From Brucella grignonensis (lineage in GTDB: Bacteria > Pseudomonadota > Alphaproteobacteria > Rhizobiales > Rhizobiaceae): a stretch of 64,000 nucleotides of DNA. The notes beneath the pieces are model-generated. The model did no database searches, was not told where the DNA came from, and saw only the letters and a list, made by a program, of their open reading frames with translations. A program made the translations under genes and the position numbers. The stretch lies in contig NZ_NNRL01000163.1 in the NCBI RefSeq assembly GCF_002252505.1, forward strand, positions 62,001 through 126,000, in the 5' to 3' direction. Below are positions 1-64,000 of the stretch, piece by piece. How positions within the stretch are numbered: the stretch's first letter is position 1; the number at the start of each line of letters is the position of its first letter.

Positions 1-151
1 GCAGGAGAACGATAATGCCCTTCGGCTTTTCAGAGCGGGCAGGCCAGAAACGATAGAACAGCGAAGTGCCGTCATGGGTGACGAAATGGGATTCTAGCGG
101 TTCACGATGTGACGCCGTTTCATGCCCCGGCAATTCTGTGCGCTGGCTCAT
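1..151 (-). CDS. alpha/beta hydrolase, N-terminal part (cut by window edge)
   Basis: Only the first 50 or so codons are present. They read MSQRTELPGHETASH, then an ESHFVTHDGTSLFYRFW stretch and KGIIVLL. That is the usual entry of a monoacylglycerol-lipase-like alpha/beta hydrolase: first strands, then the strand leading to the oxyanion loop. Two ATG codons lie in tandem (154-152 and 151-149). The second is better spaced from the GGAG motif just upstream, so it is preferred. The gene is divergent from the CDP-alcohol phosphatidyltransferase. In Rhizobiales a hydrolase/methyltransferase fusion often sits next to such a transferase, so this may be that fusion, but the methyltransferase part would lie outside the window. 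Confidence 0.6.
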   Translation of the reverse strand, partial: MSQRTELPGHETASHREPLESHFVTHDGTSLFYRFWPARSEKPKGIIVLL

Positions 152-319
152 CATTTCTCCTCTCAACAGGCCTTCTCCCATTTTTCGGGATGAACTCCAA
201 GTTATTCGACCCAGTTACTATTGAGTAGAACAGAATGTTTGAATAAACGAGCTAAGGCCGGCCGCAAATAGCTGATTTCTACATAATCGTCATTTCCAAA
301 AGTTTCCCGAAAGTTTCTT

Positions 320-925
320 ATGTCTGTTTATCAACTTAAGTCCCGTTTCCAGAACTTGTTGAGACCTCTTGTCGTGCAGCTTGCAGCAAAAGGTGTGACG
401 GCCAATCAGGTGACTGTTGCCGCCGCCTTGGCTTCAATTGTTCTTGGTGCTTTTCTTGGGCTGAACGGGAATGCGATCTGGTTTGCGCTGGTGCCGGTCT
501 GGCTTTTTCTGCGCATGGCGCTCAATGCAGTTGATGGTATGCTGGCGCGCGAACATGGTCAGAAATCCATGCTGGGTGCCTATCTCAACGAGATCGGCGA
601 TGTGATTTCCGACGCGGCGCTCTATGCGCCTTTTGCGATCATCGCGCCGTTTTCGTCGCTGTGGATATTCGCGATTATCTTCATCGCCACGCTGACGGAG
701 TTTGTCGGCGTGACGGCAGCCTCGCTCGGATCAAGCCGCCGTTACGATGGACCAATGGGCAAAAGCGACCGCGCTGTGGTCTTTGGTGTGCTTGGTGCCT
801 GGATCGCCATTGATGGCATTCTGCCACAATGGATGTTCTGGTTGCAGCCGGTGCTGTGCGCGCTTCTGATCCTCACCGTCATCAAGCGAATCCGTAATGG
901 AATGAAAGAAGCCCCGAACGCATAA
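320..925 (+). CDS. CDP-alcohol phosphatidyltransferase family membrane protein
   Basis: A 201-residue integral membrane enzyme with about five or six hydrophobic segments. Family members transfer a phosphatidyl group from a CDP-activated donor to an alcohol acceptor in the inner membrane. The family signature lies at residues 69-94 (NAVDGMLAR, eight residues, G86, then D94). Two of the four metal-binding aspartates are asparagine here: N69 replaces the first D and N90 the third. D72, G73, A76, R77, G86 and D94 are kept. The acceptor alcohol cannot be told from sequence. The divergent hydrolase upstream suggests a phospholipid or envelope role. A GC-rich hairpin overlaps the 3' end. Confidence 0.85.
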   Translation: MSVYQLKSRFQNLLRPLVVQLAAKGVTANQVTVAAALASIVLGAFLGLNGNAIWFALVPVWLFLRMALNAVDGMLAREHGQKSMLGAYLNEIGDVISDAALYAPFAIIAPFSSLWIFAIIFIATLTEFVGVTAASLGSSRRYDGPMGKSDRAVVFGVLGAWIAIDGILPQWMFWLQPVLCALLILTVIKRIRNGMKEAPNA

Positions 926-940
926 GCGCGGGGCTTCTTC
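908..940 (+). terminator. rho-independent terminator after the CDP-alcohol transferase
   Basis: GAAGCCCCG (908-916) pairs with CGGGGCTTC (929-937) around a 12-base loop, then comes a TTCTGTCTT tract. The hairpin starts inside the last codons of the gene. It may also stop the convergent dhaL transcript, where the following T-tract is weaker. Confidence 0.6.
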
Positions 941-961
941 TGTCTTAAGAACTATTCGCTT

Positions 962-1603
962 TTAGTTTGCAGAAACGAAAGCCGACATGCTGGTAATCAG
1001 CAGCATTCCGACAGTTGCGCCTGCGTCCTGAAGACCGATGGTCTTTTCCTGAAAAGCTGCGGCCTTGCCGTGCTGGGCAACCATCGTTTTGGTCGCTTCA
1101 AGCGCATCTTCGGCCGCCTTGGCTGCAGCTGCAAGCGCATCGGCAAGCGAGGCACCAGCCGCTGCTTGAGCTTCAAGGGTTAGAGCGATTGGATCAAGCA
1201 CATCGAGAAGCGTCTTGTCGCCAACCTTTGCCTTGCCGCGCTCGGCAATACCATCACGATATGCGCGCCAGAAAGCGGCAATCTCTGCGGTTCCCAGCTC
1301 GTCGATACCGTCACAGGCCTTGCTTGCACGCAGGAAGCCGGTTGCGGTCAGCGTACCCATGGTTGATGGCGCGACGCGGGCCATAGTGGCGCCAGCTGTA
1401 CGCAGAAGCTTGGCGATACCCGCAGCTTCACCTTCCGCATGGACAGCTTCTGAAGCTGCTGCAAAGGCCTTGCTCATGGTGATGCCGAGATCGCTATCGC
1501 CAACCTTGCCGTCCAGCGCGATAAGGAATTCGCGCTGTTCTGCAAAAAGCTGCTTCCAGCTGTCGAAGAGATTGATCAGATCAGATGCTGTAATGACGTT
1601 CAT
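962..1603 (-). CDS. dhaL: dihydroxyacetone kinase, nucleotide-binding subunit DhaL-type
   Basis: A 213-residue all-helical ADP/ATP-binding subunit of the Dha kinase family, the usual size for free-standing DhaL. It carries the Mg-nucleotide signature LDGKVGDSDLG with D31, D36 and D38, which match D30/D35/D37 of E. coli DhaL. L39 replaces the histidine usual after the third Asp. It is the last gene of the leftward operon, 9 bp after dhaK. No DhaM phosphotransferase gene lies nearby, so ATP rather than the PTS phosphorelay is the likely phosphate donor. The physiological sugar is probably a ketotriose or ketotetrose. Rhizobial and mycobacterial relatives include erythrulose kinases, so the dha name is by family only. 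Confidence 0.88.
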   Translation of the reverse strand: MNVITASDLINLFDSWKQLFAEQREFLIALDGKVGDSDLGITMSKAFAAASEAVHAEGEAAGIAKLLRTAGATMARVAPSTMGTLTATGFLRASKACDGIDELGTAEIAAFWRAYRDGIAERGKAKVGDKTLLDVLDPIALTLEAQAAAGASLADALAAAAKAAEDALEATKTMVAQHGKAAAFQEKTIGLQDAGATVGMLLITSMSAFVSAN

Positions 1604-1612
1604 GGCTGCACC

Positions 1613-2614
1613 TCAACCCGCAAAATGCTTGAAAAATGGGGTATTAGCGGATGCGGCAACCAGTGGCTCCAGTTCTTCATCAAGATGCAGCACGGAAACT
1701 GACGCGCCAGCCATTTCCATGGACGTGGCAAACTCGCCGATCCAGACATGCCTGACCTTGACGCCACGCTCATCAAACAGCTGGGAAACCCGGCGGAACA
1801 TGATGTAAAGCTCTTCAAGCGGCGTGCCGCCAAGACCATTGACCAGCACGGCAACTTCGTCGCTCTTGGCATAGGCCTGCTCGACAAAAATACGTTCCAT
1901 CAGCTCGTCGATGACTGCATCAGCGCTGGCAAGCTTCTTGCGGCTGATGCCCGGCTCGCCATGGATGCCCATGCCGATTTCCATTTCATCTTCTCCGATG
2001 GAGAAGGTTGCGTGACCGATTTCCGGTACAACGCAGCTGGAAAGTGCAACACCCATGGTGCGAGTGCGCAGACGTGCCTTGTCGGCAAGACGTGTCACTT
2101 CATCCAGCGACAGACCGTTGGCTGCAGCGGCACCAGCTGCTTTGTAGACAAAGAAGATACCGGCGACGCCGCGACGCTTGTGTTCTTCACCGACAACCGA
2201 GGACGCCACATCATCATTGCCGATAACCTGTTTGACGGCGATGCCATCGAGATCGGCAAGTTCTGCAGCCATATCGAAATTGATAATGTCGCCGCTATAG
2301 TTGCCATAGATGTAGAGAACGCCTGCGCCCTGATCGATAGCCTTGGTGACCTGATACATCTGTTCCGAGCTTGGCGACTGGAAGACGCCGCCGACAGCTG
2401 CGCCATCGATCATGCCTTCGCCAATATAGCCGAGGAACAGCGGCAGGTGTCCGGAGCCGCCACCTGTTGCAATGCCGACCTTGCCGGATTTGGTATTGGC
2501 TGTGACCATGCAACGCTTGTCATTATCGACAAAGGTAAGCTCGGGATGCGCCCGATAGATGCCTTCGAGCATCTCATCCACGAAATTGACGGGATCGTTC
2601 AGGAATTTCTTCAT
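1613..2614 (-). CDS. dhaK: dihydroxyacetone kinase, substrate-binding subunit DhaK-type
   Basis: A 333-residue ketose-binding subunit. It keeps H56 (in GGGSGHLP), D109 (in YGNYSGD) and the covalent substrate histidine H218 (in GMGIHGEPG), at the same numbers as E. coli DhaK. The residue after H56 is Leu instead of the usual Glu. The start ATG at 2614 (MKKFLNDP) follows an AAGAGGAAA ribosome site. Reading upstream of it runs into the permease gene and is not protein-like. It lies 23 bp after the permease stop and pairs with dhaL. Ketose taken up by the operon's transporter would be phosphorylated at once, trapping it in the cytoplasm. Confidence 0.9.
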   Translation of the reverse strand: MKKFLNDPVNFVDEMLEGIYRAHPELTFVDNDKRCMVTANTKSGKVGIATGGGSGHLPLFLGYIGEGMIDGAAVGGVFQSPSSEQMYQVTKAIDQGAGVLYIYGNYSGDIINFDMAAELADLDGIAVKQVIGNDDVASSVVGEEHKRRGVAGIFFVYKAAGAAAANGLSLDEVTRLADKARLRTRTMGVALSSCVVPEIGHATFSIGEDEMEIGMGIHGEPGISRKKLASADAVIDELMERIFVEQAYAKSDEVAVLVNGLGGTPLEELYIMFRRVSQLFDERGVKVRHVWIGEFATSMEMAGASVSVLHLDEELEPLVAASANTPFFKHFAG

Positions 2615-2637
2615 GATTTCCTCTTGAGAGTATCGGG

Positions 2638-3678
2638 TTATTTCTTGCGTTGGCGGGTGACGAAGAAGGCGGCAGCCAGCAGGATGAAGCAGCCGACGAC
2701 GAGACGCTGCCATGTGCTGGGGATGCCGACGAGCACCAGAACACTGTTGATGACGGTGATGAGCAGCACACCGAGAAGGGTGCCAAAGACGGTGCCGGTG
2801 CCGCCGGTGATGCGTGCACCACCGAGAACCACAGCGGCGATAACGGCAATTTCGGTTCCGACGAAATCGAAGGGGCTCGACTGGCGATTGGCGCAAACAT
2901 GGATGATGCCTGCAAGTCCGGCCAGACCACCTGCATAGCCGAACAGGAAGATATGGATGGTGCGTAGATTATAGCCGAGGCGGCTTGCAATCTGGCTGTT
3001 ACCGCCCATCGCAAAAATCGCGCGGCCCATCAAAGTGCGGTTCAATATCCACCAGGTCAGGATTGCGGCCGCAGGCAGCACCAGAAAATAGAATGGCATG
3101 GTGATGGTGGCACCGGTTGCCGATTCAAACTGGAACAGAGGAAGGCGACCGAAAGCACCCATTGTCGGCGGCAGAGACATGATCCAGACCGTGCCGACGA
3201 AAGCCAGCAGGAAGCCACGGAAGAGATACTGCGTGCCGATGGTGACGATCAGTGACGGTACATTGAGGTAATGCACCAGAAGACCATTGAGGACGCCGAG
3301 GAAAATACCGCCCGCAATCGCCATCAGAATGATGAAGATGATCGGCAGTTCCGGCATATAGGACTGCACCAGAAGCGTCAGCGAATAGACCGTCGTGGCA
3401 GCAATCGCCGTAAAGGAAACATCAATGCCGCCTGCGGCAAGAATGATGAAGACGCCAAGCGCAAACAGGCCCATCACCACACTGGCACGACCTATATCGA
3501 TCAGCGTAGAGGCTTGCAGGAATGCCGGATTGATGATCGAGACAATCGTGCAGATTGCCACGAGCAGGAAAAAAGTGATCGATTCCGGGCGCCTGCGAAT
3601 GAAGTCACCCAGTTTGAAGGATCGGGCGGTCCCCAAGTTATTTTGGCCCAGATCCTGTTGATACTGCGACGCACTCAT
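2638..3678 (-). CDS. RbsC-type sugar ABC transporter permease (cassette 1, second permease)
   Basis: A 346-residue inner-membrane permease of the ribose/xylose/autoinducer-2 importer class (RbsC/AraH, COG1172), with about ten hydrophobic segments. The family stretches GGIDVSFTAIAATT and GGARITGGTGTVFGTLLG are present. The start codon overlaps the ATPase stop by one base, which indicates translational coupling. It is the second permease of this operon, so the channel may be a heterodimer with the permease at 6493-7518. The cytoplasmic N-terminal extension of about 35 residues is polar. Confidence 0.9.
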   Translation of the reverse strand: MSASQYQQDLGQNNLGTARSFKLGDFIRRRPESITFFLLVAICTIVSIINPAFLQASTLIDIGRASVVMGLFALGVFIILAAGGIDVSFTAIAATTVYSLTLLVQSYMPELPIIFIILMAIAGGIFLGVLNGLLVHYLNVPSLIVTIGTQYLFRGFLLAFVGTVWIMSLPPTMGAFGRLPLFQFESATGATITMPFYFLVLPAAAILTWWILNRTLMGRAIFAMGGNSQIASRLGYNLRTIHIFLFGYAGGLAGLAGIIHVCANRQSSPFDFVGTEIAVIAAVVLGGARITGGTGTVFGTLLGVLLITVINSVLVLVGIPSTWQRLVVGCFILLAAAFFVTRQRKK

Positions 3679-5240
3679 TAGGCAACTTCCTTCTGCGACG
3701 ACATCATGGCTTGATAGAGCTGATCTTCGGTGGCCTGTGCAGCATCCAGTTCGGCAACGATGCTGCCTGAGTTCATGACGAGAATGCGGTCTGCATTCTG
3801 CAGAAGCTCCGGTAGATCATCGCTGACGATGATGAGGCCCATGCCAGCTTCGGCCAGCGCCTGAATTGCGCGGTAAATTGTGTCTTTCGATCCCACATCG
3901 ACGCCAACGGTCGGGCCGTGCAGCACCAGAAGCTTCGGGCCAATGCTCAGCCAGCGACCAATCAAAACGCGCTGCTGATTGCCGCCCGAAAGCGCGCCAA
4001 CAGGCAGGTCCAGATTGGTTGTATTCAGCCGCATCTCTTTCATCAGCGAGGCGGCGATGTTGCGACCTTGTTTCTGGTCGACAATGCCAAGGCTGTTGCA
4101 GAGCTTTCTAAAGATCAGTGCGATCTCATTTTGGAAGATCGACTTATCGAGGAAAAGGCCTTCTGCAAGGCGGTCTTCCGGCACATAGCCAATGCCACGC
4201 TCGATGGCTTCCGCCGGGCTTTTAACTTCGGTCTTCTGACCTTCGAGGCGGATTGAACCTCTATCAGCAGGTACAACGCCTGTGATCGCCATGGCCAGCT
4301 CGTTGCGGCCGGAATCTGCAAGGCCGGTAATGCCGAGGATTTCACCCTTACGAAGGGTAAAGCCAATGTCCTTGAAGCCCGATGCAGTAAGGCCGTCGAG
4401 TTTGAGCAGTTCGGCATCGCCGGGCTGTGCCGTGCGATAACGCTCGGCGTCGATTTCCCTGCCGATCATCAGTTCGGACAGCTGCTGCTTGGTATAGTTT
4501 TCGATCGGGCCCTGTGCCACGCACTGGCCATCGCGGAAGACAACCGCATTGCCGCCGATGCGATAGCATTCATCAAGCTTGTGGGTCACGAAAAGCACTG
4601 CGACGCGCTCAGCGCGCAGGCGTTCGACAACTTCAATCAGATTATCCACTTCGCGACGGGTCAGCGATGTGGTCGGCTCATCCATGATGACAAGCTTGGC
4701 GCGCGTTGCAATGGCGCGTGAGATGGCAACCAGCTGGCGCATGGCAAGCGGCAGCTCGGAAACGATTGTATTCAGAAAGGCTTTGTCGGTTGGCAGGCCA
4801 ACCGTGCTCAATGCCCGTTCTGCAGTCTCACGGAGCTGCGAAAGCTTGACGCTGCGAAACAGTCGGCCATTGCCTTCAACAAGCTGCTCATTCAGCGCTA
4901 CGTTTTCAGCGACGGTCAAATTGGGAATAAGCGACAGATCCTGATAGACGGTCTCGATACCGGCTGCCAGCGACTGGATCGGGTTCAGCGAAGTATAGGT
5001 TTTGCCATCAAGAATGATTTCGCCTTCGCTGGGTGCATGTGCGCCGGACATGATCTTGATGACCGTGCTCTTGCCGCAGCCATTTTCACCCAACAGGTGA
5101 TAGGCCTGGCCAAGATCGATTGTCAGATCAATGCCGCGCAGCGCGTGAACGCCGCCAAACCGCTTATGGATGTTGCGCAGTTCGAGAAAACGATCCGGCG
5201 ACCGGTCGTTGCTCGTCCCATTCTTCGTCGTAGTTGACAC
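3678..5240 (-). CDS. sugar ABC transporter ATPase, duplicated nucleotide-binding domains
   Basis: An RbsA/MglA-type tandem ATPase that powers carbohydrate import. NBD1 has Walker A GENGCGKST at residues 51-59, a degenerate signature (LPLAMRQLVAISRA) and Walker B LVIMDEP. NBD2 has the degenerate P-loop GLADSGRNE usual in this class and the signature LSGGNQQRVLIGRW. No ATG is suitable. A GTG at 5240 with AAGGA seven bases upstream gives 520 residues. A TTG at 5273 would add 11 residues but lacks a Shine-Dalgarno. It sits between the binding-protein gene and the second permease, and its stop overlaps the permease start. Confidence 0.9.
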   Translation of the reverse strand: MSTTTKNGTSNDRSPDRFLELRNIHKRFGGVHALRGIDLTIDLGQAYHLLGENGCGKSTVIKIMSGAHAPSEGEIILDGKTYTSLNPIQSLAAGIETVYQDLSLIPNLTVAENVALNEQLVEGNGRLFRSVKLSQLRETAERALSTVGLPTDKAFLNTIVSELPLAMRQLVAISRAIATRAKLVIMDEPTTSLTRREVDNLIEVVERLRAERVAVLFVTHKLDECYRIGGNAVVFRDGQCVAQGPIENYTKQQLSELMIGREIDAERYRTAQPGDAELLKLDGLTASGFKDIGFTLRKGEILGITGLADSGRNELAMAITGVVPADRGSIRLEGQKTEVKSPAEAIERGIGYVPEDRLAEGLFLDKSIFQNEIALIFRKLCNSLGIVDQKQGRNIAASLMKEMRLNTTNLDLPVGALSGGNQQRVLIGRWLSIGPKLLVLHGPTVGVDVGSKDTIYRAIQALAEAGMGLIIVSDDLPELLQNADRILVMNSGSIVAELDAAQATEDQLYQAMMSSQKEVA

Positions 5241-5357
5241 GTTAAATTCCTTTGTCGCCGCACCGCTCGCCAAAGCGATTGGGCTGGCTGTAGGACCGTT
5301 GGCTTTCGTTTGCCACGCGCTAATGTCTTGATTTTAGATAGTTTGTTTGGTTCAGGC

Positions 5358-5428
5358 GCCCGGATGCAACGGGGCATCCGGGCTTTTGACACCATCGCGT
5401 GCGGCTGAACGATGTCCGCACACGATGG
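5358..5428 (-). promoter_or_regulatory. two mRNA hairpins between binding-protein and ATPase genes
   Basis: On the minus strand two stable inverted repeats follow the binding-protein stop. 5392-5428 has 13-bp arms with one mismatch. 5358-5383 has a perfect 10-bp stem (GCCCGGATGC with GCATCCGGGC). Neither is followed by a real T-run. Hairpins here are typical of ABC operons, where they shield the binding-protein message from 3' decay or partly terminate, giving binding protein in excess over ATPase and permease. Confidence 0.55.
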
Positions 5429-5450
5429 TCAGTCAGCCCGTGCGAAACGC

Positions 5451-6461
5451 CTAGAACAGGTGTTCCTTGTAGGTCGCCTTGTCAGCAATAACCATGCCGT
5501 TACCGATGACGAGCAGGCCTTCACCGGCACCCTTTTTGACGCTGACCTTGTTATAGCCTTCAACGCCGAGGTCGGTGCCTTCCTTGACTTCCTTCTTTTC
5601 GAGCAGAAGCTTGGCAACCGCATTCATCGCCATACCAGCCTTCTGCGGATCCCAGAAGCCGATTGCAGTGATGGCACCGGATTCAAGAAGATCTGCCGAT
5701 GGGTTAGGCAGGCCGGTGCCGACGAGACAAACCTTGCCGCTCAGGCCAGCTTCGTCGATCGCACGGCCAACGCCGAGAACGTCGTTACCGGCAGAAGTCT
5801 GGAAGCCTTTCAGGTCAGGATGCTTGCGCAGGATTTCCTTGGCCTTTTCATAGGTGCCGTTGGCATCGTCGAAGGATTCGTTGTTCGGATCGACGAGCTG
5901 CATGTCAGGATACTTCTTGGCGTTTTCTTCGCCCGAACCAACCCACTGCATGTGCGTGCGGCTGCCGAGCGAGCCAACAAAGGTGGTCCACTTGCCGCTC
6001 TTGCCCATGCATTCTGCGAGACGCTCATTGAGTGCTGTGCCGTAATCGGCATTATCGAAGGCTTCGACGTCAGCCATGGTGTTGACCTGGTTGTCGGCTT
6101 CATGCGTCACAACTACAATGCCGCGTTCCATGGCGCGCTTGAAGGTGCCTTCGAGAACGGCCGGATCCATTGGGACGACGGCGAGAGCGTTAACGCCCTT
6201 GGCAACGAGGTCCTGTACGATCTGAAGCTGCTGTGCTGCGTCTGCCGTTGCCGGTCCGCTCTGCGTTGCAACGACGTCCGGATTGGCCTTCTGATAGGCT
6301 TCAACACCGGTGTTCATGCGGTCGAACCAAGGAATACCGCTGATCTTGACGACCGTTGCGATGACCGGCTTTTCCTGTGCGACGAGCGTGCCCGCGCTGC
6401 CCGCGACGATCGCTGCACCAATGATGGTTCCGGTGAGCAGTTTTTTCGTTGTTGCTTTCAT
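5451..6461 (-). CDS. periplasmic sugar-binding protein of ABC transporter (cassette 1)
   Basis: A 336-residue binding protein of the RbsB/type-1 periplasmic family. The N-terminus MKATTKKLLTGTIIGAAIVA is a signal peptide, probably cut after GTLVA. The mature part begins IATVVKISGIPWFDRM and has the two-lobe pattern of ribose-type receptors (VVPMDPAVLEG, GFQTSAGNDVLGVGRA, AIGFWDPQKAG). Two tandem ATGs occur. The one at 6461 lies five bases from GGAGG and is preferred over 6464. It lies 31 bp after the first permease and ahead of two mRNA hairpins. The kinase genes downstream point to a short ketose as ligand. Confidence 0.9.
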   Translation of the reverse strand: MKATTKKLLTGTIIGAAIVAGSAGTLVAQEKPVIATVVKISGIPWFDRMNTGVEAYQKANPDVVATQSGPATADAAQQLQIVQDLVAKGVNALAVVPMDPAVLEGTFKRAMERGIVVVTHEADNQVNTMADVEAFDNADYGTALNERLAECMGKSGKWTTFVGSLGSRTHMQWVGSGEENAKKYPDMQLVDPNNESFDDANGTYEKAKEILRKHPDLKGFQTSAGNDVLGVGRAIDEAGLSGKVCLVGTGLPNPSADLLESGAITAIGFWDPQKAGMAMNAVAKLLLEKKEVKEGTDLGVEGYNKVSVKKGAGEGLLVIGNGMVIADKATYKEHLF

Positions 6462-6492
6462 CATTTCCTCCACACTTACCATCCCCCAAAGT

Positions 6493-7518
6493 CTATGTTC
6501 GGGTGCCTGAGGGTTGAGCACCGATGTTTCCCTTTTGGCGATTGCCGAGGGTAAAGAATCCCGCGATGTCGTATTTTCCGACTGCAAGGAAGGCGAGCAG
6601 CAGCAGGCCCCAGGCGAAGTCGCGGACGAAGTTGGAAAGGCCGCCGAAGTTGAGCAGGCTGGACATGAGCTGCAAAGCAATAGCGCTCAGCACCACGCAG
6701 ATGACACGGCCATAGCCACCTTCAGGCTTCACGCCCGCCATGACGGCGATGAGAATGGCGACCAGCAGATACGAGCTGCCATAGTCGAACTTCACGTTGA
6801 CGTTACGAGCTGCAATGATGATGCCCGCAATCGCTGCCAGAAATCCGCTCGTTGCATAGGTCGCAATCAGCACGCCATTGCGCGGGAAACCAGCGAAGAC
6901 AGCGGCTTTCGGATTGGTGCCCATCAACATCAGCCAGTAGCCGTAAGGGGTAAAGCGCACGACTGCTGCGATCAGCAAGGCTACCGCTATGAAGATCAGG
7001 AAGCTGATTGGCACGGCGAGGAACATGTCATTGCCGATGCGCGACAGAAGATCGGGGCTGCCGACCATGACAGCGCGACCGCCAGAGACAACAACAGCAA
7101 GACCCGTAAAAGCCATCTGCGTGCCAAGCGTGCAGAGGATCGGGGTGATGTTGAAGCGCGCAATCAGGATTCCGTTGACGATGCCGCCCGCAAGACCGAT
7201 CACCAGTGCCAGTCCGATAAAGGCGAGGCTGAAGCCAAGCTGGTTTTCGGCGCTTGAGATAAACATCGAAACGATGATAGCGGAGAGCACACCGGAAAGG
7301 TTGGCTAGTGCAATACCCGAAAGATCGATCCCGCCATTGCCAGCGCACATGGCCAGCATGACGCCGATTGCCAGAAGCCCGATTTCAGGCACCTGACCTG
7401 CCATGGACTGCAGATTGAACAGGGATAGGAAAGATCCTCCCGAAATATACGCGCCAAGCGCGAGCAATCCGAGATTGATGACAACAAGCATAGCAAGCTG
7501 ATTGCTTGTCTTCTGCAT
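6493..7518 (-). CDS. RbsC-type sugar ABC transporter permease (cassette 1, first permease)
   Basis: A 341-residue multi-spanning permease of the COG1172 family, first gene of the leftward operon. The motif NGGIDLSGIALANLSG matches the conserved periplasmic-loop/helix region of RbsC-like proteins. The C-terminal helices end in a basic tail. The ATG at 7518 follows a strong GGAGGAGA ribosome site. It differs clearly from the permease at 2638-3678, so the operon encodes two different membrane subunits and one tandem ATPase. Candidate LacI operators lie 15-45 bp upstream. Confidence 0.9.
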   Translation of the reverse strand: MQKTSNQLAMLVVINLGLLALGAYISGGSFLSLFNLQSMAGQVPEIGLLAIGVMLAMCAGNGGIDLSGIALANLSGVLSAIIVSMFISSAENQLGFSLAFIGLALVIGLAGGIVNGILIARFNITPILCTLGTQMAFTGLAVVVSGGRAVMVGSPDLLSRIGNDMFLAVPISFLIFIAVALLIAAVVRFTPYGYWLMLMGTNPKAAVFAGFPRNGVLIATYATSGFLAAIAGIIIAARNVNVKFDYGSSYLLVAILIAVMAGVKPEGGYGRVICVVLSAIALQLMSSLLNFGGLSNFVRDFAWGLLLLAFLAVGKYDIAGFFTLGNRQKGNIGAQPSGTRT

Positions 7519-7534
7519 GGTCTCCTCCTACCAT

Positions 7535-7565
7535 GTTTAGTAAACAAAACTGTTATTCACTAAAT
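7535..7565. promoter_or_regulatory. candidate LacI-family operators upstream of cassette 1
   Basis: GTTTAGTAAAC (7535-7545) is an odd-centred palindrome lying just upstream of the first permease. A weaker copy, ATTCACTAAAT (7555-7565), matches 8 of 11 bases in reverse complement. Its centre is 20 bp from the first, two helical turns. The first site is the exact reverse complement of the site at 7665-7675 on the lacI side. Confidence 0.55.
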
Positions 7566-7664
7566 AAATGAACACAAGCTTGTGGGTTGTCAAGCGTATT
7601 ATCGTAGAATTATGGTTGCCTAACACAGGGAATTACCCTAATCGTTTTAAATCACAGCATTTCT

Positions 7665-7675
7665 GTTTACTAAAC
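7665..7675. promoter_or_regulatory. candidate LacI-family operator upstream of the regulator gene
   Basis: GTTTACTAAAC is the exact reverse complement of the site at 7535-7545; the match extends on one side to GTTTAGTAAACANAA. It lies 45 bp before the lacI-type start codon, and the two centres are 130 bp apart. That geometry fits autoregulation and looping between the divergent promoters. Confidence 0.55.
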
Positions 7676-7719
7676 GAGACCTCAGTCCGCCCTTAATATC
7701 GAAGTGCCACCTGGAAAAC

Positions 7720-8793
7720 ATGAAAAAGAAAAAGTCCTTTACGATCAGAGATATTGCCGAGAATGCAGGTGTTTCGCCTGCAACGGTTTCGCTTGTTCTG
7801 AATGGCAAAGGCGAGATTTCAGGAGAAACGCGAGCGCGTGTTCTTGAGTCGGTGTCCCGTCTCAATTACGTGCCGCGCGCTGCCAAAACCGGGTCGAGTG
7901 GTGGTGAGACGATCCGTTTTCTGAAGATTGCCAAGCATGGTGAAACAGTTAATCGCGATCACAGCATTTTCGTCTCTGATTATATTGATGGCATGTCGTC
8001 GGAAGCGACGCGCCGCAACTACACGCTTGAAGTGGTAAGTTTTGAAGGGCAGCCGATCAGTGCGGTTGCTGAATCGCTGGCCGGTGCGCCGATCCGAGGC
8101 GTGATTGCGCTTGGGACCGAGCTTTCGGCGGCAGATATCCACATGATTCAGGGGTTAGGTCTGCCCACAGTCTTCATCGATACGTTTTATGAAGTCATCG
8201 AAGCCAACTTCGTCGACATGAACAATGAGGATGCCGTCTTCAAGGTTCTGTCACGCTTCAAGCAGCTTGGCTTTTCGCGGATTGGTTTTGTTGCCAGTCA
8301 TACTGAAACGACGAATTTCCGTCTTCGCCGCGATGCGTTTTTCAAGAATATGCAGCGTCTGGACCTAAACGTTCAGGAGCGTGATATCCTTTCGGTCGAA
8401 TCGACCTATGAAGGCGCACATCGCGATACTTGCGCGATGTTGCATTCAGGCCTCGATCTGGCGGAGTGCTATTTCTGCACGAATGATATTATCGCCTATG
8501 GTTTCATCCGGGCGTTGAAGGGCAAAGGCCTTCGTATTCCCGACGATGTTTCAGTGATCGGCTTCGATAATTTGCCGCAAAGTGCGACCATGGAGCCGGG
8601 CCTCACAACGGTTGAAGTCTCCAAGCGCAAGATCGGCAATCTTGCTGTGACTGTTCTGGATGATCTGATCAACACAGCTGAAACACAGCCGCCCGTTAAA
8701 ATCCTGGTGGGTGCGAGCCTGGTCATCAGATCGAGCGATTCTGGTGTTGCTGCAAAGACGGTAGTCCCAAAGACCAGCGCGTTTACGAGCTAA
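7720..8793 (+). CDS. LacI-family transcriptional regulator
   Basis: A 357-residue repressor-type protein. Residues 6-30 (SFTIRDIAENAGVSPATVSLVL) form the LacI helix-turn-helix, followed by the hinge helix region. A periplasmic-binding-like effector domain fills the rest (GFVASHTETTNFRLRRDAF, FCTNDIIAYGF, DVSVIGFDNLPQS). It is divergent from cassette 1, and matching palindromes lie in the shared 200-bp intergenic region. It therefore most likely represses cassette 1 and itself and is released by the imported sugar or its phosphate. Control of the downstream rightward cassette is less certain, since no copy of the palindrome was found there. Confidence 0.9.
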   Translation: MKKKKSFTIRDIAENAGVSPATVSLVLNGKGEISGETRARVLESVSRLNYVPRAAKTGSSGGETIRFLKIAKHGETVNRDHSIFVSDYIDGMSSEATRRNYTLEVVSFEGQPISAVAESLAGAPIRGVIALGTELSAADIHMIQGLGLPTVFIDTFYEVIEANFVDMNNEDAVFKVLSRFKQLGFSRIGFVASHTETTNFRLRRDAFFKNMQRLDLNVQERDILSVESTYEGAHRDTCAMLHSGLDLAECYFCTNDIIAYGFIRALKGKGLRIPDDVSVIGFDNLPQSATMEPGLTTVEVSKRKIGNLAVTVLDDLINTAETQPPVKILVGASLVIRSSDSGVAAKTVVPKTSAFTS

Positions 8794-8826
8794 TCCTTTA
8801 AAATAGTCCATGAACTTTGAGCAGCG

Positions 8827-8853
8827 GCGGACGCAAGTCGTCCGCTGATTTTG
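8827..8853 (+). terminator. probable terminator after the LacI-type gene
   Basis: GCGGACG (8827-8833) and CGTCCGC (8839-8845) form a 7-bp stem around CAAGT. TGATTTTG follows, with a later TTTTT run at 8860-8864. It is a weak to moderate terminator. Confidence 0.45.
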
Positions 8854-8882
8854 CGCGCCTTTTTGTCTCTTTGCGGTCCTTA

Positions 8883-8999
8883 AGATTGATCAATCTCATC
8901 GGTGCTTTGTCCAAAGTACCGCGTGTGCAGCTATCCACACCTCCCTATTAGGTAGATAATTACTCTTGTAATTTTAATTATACATCTGTATTCAAGAGT
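8883..8999. promoter_or_regulatory. operator/promoter region of cassette 2
   Basis: The 304 bp between the lacI-type gene and the second binding protein hold no gene. They hold a perfect 14-bp palindrome, AGATTGATCAATCT (8883-8896), and an inverted repeat ACTCTTG (8962-8968)/CAAGAGT (8993-8999). The repeat flanks an AT-rich segment likely to contain the promoter -10. Either palindrome could bind the SorC-family regulator encoded at the end of the cassette. Confidence 0.4.
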
Positions 9000-9097
9000 C
9001 GAGTTCGCTATGGGCTGGAGGCAGAGGAGCCTTCCCGGGTGATCTTTAAAGCAGTCAGGCGGGAGAAAGTTTCGCCTGATTTCCAAGGGAGGAATTT

Positions 9098-10042
9098 ATG
9101 AGAAAGCTTGCTACGCTGGCGGCTCTTGCTGCCTTTTCGCTGCCTGTTGCCGCCATGGCGCAGGACGCGCCAGGTACTGTCAAAAAAGACAGCTATCGCT
9201 TCGTCATCGTGCCAAAGGTTGTTCATCCCTGGTTCGATAAGGTGAATGAAGGCGCGCAGCAGGCTGCTGCGGCGCTCAAGGCGCAGACCGGCGCCAATGT
9301 TGAAATCGTCTACTCGGCACCACAGAGCGCAGACGTTGTTCAGCAGAACCAGATTATCGACAGTGCACTTGCAACCCGTCCGGACGGTCTCGCCCTCGAT
9401 CTGCTCGATCCATCGGGCAATCGCGCCTCGCTTGAAGAAGCACAGAACCAGAAAGTTCCGCTGGTCCTGTTCGATTCCGTGCCGCCTGAAGGCATGAGCA
9501 TCACCCATATCGGTTCGGATTTCTGCGAGCAGGCAAAGATTGCTGCCCGTCGTCTGGTTGAAGTTTTGGGCGGTGAAGGTGAAGTTGCGATCATGATGGG
9601 TGTGCCAACCGCACCAAACCATTCGATCCGCGCCGATTGCCATCGTGCAGTGTTCAAGGAACATCCGGGCATCAAGGTTGTTGCCGAAGGCATCGACAAT
9701 GACAGCATCGAAATTGCACAGCAGCAGGCAGCGGCCATTATGCAGGCCAACCCGAACCTCAAGGGCTGGGTTGCATCGGATGCGGCTGGCCCGATTGGTA
9801 TCGGTCAGGCCATTGTTGAAGCTGGCAAGCAGGGCAAAGTCACGCTGGTCGGTCTCGATAACTTGCCGGAAATGCTCGACATGATCCGCAATGGCGTGGC
9901 CGACAGCTCGTCCGCTTCGCAGCCTGAACTTCAGGGTTACTGGTCGGTGATGACACTCTGGGCACAGGCAACTGGTGCTCCTGTTCCGGGTTATATTGAC
10001 ACCGGCAATGCATTCCTCACCAAGGAAAACGTAGGCAACTGA
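9098..10042 (+). CDS. periplasmic sugar-binding protein of ABC transporter (cassette 2)
   Basis: A 314-residue RbsB-like receptor with a signal peptide (MRKLATLAALAAFSLPVAAM, cleavage likely after AMA). The mature protein reads RFVIVPKVVHPWFDKVNEGA, the ribose-receptor start, and later GWVASDAAGPIGIGQAI and VTLVGLDNLPEML. AGGGAGG lies seven bases before the ATG. It opens the rightward operon and is followed by a strong hairpin before the ATPase. It is only distantly like the cassette 1 receptor, so the two systems probably differ in ligand or affinity. Confidence 0.9.
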   Translation: MRKLATLAALAAFSLPVAAMAQDAPGTVKKDSYRFVIVPKVVHPWFDKVNEGAQQAAAALKAQTGANVEIVYSAPQSADVVQQNQIIDSALATRPDGLALDLLDPSGNRASLEEAQNQKVPLVLFDSVPPEGMSITHIGSDFCEQAKIAARRLVEVLGGEGEVAIMMGVPTAPNHSIRADCHRAVFKEHPGIKVVAEGIDNDSIEIAQQQAAAIMQANPNLKGWVASDAAGPIGIGQAIVEAGKQGKVTLVGLDNLPEMLDMIRNGVADSSSASQPELQGYWSVMTLWAQATGAPVPGYIDTGNAFLTKENVGN

Positions 10043-10062
10043 TCCGTTCCGGTCTTGTTGCA

Positions 10063-10086
10063 GGAGCACGGGTTCTCCCGTGCTCC
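10063..10086 (+). promoter_or_regulatory. mRNA hairpin after the cassette 2 binding-protein gene
   Basis: A perfect 10-bp stem, GGAGCACGGG/CCCGTGCTCC, with loop TTCT, followed by ATTCTTTCTTGTTCT. It lies inside the operon, 20 bp after the stop. It is a candidate partial terminator or message stabiliser that keeps receptor levels above those of ATPase and permease. Confidence 0.55.
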
Positions 10087-10189
10087 ATTCTTTCTTGTTC
10101 TGTCGGGCCGTGTCTGGACATCACTTTAACCGGAAGCGTTTCGGTAGCTGCCCCCCGCAATGCCCCCAGAAATATCCAAGGTGTCCATC

Positions 10190-11689
10190 ATGGCTTATCT
10201 TGAAACAAGCGGATTAGGCCGGGATTTTCCTGGTGTGACCGCGCTGGATGATGTTGACCTGAAAATCGAGTTGGGTCGCACGCATATTCTTGCTGGCGAA
10301 AACGGTGCTGGCAAATCCACACTCGTTAAAATTCTGACCGGAACTGACAGCGCTTCGCGCGGTCAGGTACTGATTGATGGCCGCGATCCGGTTGCCGATC
10401 CTTCGCTCTATAAGAATGTCGCTTATGTTCCGCAGGAGCTGACGCTGTTCCCACAGATGAGCGTCGCTGAAAACCTGTTCATGCCGTTTAACCGAACCGG
10501 TCATGGCGGCTTTATCGTCAACCGCAAAATGTTGATGGAAGAAGCGAAATCCTATCTCGACCGTTTCGGCATTGAAGCGCGGCCGGATGATCTGGTTGCC
10601 AATATTTCCGTGTCCGATCAGCAGCTTCTGCAGATTGCGCGCGCCTGCACCAATGAGCAGATGAAGGTGCTGATCCTTGATGAGCCGACATCTTCGCTGA
10701 CGCGTGTTGAAGTTGAGCGTGTCTTCAAGGTTATTCGTGGTCTTCTCGATCGCGATCATGCGATTGTTTTCATCAGCCACAAAATGGAAGAAGTCTTCCA
10801 GATTGGCGATGATTATACCGTTCTTCGCAATGGCACCAAGATTGAAAGCGGTCACATCAAGGATGTGACCGAAGCTGATCTGATCCGCGCCATGTCTGGC
10901 CGCGATCTCTCCTTTGATGAGCATTTTCGCCCATCCGCACCGACGACCGAAACAATCATGGAAGTGCGCGGACTGTCGGGATCGCGTTTTGAAGACATCA
11001 GTTTTGATCTGCGCAAGGGTGAGATTCTTGGCTTTGCCGGTCTGGTCGGAGCTGGACGCTCTGAAGTGATGCAGACGATCTTCGGCTTTCTCAAAGCCAA
11101 AGCCGGACAGGTGAAGGTTGAAGGCGAAAGCTGGACACTCAACGATACGTCGCGCTCGGTTTCAGGCGGCATGCTTTATCTTTCGGAAGAGCGAAAGCAT
11201 CACGGCATTCTGCCGCTTTTGTCGCTGCGTGAGAATATTGGCATTTCGATTTTGTCGCTGACCAGCGGCAAGCTGGGCATCAGCGATAGTCGTGAACGCA
11301 ATATCGTGCAGAAGATCATTGATGACTACGGCATCCGCACGTCCGGAATGGGCAAGCGCATCTCGCAACTTTCCGGCGGCAATCAACAGAAGGCTATTAT
11401 CGGCCGGGCCATGGCCACGCGTCCGCGCGTGCTGATCTTTGACGAGCCGACCAAGGGCATCGATATCCGCACCAAATCCGAGATTTATCGCATCATGAAA
11501 AATCTCGCCGAAGAAGGCGTAGGCGTCATTCTCGTTTCTTCGGAACTCAACGAATTGCAGAAATGCGCAAGCCGTATCATCACCATGCATAACGGCCATA
11601 TCACCGGTGAGTTCTCTACCACCGATACAAACAATGAAACACTCGTGGGCGCGATCTTTGGAACAGAGGTAAAAGCCGATGCAAACTAA
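10190..11689 (+). CDS. sugar ABC transporter ATPase, duplicated nucleotide-binding domains (cassette 2)
   Basis: A 499-residue tandem ATPase of the RbsA/MglA class. NBD1 has GENGAGKSTLVKIL, a divergent signature (SVSDQQLLQIARA) and LILDEPTSSL. NBD2 has the degenerate P-loop GLVGAGRSEVMQ and LSGGNQQKAIIGRA. An ATG at 10190 (MAYLETSG) with AAGGTG six bases upstream is chosen. An in-frame ATG at 10160 lacks a ribosome site. The 3' end overlaps the permease gene by 11 bp, so the two are translationally coupled. Confidence 0.9.
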   Translation: MAYLETSGLGRDFPGVTALDDVDLKIELGRTHILAGENGAGKSTLVKILTGTDSASRGQVLIDGRDPVADPSLYKNVAYVPQELTLFPQMSVAENLFMPFNRTGHGGFIVNRKMLMEEAKSYLDRFGIEARPDDLVANISVSDQQLLQIARACTNEQMKVLILDEPTSSLTRVEVERVFKVIRGLLDRDHAIVFISHKMEEVFQIGDDYTVLRNGTKIESGHIKDVTEADLIRAMSGRDLSFDEHFRPSAPTTETIMEVRGLSGSRFEDISFDLRKGEILGFAGLVGAGRSEVMQTIFGFLKAKAGQVKVEGESWTLNDTSRSVSGGMLYLSEERKHHGILPLLSLRENIGISILSLTSGKLGISDSRERNIVQKIIDDYGIRTSGMGKRISQLSGGNQQKAIIGRAMATRPRVLIFDEPTKGIDIRTKSEIYRIMKNLAEEGVGVILVSSELNELQKCASRIITMHNGHITGEFSTTDTNNETLVGAIFGTEVKADAN

Positions 11690-12644
11690 TCCCCTTTCCA
11701 ATCTCTTCCGCACGCCGCTTGCCGGTGTCTTTGTGGCTCTGCTGGTGATCTTTGCCCTTTCGGCAATTATGTCACCTTATTTCCTCACACCTTATAATCT
11801 GTCGGTTGTGGCGCGTGGTCTGGCCTTTGTCGGGCTTATCACCATTGCACAGTCCATGCTGATGGTACTGGGTGAGCTTGATCTGTCGCTTGGTGTGATC
11901 GGCGGTTTGAGCGGTGTCGTGTCCGGCATTTTAATGATGCGTATGGGTTTCGAGCCTTATACCGCAATGCTGCTTGCCATTTTGCTTGGGCTTTGCCTCG
12001 GTCTGTTCAATGGTTTCCTCGTCACCTTCCTGCGCCTGCATTCGCTGGTACTGACCATCGGTACGGCAGGCATCTTTGGCGGTGCCAATCTGGTGCTGAC
12101 ACGTGGCGTTGCCATTACCGGTATTCCGCGTGAAGTGCATTTCCTTGGCCGCGGCGATCTCTTCGGAATTCCGGTGCCGTTCATCATCATGTTCGTAGCG
12201 CTACTGATTGCGACTTTTGTGATGCTGAAAACACCGTTCGGTCGTTACATGTATGCTATCGGCAACAACCGCGACGGCGCCCGTATGCTGGGTATTCGTG
12301 TGGATCGTGTGCGTCTCATGGTGTTCGGCGCCGCTGGTGCCATTGCAGGTCTTGCCGGTGTGTTGATGGTTGCGCGTCTTGGTACGGCACAGCCTTCGAT
12401 TGGCGACAGCTGGGTGCTTGCTCCAATTGCTGCTTCCGTCATTGGTGGCGTTGCCACAACAGGCGGTATTGGCAGCCCGATTGGTGCGATTCTCGGTGCA
12501 GGTATCATCGCTATTATTGAAAACATTATCGTTCTGTTTGGTGTCTCGCCCTATTGGCAGGGCATTGTTTCGGGTGCAATCGTCGTGCTGGCTATTTCGT
12601 TCGATGCCATATCGCGCCGTTATCTGCGCCGGGATGCCCATTGA
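11679..12644 (+). CDS. RbsC-type sugar ABC transporter permease (cassette 2)
   Basis: A 321-residue inner-membrane permease with about ten hydrophobic segments and the family stretch GELDLSLGVIGGLSGVVSG. Residues near 240-260 read VIGGVATTGGIGSPIGAILG, the conserved C-terminal loop. It starts within the end of the ATPase gene. Unlike cassette 1 there is a single permease, so the channel should be a homodimer. The kinase fusion follows 30 bp downstream. Confidence 0.9.
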   Translation: MQTNPLSNLFRTPLAGVFVALLVIFALSAIMSPYFLTPYNLSVVARGLAFVGLITIAQSMLMVLGELDLSLGVIGGLSGVVSGILMMRMGFEPYTAMLLAILLGLCLGLFNGFLVTFLRLHSLVLTIGTAGIFGGANLVLTRGVAITGIPREVHFLGRGDLFGIPVPFIIMFVALLIATFVMLKTPFGRYMYAIGNNRDGARMLGIRVDRVRLMVFGAAGAIAGLAGVLMVARLGTAQPSIGDSWVLAPIAASVIGGVATTGGIGSPIGAILGAGIIAIIENIIVLFGVSPYWQGIVSGAIVVLAISFDAISRRYLRRDAH

Positions 12645-12674
12645 TCAAGCGACGCGTTTAAGAAAGTTAGAACC

Positions 12675-14438
12675 ATGAATGAACAAGTCAAAACCAAAAA
12701 GCTGATCAACGCGCCTGAAAATATCATTGCAGAAATGATTGAGGGCATGGTCGGCGCACATCCCGACATTCTGCGCGTCGAAGGCGAAACGGGCCGTGCT
12801 GTTGTAGCGGTCGATGGTCCGCGTGAAGGCAAGGTCGGCATCATTGTGGGTGGTGGTTCTGGTCACGAACCAGCTTTTGCAGGTTATGTCGGACGTGGCC
12901 TTGCGGATGCTGCAGCGGTGGGCAATGTGTTTGCTTCGCCATCGCCTGCCCATATTGCAGAAGCGGCACGGGCTGCGGATGGTGGCGCTGGCGTGCTGAT
13001 GCTTTATGGCAATTACACCGGCGACGTTCTCAATTTCACCATGGCTGCGGAAGAACTTGCGCAGGATGGTATGGATGTGCGCCATGTCGCTATTGCCGAC
13101 GACGTCGCTTCGGCTCCGATTGATCGCAAATCGGAGCGCCGCGGCATTGCCGGTGATATCCTGGTGTTCAAGGTAGCGGGAGCCGCGGCTGATCTGGGTG
13201 AATCCTTGTCGCGTGTTGAAGCGCTGGCACAGGCGGCCAATGAGGCGACCCGTTCCATGGGCGTGGCATTGAGCCCATGTTCGCTACCTCAGACTGGTAA
13301 ACCGAATTTCACCATCGGTGACGATGAGATGGAAATCGGCATGGGTCTGCATGGCGAGCCGGGCATCCGCCGTCAAAAGCTTGCGCCTGCCGATGAAGTG
13401 ACCGACGAACTGATGGCCTCGGTTGTGGAAGAACTGGCGCTTAAGGCAGGTGATCGCGTCGCCGTTCTGGTCAACGGACTTGGTGCGACGTCGCAGATTG
13501 AGCTTTACCTGATCTTCCGTCGCGTGAAGCAAATCCTTGATGGCAAGGAAATTCAGATTCACGCCTCATGGGTTGGCGAATATGCGACTTCGCTCGAAAT
13601 GGCCGGTGCGTCGGTGACGCTGATGAAGCTTGATGCGACCTTGCAGGCGCTTCTCGATCATCCATGTCATACGCCAGCCTTAACGGTTGGTGCTGTGCAG
13701 ACAGCCGATCGCGAACCCGCTTCGCACCGCAAGGCTGCACGCAGCGCCGAACACAAGGAAGCGGCCACGGACACGCCGCGCAAGCTCATCACCGAGGGTG
13801 ATGTGACGCCTGCGCTTTTCAAGGCGATGATGATGAATGTCGGCAATCAGATCATTGCCGAGAAGAACTGGCTCTCGGAACTCGACGGCGTGATTGGTGA
13901 TGGCGATCACGGCATCACCATGGAAATTGGCTGGAAGGCTGTTCAGCATGCGCTCGAAGATGAGCAGGGCGATGAGACGATTGAAGCTATCTGCAAGCGC
14001 ATGGCAAAGGCGTTTCTGGATGCGGTTGGTGCTTCATCCGGCCCGCTTTACGCAACGGCATTCCTGCGTGCAGGTACAGCTGTCAGCAGTCGTCTGAACC
14101 TTGATGGCAATGGCATGGCCGAATGGCTTGCAGCGGCATCGCAAGGCATCCAGGATCGGGGCCGCGCGGAGCCGGGCGACAAGACGATGATCGATGCATG
14201 GGTTCCGGCGGTTGAGGCTGCAACCGAGGCTGCAAATGCCGGGAAATCGACACTTGAAGTGCTGATCGCCGCACGCGACGGTGCTGAAGCCGGGATGAAG
14301 GCGACGGCTGCAATGGAATCGCGTCGCGGACGGTCGGCCAAGCTTGGCGAGCGTTCAATCGGCCACATCGATCCGGGCGCGGCATCTACATTCGTGACCC
14401 TGCGCGCCATGGCAGAAGCCCTTCAAGGAAAGCATTAA
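12675..14438 (+). CDS. DhaK-DhaL fusion, ATP-dependent dihydroxyacetone-type kinase
   Basis: A 587-residue single-chain kinase. The K domain (about 1-336) keeps H64 in GGGSGHEP, D117 in YGNYTGD and the covalent substrate histidine H226 in GMGLHGEPG. A charged, Ala-rich linker (about 337-370) joins the L domain, which has the full Mg-ATP signature LDGVIGDGDHG (D404, D409, D411). The architecture matches ATP-dependent dihydroxyacetone kinases such as that of Citrobacter freundii. Here all canonical residues are present, unlike the split pair of cassette 1. It phosphorylates an imported ketotriose or ketotetrose; which one is not shown by the sequence. It is convergent with the SorC gene. Confidence 0.9.
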   Translation: MNEQVKTKKLINAPENIIAEMIEGMVGAHPDILRVEGETGRAVVAVDGPREGKVGIIVGGGSGHEPAFAGYVGRGLADAAAVGNVFASPSPAHIAEAARAADGGAGVLMLYGNYTGDVLNFTMAAEELAQDGMDVRHVAIADDVASAPIDRKSERRGIAGDILVFKVAGAAADLGESLSRVEALAQAANEATRSMGVALSPCSLPQTGKPNFTIGDDEMEIGMGLHGEPGIRRQKLAPADEVTDELMASVVEELALKAGDRVAVLVNGLGATSQIELYLIFRRVKQILDGKEIQIHASWVGEYATSLEMAGASVTLMKLDATLQALLDHPCHTPALTVGAVQTADREPASHRKAARSAEHKEAATDTPRKLITEGDVTPALFKAMMMNVGNQIIAEKNWLSELDGVIGDGDHGITMEIGWKAVQHALEDEQGDETIEAICKRMAKAFLDAVGASSGPLYATAFLRAGTAVSSRLNLDGNGMAEWLAAASQGIQDRGRAEPGDKTMIDAWVPAVEAATEAANAGKSTLEVLIAARDGAEAGMKATAAMESRRGRSAKLGERSIGHIDPGAASTFVTLRAMAEALQGKH

Positions 14439-14459
14439 TATAGTAACAGGGGCTGTGTT

Positions 14460-15416
14460 TTAACGCGGCCCCTGCAGCAATGCGCGCGCCACACCCTCAT
14501 TGGTGACAAGGCGATTGACATAACCGCCCCGCAAAATGGCCCGGATAATCGGGATTTTATTCAGCCCGCCTGAAACCAGAACCGAAGCTGGTTTGAGTTT
14601 GAGTTTGTCCGGTGGCAGAGCAATGATTGAATCATTGAGGAAATGATCGATCGGACGTCCCTGAGCGTCAAGAAAATATCCCAGAAACTCACCCACAGCC
14701 CCAAGTTTCAGCACCGCGTCAAGATTATCCTTTACGACGCGAATATGCGTAAGCGATGTTTCCGAGGTCAGTGGTCCGCAGGATACGAGGCCGATGTCGG
14801 CGATTTCAGTTCTGGCGAGTACGTCCGTCAGCTCGTCGCTCAACAGAATCGCATTGCGGCTTTCGCGGTTGGCGCAGTATATCGGTGCGGTCAGATAGTG
14901 ACACTCGACGCCAAGAGCACGGGCAAAATCTGTCGCAACTTCAAATGTGTTGGTTGATGAGCCGCTGGTGACTCCACCGGTCAGTCCAACCACCCAGCTT
15001 TCGGGCTTGGGTTTGGCGCGCAAACTGCGCACAGCAAAACTAAGCGTTCGCCCGGATGCTATTCCTACACCCATATCGCGCCCGTCAATCAGCTCGCCAG
15101 CCATGGTTCCGGCAGCTTCACCGATAACACGTTTTTGCTCCAGAAAATCATCAAGGTCAGGAACAACCACGGCATCTGCAAGGCCATAGCGCGTTGCAAC
15201 TTTTTCTGCCAGCTCGACGCAATCCGATAATGGCAGGCTGACGCTGATCTGTATCTGACCGGACTCCCGCACTTGTCCGATGATTTTATTGACTTTTAGC
15301 CGGGTAATGTTGAGCCGCTGTGCGATTTCCTGCTGGGTCTGGCCACCGATGAAATAGAGCCAGGCTACGCGCGCGCGTTCCTGCTCTTCATCGACAGACA
15401 CGAAATTCTCGTTCAT
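14460..15416 (-). CDS. SorC/DeoR-type sugar-binding transcriptional regulator
   Basis: A 318-residue regulator. Its N-terminal helix-turn-helix has the SorC pattern (RVAWLYFIGGQTQQEIAQRL, then NITRLKVNKII). The rest is a sugar-phosphate-isomerase-like effector domain (VGIASGRTLSFAVRSL, VVGLTGGVTSGS, LVSGGLNKIPIIRAIL). Family members sense phosphorylated sugars; EryD of the Brucella erythritol operon belongs here. It is convergent with the kinase fusion, 21 bp apart, and probably controls cassette 2 in response to the kinase product. A GC-rich inverted repeat (about 14449-14474) spans both 3' ends. Confidence 0.88.
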   Translation of the reverse strand: MNENFVSVDEEQERARVAWLYFIGGQTQQEIAQRLNITRLKVNKIIGQVRESGQIQISVSLPLSDCVELAEKVATRYGLADAVVVPDLDDFLEQKRVIGEAAGTMAGELIDGRDMGVGIASGRTLSFAVRSLRAKPKPESWVVGLTGGVTSGSSTNTFEVATDFARALGVECHYLTAPIYCANRESRNAILLSDELTDVLARTEIADIGLVSCGPLTSETSLTHIRVVKDNLDAVLKLGAVGEFLGYFLDAQGRPIDHFLNDSIIALPPDKLKLKPASVLVSGGLNKIPIIRAILRGGYVNRLVTNEGVARALLQGPR

Positions 15417-15500
15417 TCACTGGCCCTTAACAGTCACGCGTGCGGCAGAATACCCTTGTGAGAGAATGCTGCAAAGCATCAATTCCCGCGCTCTTTATAA

Positions 15501-15549
15501 TACGCATCTTGTCCGAAAACTGTTTCCCCTTTTCGGGATGCGTTTCTAA
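15501..15549. repeat. partial copy of palindromic repeat family 2
   Basis: The stretch ACGCATCTTGTCCGAAAACT through TTTTCGGGATGCGTTTCTAA matches one arm of the longer element at 51618-51721 with a few changes. It is a decayed half copy upstream of the SorC gene, with CTAA at one end only. Confidence 0.6.
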
Positions 15550-15742
15550 CTCATTTCATAAGTGGGGTGCGGGCCGCAACGAATTTTGACAAAGCAGATT
15601 ATTATTTGTGCCATATCAAGGCCGGATACTTCACTGTTTTTGTATCCGAAACTACGGAGCATATTGAAAGAATTTAACTTGATTAAAATTATCATATTAA
15701 ATAGAGGTTGCGCCGAGGAAATCCCAGGCGGCGGGTAAGATC

Positions 15743-15862
15743 ATGTATAACAAAGATAGTCAGAAGTCGGCGCTCCATCGTTTTGTCGAAGGAGACGGGT
15801 TCTGGATAGCCTATGCTGGTTTGTTTGCGGTGATTGTTATCCTCGCAAATCTTTACCTTTGA
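15743..15862 (+). CDS. possible 39-residue single-span membrane protein
   Basis: An ATG at 15743 opens a 39-codon frame: a polar, basic start (MYNKDSQKSALHRFVEGDG), then one hydrophobic segment (WIAYAGLFAVIVILANLYL) running to the stop. A weak GCGGGTAAG lies before the start. Size and layout fit the single-span small membrane proteins common in bacteria. Without homologues or codon statistics it stays tentative. No function is assigned. Confidence 0.35.
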   Translation: MYNKDSQKSALHRFVEGDGFWIAYAGLFAVIVILANLYL

Positions 15863-15980
15863 GAATTGTCGGTCTGTAAACTGAGAGCACTGTTTTGCGG
15901 GCCGCCCATGCATCAAAACCCGGTGAGGTCACAAATTAACTGTCTATGCCGAGACGAAACGTAAGTTCGCACCGGTCACA

Positions 15981-16211
15981 ATGTTCACCGACTCAATCGC
16001 TACCGCGTTACATTTCGCTTACTGGATAATGCACAACCCGGGCCAATCCCTGCATGAACGGTTTGCGCATCCAGAAACAGCGCTTGCAATCAAGATCATG
16101 CAAATGGCTATAGCCGGAGGTTTCATTCTCTGGTCCTCTCAATGGGCCAGAGCTTACTTCAAAATGGATTATTTCAACGGGGCAAGGTCAGCCCTAATCT
16201 CTGTTTTGTAA
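15981..16211 (+). CDS. hypothetical protein, 76 residues, one hydrophobic segment
   Basis: A 76-residue frame starting MFTDSIATALHFAYWIMHNP, with a hydrophobic segment near residues 40-54 (MQMAIAGGFILWSSQ) and an aromatic C-terminal part. No clear ribosome site precedes it and no family is recognised. It lies between the SorC gene and the AT-rich acyltransferase. It may be a real small membrane protein or chance. Confidence 0.3.
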   Translation: MFTDSIATALHFAYWIMHNPGQSLHERFAHPETALAIKIMQMAIAGGFILWSSQWARAYFKMDYFNGARSALISVL

Positions 16212-16364
16212 AGAAAACTGTGCACTTGTGTCCATATGTATGCAGGAAAGAGCTCGGATTTTTAGAAGATGTTACGGGATAAATAGGATAAAATGCCTAC
16301 TTTAACACCTTCGCCATTTTGAAATGCGAGTTTACGGGTGGTAATATAGTGGGATGATTGGCGT

Positions 16365-17570
16365 CTAATTTTTCAGCTTACCTCCGTCAACATCGCAATT
16401 GTCAGTTCGGTCATTCGACAACAGTGAGGGCAGCAATTCTGGTTGTCCCATATTCTGCTCGATGTGCAGAGGTGGTCTTTCTGCCGAAATTGGCATAGAA
16501 ACTAAGGGGCGCCTAATTGATTTGTATCGCAGCGAAGGTCTTTCTACTAGAAACCAAGATGCTGCGGCTACTATTACGGTAGGAGGGACTGCGAGTAACG
16601 CAAGTTCGTAACCGGAAAGGTTGGGTCCAGCAAATGACCGTACAACCTGTGTGACTGGCCACCCATACAGATAAATTCCGTAAGATAGATCGACATTGTT
16701 ATTGAAGAAGTGCGCGATCACAGCATCGCGGGAGCCAAGCCATATAATTGGATAAGCCATAAAGAACGGAGCTAAAGTGGGTTGACGCACATAAAACATG
16801 CAGATCGCGAGTGCAGCTAAGGAGAGAACGGCCAAGCTAGTTCTAAGTCTGAAATGTCGAGTGAGAACGTTCATCAAAACCCCCGCCAGTAAGGAAGGAA
16901 GCAAGAAGAGAAAACCGGCTAGAAACTCTCCAGTAATTTTTCCAAAACTAAAGCTCAAAATAATTCCCATTAGCGATAAGGTTACGAGGACTTTATCTTC
17001 CGAAAGGGTACGTAAGCTAGAAAAAAAGACAATTCCGATTAATGCATAACCTATAACCTCATAACGAATTGTCCACAGGACGCCATTTGCCATGCTCGCC
17101 AGCCAGTGAACTTGAGGATCAGTTTCATAGAAATAAATATTATCAAGATATAGATTTGGGGATTGAAATAATACTACCTTCAAAAAGTTAATCCACGTTT
17201 CATGCGATACAATGAAATCAAAAGGATTGGTAGAGAACCATGGGGACAAAAAATATACACATAGGATATTGCAGACGAGAAATCCGGGGAAAATTCGGCG
17301 AAAACGTTTTTTCAGAAATATATCAGCATCCGGTGAGTTTCTAGCGCTTTCTGTTACAAGAAAACCACTTAGAATGAAGAAACCATACACGGCGTAGATA
17401 CCTAAAATCTCACCGCTATATTTCTCAAAAGGCTCAGTTTCCTCATAGCCGGTCGCAATCAAAAATGAATGAGAAATAACCACCGAAGCACCCAATATTA
17501 GACGCATCAAGCTAAATCCCGGATAGTATCTCCTCTTACCTTCGTCTAAATCCTCCTCATTTTTTTCCAT
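16365..17570 (-). CDS. acyltransferase 3 family membrane protein (OafA-like)
   Basis: A 401-residue integral membrane protein of the acyltransferase-3 family, whose members O-acetylate sugars of lipopolysaccharide, exopolysaccharide or Nod factors. Ten or more hydrophobic segments follow a polar start. Family features are RLILGASVVISHSFLI with the conserved His, FFILSGFLVTESARN and KKRFRRIFPGFLVC. The C-terminal helices end SWFLVERPSLRYK. The ATG at 17570 is preferred over an upstream TTG at 17594. Base composition is clearly lower in GC than its neighbours, suggesting transfer, and it lies on the 3' side of a tRNA gene. The target sugar is unknown. Confidence 0.85.
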   Translation of the reverse strand: MEKNEEDLDEGKRRYYPGFSLMRLILGASVVISHSFLIATGYEETEPFEKYSGEILGIYAVYGFFILSGFLVTESARNSPDADIFLKKRFRRIFPGFLVCNILCVYFLSPWFSTNPFDFIVSHETWINFLKVVLFQSPNLYLDNIYFYETDPQVHWLASMANGVLWTIRYEVIGYALIGIVFFSSLRTLSEDKVLVTLSLMGIILSFSFGKITGEFLAGFLFLLPSLLAGVLMNVLTRHFRLRTSLAVLSLAALAICMFYVRQPTLAPFFMAYPIIWLGSRDAVIAHFFNNNVDLSYGIYLYGWPVTQVVRSFAGPNLSGYELALLAVPPTVIVAAASWFLVERPSLRYKSIRRPLVSMPISAERPPLHIEQNMGQPELLPSLLSNDRTDNCDVDGGKLKN

Positions 17571-18026
17571 GACCCGCTTACCCCTCTCATACAATTCTTG
17601 ATGTTTATATTTACTGCGGGATCGCTATATTTGTGAATATCCGACTGTCCAAAAACTTATCCGTACGTACATATTTGGATTTCTGATGCGTGTTATAAGT
17701 ATGGGTCTTTACGCGTAAAAATGAGGGGATGCTGCTGCTCACAACAGCACTTCACCGCATAATATGAGTGCGTGTTTGTTTTTCACCGGGGGGATTACCC
17801 CGGCAAGTATTGAAGAGAGAAGCGCATTTATCGGGTGGAGTGTCGATCATTCCACGCCGCGAGGCGTACGCAATCCCATCTAATGTGTTTTGAAATCAGC
17901 CTCAACGTGTCACAGCACAGTCACAGCATGCGCCGGATTTGCGACCATCCACTTGCAACACCTTGGCGAGCGAGTTATGCTCGGCGTTGATAAGCGCATG
18001 AAAATGCAATGCATTTGGAGATCGAA
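17571..18026. other. 456-bp stretch without a supported gene
   Basis: Between the acyltransferase start and tRNA-Val. The left half is AT-rich like the acyltransferase; GC content rises after about 17720. A short palindrome (CCGGGG/CCCCGG, 17786-17803) has no T-run after it. No integrase remnant or copy of the tRNA 3' end could be recognised. Confidence 0.5.
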
Positions 18027-18101
18027 TGGTGGGCGTAACAGGGATTGAACCTGTGACCCCTACAATGTCAATGTAGTGCTCTCCCGCTGAGCTATACGCC
18101 C
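18027..18101 (-). tRNA. tRNA-Val (anticodon GAC)
   Basis: The minus strand reads GGGCGTATAGCTCAGCGGGA onward. The D arm is GCTC/GAGC, the anticodon arm CTACA-TTGACAT-TGTAG gives anticodon GAC, and the T arm is CACAGGTTCAATCCCTGT(G). The acceptor stem GGGCGTA/TACGCCC closes perfectly, and discriminator A and CCA are encoded. All arms fold without mismatch apart from normal wobble. Confidence 0.96.
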
Positions 18102-18214
18102 ATTCGATGTGGCGCATACACCATATCACGCTGCGCCCGTCAATGCTCTTTTTTGAAGTTTATTCGTCTTTGTTGTTGAATAGTTTATCGAGGCCGGGAA
18201 AGCCGCCGGTCGCC

Positions 18215-18577
18215 TTAGGCGGCGATCAGCATTTTTTCGATTTCATTCACCAGGTCACGCAGGTGGAAAGGCTTGGAAAGCACTTTCGCATCGCGCGGTG
18301 CGTCCGAATCGGGGTTGAGTGCGACCGCTGCGAAGCCTGTGATGAACATGATCTTGAGGTCTGGGTCGATTTCGGTCGCGCGACGTGCGAGCTCAATACC
18401 GTCCATCTCCGGCATGACGATATCGGTCAGCAGCAGCGAGAACGGTTCTTCGCGCAGCCTTTCATAGGCGCTCGCGCCATTGTCGAAATGAGTGACGTGA
18501 TAGCCCGCTTTTTCCAGTGCTTTCACAAGGAAGCGACGCATATCGTTGTCGTCTTCAGCTAGCAGAATTCTTTTCAT
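18215..18577 (-). CDS. cpdR: single-domain response regulator CpdR
   Basis: A 120-residue stand-alone receiver domain. The acidic pair D9/D10, phospho-acceptor D52 (LLTDIVMPEMDG), switch T80 and K102 (LSKPF) are all present. The sequence is very close to CpdR1 of Sinorhizobium as remembered, including ITGFAAVALNPDS. In Caulobacter and Brucella, unphosphorylated CpdR helps ClpXP degrade CtrA and so controls cell-cycle progression and polar localisation; the CckA-ChpT relay phosphorylates it. The linkage with the amidohydrolase and hisN is also seen in other Rhizobiales, from memory. Confidence 0.93.
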   Translation of the reverse strand: MKRILLAEDDNDMRRFLVKALEKAGYHVTHFDNGASAYERLREEPFSLLLTDIVMPEMDGIELARRATEIDPDLKIMFITGFAAVALNPDSDAPRDAKVLSKPFHLRDLVNEIEKMLIAA

Positions 18578-18890
18578 TGGTCCGTCCGAATTTCATGTCG
18601 TTCGTTCGCGCATTTCGGCGCAGGTAACGACTCAGCTCTCGCACTAGAAAACGCGTTTTTGGTAAATATGAAATGAATGCTCTCGCAAATGTTAATTGTT
18701 ATGGCCACTGTTTGGCAACAAGCTGTTATGTGTTACAGCTTTTTATAGTTTTGCGAGCCAGTCCATAGAGGGAGAGGCGGGTTTCGCAATTTCGGATATT
18801 GTGTCTGGCCGGGTTGACATAAGATACTGCTTTTAAAGCATAACTATCACCTGACCGGTCGACAAAAAGGCAATCGAGACGGGTTGAAGT

Positions 18891-19781
18891 ATGAGTCTGG
18901 AACGTGATTTTCATCTGATACCCCCTTATGAGGTCTGCGCGCCTGCGCAGCAGCGAATTCCCTTTGTTTTTAATTCACCTCATAGCGGACGTGCCTATCC
19001 GAAGTCGTTTCTTGAAGAATCACGGCTCGACTCACTGGCGATTCGGTTCTCAGAGGATTGCTACGTTGATGAGCTTTTTGCAGACGTGCCCCGCCTGGGG
19101 GCTCCTTTGCTCAAAGCGCATTTCCCCCGCGCATTTCTTGATGTGAATCGTGAGCCCTTCGAGCTTGATCCACGCATGTTCGTGGAGCCGCTGCCGCCTT
19201 TCGCTAACAGCCAGTCTGCGCGTGTGGCAGGTGGTCTGGGAACCATTCCGCGTCTGGTTGGTGAAGGGCAGCTTATTTATCCAGGACGCATATCGCTGCA
19301 GGAAGCGTTCTATCGGATTGAAGACCTCTATAAGCCATATCACAATACGCTCGATGCTCTGTTGCAGGCGACTCATGAACGTTTTGGCTATTCGGTGCTT
19401 ATTGATTGCCATTCCATGCCGGGCGGTACGCGATCCGGTGATATTGGCGGTCGGCCTGATTTCATCATTGGTGATCGTTTTGGTCGCTCGTGCAGTGAGC
19501 AATTGACCCAAGCTGCTATCGAGCTGCTTCAGGGGCTTGGCTATACGGTAGCGCATAACAAGCCTTATGCTGGTGGTTTCATCACCGAGCATTATGGTAG
19601 ACCAGCAGTGGCTTGCTATGCCTTGCAGATCGAGGTCAATCGCAGCCTCTATATGAACGAACAAAGCTTGCAGAAGCTGGCTGGCTTCGACGCACTTTGT
19701 GCAGATCTCTATCAGTTCTTGAGCGATCTGACATCGCTGCCGGATGAACTTCTGGTCGTGCCGCCGCTTGCAGCTGAATAG
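18891..19781 (+). CDS. hutG: N-formylglutamate amidohydrolase family protein
   Basis: A 296-residue metallohydrolase of the N-formylglutamate amidohydrolase family (PF05013). Conserved segments are FNSPHSGRAYP (residues 28-38), EDCYVDELF, DCHSMPGGTRSG and GGFITEHYGRP, which contain the His/Asp/Glu metal ligands. In histidine degradation HutG removes formyl from N-formylglutamate. No other hut gene is in the window, so the role may instead be a related deformylase. A TTGACA at about 18814 is a possible -35 element. It is divergent from cpdR and followed by the antisense-oriented sRNA candidate. Confidence 0.8.
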   Translation: MSLERDFHLIPPYEVCAPAQQRIPFVFNSPHSGRAYPKSFLEESRLDSLAIRFSEDCYVDELFADVPRLGAPLLKAHFPRAFLDVNREPFELDPRMFVEPLPPFANSQSARVAGGLGTIPRLVGEGQLIYPGRISLQEAFYRIEDLYKPYHNTLDALLQATHERFGYSVLIDCHSMPGGTRSGDIGGRPDFIIGDRFGRSCSEQLTQAAIELLQGLGYTVAHNKPYAGGFITEHYGRPAVACYALQIEVNRSLYMNEQSLQKLAGFDALCADLYQFLSDLTSLPDELLVVPPLAAE

Positions 19782-19836
19782 CAACTCACGCTTTTCAATT
19801 GCCTGAAGCTGCGGAGAATCTCACATAAAATGCTGA

Positions 19837-19923
19837 TAAAAAGAGCCGCGCTCCTATGAAGAAAGCGCGGCCAAAGACTAGGGAGGAAATGCCCCGAAAG
19901 GCACCGACAGGACAGCCTGTCTG
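19837..19923 (-). ncRNA. mmgR: candidate trans-acting sRNA of the alpha-r8/MmgR family
   Basis: The predicted RNA of about 87 nt starts near 19923 on the minus strand. It has a 5' hairpin GACAGG-CTGT-CCTGTC, a second TGCC/GGCA hairpin, a single-stranded TTTCCTCCCT and a strong terminator (GCCGCGCT/AGCGCGGC, 19845-19872) followed by TCTTTTTATC. UUUCCUCCCU between hairpins, complementary to Shine-Dalgarno sequences, is the signature recalled for the alpha-r8 family, whose Sinorhizobium member MmgR regulates polyhydroxybutyrate. It lies between hutG and hisN, opposite to both. The ends are inferred from promoter and terminator positions, not measured. Confidence 0.7.
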
Positions 19924-19929
19924 ACCTTT

Positions 19930-19958
19930 AAGCTAAGCTGTAAAGCCTTATGCGTCAA
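19930..19958 (-). promoter_or_regulatory. sigma-70 type promoter of the sRNA
   Basis: On the minus strand TTGACG (19958-19953) and TAGCTT (19935-19930) are separated by exactly 17 bp. The start is expected about seven bases on, at 19923. This good housekeeping promoter faces away from hisN and supports a separate small transcript. Confidence 0.65.
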
Positions 19959-20064
19959 GGAATTACGCATAAATTTTGAGCTAAAAACTAATAGCTCAAA
20001 TTATGGGCAATGTTAGTACGAGTTGCATAGTAATGCACCATCTTATGGAAATGGGAGATTGGGA

Positions 20065-20862
20065 TTGCTGATCGATAGGGCATTTTTTTCCGAAGTCGCT
20101 TCGGTGGCTGCAGCTGAAACCTTGCCGCGATTCCGCCAGTTCACGGCGGTCGACAATAAATACACCTCTGGATTTGATCCGGTGACGGAAGCAGACCGCG
20201 CTGCGGAGCGTGCGATTCGCGCCGTGATCGGGCGCGAGTTTCCAGACCATGGCATCCTCGGCGAAGAATATGGCGCGGAGAATATTGATCGCAGTCATGT
20301 ATGGGTCATCGATCCGGTTGACGGAACGCGCGCCTTCATATCCGGTCTGCCGGTATGGGGGACGCTGGTTGGCCTGACAGTTGAAGGTGATGCCAGGGCT
20401 GGGATGATGTCACAGCCTTTTACGGGCGAGCTGTTCTATAGCGACGGTGACGGTTCTTATCTGATGCGCGAAGGTGGAGAGCAACGTCGACTGGCAGTGC
20501 GTTCTCAAGCCAGACTTGAAGACGCGACCATGTTCACGACAACGCCCGCACTCTTCAAGGGGGATCTGCGCAAAGGTTTTGATCGGCTGGAGAGTTCTGT
20601 GCGTCTGTCGCGTTATGGTGTCGATTGCTACGCTTTTGCCATGCTTGCAGGCGGCTTTACCGATATCGTAGTGGAAGCAGGCCTCCAGCCTTATGACATT
20701 GTGGCACTGATCCCGATTATCGAGCAGGCGGGTGGTATTGTAACGCAGCGTGACGGTGGTCCGGCAGAAAAGGGCGGCGATATTGTTGCTGCTGCATCTC
20801 CCGCATTGCATCAGGCGGCACTTGAACTGCTGAACAGCGAGAGCATTTCCTGTTTTTCTTGA
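20065..20862 (+). CDS. hisN: histidinol-phosphatase, inositol monophosphatase type
   Basis: About 265 residues of the inositol-monophosphatase fold. Actinobacteria and Rhizobiales use this type (HisN) for histidinol-phosphate dephosphorylation in histidine biosynthesis. Metal ligands are in ILGEEYG, VIDPVDGTRAF and YGVDCYAF. No good ATG exists. A TTG at 20065 six bases after GGGAGA gives LIDRAFFSEVASVAAAETL; TTG codons at 20059 and 20023 are alternatives. The last residues (about ESISCFS) and the stop lie inside a palindromic repeat that has replaced the original 3' end. The sRNA candidate just upstream is transcribed away from it. Confidence 0.85.
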   Translation: MLIDRAFFSEVASVAAAETLPRFRQFTAVDNKYTSGFDPVTEADRAAERAIRAVIGREFPDHGILGEEYGAENIDRSHVWVIDPVDGTRAFISGLPVWGTLVGLTVEGDARAGMMSQPFTGELFYSDGDGSYLMREGGEQRRLAVRSQARLEDATMFTTTPALFKGDLRKGFDRLESSVRLSRYGVDCYAFAMLAGGFTDIVVEAGLQPYDIVALIPIIEQAGGIVTQRDGGPAEKGGDIVAAASPALHQAALELLNSESISCFS

Positions 20863-20943
20863 ATCATTGGAAATGCTCTATCTCTTTGTTTTGTCGCATT
20901 ATCCGACGCAAAACTGCTTCGCACTTTTGCTGGAAATGCTCTA
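20840..20943 (-). repeat. palindromic repeat family 1 (Bru-RS-like), copy A
   Basis: A 104-bp element with terminal inverted repeats AGAGCATTTCC/GGAAATGCTCT and an internal third copy of the same motif. On the minus strand it matches the elements at 38185 and 39309 almost base for base. It starts inside hisN and supplies its final codons. One end carries TA (CTCTA) and the other has lost it (CGAGAGC). Confidence 0.85.
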
Positions 20944-20962
20944 ACTTGAATACCGATGCACT

Positions 20963-21958
20963 CTACGTCTGATCGGGATTTGCGGGTTCTGTGGTTTCTG
21001 GTTGCGCTTCAATTTCCGAGGTTCCGGGAATGAACGCATCAAAAGCCGCCAGAACCTGCTCTCGGTAGAAATCGGCTTCCTGCAACAATTCATGGCGTCC
21101 GCCATCGATGACAACCAGCGAGATATTGCGTGTGCTTGCAGCAAAGCGCTCTATTGCCGGTGTGGAAACGACCTGATCGGCACCTGCCGCGATTATCAGC
21201 ACAGGAATTGCTGGCCCTTGATAAAAATCGGGTCGCCTGATGAGTGATGCGGTTTCAAGCGCGCCCGCAAGCCAACGCACAGTGGGGCCACCGAGCGCCA
21301 GATCAGGATTGCTGCGCACAACTTCCATATTGCGCGTAAAGCGCGCTGGATCGCTTGTCAGTGGATTATTGGCGAAAGGCCGGTCAATCATCTTTCGCCC
21401 TGCCGCGGCATAAAGCCTGCCAAAACCGAACCAGCGCAAGCCGGTGGTGATGCGGCGCATCTTGTCGTCGCTCGATTGTGAGCCGCCGAGTCCCATCAAA
21501 GGTGCGCAAAGCACCATGCGCGTAATGCGTGATGCAAGCTTTGGCATCGATGAATAGGCAATTAAAGCTCCCGCGGAGTGGGCAAAGACATAGAAGGGCG
21601 GCGGGCAGTCAGGCAGAACAACATCTGTAAGAAACTGATCAAGATCATTGGTGTAATCGCTGAAACGACCGACATAGCCGCGCAAACGATCCTTGAGCAG
21701 CCTGTGCGAACCGCCTTGGCCACGCCAATCAAGGGTGGCGACGGTAAAGCCGCGATCCGAAAGCTCGGACATGGTCTCGAAATATTTCTCGATAAATTCG
21801 TTGCGACCTTGCAGCAGTATGATTGTGCCGCGTGACGGCTTGGTTTGCGACTTGAGGAGCGCATAGCGCAAGCTCTTGCCGTCCCGTGTTTCCAACATGC
21901 CAGATTGCGTTCCCGGCGGTATGGGGTTCGCATCGGTCTCAAAAAGAAAATCTGGCAT
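20963..21958 (-). CDS. alpha/beta hydrolase, lysophospholipase (PldB) type
   Basis: A 331-residue hydrolase of the lysophospholipase L2/monoacylglycerol lipase group. The oxyanion loop LLQGRNEFIEKYFE precedes TLDWRGQGGS. The nucleophile elbow is AHSAGA instead of the usual GHSMGG. The acid and base are in IIAAGADQVVST and GGRHELLQE. The Pro/Glu/Thr-rich C-terminal tail is probably disordered. There is no signal peptide, so it likely acts on lipids from the cytoplasmic side. Its 3' end lies 20 bp from repeat copy A at the end of the convergent hisN. Confidence 0.82.
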   Translation of the reverse strand: MPDFLFETDANPIPPGTQSGMLETRDGKSLRYALLKSQTKPSRGTIILLQGRNEFIEKYFETMSELSDRGFTVATLDWRGQGGSHRLLKDRLRGYVGRFSDYTNDLDQFLTDVVLPDCPPPFYVFAHSAGALIAYSSMPKLASRITRMVLCAPLMGLGGSQSSDDKMRRITTGLRWFGFGRLYAAAGRKMIDRPFANNPLTSDPARFTRNMEVVRSNPDLALGGPTVRWLAGALETASLIRRPDFYQGPAIPVLIIAAGADQVVSTPAIERFAASTRNISLVVIDGGRHELLQEADFYREQVLAAFDAFIPGTSEIEAQPETTEPANPDQT

Positions 21959-22015
21959 TCAGGTTTTTGTCCCAAGTTACATTTTGCACCATCATATAAT
22001 GGGATAAAGGATGAT

Positions 22016-22052
22016 AAAAAGTAACCGGAAGTTTGCGAGCAAACTTCCGGTT
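22016..22052 (-). terminator. strong rho-independent terminator
   Basis: A perfect 14-bp inverted repeat (AACCGGAAGTTTGC/GCAAACTTCCGGTT, 22023-22052) with a two-base centre. On the minus strand it is followed by ACTTTTTATC. It ends the secreted basic protein gene at 22111. Confidence 0.85.
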
Positions 22053-22110
22053 CAGGAAACAACCTGTGCAAGGGACGTTACACGGGTTGATCTGTTGGTT
22101 CTGGCTGGAA

Positions 22111-22548
22111 TTACCAGCCGCGACCGGCACGACGCTCATCGATGATGCGACCGCTGAAAGCGTCAACCACGACGATGACGCGACGACCGCTCGGACGTGT
22201 CGCCCTGACGAAATAGGCACCGCGATCACGACGTATGTCGCCAACATCGTAACCACGGCGTTGCAGCGAACGGGCAACCTGGCGGGGGCCAAGCGTATCG
22301 CGACGTCCGTAATCGCCACCCCAGTCGGGTCCGCGACCCCGTCCATGATTGGGTCCACGGTCATATCCGCGATCCGGGCCATCCCAATCAGGGCGTGGTC
22401 CGCCGCGTGGCGGCATAGGCGGACGATAGCCGTCATCGTCGTAATACTGAACCTGAACGCGCAGCCCATTGTCGGCCGCATGGGATGTGGTCGCGATCCC
22501 TGTCGCGACAGTGGCAAGTGCGGCAAAAGCAAGAAAAGCTTTTTTCAT
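22111..22548 (-). CDS. secreted Gly/Arg/Asp/Pro-rich protein with PepSY-like C-terminus
   Basis: A 145-residue exported protein. The signal peptide is MKKAFLAFAALATVATGIAT, with cleavage likely after SHA. Residues about 40-85 form a low-complexity stretch rich in G, R, D and P (repeats of DRGxDRGP, GRGPDWGG). The last 55 residues (PRQVARSLQRRGYDVGDIRR, then GRRVIVVVDAFSGRIIDE) resemble the small PepSY-like domain of many alphaproteobacterial periplasmic proteins. AAAGGA precedes the start and a strong terminator follows. No function is assigned; metal or cell-wall binding would be guesses. Confidence 0.75.
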   Translation of the reverse strand: MKKAFLAFAALATVATGIATTSHAADNGLRVQVQYYDDDGYRPPMPPRGGPRPDWDGPDRGYDRGPNHGRGRGPDWGGDYGRRDTLGPRQVARSLQRRGYDVGDIRRDRGAYFVRATRPSGRRVIVVVDAFSGRIIDERRAGRGW

Positions 22549-22784
22549 AACCGTAATCCTTTGATGAACCCGCTTCTCAGCAGGCATAGTGGGACAATAG
22601 CCCCAAGCACCTGAACGCTCGCCGAAGATGATGTTCATTTTGGGTTCATTGCATGGCGTATCCCCCAATTTGCAGGCCCCAAACGATCAGGAGTTGTTAC
22701 GGCAGGTGATAAGCCGTGTAACGCTATTCTCTGGTTATGCGGGGGTGGCTCGCGGTGTTTTCTGCAATGCACTTTCAAATCAGC

Positions 22785-22813
22785 CTTGAAATGAAAAAGC
22801 GGCATTCCCAAAT
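22785..22813 (+). promoter_or_regulatory. RpoH (sigma-32) type promoter of ibpA
   Basis: CTTGAAA (22785-22791) and CCCAAAT (22807-22813), separated by 15 bp, match the heat-shock sigma consensus (CTTGAAA, about 11-16 bp, CCCATNT). The expected 5' leader is about 100 nt. Confidence 0.65.
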
Positions 22814-22819
22814 GAGTTT

Positions 22820-22921
22820 TGCGGTCGCCGAATACGGGATCGCCGGCACGAGGAATTCGCCAGAATGGGAATTCTGCCGCCAATATAAAGCATTCTTGTC
22901 GCTCTTAAGGAGGGCTTACAT
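22820..22921 (+). promoter_or_regulatory. probable ROSE-type RNA thermometer in the ibpA leader
   Basis: The leader of about 100 nt can form an upstream hairpin around the two GAATTC copies (about 22853-22876). It ends with TCGCT just before AAGGAGG. The UYGCU motif facing the Shine-Dalgarno is the hallmark of ROSE elements, which hide the ribosome site of small heat-shock genes in rhizobia at low temperature. The fold was drawn by hand only. Confidence 0.55.
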
Positions 22922-23395
22922 ATGCGTCACGTTGATTTTTCCCCGCTCTATCGTTCCACCGTTGGTTTTGACCGTCTCTTTTCCTCGATGCTTGATACGC
23001 TTGCATCGCCGGAAGGTTCACAGTCCTATCCGCCATATAATATCGAGCGGACCGGTGAGAACGCCTATCGCATCACCATGGCCGTGGCCGGCTTTTCGGA
23101 AAGCGAACTTGAAATCGAAGCCCATCGCAATCAGTTGACCGTCAAGGGCCAGAAGGCCGAGAACGATGGTTCTGAAACAGGTGAAGTGCTTTATCGCGGC
23201 ATTGCTTCGCGTGCTTTTGAGCGCCGCTTCCAGCTTGCAGACTTTGTTGAAGTCGCTGGTGCCAGCCTTAAAAACGGCTTGCTCCATATCGATCTCAAGC
23301 GCGAAATCCCTGAACAGATGAAGCCGCGCAAGATCGAAGTAAGCCAGGCATCGACGGCTGATGCCCAGCAGATTGAGGCGAAAACTGCCCACTAA
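22922..23395 (+). CDS. ibpA: small heat-shock protein, Hsp20/IbpA type
   Basis: A 157-residue ATP-independent holdase that binds unfolding proteins in the cytoplasm. The N-terminus DFSPLYRSTVGFDRLFS is typical of class A rhizobial sHsps. The alpha-crystallin domain spans about residues 36-135 (YNIERTGENAYRITMAVAGF to the conserved ASLKNGLLHIDLKRE). AAGGAGGG precedes the ATG. Both a sigma-32 promoter and a ROSE-like leader point to heat-shock control at transcription and translation. Confidence 0.93.
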   Translation: MRHVDFSPLYRSTVGFDRLFSSMLDTLASPEGSQSYPPYNIERTGENAYRITMAVAGFSESELEIEAHRNQLTVKGQKAENDGSETGEVLYRGIASRAFERRFQLADFVEVAGASLKNGLLHIDLKREIPEQMKPRKIEVSQASTADAQQIEAKTAH

Positions 23396-23420
23396 TCTCT
23401 GTAGAGACTGACATATAAAG

Positions 23421-23449
23421 AAAGCGGCGCATTCAGCGCCGCTTTTTTT
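23421..23449 (+). terminator. rho-independent terminator after ibpA
   Basis: AAGCGGCGC-ATTCA-GCGCCGCTT followed by seven T. It lies between the convergent ibpA and threonine aldolase genes. On the minus strand CTTTCTTT follows, so it may work both ways. Confidence 0.88.
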
Positions 23450-23468
23450 GGCTTTTGGGATACGCGCT

Positions 23469-24518
23469 TTAAGCGATAAGCTTGCCGAACTGATCGATTT
23501 CTTCTTCAGTATTGGCGAAACTTGTTACGAAACGTGCGAAAATCTCGCCTTCGCTGATACGATTGACCTCGGAATGCGGAGGGTTCCAGTCGTAGAAAAT
23601 CGCGCCAGCATCGCGCAGGCGATCATAGACGGACTGCTTCATGATCGCGAAAACCTCGTTGGCTTCCGGCTTCCATGCAAGCCGCATCTGGCTTGAGGCA
23701 TCAATGTGGCGGGCAAGGCGCGCAGACAGCGCATTGGAATGCTTCGCCAACTCGATCCAAAGATTATCTTCGAGATAGGCATCAAACTGAGCGGCAATAA
23801 ACCGGGTCTTTGAGAAAAGCTGTGCTGCACGTTTGCGGATGAACGGAAGATCCTTGGCGCGGGCAGGGTCCATGAAGACGAGCGCTTCTGCACACCAGCA
23901 ACCATTCTTGGTGCCGCCAAAGGAAACGATATCGACGCCCTGTTTCCAGGTCATTTCTGCAGGCGTCATGTCCAACGATACAAGTGCGTTGGCAAAGCGC
24001 GCACCGTCCATATGCAGTGGCAGGCCCGCACCACGGCAGATTTCAGAAATCGTGGAAATATGCTCCGGCTGATAAAGCGTGCCGACTTCCGTGGCCTGCG
24101 TGATGCTGACTGCCATCGGCTGACCGGCATGGACGAAAGCCGGATTGAAACGCTTGAGTTCGCGCTTGAGCAATTCAGGATCAATACGGCCCATTGCGCC
24201 ATCAATGGGATGTAGACGTGCGCCGCCGGTGAAATATTCCGGTGCACCGCATTCATCTTCGATCACATGCGCTTCGCGATGCACGAGCGAGACGCCACCC
24301 GGACGGTTGACGCTGGCCAGCGCCAAGGAGTTGGCCGCTGTGCCTGTGCCGACGAAGAAGACAGCGACTTCCCGTTCGAACAATTCATTGAAACGCTGCT
24401 CTACGCGCTTGTCGATTTCGCTTGCCCCGTAGGCGGCTGCAAAACCGTTGGCATGAAGTGAGAGACTTTCAGCGATTTTCGGGTGGGCGCCTGCCCAGTT
24501 GTCTGAAGCAAAATGCAC
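23469..24518 (-). CDS. ltaE: low-specificity L-threonine aldolase
   Basis: A 349-residue PLP enzyme of the beta-eliminating lyase/threonine aldolase family. It cleaves L-threonine and L-allo-threonine to glycine and acetaldehyde. HMDGARFANAL (D171, R174) contacts the cofactor, and K204 in FGGTKNGCW is the Schiff-base lysine. The glycine-rich GTGTAANSLAL (58-68) binds phosphate. The start is GTG at 24518, six bases after GGAG. It is convergent with ibpA. Confidence 0.9.
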   Translation of the reverse strand: MHFASDNWAGAHPKIAESLSLHANGFAAAYGASEIDKRVEQRFNELFEREVAVFFVGTGTAANSLALASVNRPGGVSLVHREAHVIEDECGAPEYFTGGARLHPIDGAMGRIDPELLKRELKRFNPAFVHAGQPMAVSITQATEVGTLYQPEHISTISEICRGAGLPLHMDGARFANALVSLDMTPAEMTWKQGVDIVSFGGTKNGCWCAEALVFMDPARAKDLPFIRKRAAQLFSKTRFIAAQFDAYLEDNLWIELAKHSNALSARLARHIDASSQMRLAWKPEANEVFAIMKQSVYDRLRDAGAIFYDWNPPHSEVNRISEGEIFARFVTSFANTEEEIDQFGKLIA

Positions 24519-25164
24519 GTTGTTCTCCGCCAGCAGTGGGACCTTATCGAAGAGGTCTATAGCCGGACTCGGTTACAGGTGTAAGGCCTGCGGATGTTAA
24601 AAAGAGAAAGGCCAGTGTCACTTTCCGGAACATCCGATGCTTGTCGCCAGCCGTGCCAAACTGACGCAACAAGCATGAAGCGCAATTAAATAACTTGAAT
24701 GTGAATGTCTGCGACACTTTGTTTCGCAATGGCGTCGAAAAAATCATGTTTCCATCTTGTGAGCGAATTTGAATTCTGTCATACGTGATTAGGACAGCAA
24801 TGCTGACTAATTCACTCTTGCAGTCCAATTCATCACTGTAATCGTCAGGTGTCTTGTCAAAGCTTCCGTCAGTTGCAGAAAGAAGGTGCCGCGCGGATCG
24901 GGATAACCCGGCGGAATGCGGCACTTAAAGAGGCAGGGGAGTTTGGTGCGCCATATGGCGGGCTGAGGTCGCTTGTCCGAGCCTGAAAGACTAAGGCGCT
25001 AAAACAATATTCCTTTCGATGGCTGTGCCATCGGTCACGGAACGTCGTCCAACGCCTTTTCGATAAGGCTCCCACACACAAAAAGTTCACTTAAGGAACG
25101 AATAGCCGTTCCGGTTCATTATCGTATCGCGCGCAGGGTCGCGCGCTCACTGGAGGGAATGACG
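24519..25164. other. 646-bp region upstream of gltB without a supported gene
   Basis: It must hold the divergent ltaE and gltB promoters. A 126-codon minus-strand frame (24544-24924) has no ribosome site or recognisable family and is not called. GCGCGC-AGGGTC-GCGCGC just before gltB could form a leader hairpin. No sRNA signature was recognised. Confidence 0.5.
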
Positions 25165-28100
25165 ATGCCGCATTTGACGCCATCTGTATCGCATGTGGAT
25201 TTACACAACGGTCAGAACGGATCGGTCAAAGCTGCGACCAATTCCACCACAGCAACCCGAAAAACGCGAACTTCGGCGGGCACTCCCCCCGCCCAAGGCC
25301 TCTACAACCCGCGTAACGAGCGTGACGCCTGCGGCGTTGGCTTTATCGCGCATATGAAAGGCCAGAAGTCCCATCAGATCGTAGAGAACGGCCTCAAGAT
25401 GCTTGAAAACCTCACCCATCGCGGTGCGGTTGGCGCCGACCCTTTGATGGGCGACGGTGCGGGCATGCTTGTGCAGATTCCAGATCGCTTCTTCCGCGAG
25501 GAAATGGCGCGTCAGGGCATCGACCTGCCACAGCCGGGCCACTATGCCGTTGGCTATCTCTTCATGCCGCGCGATGCTGAACTGCGCGCGCATATCGAGG
25601 AAGTCGTCAAGGAAGTCATCGCCGCTGAAGGCCAGACTTTCATCGGTTTCCGTCAGGTGCCGGTCGATAACTCTTCGCTGTCAAAGGCACCGGATATTGC
25701 TGCGACCGAACCATTTCATATGCAGGTTTTCATCGGGCGCAGCGCGACGATTGAATCCGACGATGATTTTGAACGGCGCCTGTTCGTGCTGCGCAAGGTC
25801 ATTTCCAACCGCATTTATCAGGAAAACGACGGCGACGATAAGGGCTTCTATATCGTTTCCATGTCGGCGCGCACGGTTGTCTATAAAGGCATGTTCCTGG
25901 CCTATCAGGTTGGTGCCTATTACAACGATCTGAAAGATCCGCGCTTTGAAAGTGCTGTGGCGCTCGTTCACCAGCGCTTCTCGACCAACACTTTCCCGTC
26001 ATGGCGTCTGGCGCATCCCTATCGCATGGTTGCGCATAACGGCGAAATCAACACGCTGCGCGGCAACGTCAACTGGATGGCTGCCCGTCAGGCATCGGTG
26101 GATTCGGAGCTGTTCGGCAACGATATTTCCAAGCTCTGGCCGATTTCCTATGAAGGTCAATCGGATACGGCCTGCTTCGATAACGCGCTCGAATTCCTAC
26201 ATCAAGGTGGCTACAGCCTCGCCCATGCGATGATGATGCTGATCCCGGAAGCATGGTCGGGCAACAAGCTGATGTCGGACGAACGCCGTGCGTTCTACGA
26301 GTATCATGCGGCCCTCATGGAGCCATGGGATGGTCCTGCTGCCGTAGCCTTTACCGACGGTCGCCAGATTGGCGCGACGCTTGATCGTAATGGTCTGCGT
26401 CCCGCCCGCTATATTGTGACTGACGATGATTTTGTCATTCTGGCTTCGGAAGCAGGAGTTCTGCCTGTCGAAGAAAAGAAGGTCGTCAAGAAGTGGCGTC
26501 TTCAGCCGGGCCGTATGCTGCTCATCGATATGGAAGAAGGCCGTATCGTTTCGGATGAGGAAATCAAGTCGCAGATTGCGCAGAAGCATCCTTACAAGCA
26601 GTGGCTTTCCAACACGCAGCTCATTCTGGAAGACCTGAACCCGGTCGAACCACGCGCGCTGCGCAAGGATGTGAGCCTGCTCGACCGTCAGCAGTCGTTC
26701 GGTTACAGTCAGGAAGACACCAAGCTTTTGATGTCGCCTATGGCCACCACCGGTCAGGAAGCCATCGGTTCGATGGGCACGGATACGCCGATTTCGGCCA
26801 TGTCCGACAAGTCGAAGCTGCTTTACACCTATTTCAAGCAGAACTTCGCACAGGTCACGAACCCACCGATTGATCCGATCCGCGAAGAGCTGGTGATGAG
26901 CCTTGTCTCCTTCATCGGTCCGCGCCCGAACATCTTCGATCTGGTTGGCACCTCGCGCCGCAAGCGTCTGGAAGTACGCCAGCCGATCCTGACCAATGGT
27001 GATCTCGAAAAGATCCGCTCTATCGGTCATACGGAAGATCGCTTCGACACCAAGACGCTCGACATCACCTATAATACGGGTGAAGGCGCTGCCGGTATGC
27101 ATGGAGCGATTGAACGCCTGTGCGACCGCGCGGAAGCTGCCGTTCACGGCGGCTACAACATCGTCATCCTGTCGGATCGTCAGGTTGGTCCGGACCGCAT
27201 TCCGATCCCGGCTCTGCTGGCAACGGCTGCTGTCCACCATCACCTGATCCGCAAGGGTCTGCGTACATCGGTCGGTCTGGTTGTTGAATCGGGCGAGCCA
27301 CGCGAAGTGCATCATTTCGCGTGCCTTGCAGGCTATGGTGCAGAAGCGATCAACCCATATCTTGCCTTCGACACGCTTCTCGACATGCATCGCCGCCGGG
27401 AGTTCCCGCCGGAAGTTGACGAATATGAAGTGGTCAAGCGCTACATCAAGTCGATCGGCAAGGGCATTCTCAAGGTCATGTCCAAGATGGGCATCTCGAC
27501 CTACCAGTCCTATTGCGGCGCGCAGATTTTCGATGCCGTCGGCTTGCAGACCCGCTTTGTCGATCAGTTCTTCTTCGGCACAGCAACCAGCATCGAAGGC
27601 GTTGGTCTGGAAGAAATCGCGGAAGAAACCGTGCGTCGTCATACCGATGCATTCGGCAACGACCCGGTTCTGCTGACCGCACTCGAAGTCGGTGGCGAAT
27701 ATGCCTACCGTATGCGTGGCGAAGCGCATCTCTGGTCGCCCGATGCGGTTGCAAAATTGCAGCACGCCGTTCGCACATCAAACCCGGAAACGTTCACCGA
27801 ATATACTTCCATGCTCGACTCCAAGTCGGCGCAGGCAAAGACCATTCGTGGCCTGTTCGATATTCGCTTTGCGGAAGCCAGCGGCCGCAAGCCGGTTGCA
27901 ATCGAAGAGGTTGAATCGGCGGTCGATATCGTCAAGCGTTTCTCGACGGGCGCCATGTCGTTTGGCTCGATTTCGCGTGAAGCCCACACCACGCTTGCGC
28001 GTGCAATGAACGCCATGGGTGGCAAGTCGAACACGGGTGAGGGCGGTGAAGAGCCGGATCGTTTCTATCCGCTGCCGGATGGTACACCAAACCCTGAACG

Positions 28101-29916
28101 CTCTGCGATCAAGCAGGTGGCATCGGGCCGCTTCGGGGTGACCACGGAATATCTGGTCAACTCCGATCTTATCCAGATCAAGGTTGCTCAGGGTGCAAAG
28201 CCGGGTGAAGGCGGTCAGCTGCCGGGCCATAAGGTCGATGCGACCATCGCCAAGACACGTCACTCGACGCCGGGCGTTGGCCTCATTTCGCCTCCACCAC
28301 ACCATGACATCTACTCGATCGAAGATCTGGCGCAGCTGATCTATGATCTGAAGAACGTCAATCCGGCTGCTGATATTTCGGTTAAGCTGGTTTCGGAAGT
28401 GGGTGTTGGTACGGTTGCTGCCGGTGTTGCCAAGGCACGCGCGGACCACATCACCGTATCTGGCTATGATGGCGGCACGGGTGCGTCTCCGCTCACCTCA
28501 TTGAAGCATGCCGGTTCGCCATGGGAAATCGGCCTTGCCGAAACCCACCAGACGCTGGTGCTGAACGGTCTTCGCTCACGCATCGCGCTTCAGGTCGATG
28601 GCGGTCTTCGTACCGGCCGTGACGTGATTATAGGTGCGCTGCTCGGTGCCGACGAGTTCGGTTTCTCGACGGCTCCGTTGATTGCAGCAGGCTGCATCAT
28701 GATGCGCAAGTGCCATCTCAACACCTGCCCTGTGGGCGTTGCCACGCAGGACCCTGTTCTGCGCAAGCGCTTCAAGGGTACGCCTGAGCATGTCATCAAC
28801 TTCTTCTTCTATCTGGCAGAAGAAGTGCGGGCATTGCTGGCTGCGATGGGCTTCACCAAGCTTGAGCAGATCATCGGTGAAACGGAACTGCTCGAAAAGC
28901 AGACCATGATCGATCATTGGAAGGCCAAGGGTCTCGACTTCAGCCGCATCTTCTACAAGCCAGAAGCCGAGAAGCACGAAATCTTCTGGACCGAACGTCA
29001 GCATCATCCGATTGAAGATGTTCTTGATCGCACGCTGATTGCTGAAGCCATGCCTGCGCTGGAAAACAAGACGCCGGTCAAGATCGATGTCGACATCAAG
29101 AACGTCGACCGTTCTGCAGGTGCGATGCTTTCGGGCGAAGTGGCCAAGCGTTTCCGCCACAAGGGTCTGCCGGAAGACACCATTGCCGTTACCCTGCGCG
29201 GTACGGCTGGCCAGTCCTTTGGTGCCTTCCTTGCACGCGGTGTCTCGTTTGAACTGATTGGCGATGGCAACGACTATATCGGCAAGGGTCTTTCGGGCGG
29301 TCGCATTGTCATACGTCCGCCAGAAGATACGCGTATTGTGGCTGAAGACTCGATCATCGCGGGCAATACCGTGCTTTACGGTGCGCTTGAAGGCGAGTGC
29401 TATTTCCGTGGTGTGGCAGGCGAGCGTTTCGCAGTGCGTAATTCCGGTGCGGTTACGGTTGTCGAAGGCGTGGGCGACCACGGCTGCGAATATATGACGG
29501 GCGGTGTCGTTGTGGTTATCGGCCAGACTGGCCGTAACTTTGCAGCCGGCATGTCGGGCGGTGTCGCCTATGTGCTTGATGAAGTCGGTGACTTCGCGCA
29601 GCGCTGCAACATGGCAATGGTCGAGCTGGAACCGGTGCCGGAAGAGGATGATATCCTCGAAAAGTTGCACCATCACGGCGGTGACCTGATGCACAAGGGC
29701 CGTGTGGATGTATCGGCAAACATGACGCGCCACGACGAAGAACGTCTGGTGCAGCTGATTGCCAACCATCTGCATTACACGGGCTCCACGCGCGCCAAAG
29801 ACATTCTCGATAACTGGGAGAGCTATCGCCCGAAATTCGTGAAGGTCATGCCGGTTGAATATCGCCGCGCTCTGGAAGAGATGGAGCGTATGCAGATCGG
29901 TGTCGCAGCTGAGTAA
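25165..29916 (+). CDS. gltB: glutamate synthase (NADPH) large subunit
   Basis: A 1583-residue alpha subunit of glutamate synthase. It hydrolyses glutamine and passes ammonia to 2-oxoglutarate to make glutamate. A low-complexity propeptide of about 55 residues ends before the catalytic Cys of the type-II amidotransferase domain ([13 protein letters not shown]). Then follow the central domain, the FMN/synthase domain ([33 protein letters not shown]), the 3Fe-4S motif [15 protein letters not shown], and the C-terminal beta-helix with its G-rich repeats. The ATG at 25165 is seven bases from GGAGGG; one at 25159 is too close. Full length and intact. gltD follows 68 bp on. Confidence 0.97.
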
Positions 29917-29984
29917 ACTTATATCGAAACGCGGAGCTTGTGCGCCTGAAATGGCGCACGGTAATGCGAGAGGAGCATAGAATA

Positions 29985-31439
29985 ATGGGTAAGGTTACTG
30001 GTTTTCTCGAGATCGACCGGCAGGTCGCAAAGTACCAGCCAGCATCGGATCGCATTCGTCACTTCCGCGAATTTACGCTACCGATGACGGATGGTGAAGT
30101 GCAAAAGCAGGCGGCACGCTGCATGGATTGCGGCATTCCGTTCTGCCATGGCCCAACGGGCTGTCCTGTGCACAATCAGATCCCGGACTGGAATGATCTC
30201 GTCTATAACAACAACTGGGATCAGGCGATCCGCAACCTGCATCTGACCAACAACTTCCCGGAATTCACGGGTCGCGTCTGCCCTGCGCCTTGTGAAGAAG
30301 CCTGCACGCTGAACCTTGAAGACACACCTGTTGCGATCAAGACGGTTGAACAGGCGCTGGGCGACAAGGCTTATGAGCTTGGCCATATCGTACCGCAGCC
30401 AGCAGCACAGAAGACGGGTAAGTCGGTCGCAATCATCGGTTCAGGCCCAGCTGGCCTTGCAGCAGCGCAGCAGTTGGCACGTGCTGGTCACATGGTCGAT
30501 GTCTATGAACGTGAAAGCCGTCCAGGCGGCCTGCTGCGTTATGGCATTCCTGACTTCAAGATGGAAAAGCACCTGATCGACCGTCGCGTCACGCAGATGG
30601 AAGGCGAGGGCGTTCGTTTCCTGTGTGGCGTCAATATCGGCGTCGACAAGCCGTTGCGCGGTTTGCTCGATACCTATGACGCCGTGCTTTACTCGGGCGG
30701 TTCGGAAAAGCCGCGCCCAGCGGGTATTCCGGGTGCGGACCTTGAAGGCGTGCATGATGCCATGCCTTATCTGGTTCAGCAAAACCGTCGCGTTGGCCGC
30801 GAAAACATTGAATCGGTCGCATGGCACGAAGCGCCAATCCTTGCCGGTGGCAAGCATATCGTCGTTGTCGGCGGTGGTGATACGGCATCTGACTGCGTTG
30901 GTACGGCTTTCCGTCAGGGCGCCGTCAATGTGACACAGCTCGATATTCGCCCGCAGCCACCGGAAAGAGAAGACAAGCTCAGTGTCTGGCCATATTGGGC
31001 AACCAAGATGCGTACGTCTTCCAGTCAGGCTGAAGGCGCAAACCGCGAGTTTCAGGTCGCAACGCTTGAATTCATCGGCGAAGACGGCAAGCTTACCCAT
31101 GTGAAGTGCTGTCAGGTTGATGAAAAGCGCAAGCCGATTGCTGGCTCCGAGTTCTTCATCAAGGCTGATCTTGCTTTCATCGCAATCGGCTTCTTCGGCC
31201 CGGCAGAAAACAGCGTGCTCAAGGAACTTGGCGAGAAGCTGGAGATCGCAACGGATCGTCGCGGTGGAACTTCCGTGAAGGCCAATGAACGTGACTACCG
31301 CACCAATGTCGACAAGCTCTATGCAGCAGGCGACGTGCGCCGCGGCCAGTCGCTGGTTGTCTGGGCAATTCGTGAAGGCCGTCAGGCAGCCCACGCAATC
31401 GACGCGGATCTGATGGGATCGTCTGTATTGCCACGCTGA
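29985..31439 (+). CDS. gltD: glutamate synthase (NADPH) small subunit
   Basis: A 484-residue beta subunit that takes electrons from NADPH through FAD to the iron-sulfur centres of GltB. The N-terminal cysteine clusters CMDCGIPFCHGPTGCPVHNQ and CPAPCEEACTLNL bind two 4Fe-4S clusters. An FAD dinucleotide motif (IIGSGPAGLAAAQQL) and an NADPH motif (VVVGGGDTASDCVG) follow. The start MGKVTGFLEIDRQ at 29985 has AGAGGAG upstream. It forms an operon with gltB and is closed by a bidirectional terminator. Confidence 0.96.
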   Translation: MGKVTGFLEIDRQVAKYQPASDRIRHFREFTLPMTDGEVQKQAARCMDCGIPFCHGPTGCPVHNQIPDWNDLVYNNNWDQAIRNLHLTNNFPEFTGRVCPAPCEEACTLNLEDTPVAIKTVEQALGDKAYELGHIVPQPAAQKTGKSVAIIGSGPAGLAAAQQLARAGHMVDVYERESRPGGLLRYGIPDFKMEKHLIDRRVTQMEGEGVRFLCGVNIGVDKPLRGLLDTYDAVLYSGGSEKPRPAGIPGADLEGVHDAMPYLVQQNRRVGRENIESVAWHEAPILAGGKHIVVVGGGDTASDCVGTAFRQGAVNVTQLDIRPQPPEREDKLSVWPYWATKMRTSSSQAEGANREFQVATLEFIGEDGKLTHVKCCQVDEKRKPIAGSEFFIKADLAFIAIGFFGPAENSVLKELGEKLEIATDRRGGTSVKANERDYRTNVDKLYAAGDVRRGQSLVVWAIREGRQAAHAIDADLMGSSVLPR

Positions 31440-31457
31440 TCGCAATGATTACGTGAT

Positions 31458-31488
31458 AAAAAAGCTCGGCTCTAAGCCGGGCTTTTTG
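31458..31488. terminator. bidirectional terminator between gltD and cycA
   Basis: AAAGCTCGGCT-CTA-AGCCGGGCTTT, an 11-bp stem with one G-T pair, is flanked by A-runs on the left and T-runs on the right. It serves both converging genes. Confidence 0.85.
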
Positions 31489-31496
31489 TCTTTGTG

Positions 31497-32900
31497 TTAG
31501 CTCTGTTGGCGGTTTTTGCGGATTGCCAGATAGACAATTCCAAGCAATACGAACCAAACAGGTGTTACCTTCAGAGCGACGGCGGTATCCGGTTCCTGTG
31601 CCAGTGCCCAAAGGATGAAGGCGAAGAAGGCAAAGACCATGACGACGGAAGCGCGCCCGCCCGGAAGCTTGAAGGTCGACTTTTCATGCAAATCAGGACG
31701 CTTGCGGCGATATTGTATGTAAGACGCCAGAATGATCGACCAGATGAAGATGAAGAGAAGCGCTGAAATCGTCGTAACGATCGTGAAAGCTTCAATAATG
31801 CTCTTGCCTGCATAAAGCAGCACAACGCCCGCAAGCAGGAAGATGCAGGAGAAGAACAGCGCGTTCACCGGCACCTTGCGGCTGTTAAGCTTGCCCAGCA
31901 GGCTCGGAGCCAGACGCGACGTCGCCAAACCATAGATCATGCGCGAGGTCGAGTAGATGCCGGAATTGGCGCTTGATGTTGCCGAAGTGAGCACCACGAA
32001 GTTGACGACATGGGCGGCAATGCCAAGACCCGCCAGCGAGAACATAGCCACAAACGGGCTGGAGTTTGGATCGACCTGATCCCACGGAATGACCGTGATG
32101 ATCACGAACAGCGCACCAACATAGAAAAGTACGACGCGGATCGGGATAGAGTTGATCGCCTTTGGTAGATTTCGCGTCGGGTTTTCGGTTTCAGCCGCAG
32201 CCGTACCAACCAGTTCGATACCGACGAAGGCGAAAACCGCGATCTGGAAACCGGCCACAAAACCGAAGAAACCGTTCGGGAAGAAACCGCCATGTGCCCA
32301 CAGATGTTCAACCGATGCCCTTGTGCCATTTGGGAGCATGAAGCTTGTCGAGAGCATGTAAACGCCCGCAACGATCAGAGCGACGATGGCAATGATCTTG
32401 ATAAGCGCGAACCAGAACTCGATTTCACCGAAATTGCGGACATTTGGCAGGTTCAACAGCAACAATACCCCGATCAGACCCAGCGCCGGAATCCACAGGG
32501 CCAATTCCGGGTACCAGAATGATACATAGCCTGACACGGCCACCACGTCGGCGATGCCAGTGACGATCCAGCATAGCCAGTAGGTCCAGCCGGTAAAGAA
32601 TTGCGCCCAAGGGCCAAGATAATCACCTGCGAAATCGGCGAAAGACCGATATTCGAGATTGGACAAAAGGATTTCACCCAGCGCGCGCATCACGAAGAAC
32701 AGCATGAAACCGATAATCGCATAAACCAGCAGAATGGATGGACCGGCCAGCGAGATGGTCTTGCCGGAGCCCATGAAAAGGCCGGTGCCGATCGCGCCGC
32801 CAATGGCGATCAGCTGGAGATGTCGATTGGACAGATTGCGTGCAAGATGGGTTTCCTCCTCCCGGTTGTTATCAACGGGAGGCTTCGATGCAATATTCAT
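31497..32900 (-). CDS. cycA: D-serine/D-alanine/glycine transporter, CycA type
   Basis: A 467-residue amino-acid/proton symporter of the APC superfamily with 12 predicted membrane helices. It follows E. coli CycA closely along its length as remembered: NLSNRHLQLIAIGGAIGTGL, LSNLEYRSFADFAGD, FVGIELVGTAAAETENP, VVLTSATSSANSGIYSTSRM and RRKRPDLHEKS. The probable substrates are glycine, D-alanine and D-serine. Related GABA permeases share the fold, so substrate remains an inference. It is a single gene convergent with gltD. Confidence 0.85.
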   Translation of the reverse strand: MNIASKPPVDNNREEETHLARNLSNRHLQLIAIGGAIGTGLFMGSGKTISLAGPSILLVYAIIGFMLFFVMRALGEILLSNLEYRSFADFAGDYLGPWAQFFTGWTYWLCWIVTGIADVVAVSGYVSFWYPELALWIPALGLIGVLLLLNLPNVRNFGEIEFWFALIKIIAIVALIVAGVYMLSTSFMLPNGTRASVEHLWAHGGFFPNGFFGFVAGFQIAVFAFVGIELVGTAAAETENPTRNLPKAINSIPIRVVLFYVGALFVIITVIPWDQVDPNSSPFVAMFSLAGLGIAAHVVNFVVLTSATSSANSGIYSTSRMIYGLATSRLAPSLLGKLNSRKVPVNALFFSCIFLLAGVVLLYAGKSIIEAFTIVTTISALLFIFIWSIILASYIQYRRKRPDLHEKSTFKLPGGRASVVMVFAFFAFILWALAQEPDTAVALKVTPVWFVLLGIVYLAIRKNRQQS

Positions 32901-33086
32901 TCAGATGCCTCTTATGCAATGCAGCGATGCGCACTAAAGACCCGGTCGGGCTGCGCGACTTTCTGATAGACGAGGAAACCTGAAATGTGAACCACGAGAA
33001 ATGTAGCATTTAGGCCGATAAATGCCGCATATTTCCCGGCATTATCAGGCTGTTGTGGGCTGTTTGATTGCTATTAGTCTTATTAT

Positions 33087-34238
33087 TCAGGGATTTACGT
33101 TTTTCTGCGGCCAAGAAAAATCATCGGCACGACCAGGGGTCGGTTTTTGCTCGTTGGACAGCTTTTTGTCGTCCTTCTTGCGAGACGCCAGTGTTCCACC
33201 CAGCAAAACCCCGCTATTGTCGCGGTCGATGTCGCGCAGACTCACCGGAGCGATGCGATCCACCGGTTTTAAAGGATCCTGTTGTCCAGCAGTCGGCAAC
33301 AATTGCTCATTGTCCCGAACATCGCCGAAGAGCGCTTTCAAAGGCTTTTCTGCATAGAAAGCGAGTTTGCGTTTGCCAGCAGATGTGGTGTTGATGCCGT
33401 CATTGCCGCGCAGACGCGCGGTCTGGCCGTTGATATCAAAGCCGGTCTGGCTGAAATTGCCTTCTTCATCAACAAAACCGTCCCATACATCAACAAACTT
33501 TGCACCAGCCTTTTCGGATGTGGTCCGGTAGATTTCATTGAGTGCCAGCATATCCTGCGACATGCCACGAGGACGAAATGGCGGCTGTCCAACCCAGATC
33601 AGTGGGTAGTTTTTATCCGTAATTTCCTTTGTGAATTTGGTAACGCGGCTTTGATATTCCGCTGTCCATTCAGGGGAGCGAGCGGCCAAACTCTGCCCTT
33701 TGACGGTAATCGCCTGCCTGTCATTTGAACCAATCATCACGACCACTGCAGAAGGCTTTTCCTCGTCGAGAATTTTTCCGATATTTGCGGGCCAGTCGAA
33801 ATGGTCATCGCGTACAAAGCCAGATGAACCATTGATGCGGCTTACAATCCGTATATCGGCACTGGGCGCAAAGGCGATGTCGAGCCCCTCGGCCAGACCG
33901 TTGCCGATGAAATCGCCGACAACCAGAACTTTTTTGGCATCGGGCTTCTTTTCAACGAAAACTACGTCAGGCTTTGGAGCGGGAACATTCGCAGACCGCG
34001 CAGCCGAAGTGGCAGACTTGGGTGCACGTTTGGGCTTTGCAGGGCGTGCGCGTTGTGGCCGGGATTGTTCATATTGGCGTTGTGGCTGTGCTTGCTTTGG
34101 TCCGAAGAGAAGATCGAAAAGCGTGCGCGGGCGTTCCTGTGCCGATGCGGAAGATATGGCAGTCAGCATCATCGCAAAGGCAACGAACATCGTCATCAGA
34201 ACGCTGTTTGCTGTGCTTTTGAACTGGCTTGGCTGCAT
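33087..34238 (-). CDS. DUF459 SGNH-hydrolase-like exported protein
   Basis: A 383-residue exported protein. A signal peptide (end ...ISSASA) is followed by a basic Pro/Arg/Lys-rich linker (about 45-90), then an SGNH-hydrolase-like domain (about 100-300) with VLVVGDFIGNGLAEGL, NGSSGFVRDDHFDWP and VVVMIGSNDRQAI. The block-I serine of GDS is Phe here, so classical serine esterase chemistry is doubtful; other DUF459 members share this, from memory. The C-terminal tail is polar. ATG 34238 has AAGGTG six bases upstream. Family members have been linked to envelope polysaccharide modification; the exact role is unknown. Confidence 0.8.
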   Translation of the reverse strand: MQPSQFKSTANSVLMTMFVAFAMMLTAISSASAQERPRTLFDLLFGPKQAQPQRQYEQSRPQRARPAKPKRAPKSATSAARSANVPAPKPDVVFVEKKPDAKKVLVVGDFIGNGLAEGLDIAFAPSADIRIVSRINGSSGFVRDDHFDWPANIGKILDEEKPSAVVVMIGSNDRQAITVKGQSLAARSPEWTAEYQSRVTKFTKEITDKNYPLIWVGQPPFRPRGMSQDMLALNEIYRTTSEKAGAKFVDVWDGFVDEEGNFSQTGFDINGQTARLRGNDGINTTSAGKRKLAFYAEKPLKALFGDVRDNEQLLPTAGQQDPLKPVDRIAPVSLRDIDRDNSGVLLGGTLASRKKDDKKLSNEQKPTPGRADDFSWPQKNVNP

Positions 34239-34280
34239 TTGTTTCACCTTCGTGCCGCGAGGATTGTAACGCTCTTTGCC

Positions 34281-34315
34281 AAAAAGAAAAGGAACGCACG
34301 TCGGGCGTGCGTTCC
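34281..34315 (-). terminator. terminator after the lytic transglycosylase gene
   Basis: GGAACGCACG-TCGGG-CGTGCGTTCC (34291-34315) is a perfect 10-bp stem. On the minus strand it is followed by TTTTCTTTTT. It separates the transglycosylase gene from the DUF459 gene downstream. Confidence 0.85.
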
Positions 34316-34334
34316 TCGGTCTTCAATCTTGCTT

Positions 34335-35573
34335 TTAACGGCGGCGGAGAACCGAAAGCACTTCCGCGCTTGGATGTCCGTCTGGCTGCAGGCCATTGCG
34401 CTGTTGGAAAGCTTCGATGGCTTTGCGCGATGTTGAACCGATCTTGCCGTCGATCTTGCCATCATAATAGCCAAGCGCTTTGAGATGCGTCTGCAACTCT
34501 TGGCGTTCATTCATGGTGATCGGGGTGAATGGACGGTTCCAATCCTGACGCAGACCCTGATAGCCGCCGATGCGATCTGCAAGCAGGCCAACTGCGAGTG
34601 CATATTTATCAGCATTGTTATAGCGTTTGATGACGAAGAAATTCTTGGTCATCAGGAAAGCGGGTCCCTGACGTCCGTCGAGGACTTTCAGAGTGATTTT
34701 CTCATTGGCATCAGGGAAAGGGCGCCCATTGGCACGAACGACACCCAGTCGCTGCCATTCGGCTGCCGAGAGCGAACCGGATGGGAATTTGCGACCTGCA
34801 GGAAGCACAACCTCATAGCCCCATGTACGGCCCGGCTGCCAGCCATTGCGGTGCAGAAGATTTGCGGCAGTACCAAGGGCATCGGGAACTGAATTCCAGA
34901 TGTCGCGCTTGCCATTACCGTCCACGTCGACGGCGTAAGCCTGATAGCTTGTCGGGATAAACTGCGTGTGACCCATCGCACCTGCCCAAGAACCAGTCAG
35001 GTGTCCACGGTCGATATCGCCGGTCTGGAGAATTTTCATCGCGGCAATGAGCTGCGTGCGGCCAAACTTGGCGCGGCGCTGATCGGCATAGGCCAGCGTG
35101 GCAAGCGAGCGGATGGTGTCCATCATGACATCGTCACGCTTGAGAATCTCACCGTAATTGCTTTCCATCGACCAGATGCCCAACAGGATATTGCGGTCGA
35201 CAGAGAAGCGCTGTTCGATGCGCTGGAGCCATGGACCCCACTTTTTCGCCATGCTCTGGCCGACAGCTACAGAATGTTCATTCACGCGATTGTCGATATA
35301 GTTCCAGACAGGCTCGTTGAACTCCGGCTGAAAGCGGGCCTTGCGCAGCACTTCAGGATCGGGCGAATCGACGCCCTTGAACGCACGGTCGAACGTCGAC
35401 GGTGATACGCCGTTCTGGATAGCTGTGGTGCGGAAATTGGAAACCCATTTTCGGAAATTGGCATCCGCAAAAGCGCTGCCTGTTGTCAGGCCAGACGCGA
35501 GCATTGCCACCGCAACGGTCGCTGTAATCCTGGCGCGCATTCCTCGTCCCAGAGTGAATGGAAATCGCAGCAT
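34335..35573 (-). CDS. lytic murein transglycosylase, MltB type, with C-terminal peptidoglycan-binding domain
   Basis: A 412-residue exported enzyme that cleaves the glycan strands of peptidoglycan to 1,6-anhydromuramic ends. The signal peptide ends near AFA at residue 36. The SLT-2 domain (about 37-335) has the catalytic Glu E137 in LGIWSMESNYGEI and SWAGAMGHTQFIPTSYQAYA. A three-helix peptidoglycan-binding domain occupies about 345-412 (LQTHLKALGYYDGKIDGKIG). Start ATG 35573 (MLRFPFTLG) follows AAGGG; upstream in-frame Met codons would spoil the signal peptide. There is no lipobox, so the enzyme is soluble in the periplasm. Confidence 0.9.
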   Translation of the reverse strand: MLRFPFTLGRGMRARITATVAVAMLASGLTTGSAFADANFRKWVSNFRTTAIQNGVSPSTFDRAFKGVDSPDPEVLRKARFQPEFNEPVWNYIDNRVNEHSVAVGQSMAKKWGPWLQRIEQRFSVDRNILLGIWSMESNYGEILKRDDVMMDTIRSLATLAYADQRRAKFGRTQLIAAMKILQTGDIDRGHLTGSWAGAMGHTQFIPTSYQAYAVDVDGNGKRDIWNSVPDALGTAANLLHRNGWQPGRTWGYEVVLPAGRKFPSGSLSAAEWQRLGVVRANGRPFPDANEKITLKVLDGRQGPAFLMTKNFFVIKRYNNADKYALAVGLLADRIGGYQGLRQDWNRPFTPITMNERQELQTHLKALGYYDGKIDGKIGSTSRKAIEAFQQRNGLQPDGHPSAEVLSVLRRR

Positions 35574-35942
35574 TCTGTGTTTCCCTTCTGCAATCATGTT
35601 TCTGCCGTGTCGAACGGCGAGTTGCCTGTCATGCCGGGCCTTCTTCAAACAGATTGCATCAAGTTGTTGATACTATCCAGTGTTGAATTTTGGGGCCGAC
35701 CCTTTTCAGGTTCACATTAGAGGCTTCAGGTTAGCATTTGGTTTACCATGGCGGGGTCGTCGGAAAAATTGCAGAAAGTTTCACGGAATTTTTGAATCAA
35801 GTAAGATTAAGGTAAGGTCACCGAATGTGATGAGGGAAAAGGCGGAACTTCGTCATTCCTTAATGAAAACGCCCTATTTGAAATGCAATGGTTTCAATGC
35901 TTTGATAGCCCAACCGTATTAGTGAAAAGATCGAGGAGACGA

Positions 35943-36836
35943 ATGAGTTCGATCCGCAAAATCCGCAAGGCAGTTTTCCCCGTCGCCGGTCTTGGGACCC
36001 GCTTTCTTCCAGCGACCAAGTCCATCCCCAAGGAAATGCTCACCGTTGTCGACAAGCCTGTCATCCAGTATGTGGTGGATGAGGCTCGTGAAGCGGGTAT
36101 CGAACATCTGATTTTCGTCACCGGACGCAACAAGGCTGTCATTGAAGATTATTTCGATGCGCAGGTTGAGCTCTATTCCACGCTTGCCGAGCGTGGCAAG
36201 AAAGCGGAACTGGAGCATTTGCAGGAATTGCAGCCACAGCCCGGCACCACCAGCTTTACCCGTCAGCAGGTTCCACTCGGTCTTGGTCATGCGGTCTGGT
36301 GCGCGCGTGAACTGGTTGGTGATGAACCTTTCGCTCTGCTTCTGCCGGATATGGTGATGCAGTCGAGGAAGGGTTGCCTCAAGGAAATGGTCGAGCTTTA
36401 TGAGCAGACCGGCGGCAATGTCATTGCGGTTCAGGAATGCGATCCTGAAGAAGCGCATAAATACGGCATCGTCGGCAAGGGTGCTGCCATCGGCAACGGC
36501 TTTGAAATCAATAAGATGGTTGAAAAGCCAGCCAAAGGCACGGCACCTTCCAATCTTTATATCAATGGCCGTTATATTCTGCAGCCGGAAATCTTTGACC
36601 TGTTGGCCAAGCAGGAAAAGGGTGCTGGTAATGAAATCCAGCTCACCGATGCGATGCTGAAGCTCGCCGATGCGCAGAAGTTCTATGGCTTCGATTATCG
36701 TGGTTTGACTTTCGACTGCGGCTCAAAGTCTGGCTTCATCGAGGCGAATGTGGCTTTTGCCCTGTGGCGCAAGGATATCCGACCAACGGTCGAGGTTTCG
36801 ATTGCCGATCTTCTCAAGACGATCAAGCCTGAATAG
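35943..36836 (+). CDS. galU: UTP-glucose-1-phosphate uridylyltransferase
   Basis: A 297-residue enzyme that makes UDP-glucose from UTP and glucose-1-phosphate for exopolysaccharide, LPS core and cyclic glucans. The nucleotide-binding start [20 protein letters not shown], catalytic-lysine region [27 protein letters not shown] and [12 protein letters not shown] are all typical of GalU. The ATG at 35943 lies after CGAGGAG. It is monocistronic, with a good terminator downstream. Confidence 0.95.
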
Positions 36837-36871
36837 GCCAGAATAGGCTGAACCGAAATTCAGAACCAAAC

Positions 36872-36906
36872 AAACCCCGCTTTCAGAAATGAAGGCGGGG
36901 TTTTTT
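36872..36906 (+). terminator. terminator after galU
   Basis: AACCCCGCTTTC-AGAAAT-GAAGGCGGGGTT followed by TTTTTT (36901-36906), with one T-G pair in the stem. Confidence 0.9.
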
Positions 36907-36994
36907 GTTCACAATAGGCCGCAGTTCTTTTGGCATGAAATTCGCTTCCTTAATTCGCTTCCTTAAAATGAAGAGGCGAGAGCATAATCGGAAC

Positions 36995-37834
36995 ATGACA
37001 ATAGCAAATGATCATCTGAAAGCGCTTTCGACACAACGCGCCAATGGGCTGGGGCAATTGTTGCTTCAGTTCAAGGATGGGCGCACGCGGATCGCAAAGC
37101 TTTATCAGGAGGGTGCAGCGAAGATCCGTATGCCACGGACTGTAACTGATCCTCTGGAAGCGATCCTCATCAATACATCGGGTGGTTTGACCGGCGGTGA
37201 CCGTTTGAAGTGGCAAGTTGAACTCAGCGAAAATGCTTCAGCCGCCATCACCACTCAAGCCTGTGAACGCATTTATCGTTCTGGCGGTGGCGAAGCCCGT
37301 ATCGACACAAATATCAAGCTTGCAGAAGGCACGCGTCTTGCATGGCTCCCACAGGAGACCATTGTGTTTAATCAGTCTGCACTCACCCGCAGGCTCAATA
37401 TCGAGATGGAGAAAGGTGCCGAGGTTCTGGTGGTGGAAGCAACTGTGTTCGGTCGTCTCGCCATGGGCGAAACGGTTGAGCGTGCCTTGTTTCATGATCG
37501 CTGGCGGGTGCGGCAGGAAGGGCGACTGGTGCATGCAGAAGAATTGCGCCTCGGACCGGAGGTTGCAGAGCAATTACACGCGAGAGCGGTGGCAAATCAG
37601 GCGTTGGCGATCGCCACGGTTTTGATGGTTTCGGAGCAGGCCGAACGGCATCTTGATGCTGTGCGGACGATTGTGGGTGAGGATGGTGGCTGCAGTCTCG
37701 TGGATGCGCACGGGGTATCCAAGCTGATTATTCGGCTCATTGCCTCGGACAGCTACAAACTGCGCAAGCGATTGGTCCCGTTGCTGGCGTTGCTTAATGG
37801 AAAGGCAGGGCTGCCTAAAGTTTGGTCAATTTAA
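36995..37834 (+). CDS. ureD: urease accessory protein UreD
   Basis: A 279-residue accessory protein (UreH in some species). It holds the apo-urease and, with UreF and UreG, delivers nickel. Conserved stretches are [53 protein letters not shown] and [14 protein letters not shown]. The C-terminus [14 protein letters not shown] is the usual one. The start at 36995 ([11 protein letters not shown]) matches the length of other alphaproteobacterial UreD; ATG 36968 is an alternative and ribosome sites are weak for both. First gene of the urease operon, 51 bp before ureA. Confidence 0.93.
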
Positions 37835-37884
37835 GCCGGGTGCGGCTGTGCCGCCTTTCATGAAAAACGATTTGGAACAAAGTG

Positions 37885-38187
37885 ATGAATCTGACGCCGA
37901 GAGAAAAAGACAAGCTTCTGATTGCCATGGCGGCCATGGTTGCACGCCGCCGACTCGAACGCGGTGTGAAGCTCAATCACCCGGAAGCAATTGCGCTGAT
38001 CAGCGACTTTGTGGTGGAGGGCGCGCGTGATGGGTGTTCCGTCGCAGACCTCATGGAAGCTGGTGCCCATGTGATTACGCGTGAGCAGGTGATGGCAGGT
38101 GTGGCTGAGATGATCCACGACGTTCAGGTCGAAGCGACCTTCCTTGATGGCACCAAGCTTGTCACCGTGCACGAACCAATTCGCTAG
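37885..38187 (+). CDS. ureA: urease gamma subunit
   Basis: A 100-residue gamma subunit, starting [20 protein letters not shown], with the typical [20 protein letters not shown] and [20 protein letters not shown]. It packs against UreB and UreC in the (alpha-beta-gamma)3 enzyme. A GTG just before the ATG at 37885 is a less likely start. The stop codon TAG is the first three bases of a palindromic repeat, which lies between this gene and hupE. Confidence 0.96.
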
Positions 38188-38288
38188 AGCATTTCCAGCA
38201 AAGTGCGAAGCGGTTTTGCGTCGGATAATGCGAAAAAACAAAGAGATAGAGCATTTCCAATGATTCAAGAAAAACAGGAAATGCTCTA
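38185..38288 (+). repeat. palindromic repeat family 1 (Bru-RS-like), copy B
   Basis: A 104-bp element running from TAGAGCATTTCC to GGAAATGCTCTA, with an internal TAGAGCATTTCC. It is identical to copy C except for a one-base A indel. Its first TAG is the ureA stop. Its last TA is shared with the next palindrome at 38286. It is transcribed within the urease operon. Confidence 0.88.
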
Positions 38289-38328
38289 GTGTGGTGGATT
38301 TGAAGTTCAAATCCGTAAACCACACTAG
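38286..38328. repeat. palindromic repeat family 3, 43 bp
   Basis: CTAGTGTGGT/ACCACACTAG are perfect 10-bp outer arms. GGATTTGAA/TTCAAATCC are perfect 9-bp inner arms. It abuts copy B and shares its CTA, so one element sits at the border of another. It has CTAG at both ends. Confidence 0.85.
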
Positions 38329-38412
38329 ATTCAATATCATACCAGTAAGGCTTGGAACCCGAAGTTTGGGTTCGCCATACCAGAGCGAGAAGACATAAAA
38401 GAGGGAATGAAA

Positions 38413-38997
38413 ATGAAGAAATCGATATTTCTTGCGGCAGTAATGGCACTCACTGCAAGCCCGGCTTTTGCCCATTTGAACCCCGAGGAGCATGGCTCAT
38501 TTGCTGCGGGCTTCACACATCCTCTTTCGGGTACGGATCATATCCTGGCGATGGTAGCGGTTGGTCTATGGGCGGCAATGCTCGGTGGGCGGGCGCTGTT
38601 TGCTGTACCTGCGGCCTTCGTCGGCGTGATGCTGCTTGGCTTTGTCGCAGCACTCGCTGGTCTTCCGGTGCCGTTCGTTGAACCGGTTATCCTTGCTTCG
38701 GTGGTTGTGATTGGTCTGCTGGTTGCTTTGGCGCTTCCGGTTTCGGCTGTTGCAGGTGCCATGATTGTGGGTTTCTTCGCGTTCTTCCACGGTCATGCTC
38801 ATGGCGGTGAAATCGGTGGAGCTGCTTTCCTGTCTTATGGTGCTGGCTTTGCATTGGCGACGATCCTGCTTCATGCCGCAGGCATTGGTGTGGGCCTTGC
38901 TGCGGGGCGTTTGATGACCGGGCAAAACGGACGCCTTGCCCTGCGTGTTGCAGGTGGCGCGACCGCGTTTGGCGGTCTCATGCTGATGGCTGGGTGA
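38413..38997 (+). CDS. ureJ: HupE/UreJ family nickel permease
   Basis: A 194-residue membrane protein of the HupE/UreJ family, inserted between ureA and ureB. The signal-like N-terminus MKKSIFLAAVMALTASPAFA precedes H-L-N-P and the family motif HPLSGTDHILAMVAVGLWA. A second His-rich loop is FFHGHAHGGEIGG. About six hydrophobic helices follow. Family members take up nickel for hydrogenase or urease. The ATG at 38413 is seven bases after GAGGG; 38407 is too close. The location inside the urease operon strongly supports nickel supply for urease. Confidence 0.9.
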   Translation: MKKSIFLAAVMALTASPAFAHLNPEEHGSFAAGFTHPLSGTDHILAMVAVGLWAAMLGGRALFAVPAAFVGVMLLGFVAALAGLPVPFVEPVILASVVVIGLLVALALPVSAVAGAMIVGFFAFFHGHAHGGEIGGAAFLSYGAGFALATILLHAAGIGVGLAAGRLMTGQNGRLALRVAGGATAFGGLMLMAG

Positions 38998-39005
38998 GGT
39001 GAGCG

Positions 39006-39311
39006 ATGATACCCGGAGAAATCATTACGGTTGATGGCGAGATAGAGCTCAATCAGGGCCAGCCGACGATTACTCTCAAGGTCGCCAATACAGGTGATCG
39101 CCCGATCCAGGTGGGCAGTCATTATCACTTCTATGAGGTCAATGCGGCGCTGTCTTTTGATCGCGAACAGGCGCGGGGCTTCAGACTCGATATTGCAGCG
39201 GGAACCGCCGTTCGTTTCGAGCCGGGGCAGGAGCGTGACGTGACGCTGGTGCCGATCAGCGGGAAGCGCGAGATTTATGGTTTCCGTCAGCTTGTCATGG
39301 GCAAGCTCTAG
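39006..39311 (+). CDS. ureB: urease beta subunit
   Basis: A 101-residue beta subunit: [20 protein letters not shown] at the start, then [19 protein letters not shown] and the conserved [13 protein letters not shown] and [11 protein letters not shown]. It lies 8 bp after the hupE-type gene. The stop TAG is the first three bases of palindromic repeat copy C. Confidence 0.96.
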
Positions 39312-39413
39312 AGCATTTCCAGCAAAAGTGCGAAGCGGTTTTGCGTCGGATAATGCGAAAAAACAAAGAGATAGAGCATTTCCAATGATTCAAGAAAAAC
39401 AGGAAATGCTCTA
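39309..39413 (+). repeat. palindromic repeat family 1 (Bru-RS-like), copy C
   Basis: A 105-bp element, from TAGAGCATTTCC to GGAAATGCTCTA, nearly identical to copies A and B. It provides the ureB stop codon and fills most of the gap before ureC, so the urease transcript carries a large hairpin here. Confidence 0.88.
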
Positions 39414-39434
39414 ACCTCGGAAAAGGGGAATTTC

Positions 39435-41147
39435 ATGCCTGCCAGAATTAGTCGCGCAACCTATGCGCAGATGTTCGGGCCAACGACCGGCGACAAGGTT
39501 CGGCTTGCCGATACGGAGTTGTTCATCGAAGTTGAAAAAGACCTGACCGTTTATGGTGAGGAGGTTAAATTCGGCGGAGGTAAGGTTATTCGCGATGGCA
39601 TGGGGCAAAGCCAGTTGTCGCGCGCGCAAGGCGCGATGGATACCGTCATCACCAATGCACTGATCCTCGATCACACCGGCATTTACAAAGCCGATGTCGG
39701 GTTGCTTGATGGCCGCATTGCGGGCATCGGTAAGGCAGGCAATCCCGATACGCAGCCGGGTGTGACCATCATCATAGGGCCGGGCACAGAAATCATTGCA
39801 GGCGAAGGCCGTATTCTCACAGCAGGCGCGATCGATTCACACATTCACTTCATTTCGCCGCAGCAGGTGGAAGAAGCTTTGAACTCCGGCGTCACCTGCA
39901 TGGTTGGCGGCGGCACAGGTCCTGCGCATGGCACGCTTGCAACCACCTGCACGCCGGGGCCGTGGAATATTGCCCGTCTCATTCAGTCCTTTGACGGCAT
40001 GGCGATGAATTTCGGTGTCTTTGGTAAGGGCAATGCTTCGCTTCCGGGCGCGCTTGAGGAAATGGTGCTCGCAGGTGCCTGCGGTCTGAAGCTGCATGAG
40101 GATTGGGGCACAACACCGGCATCTATCGATAATTGCCTTGCGGTCGCAGATCGTTTTGATGTGCAGGTGGCAATTCACACTGATACGCTCAATGAATCGG
40201 GCTTTGTCGAAGACACGCTTGCGGCTTTCAAAGGCCGCACGATCCACTCATTCCACACGGAAGGTGCAGGTGGCGGGCACGCGCCAGATATCATCCGCGT
40301 CTGCCAATATCCGAATGTGTTGCCAGCATCGACCAACCCGACGCGGCCTTATACGGTTAATACGATTTCCGAGCATCTCGACATGCTGATGGTCTGCCAT
40401 CACCTGTCGCCGTCCATTCCGGAAGACATTGCCTTTGCTGAAAGTCGTATCCGTAAGGAGACAATCGCGGCGGAAGATATTCTGCATGACATGGGAGCTT
40501 TCTCGATTATTTCGTCCGACAGTCAGGCGATGGGTCGTGTTGGCGAAATGGTCATCCGCTGTTGGCAAACTGCCGATAAGATGAAACGACAACGTGGTTC
40601 TCTTTCCGACGATGCACCGGGCAATGACAATTATCGTGTTCGTCGTTATGTGGCGAAATATACGATTAATCCGGCAATCGCTCATGGCATGTCGCATGAG
40701 ATCGGCTCGGTGGAAGTTGGAAAGCGCGCCGATCTCGTCTTGTGGAGCCCGGCATTCTTTGGCGTGAAGCCTGATTTCGTTTTGCTTGGTGGATGGATTG
40801 CGACCGCGCCGATGGGCGACCCGAATGCATCTATCCCGACGCCGCAACCTATGCATTACAGGCCGATGTTCGGCTCATTCGGCAAGGCTCGCACCAACAG
40901 CTCTGTGACATTTGTTTCTGAAGCCGCGATGAGTGCGGGACTGCGTGAGACGATTGGCGTCGACAAACAGATGGTTGCGGTCAAGAATACGCGCGGTGGC
41001 ATTGGCAAGCGCTCGATGATTTTGAATGATGCGATGCCACAAATGGAAGTCGATCCGGAAACCTATGAAGTTCGGGCCAATGGCGAGCTTCTGACCTGCG
41101 AGCCGGTCGATGTTGTCCCGATGGCACAACGCTACTTCCTGTTTTAA
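39435..41147 (+). CDS. ureC: urease alpha (catalytic) subunit
   Basis: A 570-residue catalytic subunit that hydrolyses urea to ammonia and carbamate. The nickel ligands and active-site residues are intact: H136 and H138 (IDSHIHF), the carbamylated K219 and H221 (GLKLHEDWG), H248 (AIHTDTLNE), H274 ([10 protein letters not shown]), the flap C321-H322-H323 (MVCHHLS) and D362 (SSDSQAMG). AGGGG lies before the ATG. The length is normal and the enzyme should be active. In Brucella, urease protects cells during acid passage through the stomach. Confidence 0.98.
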
Positions 41148-41156
41148 AGGTGTAAA

Positions 41157-41633
41157 ATGATCGAAGTAAAATCGATAATCCGCGCTCATGAAGTGATCGA
41201 TGCCGTCCCGGCAGGTCACGCAATCCTCGAACGTGACGAACGTCATCTGCGCCGCAAAGCCATCGCACTTGAGGACGGTGAGAAAATCTTTCTGGATTTT
41301 GCAGAGCCGGTGGTGCTTGACCATGGCGACCGGTTGGTGCTGGAAGATGGGCGCGAGATCGAAATTCGTGCCGCCCGCGAGGCGCTTTATGAAATCCGTG
41401 GCCGTGATGCACTTCATATTGCCGAACTAGCATGGCACATCGGCAACCGACATCTCGCGGCACAGATTGAACCTGATCGCATCTTCATTCTGCGCGATCA
41501 TGTGATCAAGGCGATGCTCGAAGGTCTTGGTGCCAAGGTCACAAATATCGTCGAAATCTTCAGTCCATTGCGCGGTGCCTATTCTGGTGGGCATCACCAT
41601 CATCATGACCATCACCACCACGATCATGACTGA
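41157..41633 (+). CDS. ureE: urease accessory protein UreE
   Basis: A 158-residue nickel metallochaperone. The N-terminal peptide-binding domain precedes the metal-binding domain with [19 protein letters not shown]. The C-terminus is a His/Asp tail ([15 protein letters not shown]) that binds extra Ni. The final codons overlap the ureF start (ATGAC inside the tail), so ureE and ureF are translationally coupled. Confidence 0.95.
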
Positions 41634-42291
41634 CCAGAACACTGCACTGCTGCGCCTGATGGCTTGGCTGTCACCGGTCTTTCCGGTGGGCTCGTTCAGT
41701 TATAGTAATGGGCTGGAGCGCGCGGTTCATGATGATCTGGTCACCGATGTTGAAAGCCTGCAGGCTTGGCTGCAATCGCTTGTTATCTATGGTTCGGGCT
41801 GGAATGATGCGGTGCTGTTTGCCGAAAGTTGGCGACAGGCCGTTTCAGGCGGCGATCTGTCGGAGGTTACGGAGCTGGCGGCAGCGCTTGCCGGTTCGCG
41901 TGAGCGGTATATGGAAACCATGCTGCAAGGCGCTGCGTTTTTGATAGCTGCCAAAAGCTGGGATCATGCGGTTTTCGAGCGCTTGCCGTCTGAATGTGCT
42001 TACCCCGTTGCAGTGGGGGCTGTCGCTGGTGCGCATGGCATTCCATTGACATCAGCGTTGAGCGCTTATCTTCAGGCTTACTGCATCAATCTTCTGCAGG
42101 CATCCATCCGCCTGTCTGTCACCGGGCAGAGTGGCGTGACTGCCTTGATGGCTGCGTTGGAAACAATTCTCATAACAACGGCTGCGCGTGCGGCTCACTC
42201 TACACTGGATGAGCTTGGTTCGGCGACTTTCCTTGCCGACATCACGGCCATGAAACATGAAACACAGCATTCGAGGCTTTTCCGCTCATGA
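41626..42291 (+). CDS. ureF: urease accessory protein UreF
   Basis: A 221-residue helical accessory protein that joins UreD and UreG on the apo-enzyme and gates GTP hydrolysis. The start [20 protein letters not shown] and [16 protein letters not shown] are typical. The ATG at 41626 lies in the UreE tail codons, 8 bp before the ureE stop. Earlier in-frame starts would give a longer non-family N-terminus. The stop overlaps ureG by 4 bp. Confidence 0.94.
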
Positions 42292-42899
42292 CACAGAAAA
42301 ACGGACCTTTGCGCGTTGGTATTGGTGGCCCTGTCGGCTCGGGTAAGACGACGCTGACGGAAAAGCTGTGCAAAGCGCTGCGCGATAAATATTCTGTTGC
42401 CGTTATTACCAACGACATTTACACGCGTGAGGACGCGCTCATTCTCGCAAAGCATCAGGCTTTGTCCGAAGACCGTATCATGGGTGTGGAAACCGGTGGT
42501 TGCCCGCACACGGCAATCCGCGAAGATGCCTCGATCAATCTTCAGGCAATTGCCGAGATGAACAAGCGGTTTCCTGATCTCGATATCGTCTTCATCGAAT
42601 CGGGTGGTGACAATCTTGCAGCGACATTCTCGCCCGATCTGGCTGATCTGACGCTTTATGTGATCTCTGTTTGTCAGGGCGAGGAAATACCACGTAAGGG
42701 CGGGCCGGGCATTACACGGTCCGATTTTCTCATCATCAACAAGAGCGATTTAGCACCCTATGTCCATGTGGATCTCGATATCATGAATGAGGACGCGGCG
42801 CGGATGCGCGGCAAACGCCCTTATGGATTTACCGATCTTCATCGCGGCAAAGGTGTGCAGGAGGTTGTTGAATTCATTTTGGAGAACGGCAATCTATAG
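42288..42899 (+). CDS. ureG: urease accessory GTPase UreG
   Basis: A 203-residue SIMIBI GTPase that delivers nickel to urease. The P-loop GPVGSGKT is at residues 14-21. The Cys-Pro-His nickel motif is in [13 protein letters not shown], and [15 protein letters not shown] and [10 protein letters not shown] (NKSD guanine specificity) follow. The start overlaps the ureF stop (ATGA). The stop TAG is the first three bases of a short palindromic element that also supplies the stop of the converging LysR gene. Confidence 0.96.
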
Positions 42900-42948
42900 A
42901 GCATATCCTTATCGCAAAGCCGTTTCACACTTTTTGGGATGCGTTCTA
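42897..42948. repeat. short palindromic element, family 2, between ureG and lysR
   Basis: A 52-bp element from TAGAGCATATCC to GGGATGCGTTCTA. Its left TAG is the ureG stop and its right CTA, read on the minus strand, is the LysR stop. The inner sequence CCGTTTCACACTTTTTGGGA matches the elements at 48796 and 51618 with few changes. Confidence 0.75.
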
Positions 42949-43833
42949 AAGTCTGGCTGCCAGAAAATCGATAAAAGCGCGAATGCGCGCCGCAAGGTGA
43001 GGGTGGCCGGGAAAAACCGCATGGATTTTCTCAGGCTCCGCAGGCGCCCATGCCGCCAGCACTTCCACCAGTCGCCCGGTTGCCAGATCGTGGGCAACGG
43101 TATGTTCGCCGGTCTTCATCAAACCGCCGTCTTCGATGCAAATACGTCTGAGGATGGTGCCGTCACTGCCAAGAAAATTGCCGGAAACCACTTGTCGAAC
43201 GCTCTCGCCTGTTTCGGGATCAGCAAACTCCCATTCGCTCGGCTGGAAATTATAGCGCAGGCAATTATGCGCTTTGAGGTCTTCTGGCTTTTGAGGCGCG
43301 CCATGTTTTTCCAGATAGCCGGGTGCGGCCACCACCAGCCGCCGCATCAGTGTAATGGAGCGGGCTTTCAAAGCGGAATCCTTCAATGCACCTGAGCGGA
43401 TCGCGAGATCGGTTCGCTCCTGCCAGAGGTCGATAATGCTGTCGTTGAGCGTTATATCGAGTTCCACTTCCGGGTAAAGCTTCAGAAATTCCGGCACCAG
43501 TGGCATGATGACCGTTGCACCAAAGCCGACTGTCGAACTGACGCGCAACGGACCACGCACCGCCGCCTGTGCTCCATCTGTGATCCGAGCTTCCATTTCT
43601 GTAAGTTTGTCGAGCAGGCTGCGTGCTTCCGCCAGATAGATCTCGCCTTCAGGTGTTGGTGTCAGGCTGCGTGTGGATCGCACCAGCAATCGTACCTGCA
43701 GGCGATCTTCCAGCCGCGAGACAAGTCGACTGATCGCTGAGGGTGTCATGTTGAGCTGGCGCGCGGCAGCGGAAAAACTGCCCGTCGCCACGGCGCGCGC
43801 GAAAACTTCCATTTCACCGAAGCGATTATCCAA
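42946..43833 (-). CDS. LysR-family transcriptional regulator
   Basis: A 295-residue LysR protein. The N-terminal winged helix (VFARAVATGSFSAAARQLNM, then TPSAISRLVSRLEDRL) is followed by a substrate-binding domain beginning VRGPLRVSSTVGFGATVIMP. Its group (CrgA-like) often represses adjacent exporter or reductase genes. It is divergent from the MFS exporter, 108 bp apart. That gap contains direct repeats TATTATC-AGTATTATC (about 43872-43887), a possible binding site. It is probably unrelated to the convergent urease operon. Confidence 0.88.
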   Translation of the reverse strand: MDNRFGEMEVFARAVATGSFSAAARQLNMTPSAISRLVSRLEDRLQVRLLVRSTRSLTPTPEGEIYLAEARSLLDKLTEMEARITDGAQAAVRGPLRVSSTVGFGATVIMPLVPEFLKLYPEVELDITLNDSIIDLWQERTDLAIRSGALKDSALKARSITLMRRLVVAAPGYLEKHGAPQKPEDLKAHNCLRYNFQPSEWEFADPETGESVRQVVSGNFLGSDGTILRRICIEDGGLMKTGEHTVAHDLATGRLVEVLAAWAPAEPEKIHAVFPGHPHLAARIRAFIDFLAARL

Positions 43834-43941
43834 GTCATCACCTGTGAATCTAATGAATAGCTATATACAATATTATCAGTATTATCATTTGATATCCAGA
43901 GAGCGATATGAGGGCAATATTAAACAACAGGAACTCCTCCC

Positions 43942-45123
43942 ATGCCTGTAGCTCTTATCGCTCTTACGATCGCGGCCTATGCGATCGGGACAACTGAATT
44001 TGTGATTGTCGGCCTTTTGCCGACGGTTGCATCGGATTTGCATATTACTCTTCCACTCGCCGGATTGATCGTCAGCGTTTATGCGCTTGGCGTTACCTTC
44101 GGCGCTCCGATCCTGACTGCGCTGACTGGTCGTCTTGAACGCAAGCCATTGTTGCTTGGCCTCATGGCGCTGTTCATTGCAGGCAACATGGTTGCAGCCT
44201 CCGCACCAAGCTATGAAATCCTTATGATCGGACGCGTGCTTTCCGCGTTTGCCCATGGTGTCTTTTTCTCGGTCGGAGCAACGATTGCCGCCGATCTCGT
44301 GCCTGAAAACAAACGTGGTTCTGCCATCGCCATGATGTTCATGGGCCTGACGGTTGCAATCGTAACCGGCGTGCCGCTTGGGACCTGGATTGGCCAGAAT
44401 TTCGGCTGGCGTGCAACCTTCTGGGCTGTTTCAGCAATCGGTCTCGTCGCACTCGTCGGCATTGCCGCTCTTCTGCCACGTGCATTGCAAAAGGCTGAAC
44501 CTGCATCGCTCATGGATCAGCTGCGTGTGCTTGGTTCCGGACGCCTGCTGATCGTTTATGGTATGACAGCGCTCGGTTATGGTGGCACTTTCGTTGCCTT
44601 CACTTATCTCACGCCGATCCTGCAGGACATTACCGGCTTTGCGGAAGGCTCCGTCAGCTACATTCTGGTGCTCTATGGCATTGCGATCGCTATTGGCAAT
44701 ATCGTTGGCGGCCGCATTTCTAACGATAACCCAGTTCGTGCGCTGACCGTTCTGTTCGTGTTGCAGGCAATCGTACTGGTGCTGTTCAGCTTCAGCGCAG
44801 TGTCGCCATTCTTCACGCTGATCACACTTGCCGCTCTCGGCTTCCTGCAATTTGCGAATGTCCCCGGCCTGCAGCTCTATGTTGTACAACTTGCCAAGGA
44901 ACACCGCCCTGGTGCTGTCGATGTCGCTTCTGCACTCAATATCGCGGCCTTTAATCTCGGTATCGCTCTCGGTGCTTGGCTCGGTGGTGTGGTCGTTGAA
45001 AGCCAGCTTGGTCTCATCGCAACCCCTTGGGTTGGTGCAATTCTCGTCGCCGGTGCCCTTGGTCTCACGGTCCTAAGCGGCGTGCTTGATCGCCGTACCG
45101 AAACCCGCGTCGCTACCGCTTAA
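43942..45123 (+). CDS. MFS transporter, DHA1 (AraJ/Cmr-like) family
   Basis: A 393-residue 12-helix drug/metabolite:proton antiporter. The family start AAYAIGTTEFVIVGLLP and loop 2-3 motif APILTALTGRLERKPLL are clear. Motif C-like AIVTGVPLGTWIGQNFGWRA lies in helix 5, marking an antiporter. The relatives include AraJ, YdhP and chloramphenicol exporters. It forms a two-gene operon with the aldo/keto reductase, 17 bp apart, under probable control of the divergent LysR regulator. The substrate is unknown. Confidence 0.87.
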   Translation: MPVALIALTIAAYAIGTTEFVIVGLLPTVASDLHITLPLAGLIVSVYALGVTFGAPILTALTGRLERKPLLLGLMALFIAGNMVAASAPSYEILMIGRVLSAFAHGVFFSVGATIAADLVPENKRGSAIAMMFMGLTVAIVTGVPLGTWIGQNFGWRATFWAVSAIGLVALVGIAALLPRALQKAEPASLMDQLRVLGSGRLLIVYGMTALGYGGTFVAFTYLTPILQDITGFAEGSVSYILVLYGIAIAIGNIVGGRISNDNPVRALTVLFVLQAIVLVLFSFSAVSPFFTLITLAALGFLQFANVPGLQLYVVQLAKEHRPGAVDVASALNIAAFNLGIALGAWLGGVVVESQLGLIATPWVGAILVAGALGLTVLSGVLDRRTETRVATA

Positions 45124-45140
45124 AAATCAAAGGAACTAGC

Positions 45141-45965
45141 ATGCATAACGTAACAACAAATGGTGCCACCATTCCCGCCCTTGGCCTTGGCACTTTCCGT
45201 ATGCCCGGCGAAGATGTGCTGCGCATCGTCCCTTATGCGCTCAAGGCTGGCTTCCGCCATGTCGATACCGCGCAGATTTATGGCAACGAAGCCGAAGTCG
45301 GTGAAGCCATTTTAAGCTCCGGCGTTCAGCGTGGCGATATCTTCCTGACCACAAAAGTCTGGGTCGATAATTACAAGCATGATGCTTTTATCGCATCTGT
45401 CGATGAAAGCCTTGCCAAACTCAAGACCGACTATGTTGATCTGTTACTTCTGCATTGGCCGAATGAAGCTGTGTCGCTTGCCGAACAGATCGGTGCGCTG
45501 AACGAAGTGGCAAAGGCTGGCAAGGTTCGTCACATTGGCGTGTCGAACTTCAACAAGACATTGATGGCAGAAGCAAAGGCGCTTTCCGATCTGCCGCTGG
45601 TGACGAACCAGATCGAATATCATCCATATTTGAGCCAGCGCAGCGTGATTGAAGCAACTCATGCGGCTGGCATGTCGATCACTGGCTATTATGCGATGGC
45701 CGACGGAAAAGTGTTCAGCGATACGGTTCTCAAGGACATCGCCGCAGCCCACGGCAAGTCGGTTGCACAGGTGGTTCTTCGCTGGCTGGTACAGCAGGAT
45801 AATGTGATTGCATTGTCCAAGACAGTTAGTGAGGCACGAATTCTGGAAAACCTGGCCATTTTCGACTTTGCATTAAGCGAGGCTGAAATGCAGGTAATTC
45901 ATGCACTTGCCAAACCCGATGGACGTATTGTCAGCCCGGATGGGTTGGCCCCTCAGTGGGACTGA
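45141..45965 (+). CDS. aldo/keto reductase (DkgB-like)
   Basis: A 274-residue NADPH-dependent oxidoreductase of the AKR superfamily with the complete catalytic tetrad: D42 and Y47 (VDTAQIYGNEAEVG), K72 (LTTKVW) and H105 (LLLLHWPN). The cofactor pocket is seen in VIALSKTVSEARILENL. It is closest to the 2,5-diketogluconate reductase B/methylglyoxal reductase group. Pairing with an exporter suggests joint detoxification of a carbonyl compound. A strong terminator follows. Confidence 0.88.
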   Translation: MHNVTTNGATIPALGLGTFRMPGEDVLRIVPYALKAGFRHVDTAQIYGNEAEVGEAILSSGVQRGDIFLTTKVWVDNYKHDAFIASVDESLAKLKTDYVDLLLLHWPNEAVSLAEQIGALNEVAKAGKVRHIGVSNFNKTLMAEAKALSDLPLVTNQIEYHPYLSQRSVIEATHAAGMSITGYYAMADGKVFSDTVLKDIAAAHGKSVAQVVLRWLVQQDNVIALSKTVSEARILENLAIFDFALSEAEMQVIHALAKPDGRIVSPDGLAPQWD

Positions 45966-45972
45966 AAATAAG

Positions 45973-45999
45973 AAGGACGGCGTAAGCCGTCCTTTTTCT
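45973..45999 (+). terminator. terminator after the aldo/keto reductase
   Basis: AAGGACGGC-GTAA-GCCGTCCTT with TTTC and further T after it. It lies between two converging genes, 15 bp from the end of the outer-membrane protein gene, and may be bidirectional. Confidence 0.88.
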
Positions 46000-46008
46000 T
46001 GTTTGGGT

Positions 46009-47598
46009 TTAGCGTTGCACTTTCATGCCGACATAAATGCTATTGGCGCGGTATTCTCGATCCGAGATTTGGCTGGTCTGGAATTCATGACGCAGTCGCG
46101 CGTCAATGCCGACATAGCGGTTGATCCAATATGTTCCACCGATCTGCGCGCCGATTGTGTAGTCGGTTCCGGTGCCATCCTTGTTGTCACGGACATTGAG
46201 GTCGAGCTTACCGTTGAGGCTCAGATCCGCGCGCACGCGCCGCGTGACTTCAAGGCTTGCAAAATGCAGAAGCGCGCCCGAAACGCCGGGTGTCGTTGAA
46301 GTGTCCACCGTGGTTTGCGCATAAAGCTGCACATCGGTTCCGCGTAGCGGCGACCAGTTGATGGCAGCTGCAAGTGATGGTCCACTGATATCGCCCAGAC
46401 GAGGATCATCGCTATTGGCGCGCATGAAGCCAGCGGAAAATTCCCCATTAAATTTTTCACCACGATCAAACATCAGGCCACCGCGTACCGCATATTGCGA
46501 GCCGCTGCGCTCATAGCCGTTGTTGTCCACACGTTCATCGAACATGCGTTTGCCCAGTTCAACTTCGGCAAAAGGCTTGAGTGCGGGTGAAATGGCAAAA
46601 CCACCACGCAGCGTTATGCTGGCATAGGTGTTATCGCGATCTTGCTGGCTGACGGTGCCGCCCGATGACAATTCTGCATCGCCATAGATTTCATGCTCGA
46701 CGCGACCTGTTGCGCGACCAAAAAGCAGGCCGGTGTCGCGCTCAACGCCCAAGCTGCCATTGATGGTGTGAACAAGCGGACGTTTGAGAGCATCGGCCAC
46801 ACCGTTGGGGCTCGATGCGCTTTCGCGGCGCAGCTTGTAGCCTCCGCCGGCATTGACGGTTGTCTGCTCGCTGAGATCAAAGCGAAGATTGCCCTGAACA
46901 TCGACGCGTGGTTCCGACACATCCTGACCGGAAATCGATTTGCTGAGCGTGCCTGAGGCATCCAGCGTTGCCTGATGGCGTCCCCAATCGGATTCTGCAT
47001 TGAGGCGCAGCGTTGTTTCCGAGAGGATGGCGCTCGAACCAGTTGAGCTGTTATCGCCATTTGTTGTGGCGCGAATGCCATACTCGAGCGTGGGGCGCAG
47101 CATGAATGTGCCGACACGAACCCCCAATGGTGCAAAAGGATCCGCTTCCGGTATGGCGCGACGACCCTGTTCCGGAATGGCGGGCAGGTTTTCGCGACGC
47201 GCGCGACCAGTATCATCCTGGTCTTCAGTTGTGATTGCACCAACGCGCATATTATCTGTCGAAAGGAACGGTTGGGCGTTCTCCTCCGCAGCTGGCACGG
47301 CCAATGCCGGTTCGGTGGGCTGCGGTTGGGCGGCATTGTCGGCAGGTGGTGTGTAGAAACTATCCGCGAAGTCAGCTGATGCGGGCGCATTCGGATCAGC
47401 CGGATCAGTATCACGATTTGCGGTCTGGTCAGGTAAAGAAACGGAGAGGTTATCGTCGTTCACACTGCCGCGCAGCTGGGCATCCTGCGCAAACGCTGTC
47501 GATTGACTGATTGCCAAGGCACACCCTGCCAGCAACAGGCATCGCGCCCTGCGGGCAAAAGGCGATGATCCGCCGGATGAGGAATTGGCAAAAAGCAT
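46009..47598 (-). CDS. outer-membrane beta-barrel protein (putative beta-barrel porin 2 type)
   Basis: About 529 residues. The signal peptide (RRARCLLLAGCALAIS to AFAQ) is followed by a Pro/Ala/Asp-rich low-complexity part (about 40-150). The rest is a barrel of roughly 400 residues with alternating strands (LRPTLEYGIRATTNG, ATLDASGTLSK, ASLEVTRRVRADLSLNGKLD), ending in IYVGMKVQR. The alternation and Gly/Tyr girdles resemble the large rhizobial BBP2-type porins of unknown role. ATG 47598 has a weak GAAG; ATG 47646 is in frame and lacks any ribosome site. It is divergent from kdsD, suggesting an envelope role. Confidence 0.78.
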   Translation of the reverse strand: MLFANSSSGGSSPFARRARCLLLAGCALAISQSTAFAQDAQLRGSVNDDNLSVSLPDQTANRDTDPADPNAPASADFADSFYTPPADNAAQPQPTEPALAVPAAEENAQPFLSTDNMRVGAITTEDQDDTGRARRENLPAIPEQGRRAIPEADPFAPLGVRVGTFMLRPTLEYGIRATTNGDNSSTGSSAILSETTLRLNAESDWGRHQATLDASGTLSKSISGQDVSEPRVDVQGNLRFDLSEQTTVNAGGGYKLRRESASSPNGVADALKRPLVHTINGSLGVERDTGLLFGRATGRVEHEIYGDAELSSGGTVSQQDRDNTYASITLRGGFAISPALKPFAEVELGKRMFDERVDNNGYERSGSQYAVRGGLMFDRGEKFNGEFSAGFMRANSDDPRLGDISGPSLAAAINWSPLRGTDVQLYAQTTVDTSTTPGVSGALLHFASLEVTRRVRADLSLNGKLDLNVRDNKDGTGTDYTIGAQIGGTYWINRYVGIDARLRHEFQTSQISDREYRANSIYVGMKVQR

Positions 47599-47742
47599 AT
47601 TGTCTTCAAACCGTTGCAACGTGGTAATTGAACGGTAAACGGACATGGTTAATTGTTTATTAATTGTTGCTTTCCAAGTGCCCGTATTGTGCGGCAACAA
47701 ATGCTTGGACAACCGGCTTTGAAGGCGCTAACCCTGTGCGCC

Positions 47743-48759
47743 ATGACCCAATCCGATATGACAAAGCTCGACACCACCTATGAAGCCGCACGCGCGGAGG
47801 ATTTGATTGCCTCGGCCTTGCGCACGATCAAGACTGAAAATGCTGGCCTTATGGCGCTGGAAGAAGCCTTGAATGATGGCCTTTCCGCTCCATTTGCAGA
47901 AGCAGTCAGGACGATTGTTGCCTCAAAGGGTCGTCTGGTTGTTACGGGCGTTGGCAAAAGTGGCCATATCGGCACCAAGCTTGCAGCGACTTTTGCCTCT
48001 ACCGGGACATCGGCTTTTTTTGTGCATTCTGCCGAAGCCAATCATGGCGATCTGGGCATGGTTGGCCGTGATGATGTGATCCTCGCCCTGTCATGGTCGG
48101 GCGAAACAGCTGAGCTCAAAGGTATTGTCAATTATTCGCAGCGCTTCCGCATTCCGCTGATTGCTATTACAGCCGGTGAAGACTCGGCGCTTGGAAGGGC
48201 GGCGAGCGTTGCTTTAATTCTGCCAAAGGCACAGGAAGCCTGTCCGCATGGGCTGGCGCCTACGACATCGACAATGATGCAGCTTGCCATTGGCGATGCG
48301 CTTGCAATCGCTCTTCTGGAAGCGCGTGGCTTCAGCCCGACAGACTTCAAGACTTTCCATCCGGGCGGTTCGCTTGGTGCGAGCCTTACCCATGTTCGCG
48401 AGATCATGCATAGGGGTGAACGTCTGCCGCTGGTCAGGGCGGGCACATTGATGCCGGATGCCATGAAGGTTCAGGCTCAGAAGAGCTTCGGCTGCGTGAT
48501 TGTTGTCAATGACGATGGCACATTGGCTGGAATTATCACGGACGGTGATATTTCACGTAATCTGAGCCGCAATCTTTCAGAACTTGCTGTCGATGACATC
48601 ATGACACGCAAGCCCAAGACAGTGGATCAGAATCTGCTCGCCAGCGCTGCTTTGAGCATACTCAATGAGAAACATATTGGCGCACTGATTGTGGTTGAGG
48701 ACAATCGACCGATCGGCCTCGTGCACTTCCACGATCTGCTGCGCATCGGGGTTGCTTGA
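47743..48759 (+). CDS. kdsD: D-arabinose-5-phosphate isomerase (KpsF/GutQ family)
   Basis: A 338-residue isomerase converting ribulose-5-phosphate to arabinose-5-phosphate, the first step to Kdo for lipopolysaccharide. An N-terminal SIS domain (VVTGVGKSGHIGTKLAATFA, SAEANHGDLGMV, LSWSGETAEL, CPHGLAPTTSTMMQLA) is followed by a pair of CBS domains (about 215-335, FGCVIVVNDDGTLAGIITDG). The start is uncertain: ATG 47743 is chosen, but 47701 and 47758 are possible. The 5' end overlaps the region upstream of the divergent outer-membrane protein. A palindromic repeat follows. Confidence 0.9.
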   Translation: MTQSDMTKLDTTYEAARAEDLIASALRTIKTENAGLMALEEALNDGLSAPFAEAVRTIVASKGRLVVTGVGKSGHIGTKLAATFASTGTSAFFVHSAEANHGDLGMVGRDDVILALSWSGETAELKGIVNYSQRFRIPLIAITAGEDSALGRAASVALILPKAQEACPHGLAPTTSTMMQLAIGDALAIALLEARGFSPTDFKTFHPGGSLGASLTHVREIMHRGERLPLVRAGTLMPDAMKVQAQKSFGCVIVVNDDGTLAGIITDGDISRNLSRNLSELAVDDIMTRKPKTVDQNLLASAALSILNEKHIGALIVVEDNRPIGLVHFHDLLRIGVA

Positions 48760-48795
48760 GTGGGAATAGGCAGAGAACTGTATGTTCCACTGCCT

Positions 48796-48891
48796 TAGAA
48801 CGTGTTTCGATCTGATTGAATCAGGTCGGCGCTCTAATCATTTTTTACGCGCATCCCGAAAACCGTTTCACAGTTTTCGGGATGCGCTCTA
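48796..48891. repeat. palindromic repeat family 2, copy between kdsD and nfeD-like gene
   Basis: A 96-bp element from TAGAACGTGTTTCGATCTGA to CGGGATGCGCTCTA. It contains two smaller hairpins (GATCTGATTGAATCAGGTC-like, and CATCCCGAAAA..TTTTCGGGATG). Its right CTA is the stop codon of the minus-strand NfeD gene. It is related to 51618-51721 in reverse order. Confidence 0.82.
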
Positions 48892-49347
48892 AACAGCCAC
48901 TTCAATTTCCAGTGTGATTGGATCAAAGGACACTACGCGCACTTCCGTGCCTGCGGGTAGGTCAGGACCTTTGATACGCCATGTCGTGTCGTTGATACGG
49001 ATGCGTCCGCGTCCGTTGACGATCGGCTCACTCAAAGTGGCACGCTGTCCAACCAGTTGCTCGCCTCGACGGTTAAGCAGCGGCTCCTCCTGCTGATCAT
49101 TGAAGCCGAAAAAGCGCCGGCCCGCCAGCACGAATGCAATGGCGAGAACCAAAAACAGTACAGTCTGCACTTGCCAGCCAAAACCGATTATTGAGCCGAG
49201 CAGGAAAGCGAGGCCACCCGTGACAAGGGCTGCAAGGCCAAACCAGATGAAGAAGAAGCCGGGCGCCATAATTTCCAGAATGAGCAGGACAAGTCCTAAA
49301 ACGAACCAGCTCCAAAGCCCAAGCTGTGACAGGAAATGAATAAGCAT
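48889..49347 (-). CDS. NfeD-like membrane protein
   Basis: A 152-residue short NfeD protein with two or three hydrophobic helices in the first 75 residues (LGLVLLILEIMAPGFFFIWF). A C-terminal OB-fold follows (LLNRRGEQLVGQRATLSEPI, INDTTWRIKGPDLPAGTEVR). Short NfeD proteins are encoded with SPFH/stomatin proteins and are thought to anchor or regulate them in membrane microdomains. It lies 14 bp downstream of the SPFH gene. The stop TAG is the end of a palindromic repeat. Confidence 0.88.
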   Translation of the reverse strand: MLIHFLSQLGLWSWFVLGLVLLILEIMAPGFFFIWFGLAALVTGGLAFLLGSIIGFGWQVQTVLFLVLAIAFVLAGRRFFGFNDQQEEPLLNRRGEQLVGQRATLSEPIVNGRGRIRINDTTWRIKGPDLPAGTEVRVVSFDPITLEIEVAV

Positions 49348-49361
49348 GACGCCCTGCCTCT

Positions 49362-50348
49362 TTAACGATTGGTGGTGGGTACGCTGCGGGTGCGTGGGTT
49401 GGATGCCGCAGGTGTTGGATCAACCGGATTGCTGCCGTCGCCAAAAACTTCTTTGGCAATTGCACCGATACCGGCCAGCGAACCGATCAGCGAACTTGCT
49501 TCAAGCGGCATGAGAACCACTTTCTGATTCTTGGCGCTGGCAATGTTACCGAGCGCTTCGGTATATTTTTGCGCCACAAAGTAATTGAGCGCCTGAACAT
49601 TACCGGCAGACACGGCGTCGGAAACCAGTGTGGTGGCCTTTGCTTCCGCTTCGGCCAAACGTTCGCGGGCTTCTGCTTCGCGCTTGGCAGCTTCAAGCTT
49701 GCCTTCTGCTTCCAGAATCTGCGACTGCTTCTGACCTTCCGCACGCAGAATTTGCGCATTGCGGTCGCCTTCCGCTTCCAGAACCTGCGCGCGCTTATCG
49801 CGTTCAGCCTTCATCTGGCGTGCCATGGAAGTGACGATGTCTGCAGGTGGATTGATGTCCTTGATTTCCACGCGCGTCATCTTGAGGCCCCATGGATGCG
49901 CAGCTTCATCGACAACACGCAACAGGCGATCATTGATCGCATCACGGTTGGAGAGCAATTCGTCAAGATCCATAGAACCCATGACGGTACGGATGTTGGT
50001 CATGGTGAGGTTGAGGATCGCATATTGCAGGTTGGAAACCTGATAGGCCGACTGGGCGGCGTTCAGTACCTGATAAAAGGCGACGCCGTCGACACCGACA
50101 ATGGCATTGTCGCGGGTGATGACTTCCTGTGTGGGGACATCAAGGACCTGCTCCATCATATTCAGCTTTGCGCCGATCCGGTCGAAGAACGGAACGATCA
50201 GGTTAAGGCCCGGCATAAGCGTGCGTGTGTAACGGCCAAAGCGTTCCACCGTGTAGTTGTAACCCTGCGGCACAGTCTTGATCCCGGCAAACAGCGTTGC
50301 CAGAACAAGTGCGGCCAAAATCAAGAGCGTGATATCAAAACCAGTCAT
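49362..50348 (-). CDS. SPFH/band-7 domain protein (stomatin-like, QmcA type)
   Basis: A 328-residue membrane-anchored protein. One N-terminal helix ([20 protein letters not shown]) precedes the SPFH domain (about 25-185: [39 protein letters not shown]). A charged coiled coil rich in Ala, Glu and Arg follows (about 180-245, with [20 protein letters not shown]). Such proteins form large membrane-associated oligomers and scaffold proteases. The C-terminal tail is Pro/Thr-rich. First gene of the SPFH/NfeD operon, downstream of hemH on the same strand with 70 bp between. Confidence 0.9.
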
Positions 50349-50418
50349 TTTATAGTCCCCTTCGTGAAGGCGGTAAGGCTAAAGGCAGGGCGAATATGAT
50401 GGCCCGTTGCCTTATGGT

Positions 50419-51456
50419 CTAGACCCAGCCCTGTAATTCGCGCCGCACGAGCGTTTCGATAACTTTCATACCCTCTTCGCTATCGTTGAGGCATGGTATG
50501 TGGCTGAAATTTTCGCCGCCTGCCTCATGGAAAGCTTCAGCTGCTTCGTGACCGATTTCGTCAACGGTTTCCAGACAGTCTACCACAAAGCCGGGATTGA
50601 GTACGGCAACCGACTTCACGCCCTGCTTGGCCAATTCTTCCACCGTCTCATCCGTATAAGGCTGGAGCCATTCTTCCGGGCCGAAACGTGACTGGAAGGT
50701 GGAGCGGAACTGTTTGTCGTCCATGCCAAGACGCGCACGCAAAAGCCGTGATGTTTCAAGGCATTGAGCACGATAAGGGTCACCCTTGTCGGAATAGCTT
50801 TTTGGGATGCCGTGATAGGAAGCAAGGATCACTTCCGGTTTGAAATCGAGCGTCGCAAGATGCTTCTCAATCGACTGTGCGAGCGCCTCGATATAGACGG
50901 GCTCCACTTCGTAGGAAGGGATTGTACGGACCGCTGGCATAAAGCGCTTTTTCATAAGCACTTCGAAGAATTTGTCATTCACCGTGGCCGTGGTGGTCGC
51001 TGAATATTGCGGATAGAGCGGGAACATGACGATGCGTTCGCAACCCTGCTTCAACAGACGATCCGTCACTTCTTCAATCGAAGGCTGACCATAACGCATG
51101 GCCCAGTCAACAACGACATTTGGATGATCTTTGAGCGCGACGGCGAGTTTTTCGCCTTGCGCGCGCGTATAGGTGCGGAGCGGCGATTCATTCTTCTCGC
51201 GATTCCAGATGCGGTCATAGAGCGCGCCGGAACGCTTTGGGCGTGTGTTGAGCACGATGCCGTAGAGGATCGGATACCAGAAAAGGCGCGGCCATTCGAT
51301 AACGCGGCGGTCGGAAAGGAATTCGGCCAAATAACGCCGCATCGGGACATAGCTTGTGCCGTCGGGTGTGCCAAGATTGACAAGCAGAACACCCACTTTA
51401 GGTTGCTTTGTTCCGCTGCTGCTCAGATTGGCGGTTACTTTTTCCGTCTCACTCAT
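50419..51456 (-). CDS. hemH: ferrochelatase
   Basis: A 345-residue enzyme that inserts ferrous iron into protoporphyrin IX, the last step of haem synthesis. Family landmarks are VGVLLVNLGTPD at the start, MRYGQPSIEEV, PLYPQYSATTTATV, ILASYHGIPKSYSDKGDPY with the catalytic His, TFQSRFGPEEWLQPYTD and NPGFVVDCLETVDEI. The ATG at 51456 follows CAGGAG. A single gene with about 260 bp upstream, where part of the space is a palindromic repeat. No iron-responsive box was recognised with confidence. Confidence 0.95.
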   Translation of the reverse strand: MSETEKVTANLSSSGTKQPKVGVLLVNLGTPDGTSYVPMRRYLAEFLSDRRVIEWPRLFWYPILYGIVLNTRPKRSGALYDRIWNREKNESPLRTYTRAQGEKLAVALKDHPNVVVDWAMRYGQPSIEEVTDRLLKQGCERIVMFPLYPQYSATTTATVNDKFFEVLMKKRFMPAVRTIPSYEVEPVYIEALAQSIEKHLATLDFKPEVILASYHGIPKSYSDKGDPYRAQCLETSRLLRARLGMDDKQFRSTFQSRFGPEEWLQPYTDETVEELAKQGVKSVAVLNPGFVVDCLETVDEIGHEAAEAFHEAGGENFSHIPCLNDSEEGMKVIETLVRRELQGWV

Positions 51457-51617
51457 ATTCCGACTCCTGCTTTGCCGGAAAACTAGACAAAAACAGGCAA
51501 ATTACAATCCTAACAATAAGGGCAGCAGTCGAATTGTCGGGTAATCGATAAAATAACCCATAAAAAACGGCACACGCTAAAAGCGTATGCCGTTCGGAAT
51601 GCTGTTTTGCCGTATTT

Positions 51618-51721
51618 TAGAGCGTATCCCGAAAAGTGTGAAACGGTTTTCGGACAAAGATGCGCGTTAAAACAAATATTTAGAGCGCCGATCTGATTCA
51701 ATCAGATCGAAACGCGCTCTA
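51618..51721. repeat. palindromic repeat family 2, copy downstream of omp10
   Basis: A 104-bp element from TAGAGCGTATCCCGAAAAGT to GAAACGCGCTCTA. It has an inner TCTGATTGAATCAGA-like palindrome (GATCTGATTCAATCAGATC). Its right CTA is the omp10 stop. It is the reference copy for the partial elements at 15501 and 42897. Confidence 0.85.
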
Positions 51722-52096
51722 AACGCGGCGGGTCAGCGAGAAACGCGAGCCTGCCGACGACGTGCAGTTGAGCTGGTTCTGTGAAACGAGCGCACAATTC
51801 ACGCGCGAAGAGGTGCCACGCACGATCGAACGCATGTCGATCTCAACAAGCTGAGGCGACTGGTAACGATAGTTACCTTCTGCCAGCTTTTCATTGGTGT
51901 CGGTCGAGCGGGTTTCAAAAATACCGCCATTGAAGGACGAGACGATGCCGTTCGGATCGACCCAGGCGCCGTCGATACCGGATGGCGCACGATTGACGAC
52001 AGGGACATTGCCACCACCGCCAGGGCCGGTAGCAACACATCCTGCAAGCGCGAGCGATACGATTGCCGTAGAGCCAATGATGCGGAAGCGTTTCAT
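51719..52096 (-). CDS. omp10: outer-membrane lipoprotein Omp10
   Basis: A 125-residue lipoprotein. The lipobox LALAGC follows a short basic, hydrophobic leader (MKRFRIIGSTAIVS), so the mature protein starts at the lipid-modified Cys. The mature part (GAWVDPNGIVSSFNGGIFET, NEKLAEGNYRYQSPQLVEID, NCALVSQNQLNCTSSAGSRF) reads very close to Brucella Omp10 as remembered. Its beta-barrel core resembles the AprI/Inh inhibitor fold, and two Cys may pair. ATG 52096 is eight bases after GGAG; 52102 is too close. The stop TAG is inside the adjacent palindromic repeat. Confidence 0.9.
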   Translation of the reverse strand: MKRFRIIGSTAIVSLALAGCVATGPGGGGNVPVVNRAPSGIDGAWVDPNGIVSSFNGGIFETRSTDTNEKLAEGNYRYQSPQLVEIDMRSIVRGTSSRVNCALVSQNQLNCTSSAGSRFSLTRRV

Positions 52097-52322
52097 GTCC
52101 ATCTTCTCCGTTCGAGTGTTTACCGTGTGATGTATGGAAATTTACACGAATACAAGCCCCTTTGACGAGGATAGCAGGAATGTTGCGAAACTGCCGCATT
52201 CGCGATTGCCCGGCTGAGGCCGGGCAATCCGGTTGTTTCATATCAAGGCGCTGAGATGCTGATGCATCACGTCTTGCAAGTTCAACCGCCACTCGAGCTT
52301 AACCAAAGATTGGTCTTTGCTG

Positions 52323-53768
52323 TTAGCGCACCAGAATATTGCGGAACTGCCAGGGATCCTTGGTGTCGATATCTTCCTCAAACAGCTTGCCACGACCTTC
52401 AAGCGGGGTCCAGTCGGTATAATAGCCCTTGACCGGACCAAGATACGGCAGCTGCACTTCGAGGCAGCGGCGGTAATCCATTTCGTCGGTTTCAACGATG
52501 CCGCTCTCAGGATTTTCCAATGCCCAGACCATGCCAGCCAGCACTGAGGATGAAACCTGTAAGCCGGTCGCATTCTGGTAAGGCGCAAGCTTGCGCGCTT
52601 CTTCAACGCTCAGCTGTGAACCATACCAGTAGGCGTTCTTGTCGTGACCATAGAGCAGTACGCCAAGCTCATCCGAGCCGTCGAGGATTTCAGATTCATC
52701 CAACACATGCTGTGCCGGCTGCGCCTTGCCATTGGCGCCAAACATTTCATCCAATGACAGGATGGCATCGTTGCAAGGGTGATAAGCATAGTTGCAGGTG
52801 GGGCGGTATTCGAGCTTGCCCTTCTTGCTGCGAACGGTGAAGAAATCCGCGATTGAAATCGCTTCATTGTGCGTTACGAGCAGTCCAAACTGCGCGCCAT
52901 GCGTCGGACACCATGTGCGAATGCGGGTGCTGCCGCCGGGTTGCTCAAGAAAGATTGCTGCCTTGTTGCCCTTCTTCTGCTTGCGGGCATTTTTGGGCTT
53001 CCAGTTTTCATGACTGCCCCAGCCAAGTTCGGCAGGCTGCAAGCCTTCTGCAATGAAACCTTCGACGGACCAGGTGTTCCAGAATGTATCGAAGGGTTTT
53101 GGTTCTTTGGCACGCTGGGTATCGCGTTCGGCAACGTGAATGCCCTTCACACCGACCTTTTTCATGAGTTTGGCCCAGCCGTGACGATCATCGGTCGCAG
53201 GCTCTTCAAACTCGAGCCTAAGCTCGGTCGCAAGATCAATCAGCGCCTTCTTTACAAACCAGGACACCATGCCGGGATTTGCTCCGCAGCAGGAAACAGC
53301 TGTCGGCCCCCCGGGGTGCTTGCGCTTTTCTGCACGCACAGTTTCGCGCAAGGCGTAATTTGTGCGCGAAGCATTGTCGGCCTCAGCATCGAAATAAAAG
53401 CCCAGCCATGGCTCGACCACGGTGTCGATATAAAGTGCGCCATTTTCACGGCCGAAGCGCAAAAGATCCAGCGAGCCGGTATCGATCGATAGATTGACGA
53501 TGAATGGCTGACCACCACCATCTTTCAACAGTGGACCAAGAATATCTTTGTAATTTTCAAGCGTGATCGCTTCATTGATAAAGCGGATATTCTTCTCATC
53601 GAGAATTTTACGGTTCTTCTCGGATGGGTCGATGACGACCATGCGGGATTTGTCGAATTTGAAGTGGCGTTCGATCAGTGGCAGGGTACCGCGCCCGATC
53701 GAGCCAAAGCCGATCATGATAAGAGGGCCGGTAATTTCACCATAGACTGGCCATTTCGCTTTCGCCAT
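52323..53768 (-). CDS. hss: homospermidine synthase
   Basis: A 481-residue NAD-dependent enzyme making sym-homospermidine from putrescine (or putrescine and spermidine), as in many alphaproteobacteria. The dinucleotide-binding start GPLIMIGFGSIGRGTLPLIE and later VSCCGANPGMVSWFVKKAL and GWGSHENWKP are typical of bacterial HSS. The ATG at 53768 follows AGGAGAG; reading further upstream has no support. Single gene, normal length. Confidence 0.93.
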   Translation of the reverse strand: MAKAKWPVYGEITGPLIMIGFGSIGRGTLPLIERHFKFDKSRMVVIDPSEKNRKILDEKNIRFINEAITLENYKDILGPLLKDGGGQPFIVNLSIDTGSLDLLRFGRENGALYIDTVVEPWLGFYFDAEADNASRTNYALRETVRAEKRKHPGGPTAVSCCGANPGMVSWFVKKALIDLATELRLEFEEPATDDRHGWAKLMKKVGVKGIHVAERDTQRAKEPKPFDTFWNTWSVEGFIAEGLQPAELGWGSHENWKPKNARKQKKGNKAAIFLEQPGGSTRIRTWCPTHGAQFGLLVTHNEAISIADFFTVRSKKGKLEYRPTCNYAYHPCNDAILSLDEMFGANGKAQPAQHVLDESEILDGSDELGVLLYGHDKNAYWYGSQLSVEEARKLAPYQNATGLQVSSSVLAGMVWALENPESGIVETDEMDYRRCLEVQLPYLGPVKGYYTDWTPLEGRGKLFEEDIDTKDPWQFRNILVR

Positions 53769-53907
53769 TTTCTTTCTCTCTCCTGCTGTAAAGCTACAGC
53801 GTTGCACAATTCCCTGTTTAAGAACTGCTAATTCCGCCAAGATAGCACAGGTTCATAGAAAGAAAGAAACGTCACAAGCCTATGACATGAATACGTGTTT
53901 AACGAAT

Positions 53908-54588
53908 TTACATTGTGACGAGCTGAGCGCGGATCATCCCACGCAATGAATTGCCGACAAGAATGTTGCGCGCGCGGCTGAGGTCATCAACGGTGACAAC
54001 GGCTTCCTGAACCACGCCATTGTTCAAAAGTTCGCGTCGCAGGACGCCGTCTAACAGGCCGCTGGAAAGGGCCGGGGTGACGCAGGTTGTGCCGCCGATG
54101 TCGAGAAAAATCGAGGTGATTGTGCCTTCGCAAACCTCATCACGATCATTGAGCAGGAGTACTTCATCCACTTCAGCGGTCGAATATTCTTCCCGTGCTG
54201 CGATATAGGCCTGGCGCCTTGTGGTCTTGTGGCGAAGCAGTGGATCATCGTGCTTGAGACGCGTCTCAGCCACAGCGATGCGCCAGACAGTTTGTGGCTG
54301 CAATGGCTCATAAGGAAAAGCCGCAATCTCGACGAGACCGTCCGGAGCGAGGGTCAGACGCAGTTTGAGCGGGCTGTCGCCGGCGCTGATCTCGGTGATC
54401 TTCTGGTGCACCGTTTCCATATTGTAATGGAAACCGAGCTCGCGTGCCGAGTTCTCAAGTCGCGTCATATGAAGATCGCAACGCAGGATACCCGAAAGAG
54501 GCTCCCAGCGCATTGTTTCTATCAGCTGATAGTCTGGTTCCGCATGGCTGGCCGCTGTCCCGTCGCGAACCGTGCTTTCAGAAGACAT
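53908..54588 (-). CDS. pabC: aminodeoxychorismate lyase-type class IV aminotransferase
   Basis: A 226-residue PLP protein of the class-IV aminotransferase fold. It likely releases p-aminobenzoate and pyruvate from aminodeoxychorismate for folate. The PLP lysine is in LRHKTTRRQAY. EVLLLNDRDEVCEGTITSIF carries the conserved Glu and GTITS, and PALSSGLLDGVLRREL follows. The ATG at 54588 is eight bases after GGAG and gives the family start DYQLIETMRWEPL. The first 67 bp overlap the end of pabB, so the two are translationally coupled. A branched-chain aminotransferase role is less likely given the partner. Confidence 0.85.
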   Translation of the reverse strand: MSSESTVRDGTAASHAEPDYQLIETMRWEPLSGILRCDLHMTRLENSARELGFHYNMETVHQKITEISAGDSPLKLRLTLAPDGLVEIAAFPYEPLQPQTVWRIAVAETRLKHDDPLLRHKTTRRQAYIAAREEYSTAEVDEVLLLNDRDEVCEGTITSIFLDIGGTTCVTPALSSGLLDGVLRRELLNNGVVQEAVVTVDDLSRARNILVGNSLRGMIRAQLVTM

Positions 54589-55706
54589 TCCTCATACTCC
54601 GCTTGCGCTGTGGAATCGAAGACCACACCGCCCCCGACATTGAAGATTGCACGATTTTGCTCAAGAAGCGAGATCGTGCGAATGGCAACATTGAACCGCA
54701 TACGTCCGCCCGGCTCTATCCAGCCGAGCGAGCCGCAATAGATGTCGCGTGGCCCGGTTTCGAGCCTGCGCAGGATTTCCATCGCGCTGATTTTCGGCGC
54801 TCCGGTGATAGAACCACAAGGGAAAAGCGCTGAAAAAATCGTGCGCAGCGGCAGATCGCTTTTCAGTTTTGCGCGCACGCGGCTGATCATCTGGTGAACT
54901 GTCGGATAAGTTTCCACCCTGAAAAGCTCAGGCACATCAAGTGATCCCACTTCACTCACCAATGAAATGTCATTACGCAAAAGATCGACAATCATACGGT
55001 TTTCGGCCTGATTTTTGGGATCATTCATCAGGAATTGGCGGTTGTTCTCATCTTCTTCGGGTGTTGCGCCGCGTGGCATCGTACCCTTCATCGGGTGGGT
55101 TTCTATCCAACCGTCATCATTGACTTCAAAGAAGAGTTCCGGCGAGCGGGACAGGATGATAGGGCCGCCGAGATCGCAATAGGTCGCATAACGAACCGGC
55201 TGACGCTTTGCGAGGGTGTTGAACAGCACGAGCGGATCGCCATCCCATTCAGCATGAACGGGAAAGGTCAGGTTGCCCTGATAGCAATCGCCTTCGCGTA
55301 AATGCTGGTGAAGGCGGTCAAATCTGGGCTGGTAGTCTTCAGGCGACCATTGCGCGACGGGTTCGCGCAGATACGTGATGTTGTCGTCGCTGCGTGTATG
55401 CGAGGCGTCATCCGATGGGCCATCGAAGACACCAAAGCATAAAAGCGGCGCTTTCCGGCCGTCAGGCAGGAGCTCTTTCAGTTTGGGTTCAAGCAGATAG
55501 CCTGCTTCATAGGAAAGATAGCCTGCAAGCCATTTGCCCGCTTCATGGGCGCGTTGCATCGCTTCCCATGCTGCTTCGAACGTGTCTGGTGTATCGGCAC
55601 GGATAATCGAAGACGGAGCCGCGAATAAAACATCGCGGCCCGCCTTGTCATCCCGAAAAAGGATTTGCGGCCTATTCAAACCCCTATTCAAACCCTTGTG
55701 GGTCAC
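54522..55706 (-). CDS. pabB: aminodeoxychorismate synthase component I
   Basis: A 394-residue chorismate-utilising enzyme. With a glutamine amidotransferase it makes 4-amino-4-deoxychorismate. Conserved parts are FDRLHQHLREGDCYQGNLTF, LILSRSPELFFE-like SRSPELFFE, HPMKGTMPRG with the catalytic Lys, AENRMIVDLLRNDIS, and FPCGSITGAPKISAMEIL. The start is GTG at 55706, 8 bp after the pepF stop. A 12-bp tandem duplication in the first codons gives GLNRGLNR, and TTG codons inside it could also start translation. pabA is not in the window. Confidence 0.9.
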   Translation of the reverse strand: MTHKGLNRGLNRPQILFRDDKAGRDVLFAAPSSIIRADTPDTFEAAWEAMQRAHEAGKWLAGYLSYEAGYLLEPKLKELLPDGRKAPLLCFGVFDGPSDDASHTRSDDNITYLREPVAQWSPEDYQPRFDRLHQHLREGDCYQGNLTFPVHAEWDGDPLVLFNTLAKRQPVRYATYCDLGGPIILSRSPELFFEVNDDGWIETHPMKGTMPRGATPEEDENNRQFLMNDPKNQAENRMIVDLLRNDISLVSEVGSLDVPELFRVETYPTVHQMISRVRAKLKSDLPLRTIFSALFPCGSITGAPKISAMEILRRLETGPRDIYCGSLGWIEPGGRMRFNVAIRTISLLEQNRAIFNVGGGVVFDSTAQAEYEECLLKARFATGQRPAMRNQTIS

Positions 55707-55714
55707 GAATTTGC

Positions 55715-57589
55715 TCAGTCTTCCATAGCTTCGAGTTCGTCGATGATGCCTTCCACCACCGACAGGCCCTTGCTCCAGAAATTCGGATCGGTCGCATCAA
55801 GGCCAAATGGTGCCAGCAGTTCTTTGTGATGCTTGGTGCCACCGGCCTTCAGCATGTCGAAATACTTCTGCTGAAAGCCCTTTTCTGAGTTCTGGTAGAC
55901 GGCATAAAGCGAGTTTACCAGACAATCGCCGAAAGCATAGGCATAGACGTAGAACGGCGAATGGATGAAGTGCGGAATATAGGTCCAGAAGGTTTCATAA
56001 CCCGGATTGAGATTGACCGCATCGCCAAGGCTTTCGCGCTGCACGTCCATCCAGATTTCGCCGATACGCTCTGAGGTCAGTTCGCCTTCGCGGCGCTCGG
56101 TGTGAACACGACGCTCGAACTGATAGAAAGCGATCTGGCGCACGACCGTATTGATCATGTCCTCGGCCTTCTGAGCCAGCATGGCCTTGCGTTCGCGCTT
56201 GTTGGTGGTGCGTTCAAGCAGCGAGCGGAAGGTGAGCATTTCACCAAAGACGGAAGCCGTTTCAGCCAGTGTGAGCGGCGTGGATGCCATCAGCGCACCC
56301 TGTTCGCCAGCCAGCACCTGATGCACGCCATGGCCAAGCTCGTGCGCAAGTGTCATCACATCGCGCGGCTTTCCCATATAGTTGAGCAGCACATAAGGAT
56401 GAGCGGAAGGCACGGTTGGATGCGCAAAAGCACCCGGCGCCTTGCCCGGACGCACCGGCGCGTCGATCCAGTTTTTGTCGAAGAACTTCCTGGCGATTTC
56501 AGCCATTTCAGGCGCAAAGTTGCCATAGGCGGAAAGCACGGTTTCGCGCGCTTCATCCCACGAGATCAGCGCCTGCGGTGTTTCCGGCAGCGGCGCATTG
56601 CGATCCCAGTTTTCCAGCTTTTCAAGGCCGAGCCATTTGGCTTTCAGCGCATAATAACGGTGCGAAATACGCGGATAAGCTGCTTCAACGGCACTGCTGA
56701 GCGCATCGACCACTTCGCGCTCGACGCGGTTGGCAAGGTGACGGCTATCGGCAATATCCTGAAAGCCACGCCAGCGGTCGGAGATTTCCTTGTCTTTGGC
56801 CAGCGTATTGGTAATCAGCGTGAAGATGCGAAGATTTGCGCCGAAAGTCTTGGCGAGCGCCTCCGATGCCTTTTTACGCACGGCACCATCTGCATCCTGC
56901 AGCATGTTGAGCGTCTGCTCGATAGCCAGCTCTTCGCCATCGACTTCAAAGCGCAGGCTCGACATGGTTTCATCGAACAAGCGGTTCCATGCGCTGTAGC
57001 CGGTGATCGATTTTTCGTGGAAAAGCTGTTCCAGCTTGTCGTCAAGCTCATATGGCTTGTCGAGACGCAGATCTTCCAACCATGGGCGGTAGTGGCCGAT
57101 TGCCGGATTGGAGGCCATCGCTTTTTCAAGCACTGCATCGTCAATACGATTGATTTCGAGACTGAAGAAAATGAGCGGCGTGTTGGCGTCGGTCAGCTTC
57201 TGCTGCACATCGCCGAACAGCTTCATGCGTTTGGGATCGGTGGTGTCGCCGTAATAGTAAAGGCCCGCAAAGGAGGCGATGCGGCCCATCAATTCACTGA
57301 GCGCTTCATATTCCTTTATTGCTTCGGCGAAGTTACCGCCATTGGCCTTTGCGGCTTCTTCACCGAGTTTGCCCTTCCAGCGGGTTTCAAAATTGGCCGC
57401 ATCTTTTGCAGCTTTTTCGAGATCGGCTTTCAGTTCATTGCTCTCGGCAGAAGGGTAGAGGTCAGCCAAGTTCCACTCGGGCAGCTTTCCAAGGTCAGCT
57501 TTTGCAGCAGCTCCGGTGTCACCAGCTGGCATCTGAGGGGCGGTGTCGAGCGTGACAGACTTTGAAAAACGGTTCATGGCAAAGGTCAT
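55715..57589 (-). CDS. pepF: oligoendopeptidase F
   Basis: A 624-residue cytoplasmic zinc metallopeptidase of family M3 (M3B). The zinc site HELGH lies at residues 416-420 (MTLAHELGHGVHQ), with the downstream ligand Glu in TLAETASVFGEML. The helical basket typical of M3 enzymes fills the first 370 residues. It cleaves oligopeptides of about 7-17 residues. The ATG at 57589 has AGGAG six bases upstream. It heads a leftward run pepF-pabB-pabC. Confidence 0.93.
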   Translation of the reverse strand: MTFAMNRFSKSVTLDTAPQMPAGDTGAAAKADLGKLPEWNLADLYPSAESNELKADLEKAAKDAANFETRWKGKLGEEAAKANGGNFAEAIKEYEALSELMGRIASFAGLYYYGDTTDPKRMKLFGDVQQKLTDANTPLIFFSLEINRIDDAVLEKAMASNPAIGHYRPWLEDLRLDKPYELDDKLEQLFHEKSITGYSAWNRLFDETMSSLRFEVDGEELAIEQTLNMLQDADGAVRKKASEALAKTFGANLRIFTLITNTLAKDKEISDRWRGFQDIADSRHLANRVEREVVDALSSAVEAAYPRISHRYYALKAKWLGLEKLENWDRNAPLPETPQALISWDEARETVLSAYGNFAPEMAEIARKFFDKNWIDAPVRPGKAPGAFAHPTVPSAHPYVLLNYMGKPRDVMTLAHELGHGVHQVLAGEQGALMASTPLTLAETASVFGEMLTFRSLLERTTNKRERKAMLAQKAEDMINTVVRQIAFYQFERRVHTERREGELTSERIGEIWMDVQRESLGDAVNLNPGYETFWTYIPHFIHSPFYVYAYAFGDCLVNSLYAVYQNSEKGFQQKYFDMLKAGGTKHHKELLAPFGLDATDPNFWSKGLSVVEGIIDELEAMED

Positions 57590-57808
57590 AGCATTCTCCT
57601 GTTGCCCCCTTCTCGCATGTCTTTTTCAAGACGCCAAGGGGCAAGGCGCGGACCTCAGCCACACAACTATTTTGAGGATGATGCGTGAATGTGTATGCAA
57701 GAGGGGTTGCTTTCATGAGGAACGATGCTCCAAATGACGCGCCTGAAATATGACATATACTAGATATTGGGATGTTCTGAGGCATATACCACTGGTAGTG
57801 AAGCGCCC

Positions 57809-59335
57809 ATGAGTACGCGTATTCTTATAGCGGATGATGATCCGATTCAACGTCGCAGCCTTGAAACGGCTGTGCTACGCATGGGCTATAGAACCATTCT
57901 TGCAGACGGTGGAACGAGTGCATTGGGGTTCATCAGCAACCGTAAAGATATTGCGCTCTTACTTCTCGATCTGAGCATGCCCGACATGGACGGCTGCGCT
58001 GTCCTGACAAAAATGCGCGAGGCGGGGATCAATATTCCTGTCATCGCTTTGGTACAGAACGACGATCTCGAAAGAGCCATGCAGGCTATCAGACTGGGTG
58101 CGGTCGACTTCATGACCAAGCCAGTTGTGTTCGAGCGAATGCAGGTTTCCGTCGCCAATGCTTTCAAACTCTATTCGCTGACGCAGGAACTCAAACGCAC
58201 GCGTTCTTCGCAGAAGTCGCATATCCTGCTTTCCGAAATGGTGACGAAAAGTCCGGAAATGGAGAAAGTGGCCATGCTTGCGCGTCGTGTGACGCCGCTT
58301 GATACGCCATTGCTCATTGAAGGTGAAGTCGGCACGGGCAAGGAAACCCTGGCGCGGGCGATCAGCAGTGGCGGCACACGCTGGCAGGGACCATTTGTTG
58401 CGATTGATTGCCGTTCCCTTGCAAAAGGCAATGCCGATCAGGTGCTGTTTGGGCATGCGGAGGCAGGATCAACCAATTCTGGTGAAGCCCCGATCCAGAT
58501 TGCGGGTAAGATAGCGGAAGCGCAGGGTGGAACGTTGTTTCTTGATGAGGTGAGTGCCTTACCTTACCGCACCCAGCTTCGCCTTTTTGAACTTATGCAG
58601 GCATCGCAATATACGACGGGTGGAGAAGGCGATATGCCGCTTTCCGATACCCGCGTCATTGCATCGAATAGTCATACCCTGGCCGAACTCGTGCATATGG
58701 GCAGATTTCATCCCGGTCTTTATCATCTGATTTCGTCATTCTCGATTGAAGTGCCGTCTCTTAGAAACCGTCTCAAAGATATTCCAATTCTGGCGCATCA
58801 GTTTCTGATGCATTTTGCCAGCGAGGAGCGACTTGGACATATTACCGGTATTACGCCCTATGCTTTGGAAAGCCTCAAGAGCTACGATTGGCCCGGCAAT
58901 GTGCGTGAGCTAAAGAACGCGATCTATCACGCTGTCCTTTTATGCGATGAATATGCGCTGACAGTCCGCGATTTCCGCCATATGGGCGAAGGAAGTGTGG
59001 CTCCCTCTGGCAGGAATGCGGCTTTAAATCCGATGCCGGGGAATGCTCACCCAGCTTGGATCAAAGAAAATTCCAGTGTGGGGTCGATCAGGGGCATCAC
59101 GCTTGAAGGGGAAGTTCGCACCCTTGCGGCCACCGAAGAAGAAATGATCCGCTTCGCAATTGCGCATTACGACGGCCAAATCAGCGAGGTCGCGCGTCGT
59201 CTGGGCATCGGAAGAACCACACTTTACAGAAAATTGAAGGAATATGGCATCGATGTGGCATCCATAGCTGGCAAGGGGCGCGACGATGCTGATGACGAAA
59301 ATGATGCCGGTGAGAACCGTATTGTAAACGGGTAA
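57809..59335 (+). CDS. NtrC-like response regulator with AAA+ domain lacking the GAFTGA loop
   Basis: A 508-residue regulator. The receiver domain (1-120) has D10/D11, phospho-acceptor D54 (LLLDLSMPDMDG) and K104 (MTKP), but the switch Thr is Val (IALVQND). The AAA+ domain has Walker A GEVGTGKE (172-179) and Walker B GGTLFLDEV (240-248). The sigma-54-contact loop, normally GAFTGA, reads FGHAEAGSTNSGEAP (214-228). A Fis-type helix-turn-helix (about 463-483, ISEVARRLGIGRTTLYRKL) and a short acidic tail follow. It probably binds DNA but does not activate sigma-54 promoters. It is a single gene with no kinase beside it. Confidence 0.88.
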   Translation: MSTRILIADDDPIQRRSLETAVLRMGYRTILADGGTSALGFISNRKDIALLLLDLSMPDMDGCAVLTKMREAGINIPVIALVQNDDLERAMQAIRLGAVDFMTKPVVFERMQVSVANAFKLYSLTQELKRTRSSQKSHILLSEMVTKSPEMEKVAMLARRVTPLDTPLLIEGEVGTGKETLARAISSGGTRWQGPFVAIDCRSLAKGNADQVLFGHAEAGSTNSGEAPIQIAGKIAEAQGGTLFLDEVSALPYRTQLRLFELMQASQYTTGGEGDMPLSDTRVIASNSHTLAELVHMGRFHPGLYHLISSFSIEVPSLRNRLKDIPILAHQFLMHFASEERLGHITGITPYALESLKSYDWPGNVRELKNAIYHAVLLCDEYALTVRDFRHMGEGSVAPSGRNAALNPMPGNAHPAWIKENSSVGSIRGITLEGEVRTLAATEEEMIRFAIAHYDGQISEVARRLGIGRTTLYRKLKEYGIDVASIAGKGRDDADDENDAGENRIVNG

Positions 59336-59609
59336 AACGCCGATAACTTATTGAAATTTATTAATTTACTAAATGCTACCTGTCGGTGTTGCCAGAATGT
59401 AAGCTTCGACGAAGATTGTTAATAGTTTTTTTACCATGACGAAAATAGATGCGCCTGTGTGTCTTTTTTGCCATGGTGTTTCCTCATTTGTTGTTCACTA
59501 AGCGTCCATTAACCATTAAATCCGACAATCAGGGCTCACGCATATTCGTTTCTACGATCTCTGATACGGGGCCCTTAGGGCGGACAACACGGTAAGGCGA
59601 TATAATTCA

Positions 59610-61526
59610 ATGAGCAGGATATCGACCATTAAAGCGCGCTTGGCAAAAGTCTGGAATGGCTTGACTGGCCCGGCTGGATTGTCTGCTTCCGCGTCGCGGG
59701 TTCGCTCTTCTGTTTCCGCATCTTTGGTTGCAGCCGCAGTCGTTACGGCACTCGCGCCGTCGCAGGCTTCCGCTGAAACGCGTACGCTCAAACTTTACTA
59801 TGTCCATACCGGCGAAAAGGCAGAGATTACCTTCAAGCGTGACGGACGCTTTCTTCCTGATGGTCTGAAGAAGCTGAACGTATTCCTGCGCGACTGGCGT
59901 CGTAACGAGCCGACCAAGATGGATCCGCGCCTGTTCGATCTGGTCTGGCAAGTCTATCGCTCCACAGGTTCAAACCAGTACATTACAGTTGTTTCTGCCT
60001 ACCGTTCACCTGCGACCAACAACATGCTGCGTTCCAAGACGAGCGGTGTTGCTAAAAAGAGCCAGCATACGCTCGGTCGTGCGATGGACTTTTTCATTCC
60101 GGGCGTTCCACTTGCGAAGCTTCGTGGCATCGGTATGCGCTATCAGATCGGTGGCGTAGGCTATTACCCGCGTTCCGGCTCGCCTTTCACCCACATGGAC
60201 GTGGGTAATGTTCGCTCGTGGCCACGTATGAGCCGCCGCGAGCTGTTGGCTCTGTTCCCGGATGGCAAGACGGCTCACCTTCCAGCTGACGGCAAGCCGT
60301 TGCCGGGCTATGAACAGGCGCTTGCCATGATCGAAAAGCGCAAAGCCGGTGGCGGTGGCGTCATGATGGCCAGCAATTCTGCCCCTCGTAAGAGCAAGAC
60401 GCTGTTTGGCGCTTTGTTCGGTGGTGGTGCTGACGAAGAAGAAGATAACGGCAACGATTCCGCACCAGCGCCTGCGACAGTTCGTCCTGCTCGTGCTGCC
60501 CCTACTCGTCAGGCTCCGGAGGTCGCGCCGCCTGCTCCTGTCCAGCAGCCGGAAGCTATGATTGCGGCCTTGCCGACCCGCGAGGCACCGGTGCCAATGC
60601 AGGCTCCGCGTCCTGAAGCAACTGTTGATGTGCCACAGCAGGCCGAGCAAGTGCCCGTAGTTGCCTTCAATGTTCCAATCCCGGCTCGTAAACCGGCAAA
60701 TGCTGCTCAGGATGCAATTGCACTTGCTGCTGCACAGCCTGCCGATGCGACAATGCAAGAAGTCGCCGACGCTAGTCCTAATCCGCTCATGACCGGTTTT
60801 GTTCCAATTCCGTCCATGCGTCCGCAGCAGGAAGTGGCTACGCAGATTGCCGCTGCCGCTGTTCCGAGCGCCCGACCTGAACGGGATCAGCTGAACCCGC
60901 AGGATGCGATCGCTCAGATTGTGAATAATCATGCTGATGCACCAGCGGCTGTTGCCGATGCCAGCAACGCAGTTCAGCCGGGTGCTGCCGCAGCTTATCC
61001 TGTGCCAAAAGAGGAGCCACGTGCCAATACACAATTGGCTCTGCTCTCCAAAAAGGATGAGATCGGTGAGCTGATTGCGCCGCCGGAAGATGATTTTGAT
61101 ACGCAGCCTATAGCATCTGCAAAACGTGAGCCTGCGAAGGTTGCACCTGTTAAGACGGCTTCGGTTGCCAGATCCGTGCCCGCTCCAGCGCGCCAGCGTG
61201 TTGCGGCCAACAGTCACGGAACCAAGAATAGCGCCCGGTCCACCGGCAAAGGTGATCGTCATGTAGCCAGGGCAAGCGCGCGTCCAAGCCCTGTCGTGCA
61301 GCCTGCTGCGATGCCAGCTTCTGCCGTTGCTATGTCATCCGATTCCGTTTCGCAGACTGCTCCAGCGACCAATCCGGTCCTGCGTAATGATGCGATGCGC
61401 ACCGCACCTGCAATGGTTTACACTGCGGGCTTCCAGCGTGGCGACCTGCCAAGCGAACGCGCCAATCAGTTCAGTGGCAATGCCGTCACCTTCCTGACCG
61501 TGGCTAAGTTCACCGAAACGAACTGA
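59610..61526 (+). CDS. DUF882/M15-type envelope protein with long Pro/Ala-rich tail
   Basis: A 638-residue exported protein. A long signal region ends near SQASA (residue 54). The DUF882 domain (about 58-200) is of the peptidase M15A/YcbK fold with zinc-type motifs SQHTLGRAMDFFIPG and FTHMDVGN, so a D,D- or L,D-carboxypeptidase activity is possible. The remaining 400 residues are low-complexity Pro/Ala/Gln/Val, with recurring VPIPARKP, VPIPSMRP and VPSARPE short motifs. The tail probably spans or binds the cell wall. AAGGCG precedes the ATG. A bidirectional terminator follows. Confidence 0.82.
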   Translation: MSRISTIKARLAKVWNGLTGPAGLSASASRVRSSVSASLVAAAVVTALAPSQASAETRTLKLYYVHTGEKAEITFKRDGRFLPDGLKKLNVFLRDWRRNEPTKMDPRLFDLVWQVYRSTGSNQYITVVSAYRSPATNNMLRSKTSGVAKKSQHTLGRAMDFFIPGVPLAKLRGIGMRYQIGGVGYYPRSGSPFTHMDVGNVRSWPRMSRRELLALFPDGKTAHLPADGKPLPGYEQALAMIEKRKAGGGGVMMASNSAPRKSKTLFGALFGGGADEEEDNGNDSAPAPATVRPARAAPTRQAPEVAPPAPVQQPEAMIAALPTREAPVPMQAPRPEATVDVPQQAEQVPVVAFNVPIPARKPANAAQDAIALAAAQPADATMQEVADASPNPLMTGFVPIPSMRPQQEVATQIAAAAVPSARPERDQLNPQDAIAQIVNNHADAPAAVADASNAVQPGAAAAYPVPKEEPRANTQLALLSKKDEIGELIAPPEDDFDTQPIASAKREPAKVAPVKTASVARSVPAPARQRVAANSHGTKNSARSTGKGDRHVARASARPSPVVQPAAMPASAVAMSSDSVSQTAPATNPVLRNDAMRTAPAMVYTAGFQRGDLPSERANQFSGNAVTFLTVAKFTETN

Positions 61527-61544
61527 TCCTCCAAAAGATCAAAG

Positions 61545-61570
61545 AAAAGGGGCCATTGAGGCCCCTTTTT
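61545..61570. terminator. bidirectional terminator between DUF882 gene and eda
   Basis: AAAAGGGGCC-ATTGA-GGCCCCTTTT with further T on both strands. It sits between two converging genes. Confidence 0.9.
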
Positions 61571-61588
61571 TATTTCGCTTTCTTAAGT

Positions 61589-62227
61589 TCAGCTTTTCAA
61601 GGCAGCGGCTTCTGCCGCGAGCTTGGTAATGCCGTCCCAATTGCCAGCTTCGACCAGTTCCTTTGGTGCAACCCATGAGCCGCCGACGCAGACGACGTTT
61701 GGCAACGAGAGATAGGACTTGGCGTTGGCAAGGCTGATGCCACCGGTTGGGCAGAAAATCGTTCCAGCCAATGGCGATGACAGGGCTTTCAGGAATGGCG
61801 CGCCGCCTGCCTGTTCTGCCGGGAAGAATTTGAGATGCGTGTAACCTTCCTCGCGCAGTGCCAGCATTTCGCTTGGGGTGATCGCTGCTGGCAGCAGTGG
61901 CACGTCACTGTCGTTGGCGGCAGCAAGAATATATTTCGTAACGCCCGGACTAACGATAAAACGGGAACCTGCCTTGGCAGCGTCTTCATAATGCTTTGCA
62001 TTGAGGATCGTGCCTGCACCTACGATTGCTTCTGGCACTTCCGATGCCACTGCGCGGATCGCGTCCAGTGCGGCAGCCGTCCGCAGTGTGATCTCGATCG
62101 CTGGCAAACCACCCTTTGCCAGTGCGCGCGCCAGCGGAACGGCGTGCTCGACCTTGTCGATCAGCAATACCGGAATAACTGGCTGGCCTTGGAGGACAGG
62201 GACGAGTAGATCGGTTTTCTGCGGCAT
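61589..62227 (-). CDS. eda: KDPG/KHG aldolase
   Basis: A 212-residue class-I aldolase of the Entner-Doudoroff pathway, splitting 2-keto-3-deoxy-6-phosphogluconate to pyruvate and glyceraldehyde-3-phosphate. E45 (IEITLRT) and the Schiff-base K133 (HLKFFPAEQAGG) have the same numbers as in E. coli Eda. Phosphate-binding FCPTGGISLANA and the conserved VGGSWVAP are present. Single gene; no edd beside it. Confidence 0.95.
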   Translation of the reverse strand: MPQKTDLLVPVLQGQPVIPVLLIDKVEHAVPLARALAKGGLPAIEITLRTAAALDAIRAVASEVPEAIVGAGTILNAKHYEDAAKAGSRFIVSPGVTKYILAAANDSDVPLLPAAITPSEMLALREEGYTHLKFFPAEQAGGAPFLKALSSPLAGTIFCPTGGISLANAKSYLSLPNVVCVGGSWVAPKELVEAGNWDGITKLAAEAAALKS

Positions 62228-62342
62228 GGGCTTGCTCTTCTGCTGATAAGTGAATGGCTAAAATCGATTTAGAGTGAGAGACCTTGTTTGTCCACCGCGC
62301 ACATCAAAACCGATGCGCTGCGCGGCAGCAGTCAAGTTGCAT

Positions 62343-62954
62343 TCAGGCAGCCTTCAGGACCAGGCTGAGGCTCCGGTTCCAGCGTTCAAAGGCTGTTGCC
62401 ATGCGGCTATCATACTGGTTACGGGCAAAGACTGGCCCATTATAGCGGCGTGCAAAATTGCGCCAGTCTTTCTCCTGCAGCGCCGTTTTCAATCCGGCCT
62501 TGTCGATGAAGTTCAGCATCAGCCCGACCTGTCCGCCAACCGAGCTACGCGCCTCGGACACCAGTTCATCGATACTGCTATAGCCCAGCCATTCCCAATG
62601 GGCGCCCATCACCTGGCCCAGCCCCCATGAAGTGGATTCAAGCGCTGCCTTTTTATGGATCGACATGGCCCGTTCGAGCAAAAGCCAGCGCTCGCGCTGG
62701 GTCTTGGGATTGCGCACGCGTCCTGCTTCCGGTGCTGATAATCCTGCTTTGCGTGCCTGATCGCGGATACGACCGACAAGTCTGCGGTCGAAATAATGCC
62801 CCTCGAAGCGAATGGCTGGCTCTTTTTTGCCATCGATATCGAAAAGCGCACGGCCACCACTTTCCACCTCTGCCACCGCCAGCAGGGCTGCCGGTTCAAT
62901 CCCTGCTTCCATTGCCAATGAGATGATTTCTGCAAAAGTTTCTGTATCGAACAT
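62343..62954 (-). CDS. N-acetylmuramidase domain protein (phage endolysin type)
   Basis: A 203-residue protein consisting only of the N-acetylmuramidase domain (PF11860) seen in phage endolysins such as those of Gram-negative phages. Marks are AVAEVESGGRALFD with the probable catalytic Glu, AIRFEGHYFDRRL, STSWGLGQVMGAHWEWLG and FARRYNGPVFARNQYDSRMA. There is no signal peptide or peptidoglycan-binding domain. The ATG at 62954 follows AGAGGAGA. No other phage gene is near, so it may be a domesticated lysozyme or morphogenesis enzyme. Confidence 0.82.
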   Translation of the reverse strand: MFDTETFAEIISLAMEAGIEPAALLAVAEVESGGRALFDIDGKKEPAIRFEGHYFDRRLVGRIRDQARKAGLSAPEAGRVRNPKTQRERWLLLERAMSIHKKAALESTSWGLGQVMGAHWEWLGYSSIDELVSEARSSVGGQVGLMLNFIDKAGLKTALQEKDWRNFARRYNGPVFARNQYDSRMATAFERWNRSLSLVLKAA

Positions 62955-63084
62955 CTGGTTTCTCCTCTTGCAAACCGTGTTTATCGACGCCGGATTTTCG
63001 CTTGTCATGAGAGGAGGGGGATAAATAACTTGAATTTGCCGCGTTCGAGGACTAGTTCGGAAGAAATTTGGAAGAGATCGAACG

Positions 63085-64000
63085 ATGAGCAATCTGCCTT
63101 TTACTGTTGCTGCCCTTTATTGCTTTGCGCGTTTGCCGCAATATGAAAGCCTGCGCGAGCCGCTGGCAGAACTTTGCTGCGCGAACGGGATCAAGGGGAC
63201 GCTGCTGCTCGCAGCCGAAGGTATCAACGGCACGGTTGCAGGAACAAAGCCCGCGATTGAGAAGCTTATCGCCTACATCACTGCAATCCCTGAGCTTGCC
63301 AATCCGGAACTCAAATACTCTCATGCCAGCGAAATGCCGTTCTATCGCATGAAGGTGCGTTTGAAGCGCGAGATTGTCACCATGGGTGTTGATGGCATCG
63401 ATCCGCTGAAAAGCGTTGGCACATACATAGCGCCCAAGGACTGGAATGCGCTGATTGCCGATGAAGACACGGTCGTTGTGGATACGCGCAACGATTACGA
63501 ATATGCCATCGGCACATTCGAAGGCGCACTCGATCCCAACACAAAGACCTTCCGCGAGTTTCCGGAATGGGTGGAGCAGAACCGCGACAAGCTTGAAGGC
63601 AAGAAGATCGCCATGTTCTGCACCGGCGGTATTCGTTGTGAAAAAGCGACCGCTTTCGTCAAGGGTCTGGGCTTCGATGATGTGTTCCACCTCAAGGGTG
63701 GCATTCTGAAATATCTTGAGGAAGTGCCGAGCGAAGAAAGCATGTGGAACGGCGAATGCTTCGTGTTCGATGAACGCGTGGCAATCGGCCATGGCCTGAC
63801 GGAAAGCGATATAGAGCTTTGCCGCGCCTGCCGCCGTCCGATTACCGCAGAAGACAAGCTTTCGCAGTTCTTCGAGGAAGGCATTTCCTGCGCTGGTTGT
63901 TATGACGAACGCACGCCGGAAGATCGCGCACGTTTCGCGGAGCGCGAAAAGCAGGTCAAGCTCGCCAAGCTGCGCGGTTCTAGCCACAAGCACATTGGAC
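63085..64000 (+). CDS. trhO: tRNA uridine(34) hydroxylase, rhodanese type (3' end cut by window)
   Basis: 305 codons of a rhodanese-family protein of the YceA/TrhO group run off the right edge. TrhO makes 5-hydroxyuridine at tRNA position 34. The N-terminal ferredoxin-like domain ([32 protein letters not shown]) is followed by a rhodanese domain ([14 protein letters not shown]) with catalytic C179 and nearby C185 ([11 protein letters not shown]). A C-terminal CRACRRP..CAGCYDE pair may bind zinc. Start ATG 63085, after GAAGAGA. Confidence 0.9.

What the first reader, a model, noticed from the sequence alone, without database searches (positions are those of the whole stretch)
20840..51721. TA-flanked palindromic elements sit exactly on stop codons
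Seven near-complete copies were found (20840, 38185, 38286, 39309, 42897, 48796, 51618). Almost all ends read TAGAG../..CTCTA or a close variant. In ureA, ureB, ureG, lysR, the nfeD-like gene and omp10 the element's terminal TAG is the gene's stop codon. Insertion at TA with regeneration of TAG would convert TAA/TAG stops into the element's own TAG, so it is nearly harmless. This looks like target choice of a small non-autonomous transposon (TA duplication as in IS630/mariner), with selection keeping insertions at stop codons.
Basis: partly seen in the sequence, partly recalled or inferred. Interest (0 to 1): 0.7.

Follow-up and report, generated by a model that had tools for sequence, protein, structure and literature searches.

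The report
Palindromic mini-transposons landing beside gene stops
Short two-hairpin repeats of a known alphaproteobacterial type insert at a TA inside a four-base target that contains a stop codon on both strands, so copies that land at gene ends often hand the gene a new stop codon without changing its protein.

Summary
The six stop-codon overlaps are real: ureA, ureB, ureG, lysR, an nfeD-like gene and omp10 end in an element's terminal TAG. The seven "copies" are a mixture: three of a 105-bp type (A), two of a related 104-bp type (B), one 52-bp half element and one unrelated palindrome. Of the 80 best-scoring copies in the genome (40 A, 40 B), 31 supply a gene's stop codon; annotated plasmids of other genera show the same. 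Empty sites in two relatives show insertion with TA duplication; at the five stop-codon sites seen, the ancestral stop was TAA or TAG at the same codon. 56 of 60 intact copies sit at YTAR, which contains a stop codon on both strands. The stop is not specially chosen: per available target, density at the stop (4.0x) is like that 6-20 nt downstream (5.2x, 3.6x) and falls to 0.08x beyond 160 nt, though other null models leave an excess. No IS630 or RAYT transposase was found in the draft genome; IS5-type elements with the same YTAR target are resident, with different ends. Best filed as a Bru-RS/CIR-type MITE.

The parts
20839..20943 (-). type A copy (left end degenerate, GAGAG for TAGAG); the 3' end of an inositol-phosphatase-family gene reads into it and stops at TGA 20860-20862
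   Evidence: (L022)
38185..38288 (+). type A copy, 104 bp; its first TAG is the ureA stop; target CTAG; also present in G011, absent from G015 (stop TAG at the empty site)
38287..38383 (+). different, internally shortened two-armed element (TAGTGTGGTGG.. / ..CCATACCAG); its TAG is the ureA stop in G015. Right end approximate
39309..39413 (+). type A copy, 105 bp; its TAG is the ureB stop; empty site in G011 reads CTC TAA; G015 carries a diverged element at the same TA
42897..42948 (-). 52-bp half of type B (folds no better than shuffled sequence); its two ends give the stops of ureG (+) and lysR (-)
48796..48891 (-). type B copy, 96 bp; its TAG is the stop of the nfeD-like gene (minus strand); empty-site stop TAA in G015, TAG in G011
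51618..51721 (+). type B copy, 104 bp; its right end gives the omp10 stop (minus strand); empty-site stop TAA in G011 and G015

Best explanation
The elements are MITE-like repeats without a gene of their own, of the alphaproteobacterial two-armed type (Bru-RS / CIR). Shown: they insert at the TA of a YTAR target, duplicate the TA, and begin TAG and end CTA. YTAR reads TAA or TAG on both strands, so every such target is a potential stop codon in either direction, and insertion turns that stop into TAG at the same codon without changing the protein. Shown: copies lie mostly within about 80 nt of gene 3' ends, and the stop codon is the commonest YTAR site there. Inferred: an IS5-type (IS427/IS711-like) transposase moved them in trans. 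Inferred: the 3' bias is mostly loss of insertions in genes and promoters, although a direct insertion preference is not excluded.
For: Empty sites: ureB CTC TAA (G011), ureA TAG (G015), omp10 TAA (G011, G015), nfeD TAA (G015) and TAG (G011), and one intergenic type B site, L115 (G011). Reciprocal case: ureC, TAA in the window, element-supplied stop in G015. Junctions: 56 of 60 copies with intact TA at both ends are at YTAR (words), against 1,319 of 6,119 intergenic TA sites in the background (my sum of the counts). Stop overlap: 31 of 80; in the fetched stretches of relatives, 8 of 31 (G011) and 5 of 17 (G015) element intervals have a stop at offset 0, and 2 and 1 more at offset 1. In other genera, 9 of the 12 type A sites with a listed gene that I opened overlap by exactly the 3-base stop, and 2 of 3 type B sites. 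Position: 52 of 60 lie within 80 nt of a gene 3' end, 16.6 expected; density ratios 4.0 at the stop, 5.2 at 6-10 nt, 3.6 at 11-20, 0.45 at 81-160, 0.08 beyond, 0.23 in divergent regions. None of 80 is spanned by a called gene. Window copies 39309 and 51618 fold as two hairpins joined by a linker. Three resident IS5-type elements share the target, and IS711 is reported to duplicate TA at YTAR.
Against: No transposon with matching ends was found. In the own genome the IS5-type elements whose ends I could define begin GGG, GGC and GGT; of 29 loci from other species, TA-flanked ends could be proposed for 7 (two of them weak) and none begins GAGC; many more matches in the genus were not looked at. 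So the transposase is inferred. The type-matched null (9.8 of 60 expected, 25 seen) leaves a 2.6-fold excess at stops, and the within-region null conditions on regions that were hit. Copies closest to consensus are not less often at stops than diverged ones (17 of 40 versus 14 of 40), so no slow build-up by selection is visible. Gene-free placement is not universal: two annotated Rhizobium plasmid genes cover a type A copy and a Bartonella gene covers a type B copy. The second element family in the window is at a stop in 0 of 4 other copies located.
Confidence: 0.77

Rival explanations
1. IS630/mariner-type MITE that chooses, or is selectively kept at, stop codons.
For: TA duplication at empty sites; excess at stops over non-coding TA sites of the same words (25 of 60 seen, 6.4 expected) and over region-type-matched sites (9.8 expected).
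Against: No DDE_3 (IS630) match in the draft genome; a strong YTAR rule; similar density 6-20 nt past the stop; within-region excess only 25 versus 20.4.
Confidence: 0.08
2. Positioned regulatory hairpins: selection keeps the element right after stop codons because its arms act in mRNA 3'-end stability or termination.
For: Strong predicted hairpins in two window copies, 3' bias, 34 of 60 copies in convergent regions against a background share of 0.17-0.18.
Against: Orthologous genes lack the element in relatives; either end of the element can be at the stop (A 5 left, 9 right; B 11 left, 9 right), and there is no rise with divergence.
Confidence: 0.1
3. REP-like repeats spread by a RAYT (Y1) transposase.
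For: Palindromic, mostly intergenic, high copy number.
Against: No Y1_Tnp match in the draft genome; TA duplication at empty sites.
Confidence: 0.02
4. Premature-stop creation: elements landed inside genes near the 3' end and their TAG truncated the protein.
For: The stop is supplied by the element in 31 of 80 copies.
Against: At the five stop-codon sites with an empty counterpart (ureA, ureB, omp10, nfeD, and reciprocal ureC) the other genome ends at the same codon; in all 60 intact copies the target word ends in A or G, so for a gene that ends at the element's left TAG the rejoined site reads TAA or TAG in frame.
Confidence: 0.03

Closest known systems
Bru-RS1 / Bru-RS2 of Brucella (Halling and Bricker 1994; not seen itself, only passages of papers that cite it)
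   Same: 103-106 bp, palindromic, repeated, in the same wider group; reported insertion hot spots for IS711, whose target is YTAR.
   Different: Its letters could not be compared: no named Brucella record was returned. In the passages I saw, target duplication and stop-codon overlap of Bru-RS itself are not mentioned.
CIR repeats of Caulobacter and Brucella (Chen and Shapiro 2003, not seen; described in passages of PMC2229807)
   Same: About 110 bp, TA at the ends, two hairpin arms with a linker, GANTC at a loop (GATTC in 32 of 40 type A copies); type B hits in Asticcacaulis, a Caulobacterales genus.
   Different: Type B has GATCC there in 37 of 40 copies (my count) and GANTC in 1 of 40. That review lists the target duplication of CIR as '?' and says CIR have not been found inside genes; here TA duplication is seen, and a Bartonella plasmid copy lies in frame inside a gene.
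Pneumococcal BOX elements (PMC3049150, passages seen)
   Same: BOX gives the stop codon in 36 of 58 overlapping genes, without strong evidence of truncation: the same phenomenon.
   Different: Different host; no YTAR target is described in the passages seen; sequences not compared.
MITEPsy1 of Pseudomonas syringae (PMC3189936, passages seen)
   Same: 100-nt MITE that inserts at CTAG or YTAA.
   Different: That paper reports duplication of the four bases and a likely parent (ISPsy2); here the duplication is TA and no parent was found.
RUP / ERIC / Correia elements (table and passages of PMC2229807)
   Same: Small MITEs with TA at the ends.
   Different: Described there as one stem formed by the two ends; RUP is tied to IS630-Spn1. 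Sequences not compared here.

Membership tests
Bru-RS / CIR type repeat | about 103-110 bp, high copy, intergenic | tested here: met
   104-105 bp, 36 + 40 full-length places at 93% identity or more; 0 of 80 spanned by a called gene. Exceptions in other genera:
Bru-RS / CIR type repeat | two hairpin arms with linker | tested here: met
   two window copies, + strand, z -5.8 to -8.3 as DNA and RNA; other full copies not folded
Bru-RS / CIR type repeat | GANTC at an arm loop (CIR) | tested here: inconclusive
   32 of 40 A, 1 of 40 B
Bru-RS / CIR type repeat | sequence identity to the published Bru-RS1/CIR sequences | not testable with these tools
   named Brucella records not returned; sequences not printed in the passages seen
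IS5-type (IS427/IS711-like) mobilised MITE | TA duplication at YTAR | tested here: met
   IS711 target; resident IS5-type elements
IS5-type (IS427/IS711-like) mobilised MITE | terminal repeats match an autonomous element | tested here: not met
   no match among the own-genome loci or the 29 other loci whose ends could be defined; not exhaustive
IS630/mariner-type MITE | IS630-type transposase in the genome | tested here: not met
   0 DDE_3 matches; draft genome in 169 contigs, so absence is not final
REP/RAYT | Y1 transposase; no target duplication | tested here: not met
   0 Y1_Tnp matches; TA duplication
RIME1 of rhizobia (recalled; only a reference-list entry seen) | same sequence family in Sinorhizobium/Rhizobium | tested here: inconclusive

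The most novel reading that the evidence does not exclude
The element's ends (TAG..CTA) and its YTAR target form a stop-conserving landing system: both strands of target and element carry stops in the same place, so insertion at a gene end, in either orientation, is translationally silent. Selection on the element may have favoured these ends because they let it accumulate at gene ends across alphaproteobacteria, repeatedly and perhaps even at the same codon (the ureB stop holds different elements in two species and none in a third).
Probability: 0.2. Interest if true: 0.6.

Novelty: new member of a known kind. Interest (0 to 1): 0.4.

Why it matters
It shows a target duplication for repeats of the CIR type, which a 2007 review listed as unknown, and explains why such repeats often form the last codon of genes: a property of the target word plus a 3'-end bias, not recognition of stop codons. 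It also warns annotators that an element-supplied TAG need not be a truncation.

Tried and rejected
Stop codon as special target: not favoured, by the distance profile and the within-region null; the type-matched null still shows an excess, and all are reported. IS630: no DDE_3 match. RAYT: no Y1_Tnp match. Parent transposon: loci of 7 PF13340 rows and of 7 of the 8 PF01609 rows in the own genome (several at the same places), and 29 loci from other species, were scanned for terminal repeats; none with definable ends begins GAGC. The loose 10-base pairs (two mismatches allowed) look like chance and were not followed. Of the 100 listed places of TAGAGCATTTCC (123 in all), three inward pairs are 0.2-3 kb apart: two of 1.2 kb join two window copies, and one of 2.3 kb (C60) was not followed. 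Rhizobiales urease loci: 80 fetched, only 4 usable element matches, 1 at a stop, too few. Literature searches brought up no report, in the listings and passages I saw, of stop-codon overlap for repeats of this type; the library lacks most subscription papers, including the 1994 and 2003 originals.

Of 17 comparisons at 10 own sites: 7 at 5 sites are empty sites (ureB, ureA, omp10 twice, nfeD twice, L115; the G011 nfeD flank is less alike); L005 is empty in G011 but its site is degenerate; 4 are filled in the relative (ureB in G015, ureA in G011, L178 in both); 5 are unclear or concern the second element (L022 twice, L130, the second element twice).

Rows dropped before counts: one 73% partial row; six opposite-strand rows at places already counted; for the null tests 20 of 80 copies without intact TA at both ends (6 of those 20 are at stops). 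The 40 type A copies include one 71-bp fragment. Only 40 places a query were scored (208 and 228 first-look candidates), so weaker copies are in no count. In one search the numbers of copies per region type were typed in from the listing. Of named plasmid rows, repeats of sites already opened and several others (among them H26, H30, H34-H36 and H38) were not opened. In one search one of five further copies of the second element (L320) was not located. The gene calls come from a simple caller that I wrote and trained on this sequence, not from a standard annotator.
Full report
What is there. The window lies in a 4.8-Mb draft genome, contig C66:62001-126000. One relative in its genus, G015, has an element at the same coordinates as the public record NZ_CP022605.1 of Ochrobactrum quorumnocens, so the window is most likely from an Ochrobactrum-like species (inference). 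The elements fall into type A (105 bp, TAGAGCATTTCC...GGAAATGCTCTA) and type B (104 bp, TAGAGCGCATCC...GCGCTCTA), which align to each other. Window copies 39309 (A) and 51618 (B) fold as two hairpins with a linker; the 52-bp half element at 42897 does not fold better than shuffles. Type A has 36 full-length places at 93-100% identity and type B 40. Mean pairwise identity is 0.927 over the 32 A copies of 105 bp and 0.953 over the 34 B copies of 104 bp, which suggests recent spread (inference). Type A matches occur in 34 of 35 species searched in the genus, the own one included, and in 425 plasmid records, mostly Rhizobium and Sinorhizobium, with Shinella, Agrobacterium and others; type B in 57 records, among them Agrobacterium, Rhizobium, Bartonella and Asticcacaulis.

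The stop codons. Six genes in the window end in an element's TAG. The site 38286 is a different element; 20840 is a copy that a gene reads into. Among the 80 best copies, 31 supply a stop (13 of 40 A, 18 of 40 B, three of them to genes on both sides). In the fetched stretches of G011 and G015, 8 of 31 and 5 of 17 element intervals have a stop at offset 0. In plasmid records annotated by others I opened 12 sites where a listed gene overlaps a type A copy: 9 overlap by exactly the 3-base stop (fdhA, ROK regulator, treY, ABC permease, a hypothetical gene, aldehyde dehydrogenase, DUF4360, amino-acid binding protein, phnN) and 3 do not (one gene starts 8 bases inside the copy; two annotated genes cover it). 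They were chosen because a gene was listed under the match, so 9 of 12 is not a rate. For type B I opened three: Asticcacaulis and Agrobacterium (a partial match) are exact stops, Bartonella lies inside a gene.

Empty sites. In G011 and G015 the matching sites read: ureB..AAGCTC TAA CCTCGG.. (G011) against ..AAGCTC TAGAG...CTC TA ACCTCGG.. in the window; ureA, TTCGC TAG (G015); omp10 TAA (both); nfeD TAA (G015) and TAG (G011, flank less alike); and an intergenic type B site, L115 (G011). The reverse case is ureC: TAA in the window, element-supplied stop in G015. TA is duplicated and the stop codon keeps its place. At the ureB stop G015 carries a diverged element (alignment score fraction 0.73 to the A consensus), the window a consensus-identical one and G011 none, which suggests separate insertions at one codon (inference; other histories are possible).

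Target. Of 60 copies with intact TA at both ends, 56 are at YTAR. Type A favours CTAG and TTAG, type B TTAA. The class YTAR maps to itself on the other strand and contains TAA or TAG on each strand; that is what makes insertion at a stop silent.

Is the stop special? The null models disagree in size and I give all. Against non-coding TA sites of the same words: A 10 of 27 seen, 2.7 expected; B 15 of 33 seen, 3.7 expected. Matched for convergent, tandem or divergent region: 25 of 60 seen, 9.8 expected, 0 of 200,000 simulations as high. Within the very regions hit: 25 seen, 20.4 expected, P 0.03 (it conditions on the outcome and is conservative). I give most weight to the distance profile: relative to available weighted YTAR sites the ratio is 4.0 at the stop (25 seen), 0 at 1-5 nt (0 seen, 0.4 expected), 5.2 at 6-10 (7), 3.6 at 11-20 (6), 1.9 at 21-40 (5), 2.1 at 41-80 (9), 0.45 at 81-160 (3), 0.08 beyond (2) and 0.23 in divergent regions (3). 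So insertions are found near gene 3' ends generally, and the stop is the commonest YTAR there; the counts per bin are small. Whether this is selection or insertion preference is open: copies near consensus are at stops in 17 of 40 and diverged ones in 14 of 40.

Transposase. No DDE_3 and no Y1 match in the draft genome. DUF4096/DDE_Tnp_1 (IS5-type) transposases are present, and three resident elements are flanked C-TA...TA-R like the repeats, but their ends begin GGC, GGG and GGT. IS711 of Brucella is reported to duplicate TA at YTAR and to favour Bru-RS repeats (passages of PMC2266754 and PMC3163539). An IS5-type enzyme is therefore the best inference; the actual parent was not found.

Known or new. 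The anatomy (about 105 bp, two arms, TA ends, GATTC at a loop in 32 of 40 type A copies) is that of the Bru-RS/CIR repeats described in the passages seen. Pneumococcal BOX elements also supply stop codons (36 of 58 overlapping genes; passage seen).

Noticed in passing
L294:1501-1604 (Bartonella sp. HY328 plasmid): A type B relative lies inside an annotated MFS transporter and is open in the gene's frame; 104 bp less one TA copy would add 102 bases (34 codons). This is against 'not found inside genes' for CIR-type repeats and recalls in-frame palindromic elements of Rickettsia (recalled).
   Followed up: partly
38287-38383; L317, L318, L319, L326: A second, unrelated two-armed element (164-165 bp elsewhere, TAGTGTGG ends, GATTC or a near variant after the first arm) also has C-TA at its left end, and TA-G at its right end where that end is intact. 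None of 4 other copies located is at a stop, but in G015 its TAG is the ureA stop.
   Followed up: partly
G000:C50:302785, C60:266215, C61:96268, C66:577076: Pairs of ends 41-42 bp apart suggest that the right arm of type A occurs alone, as if it were a mobile unit itself.
   Followed up: no
L002 and L005: Type A copies appear nested inside type B sequence (flanks).
   Followed up: no
G009: One 3.3-Mb species of the genus has no type A match at E 1e-10 although the other 34 have; it has 12 DUF4096 matches.
   Followed up: no
39588-39876 minus and 19829-19909 minus: Rfam matches: 5' ureB sRNA on the strand opposite the large urease subunit gene, and the family suhB/mmgR.
   Followed up: no
G015:C3: 15 listed DUF4096 matches with the same score on one replicon, so probably copies of one IS5-type transposase.
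   Followed up: no
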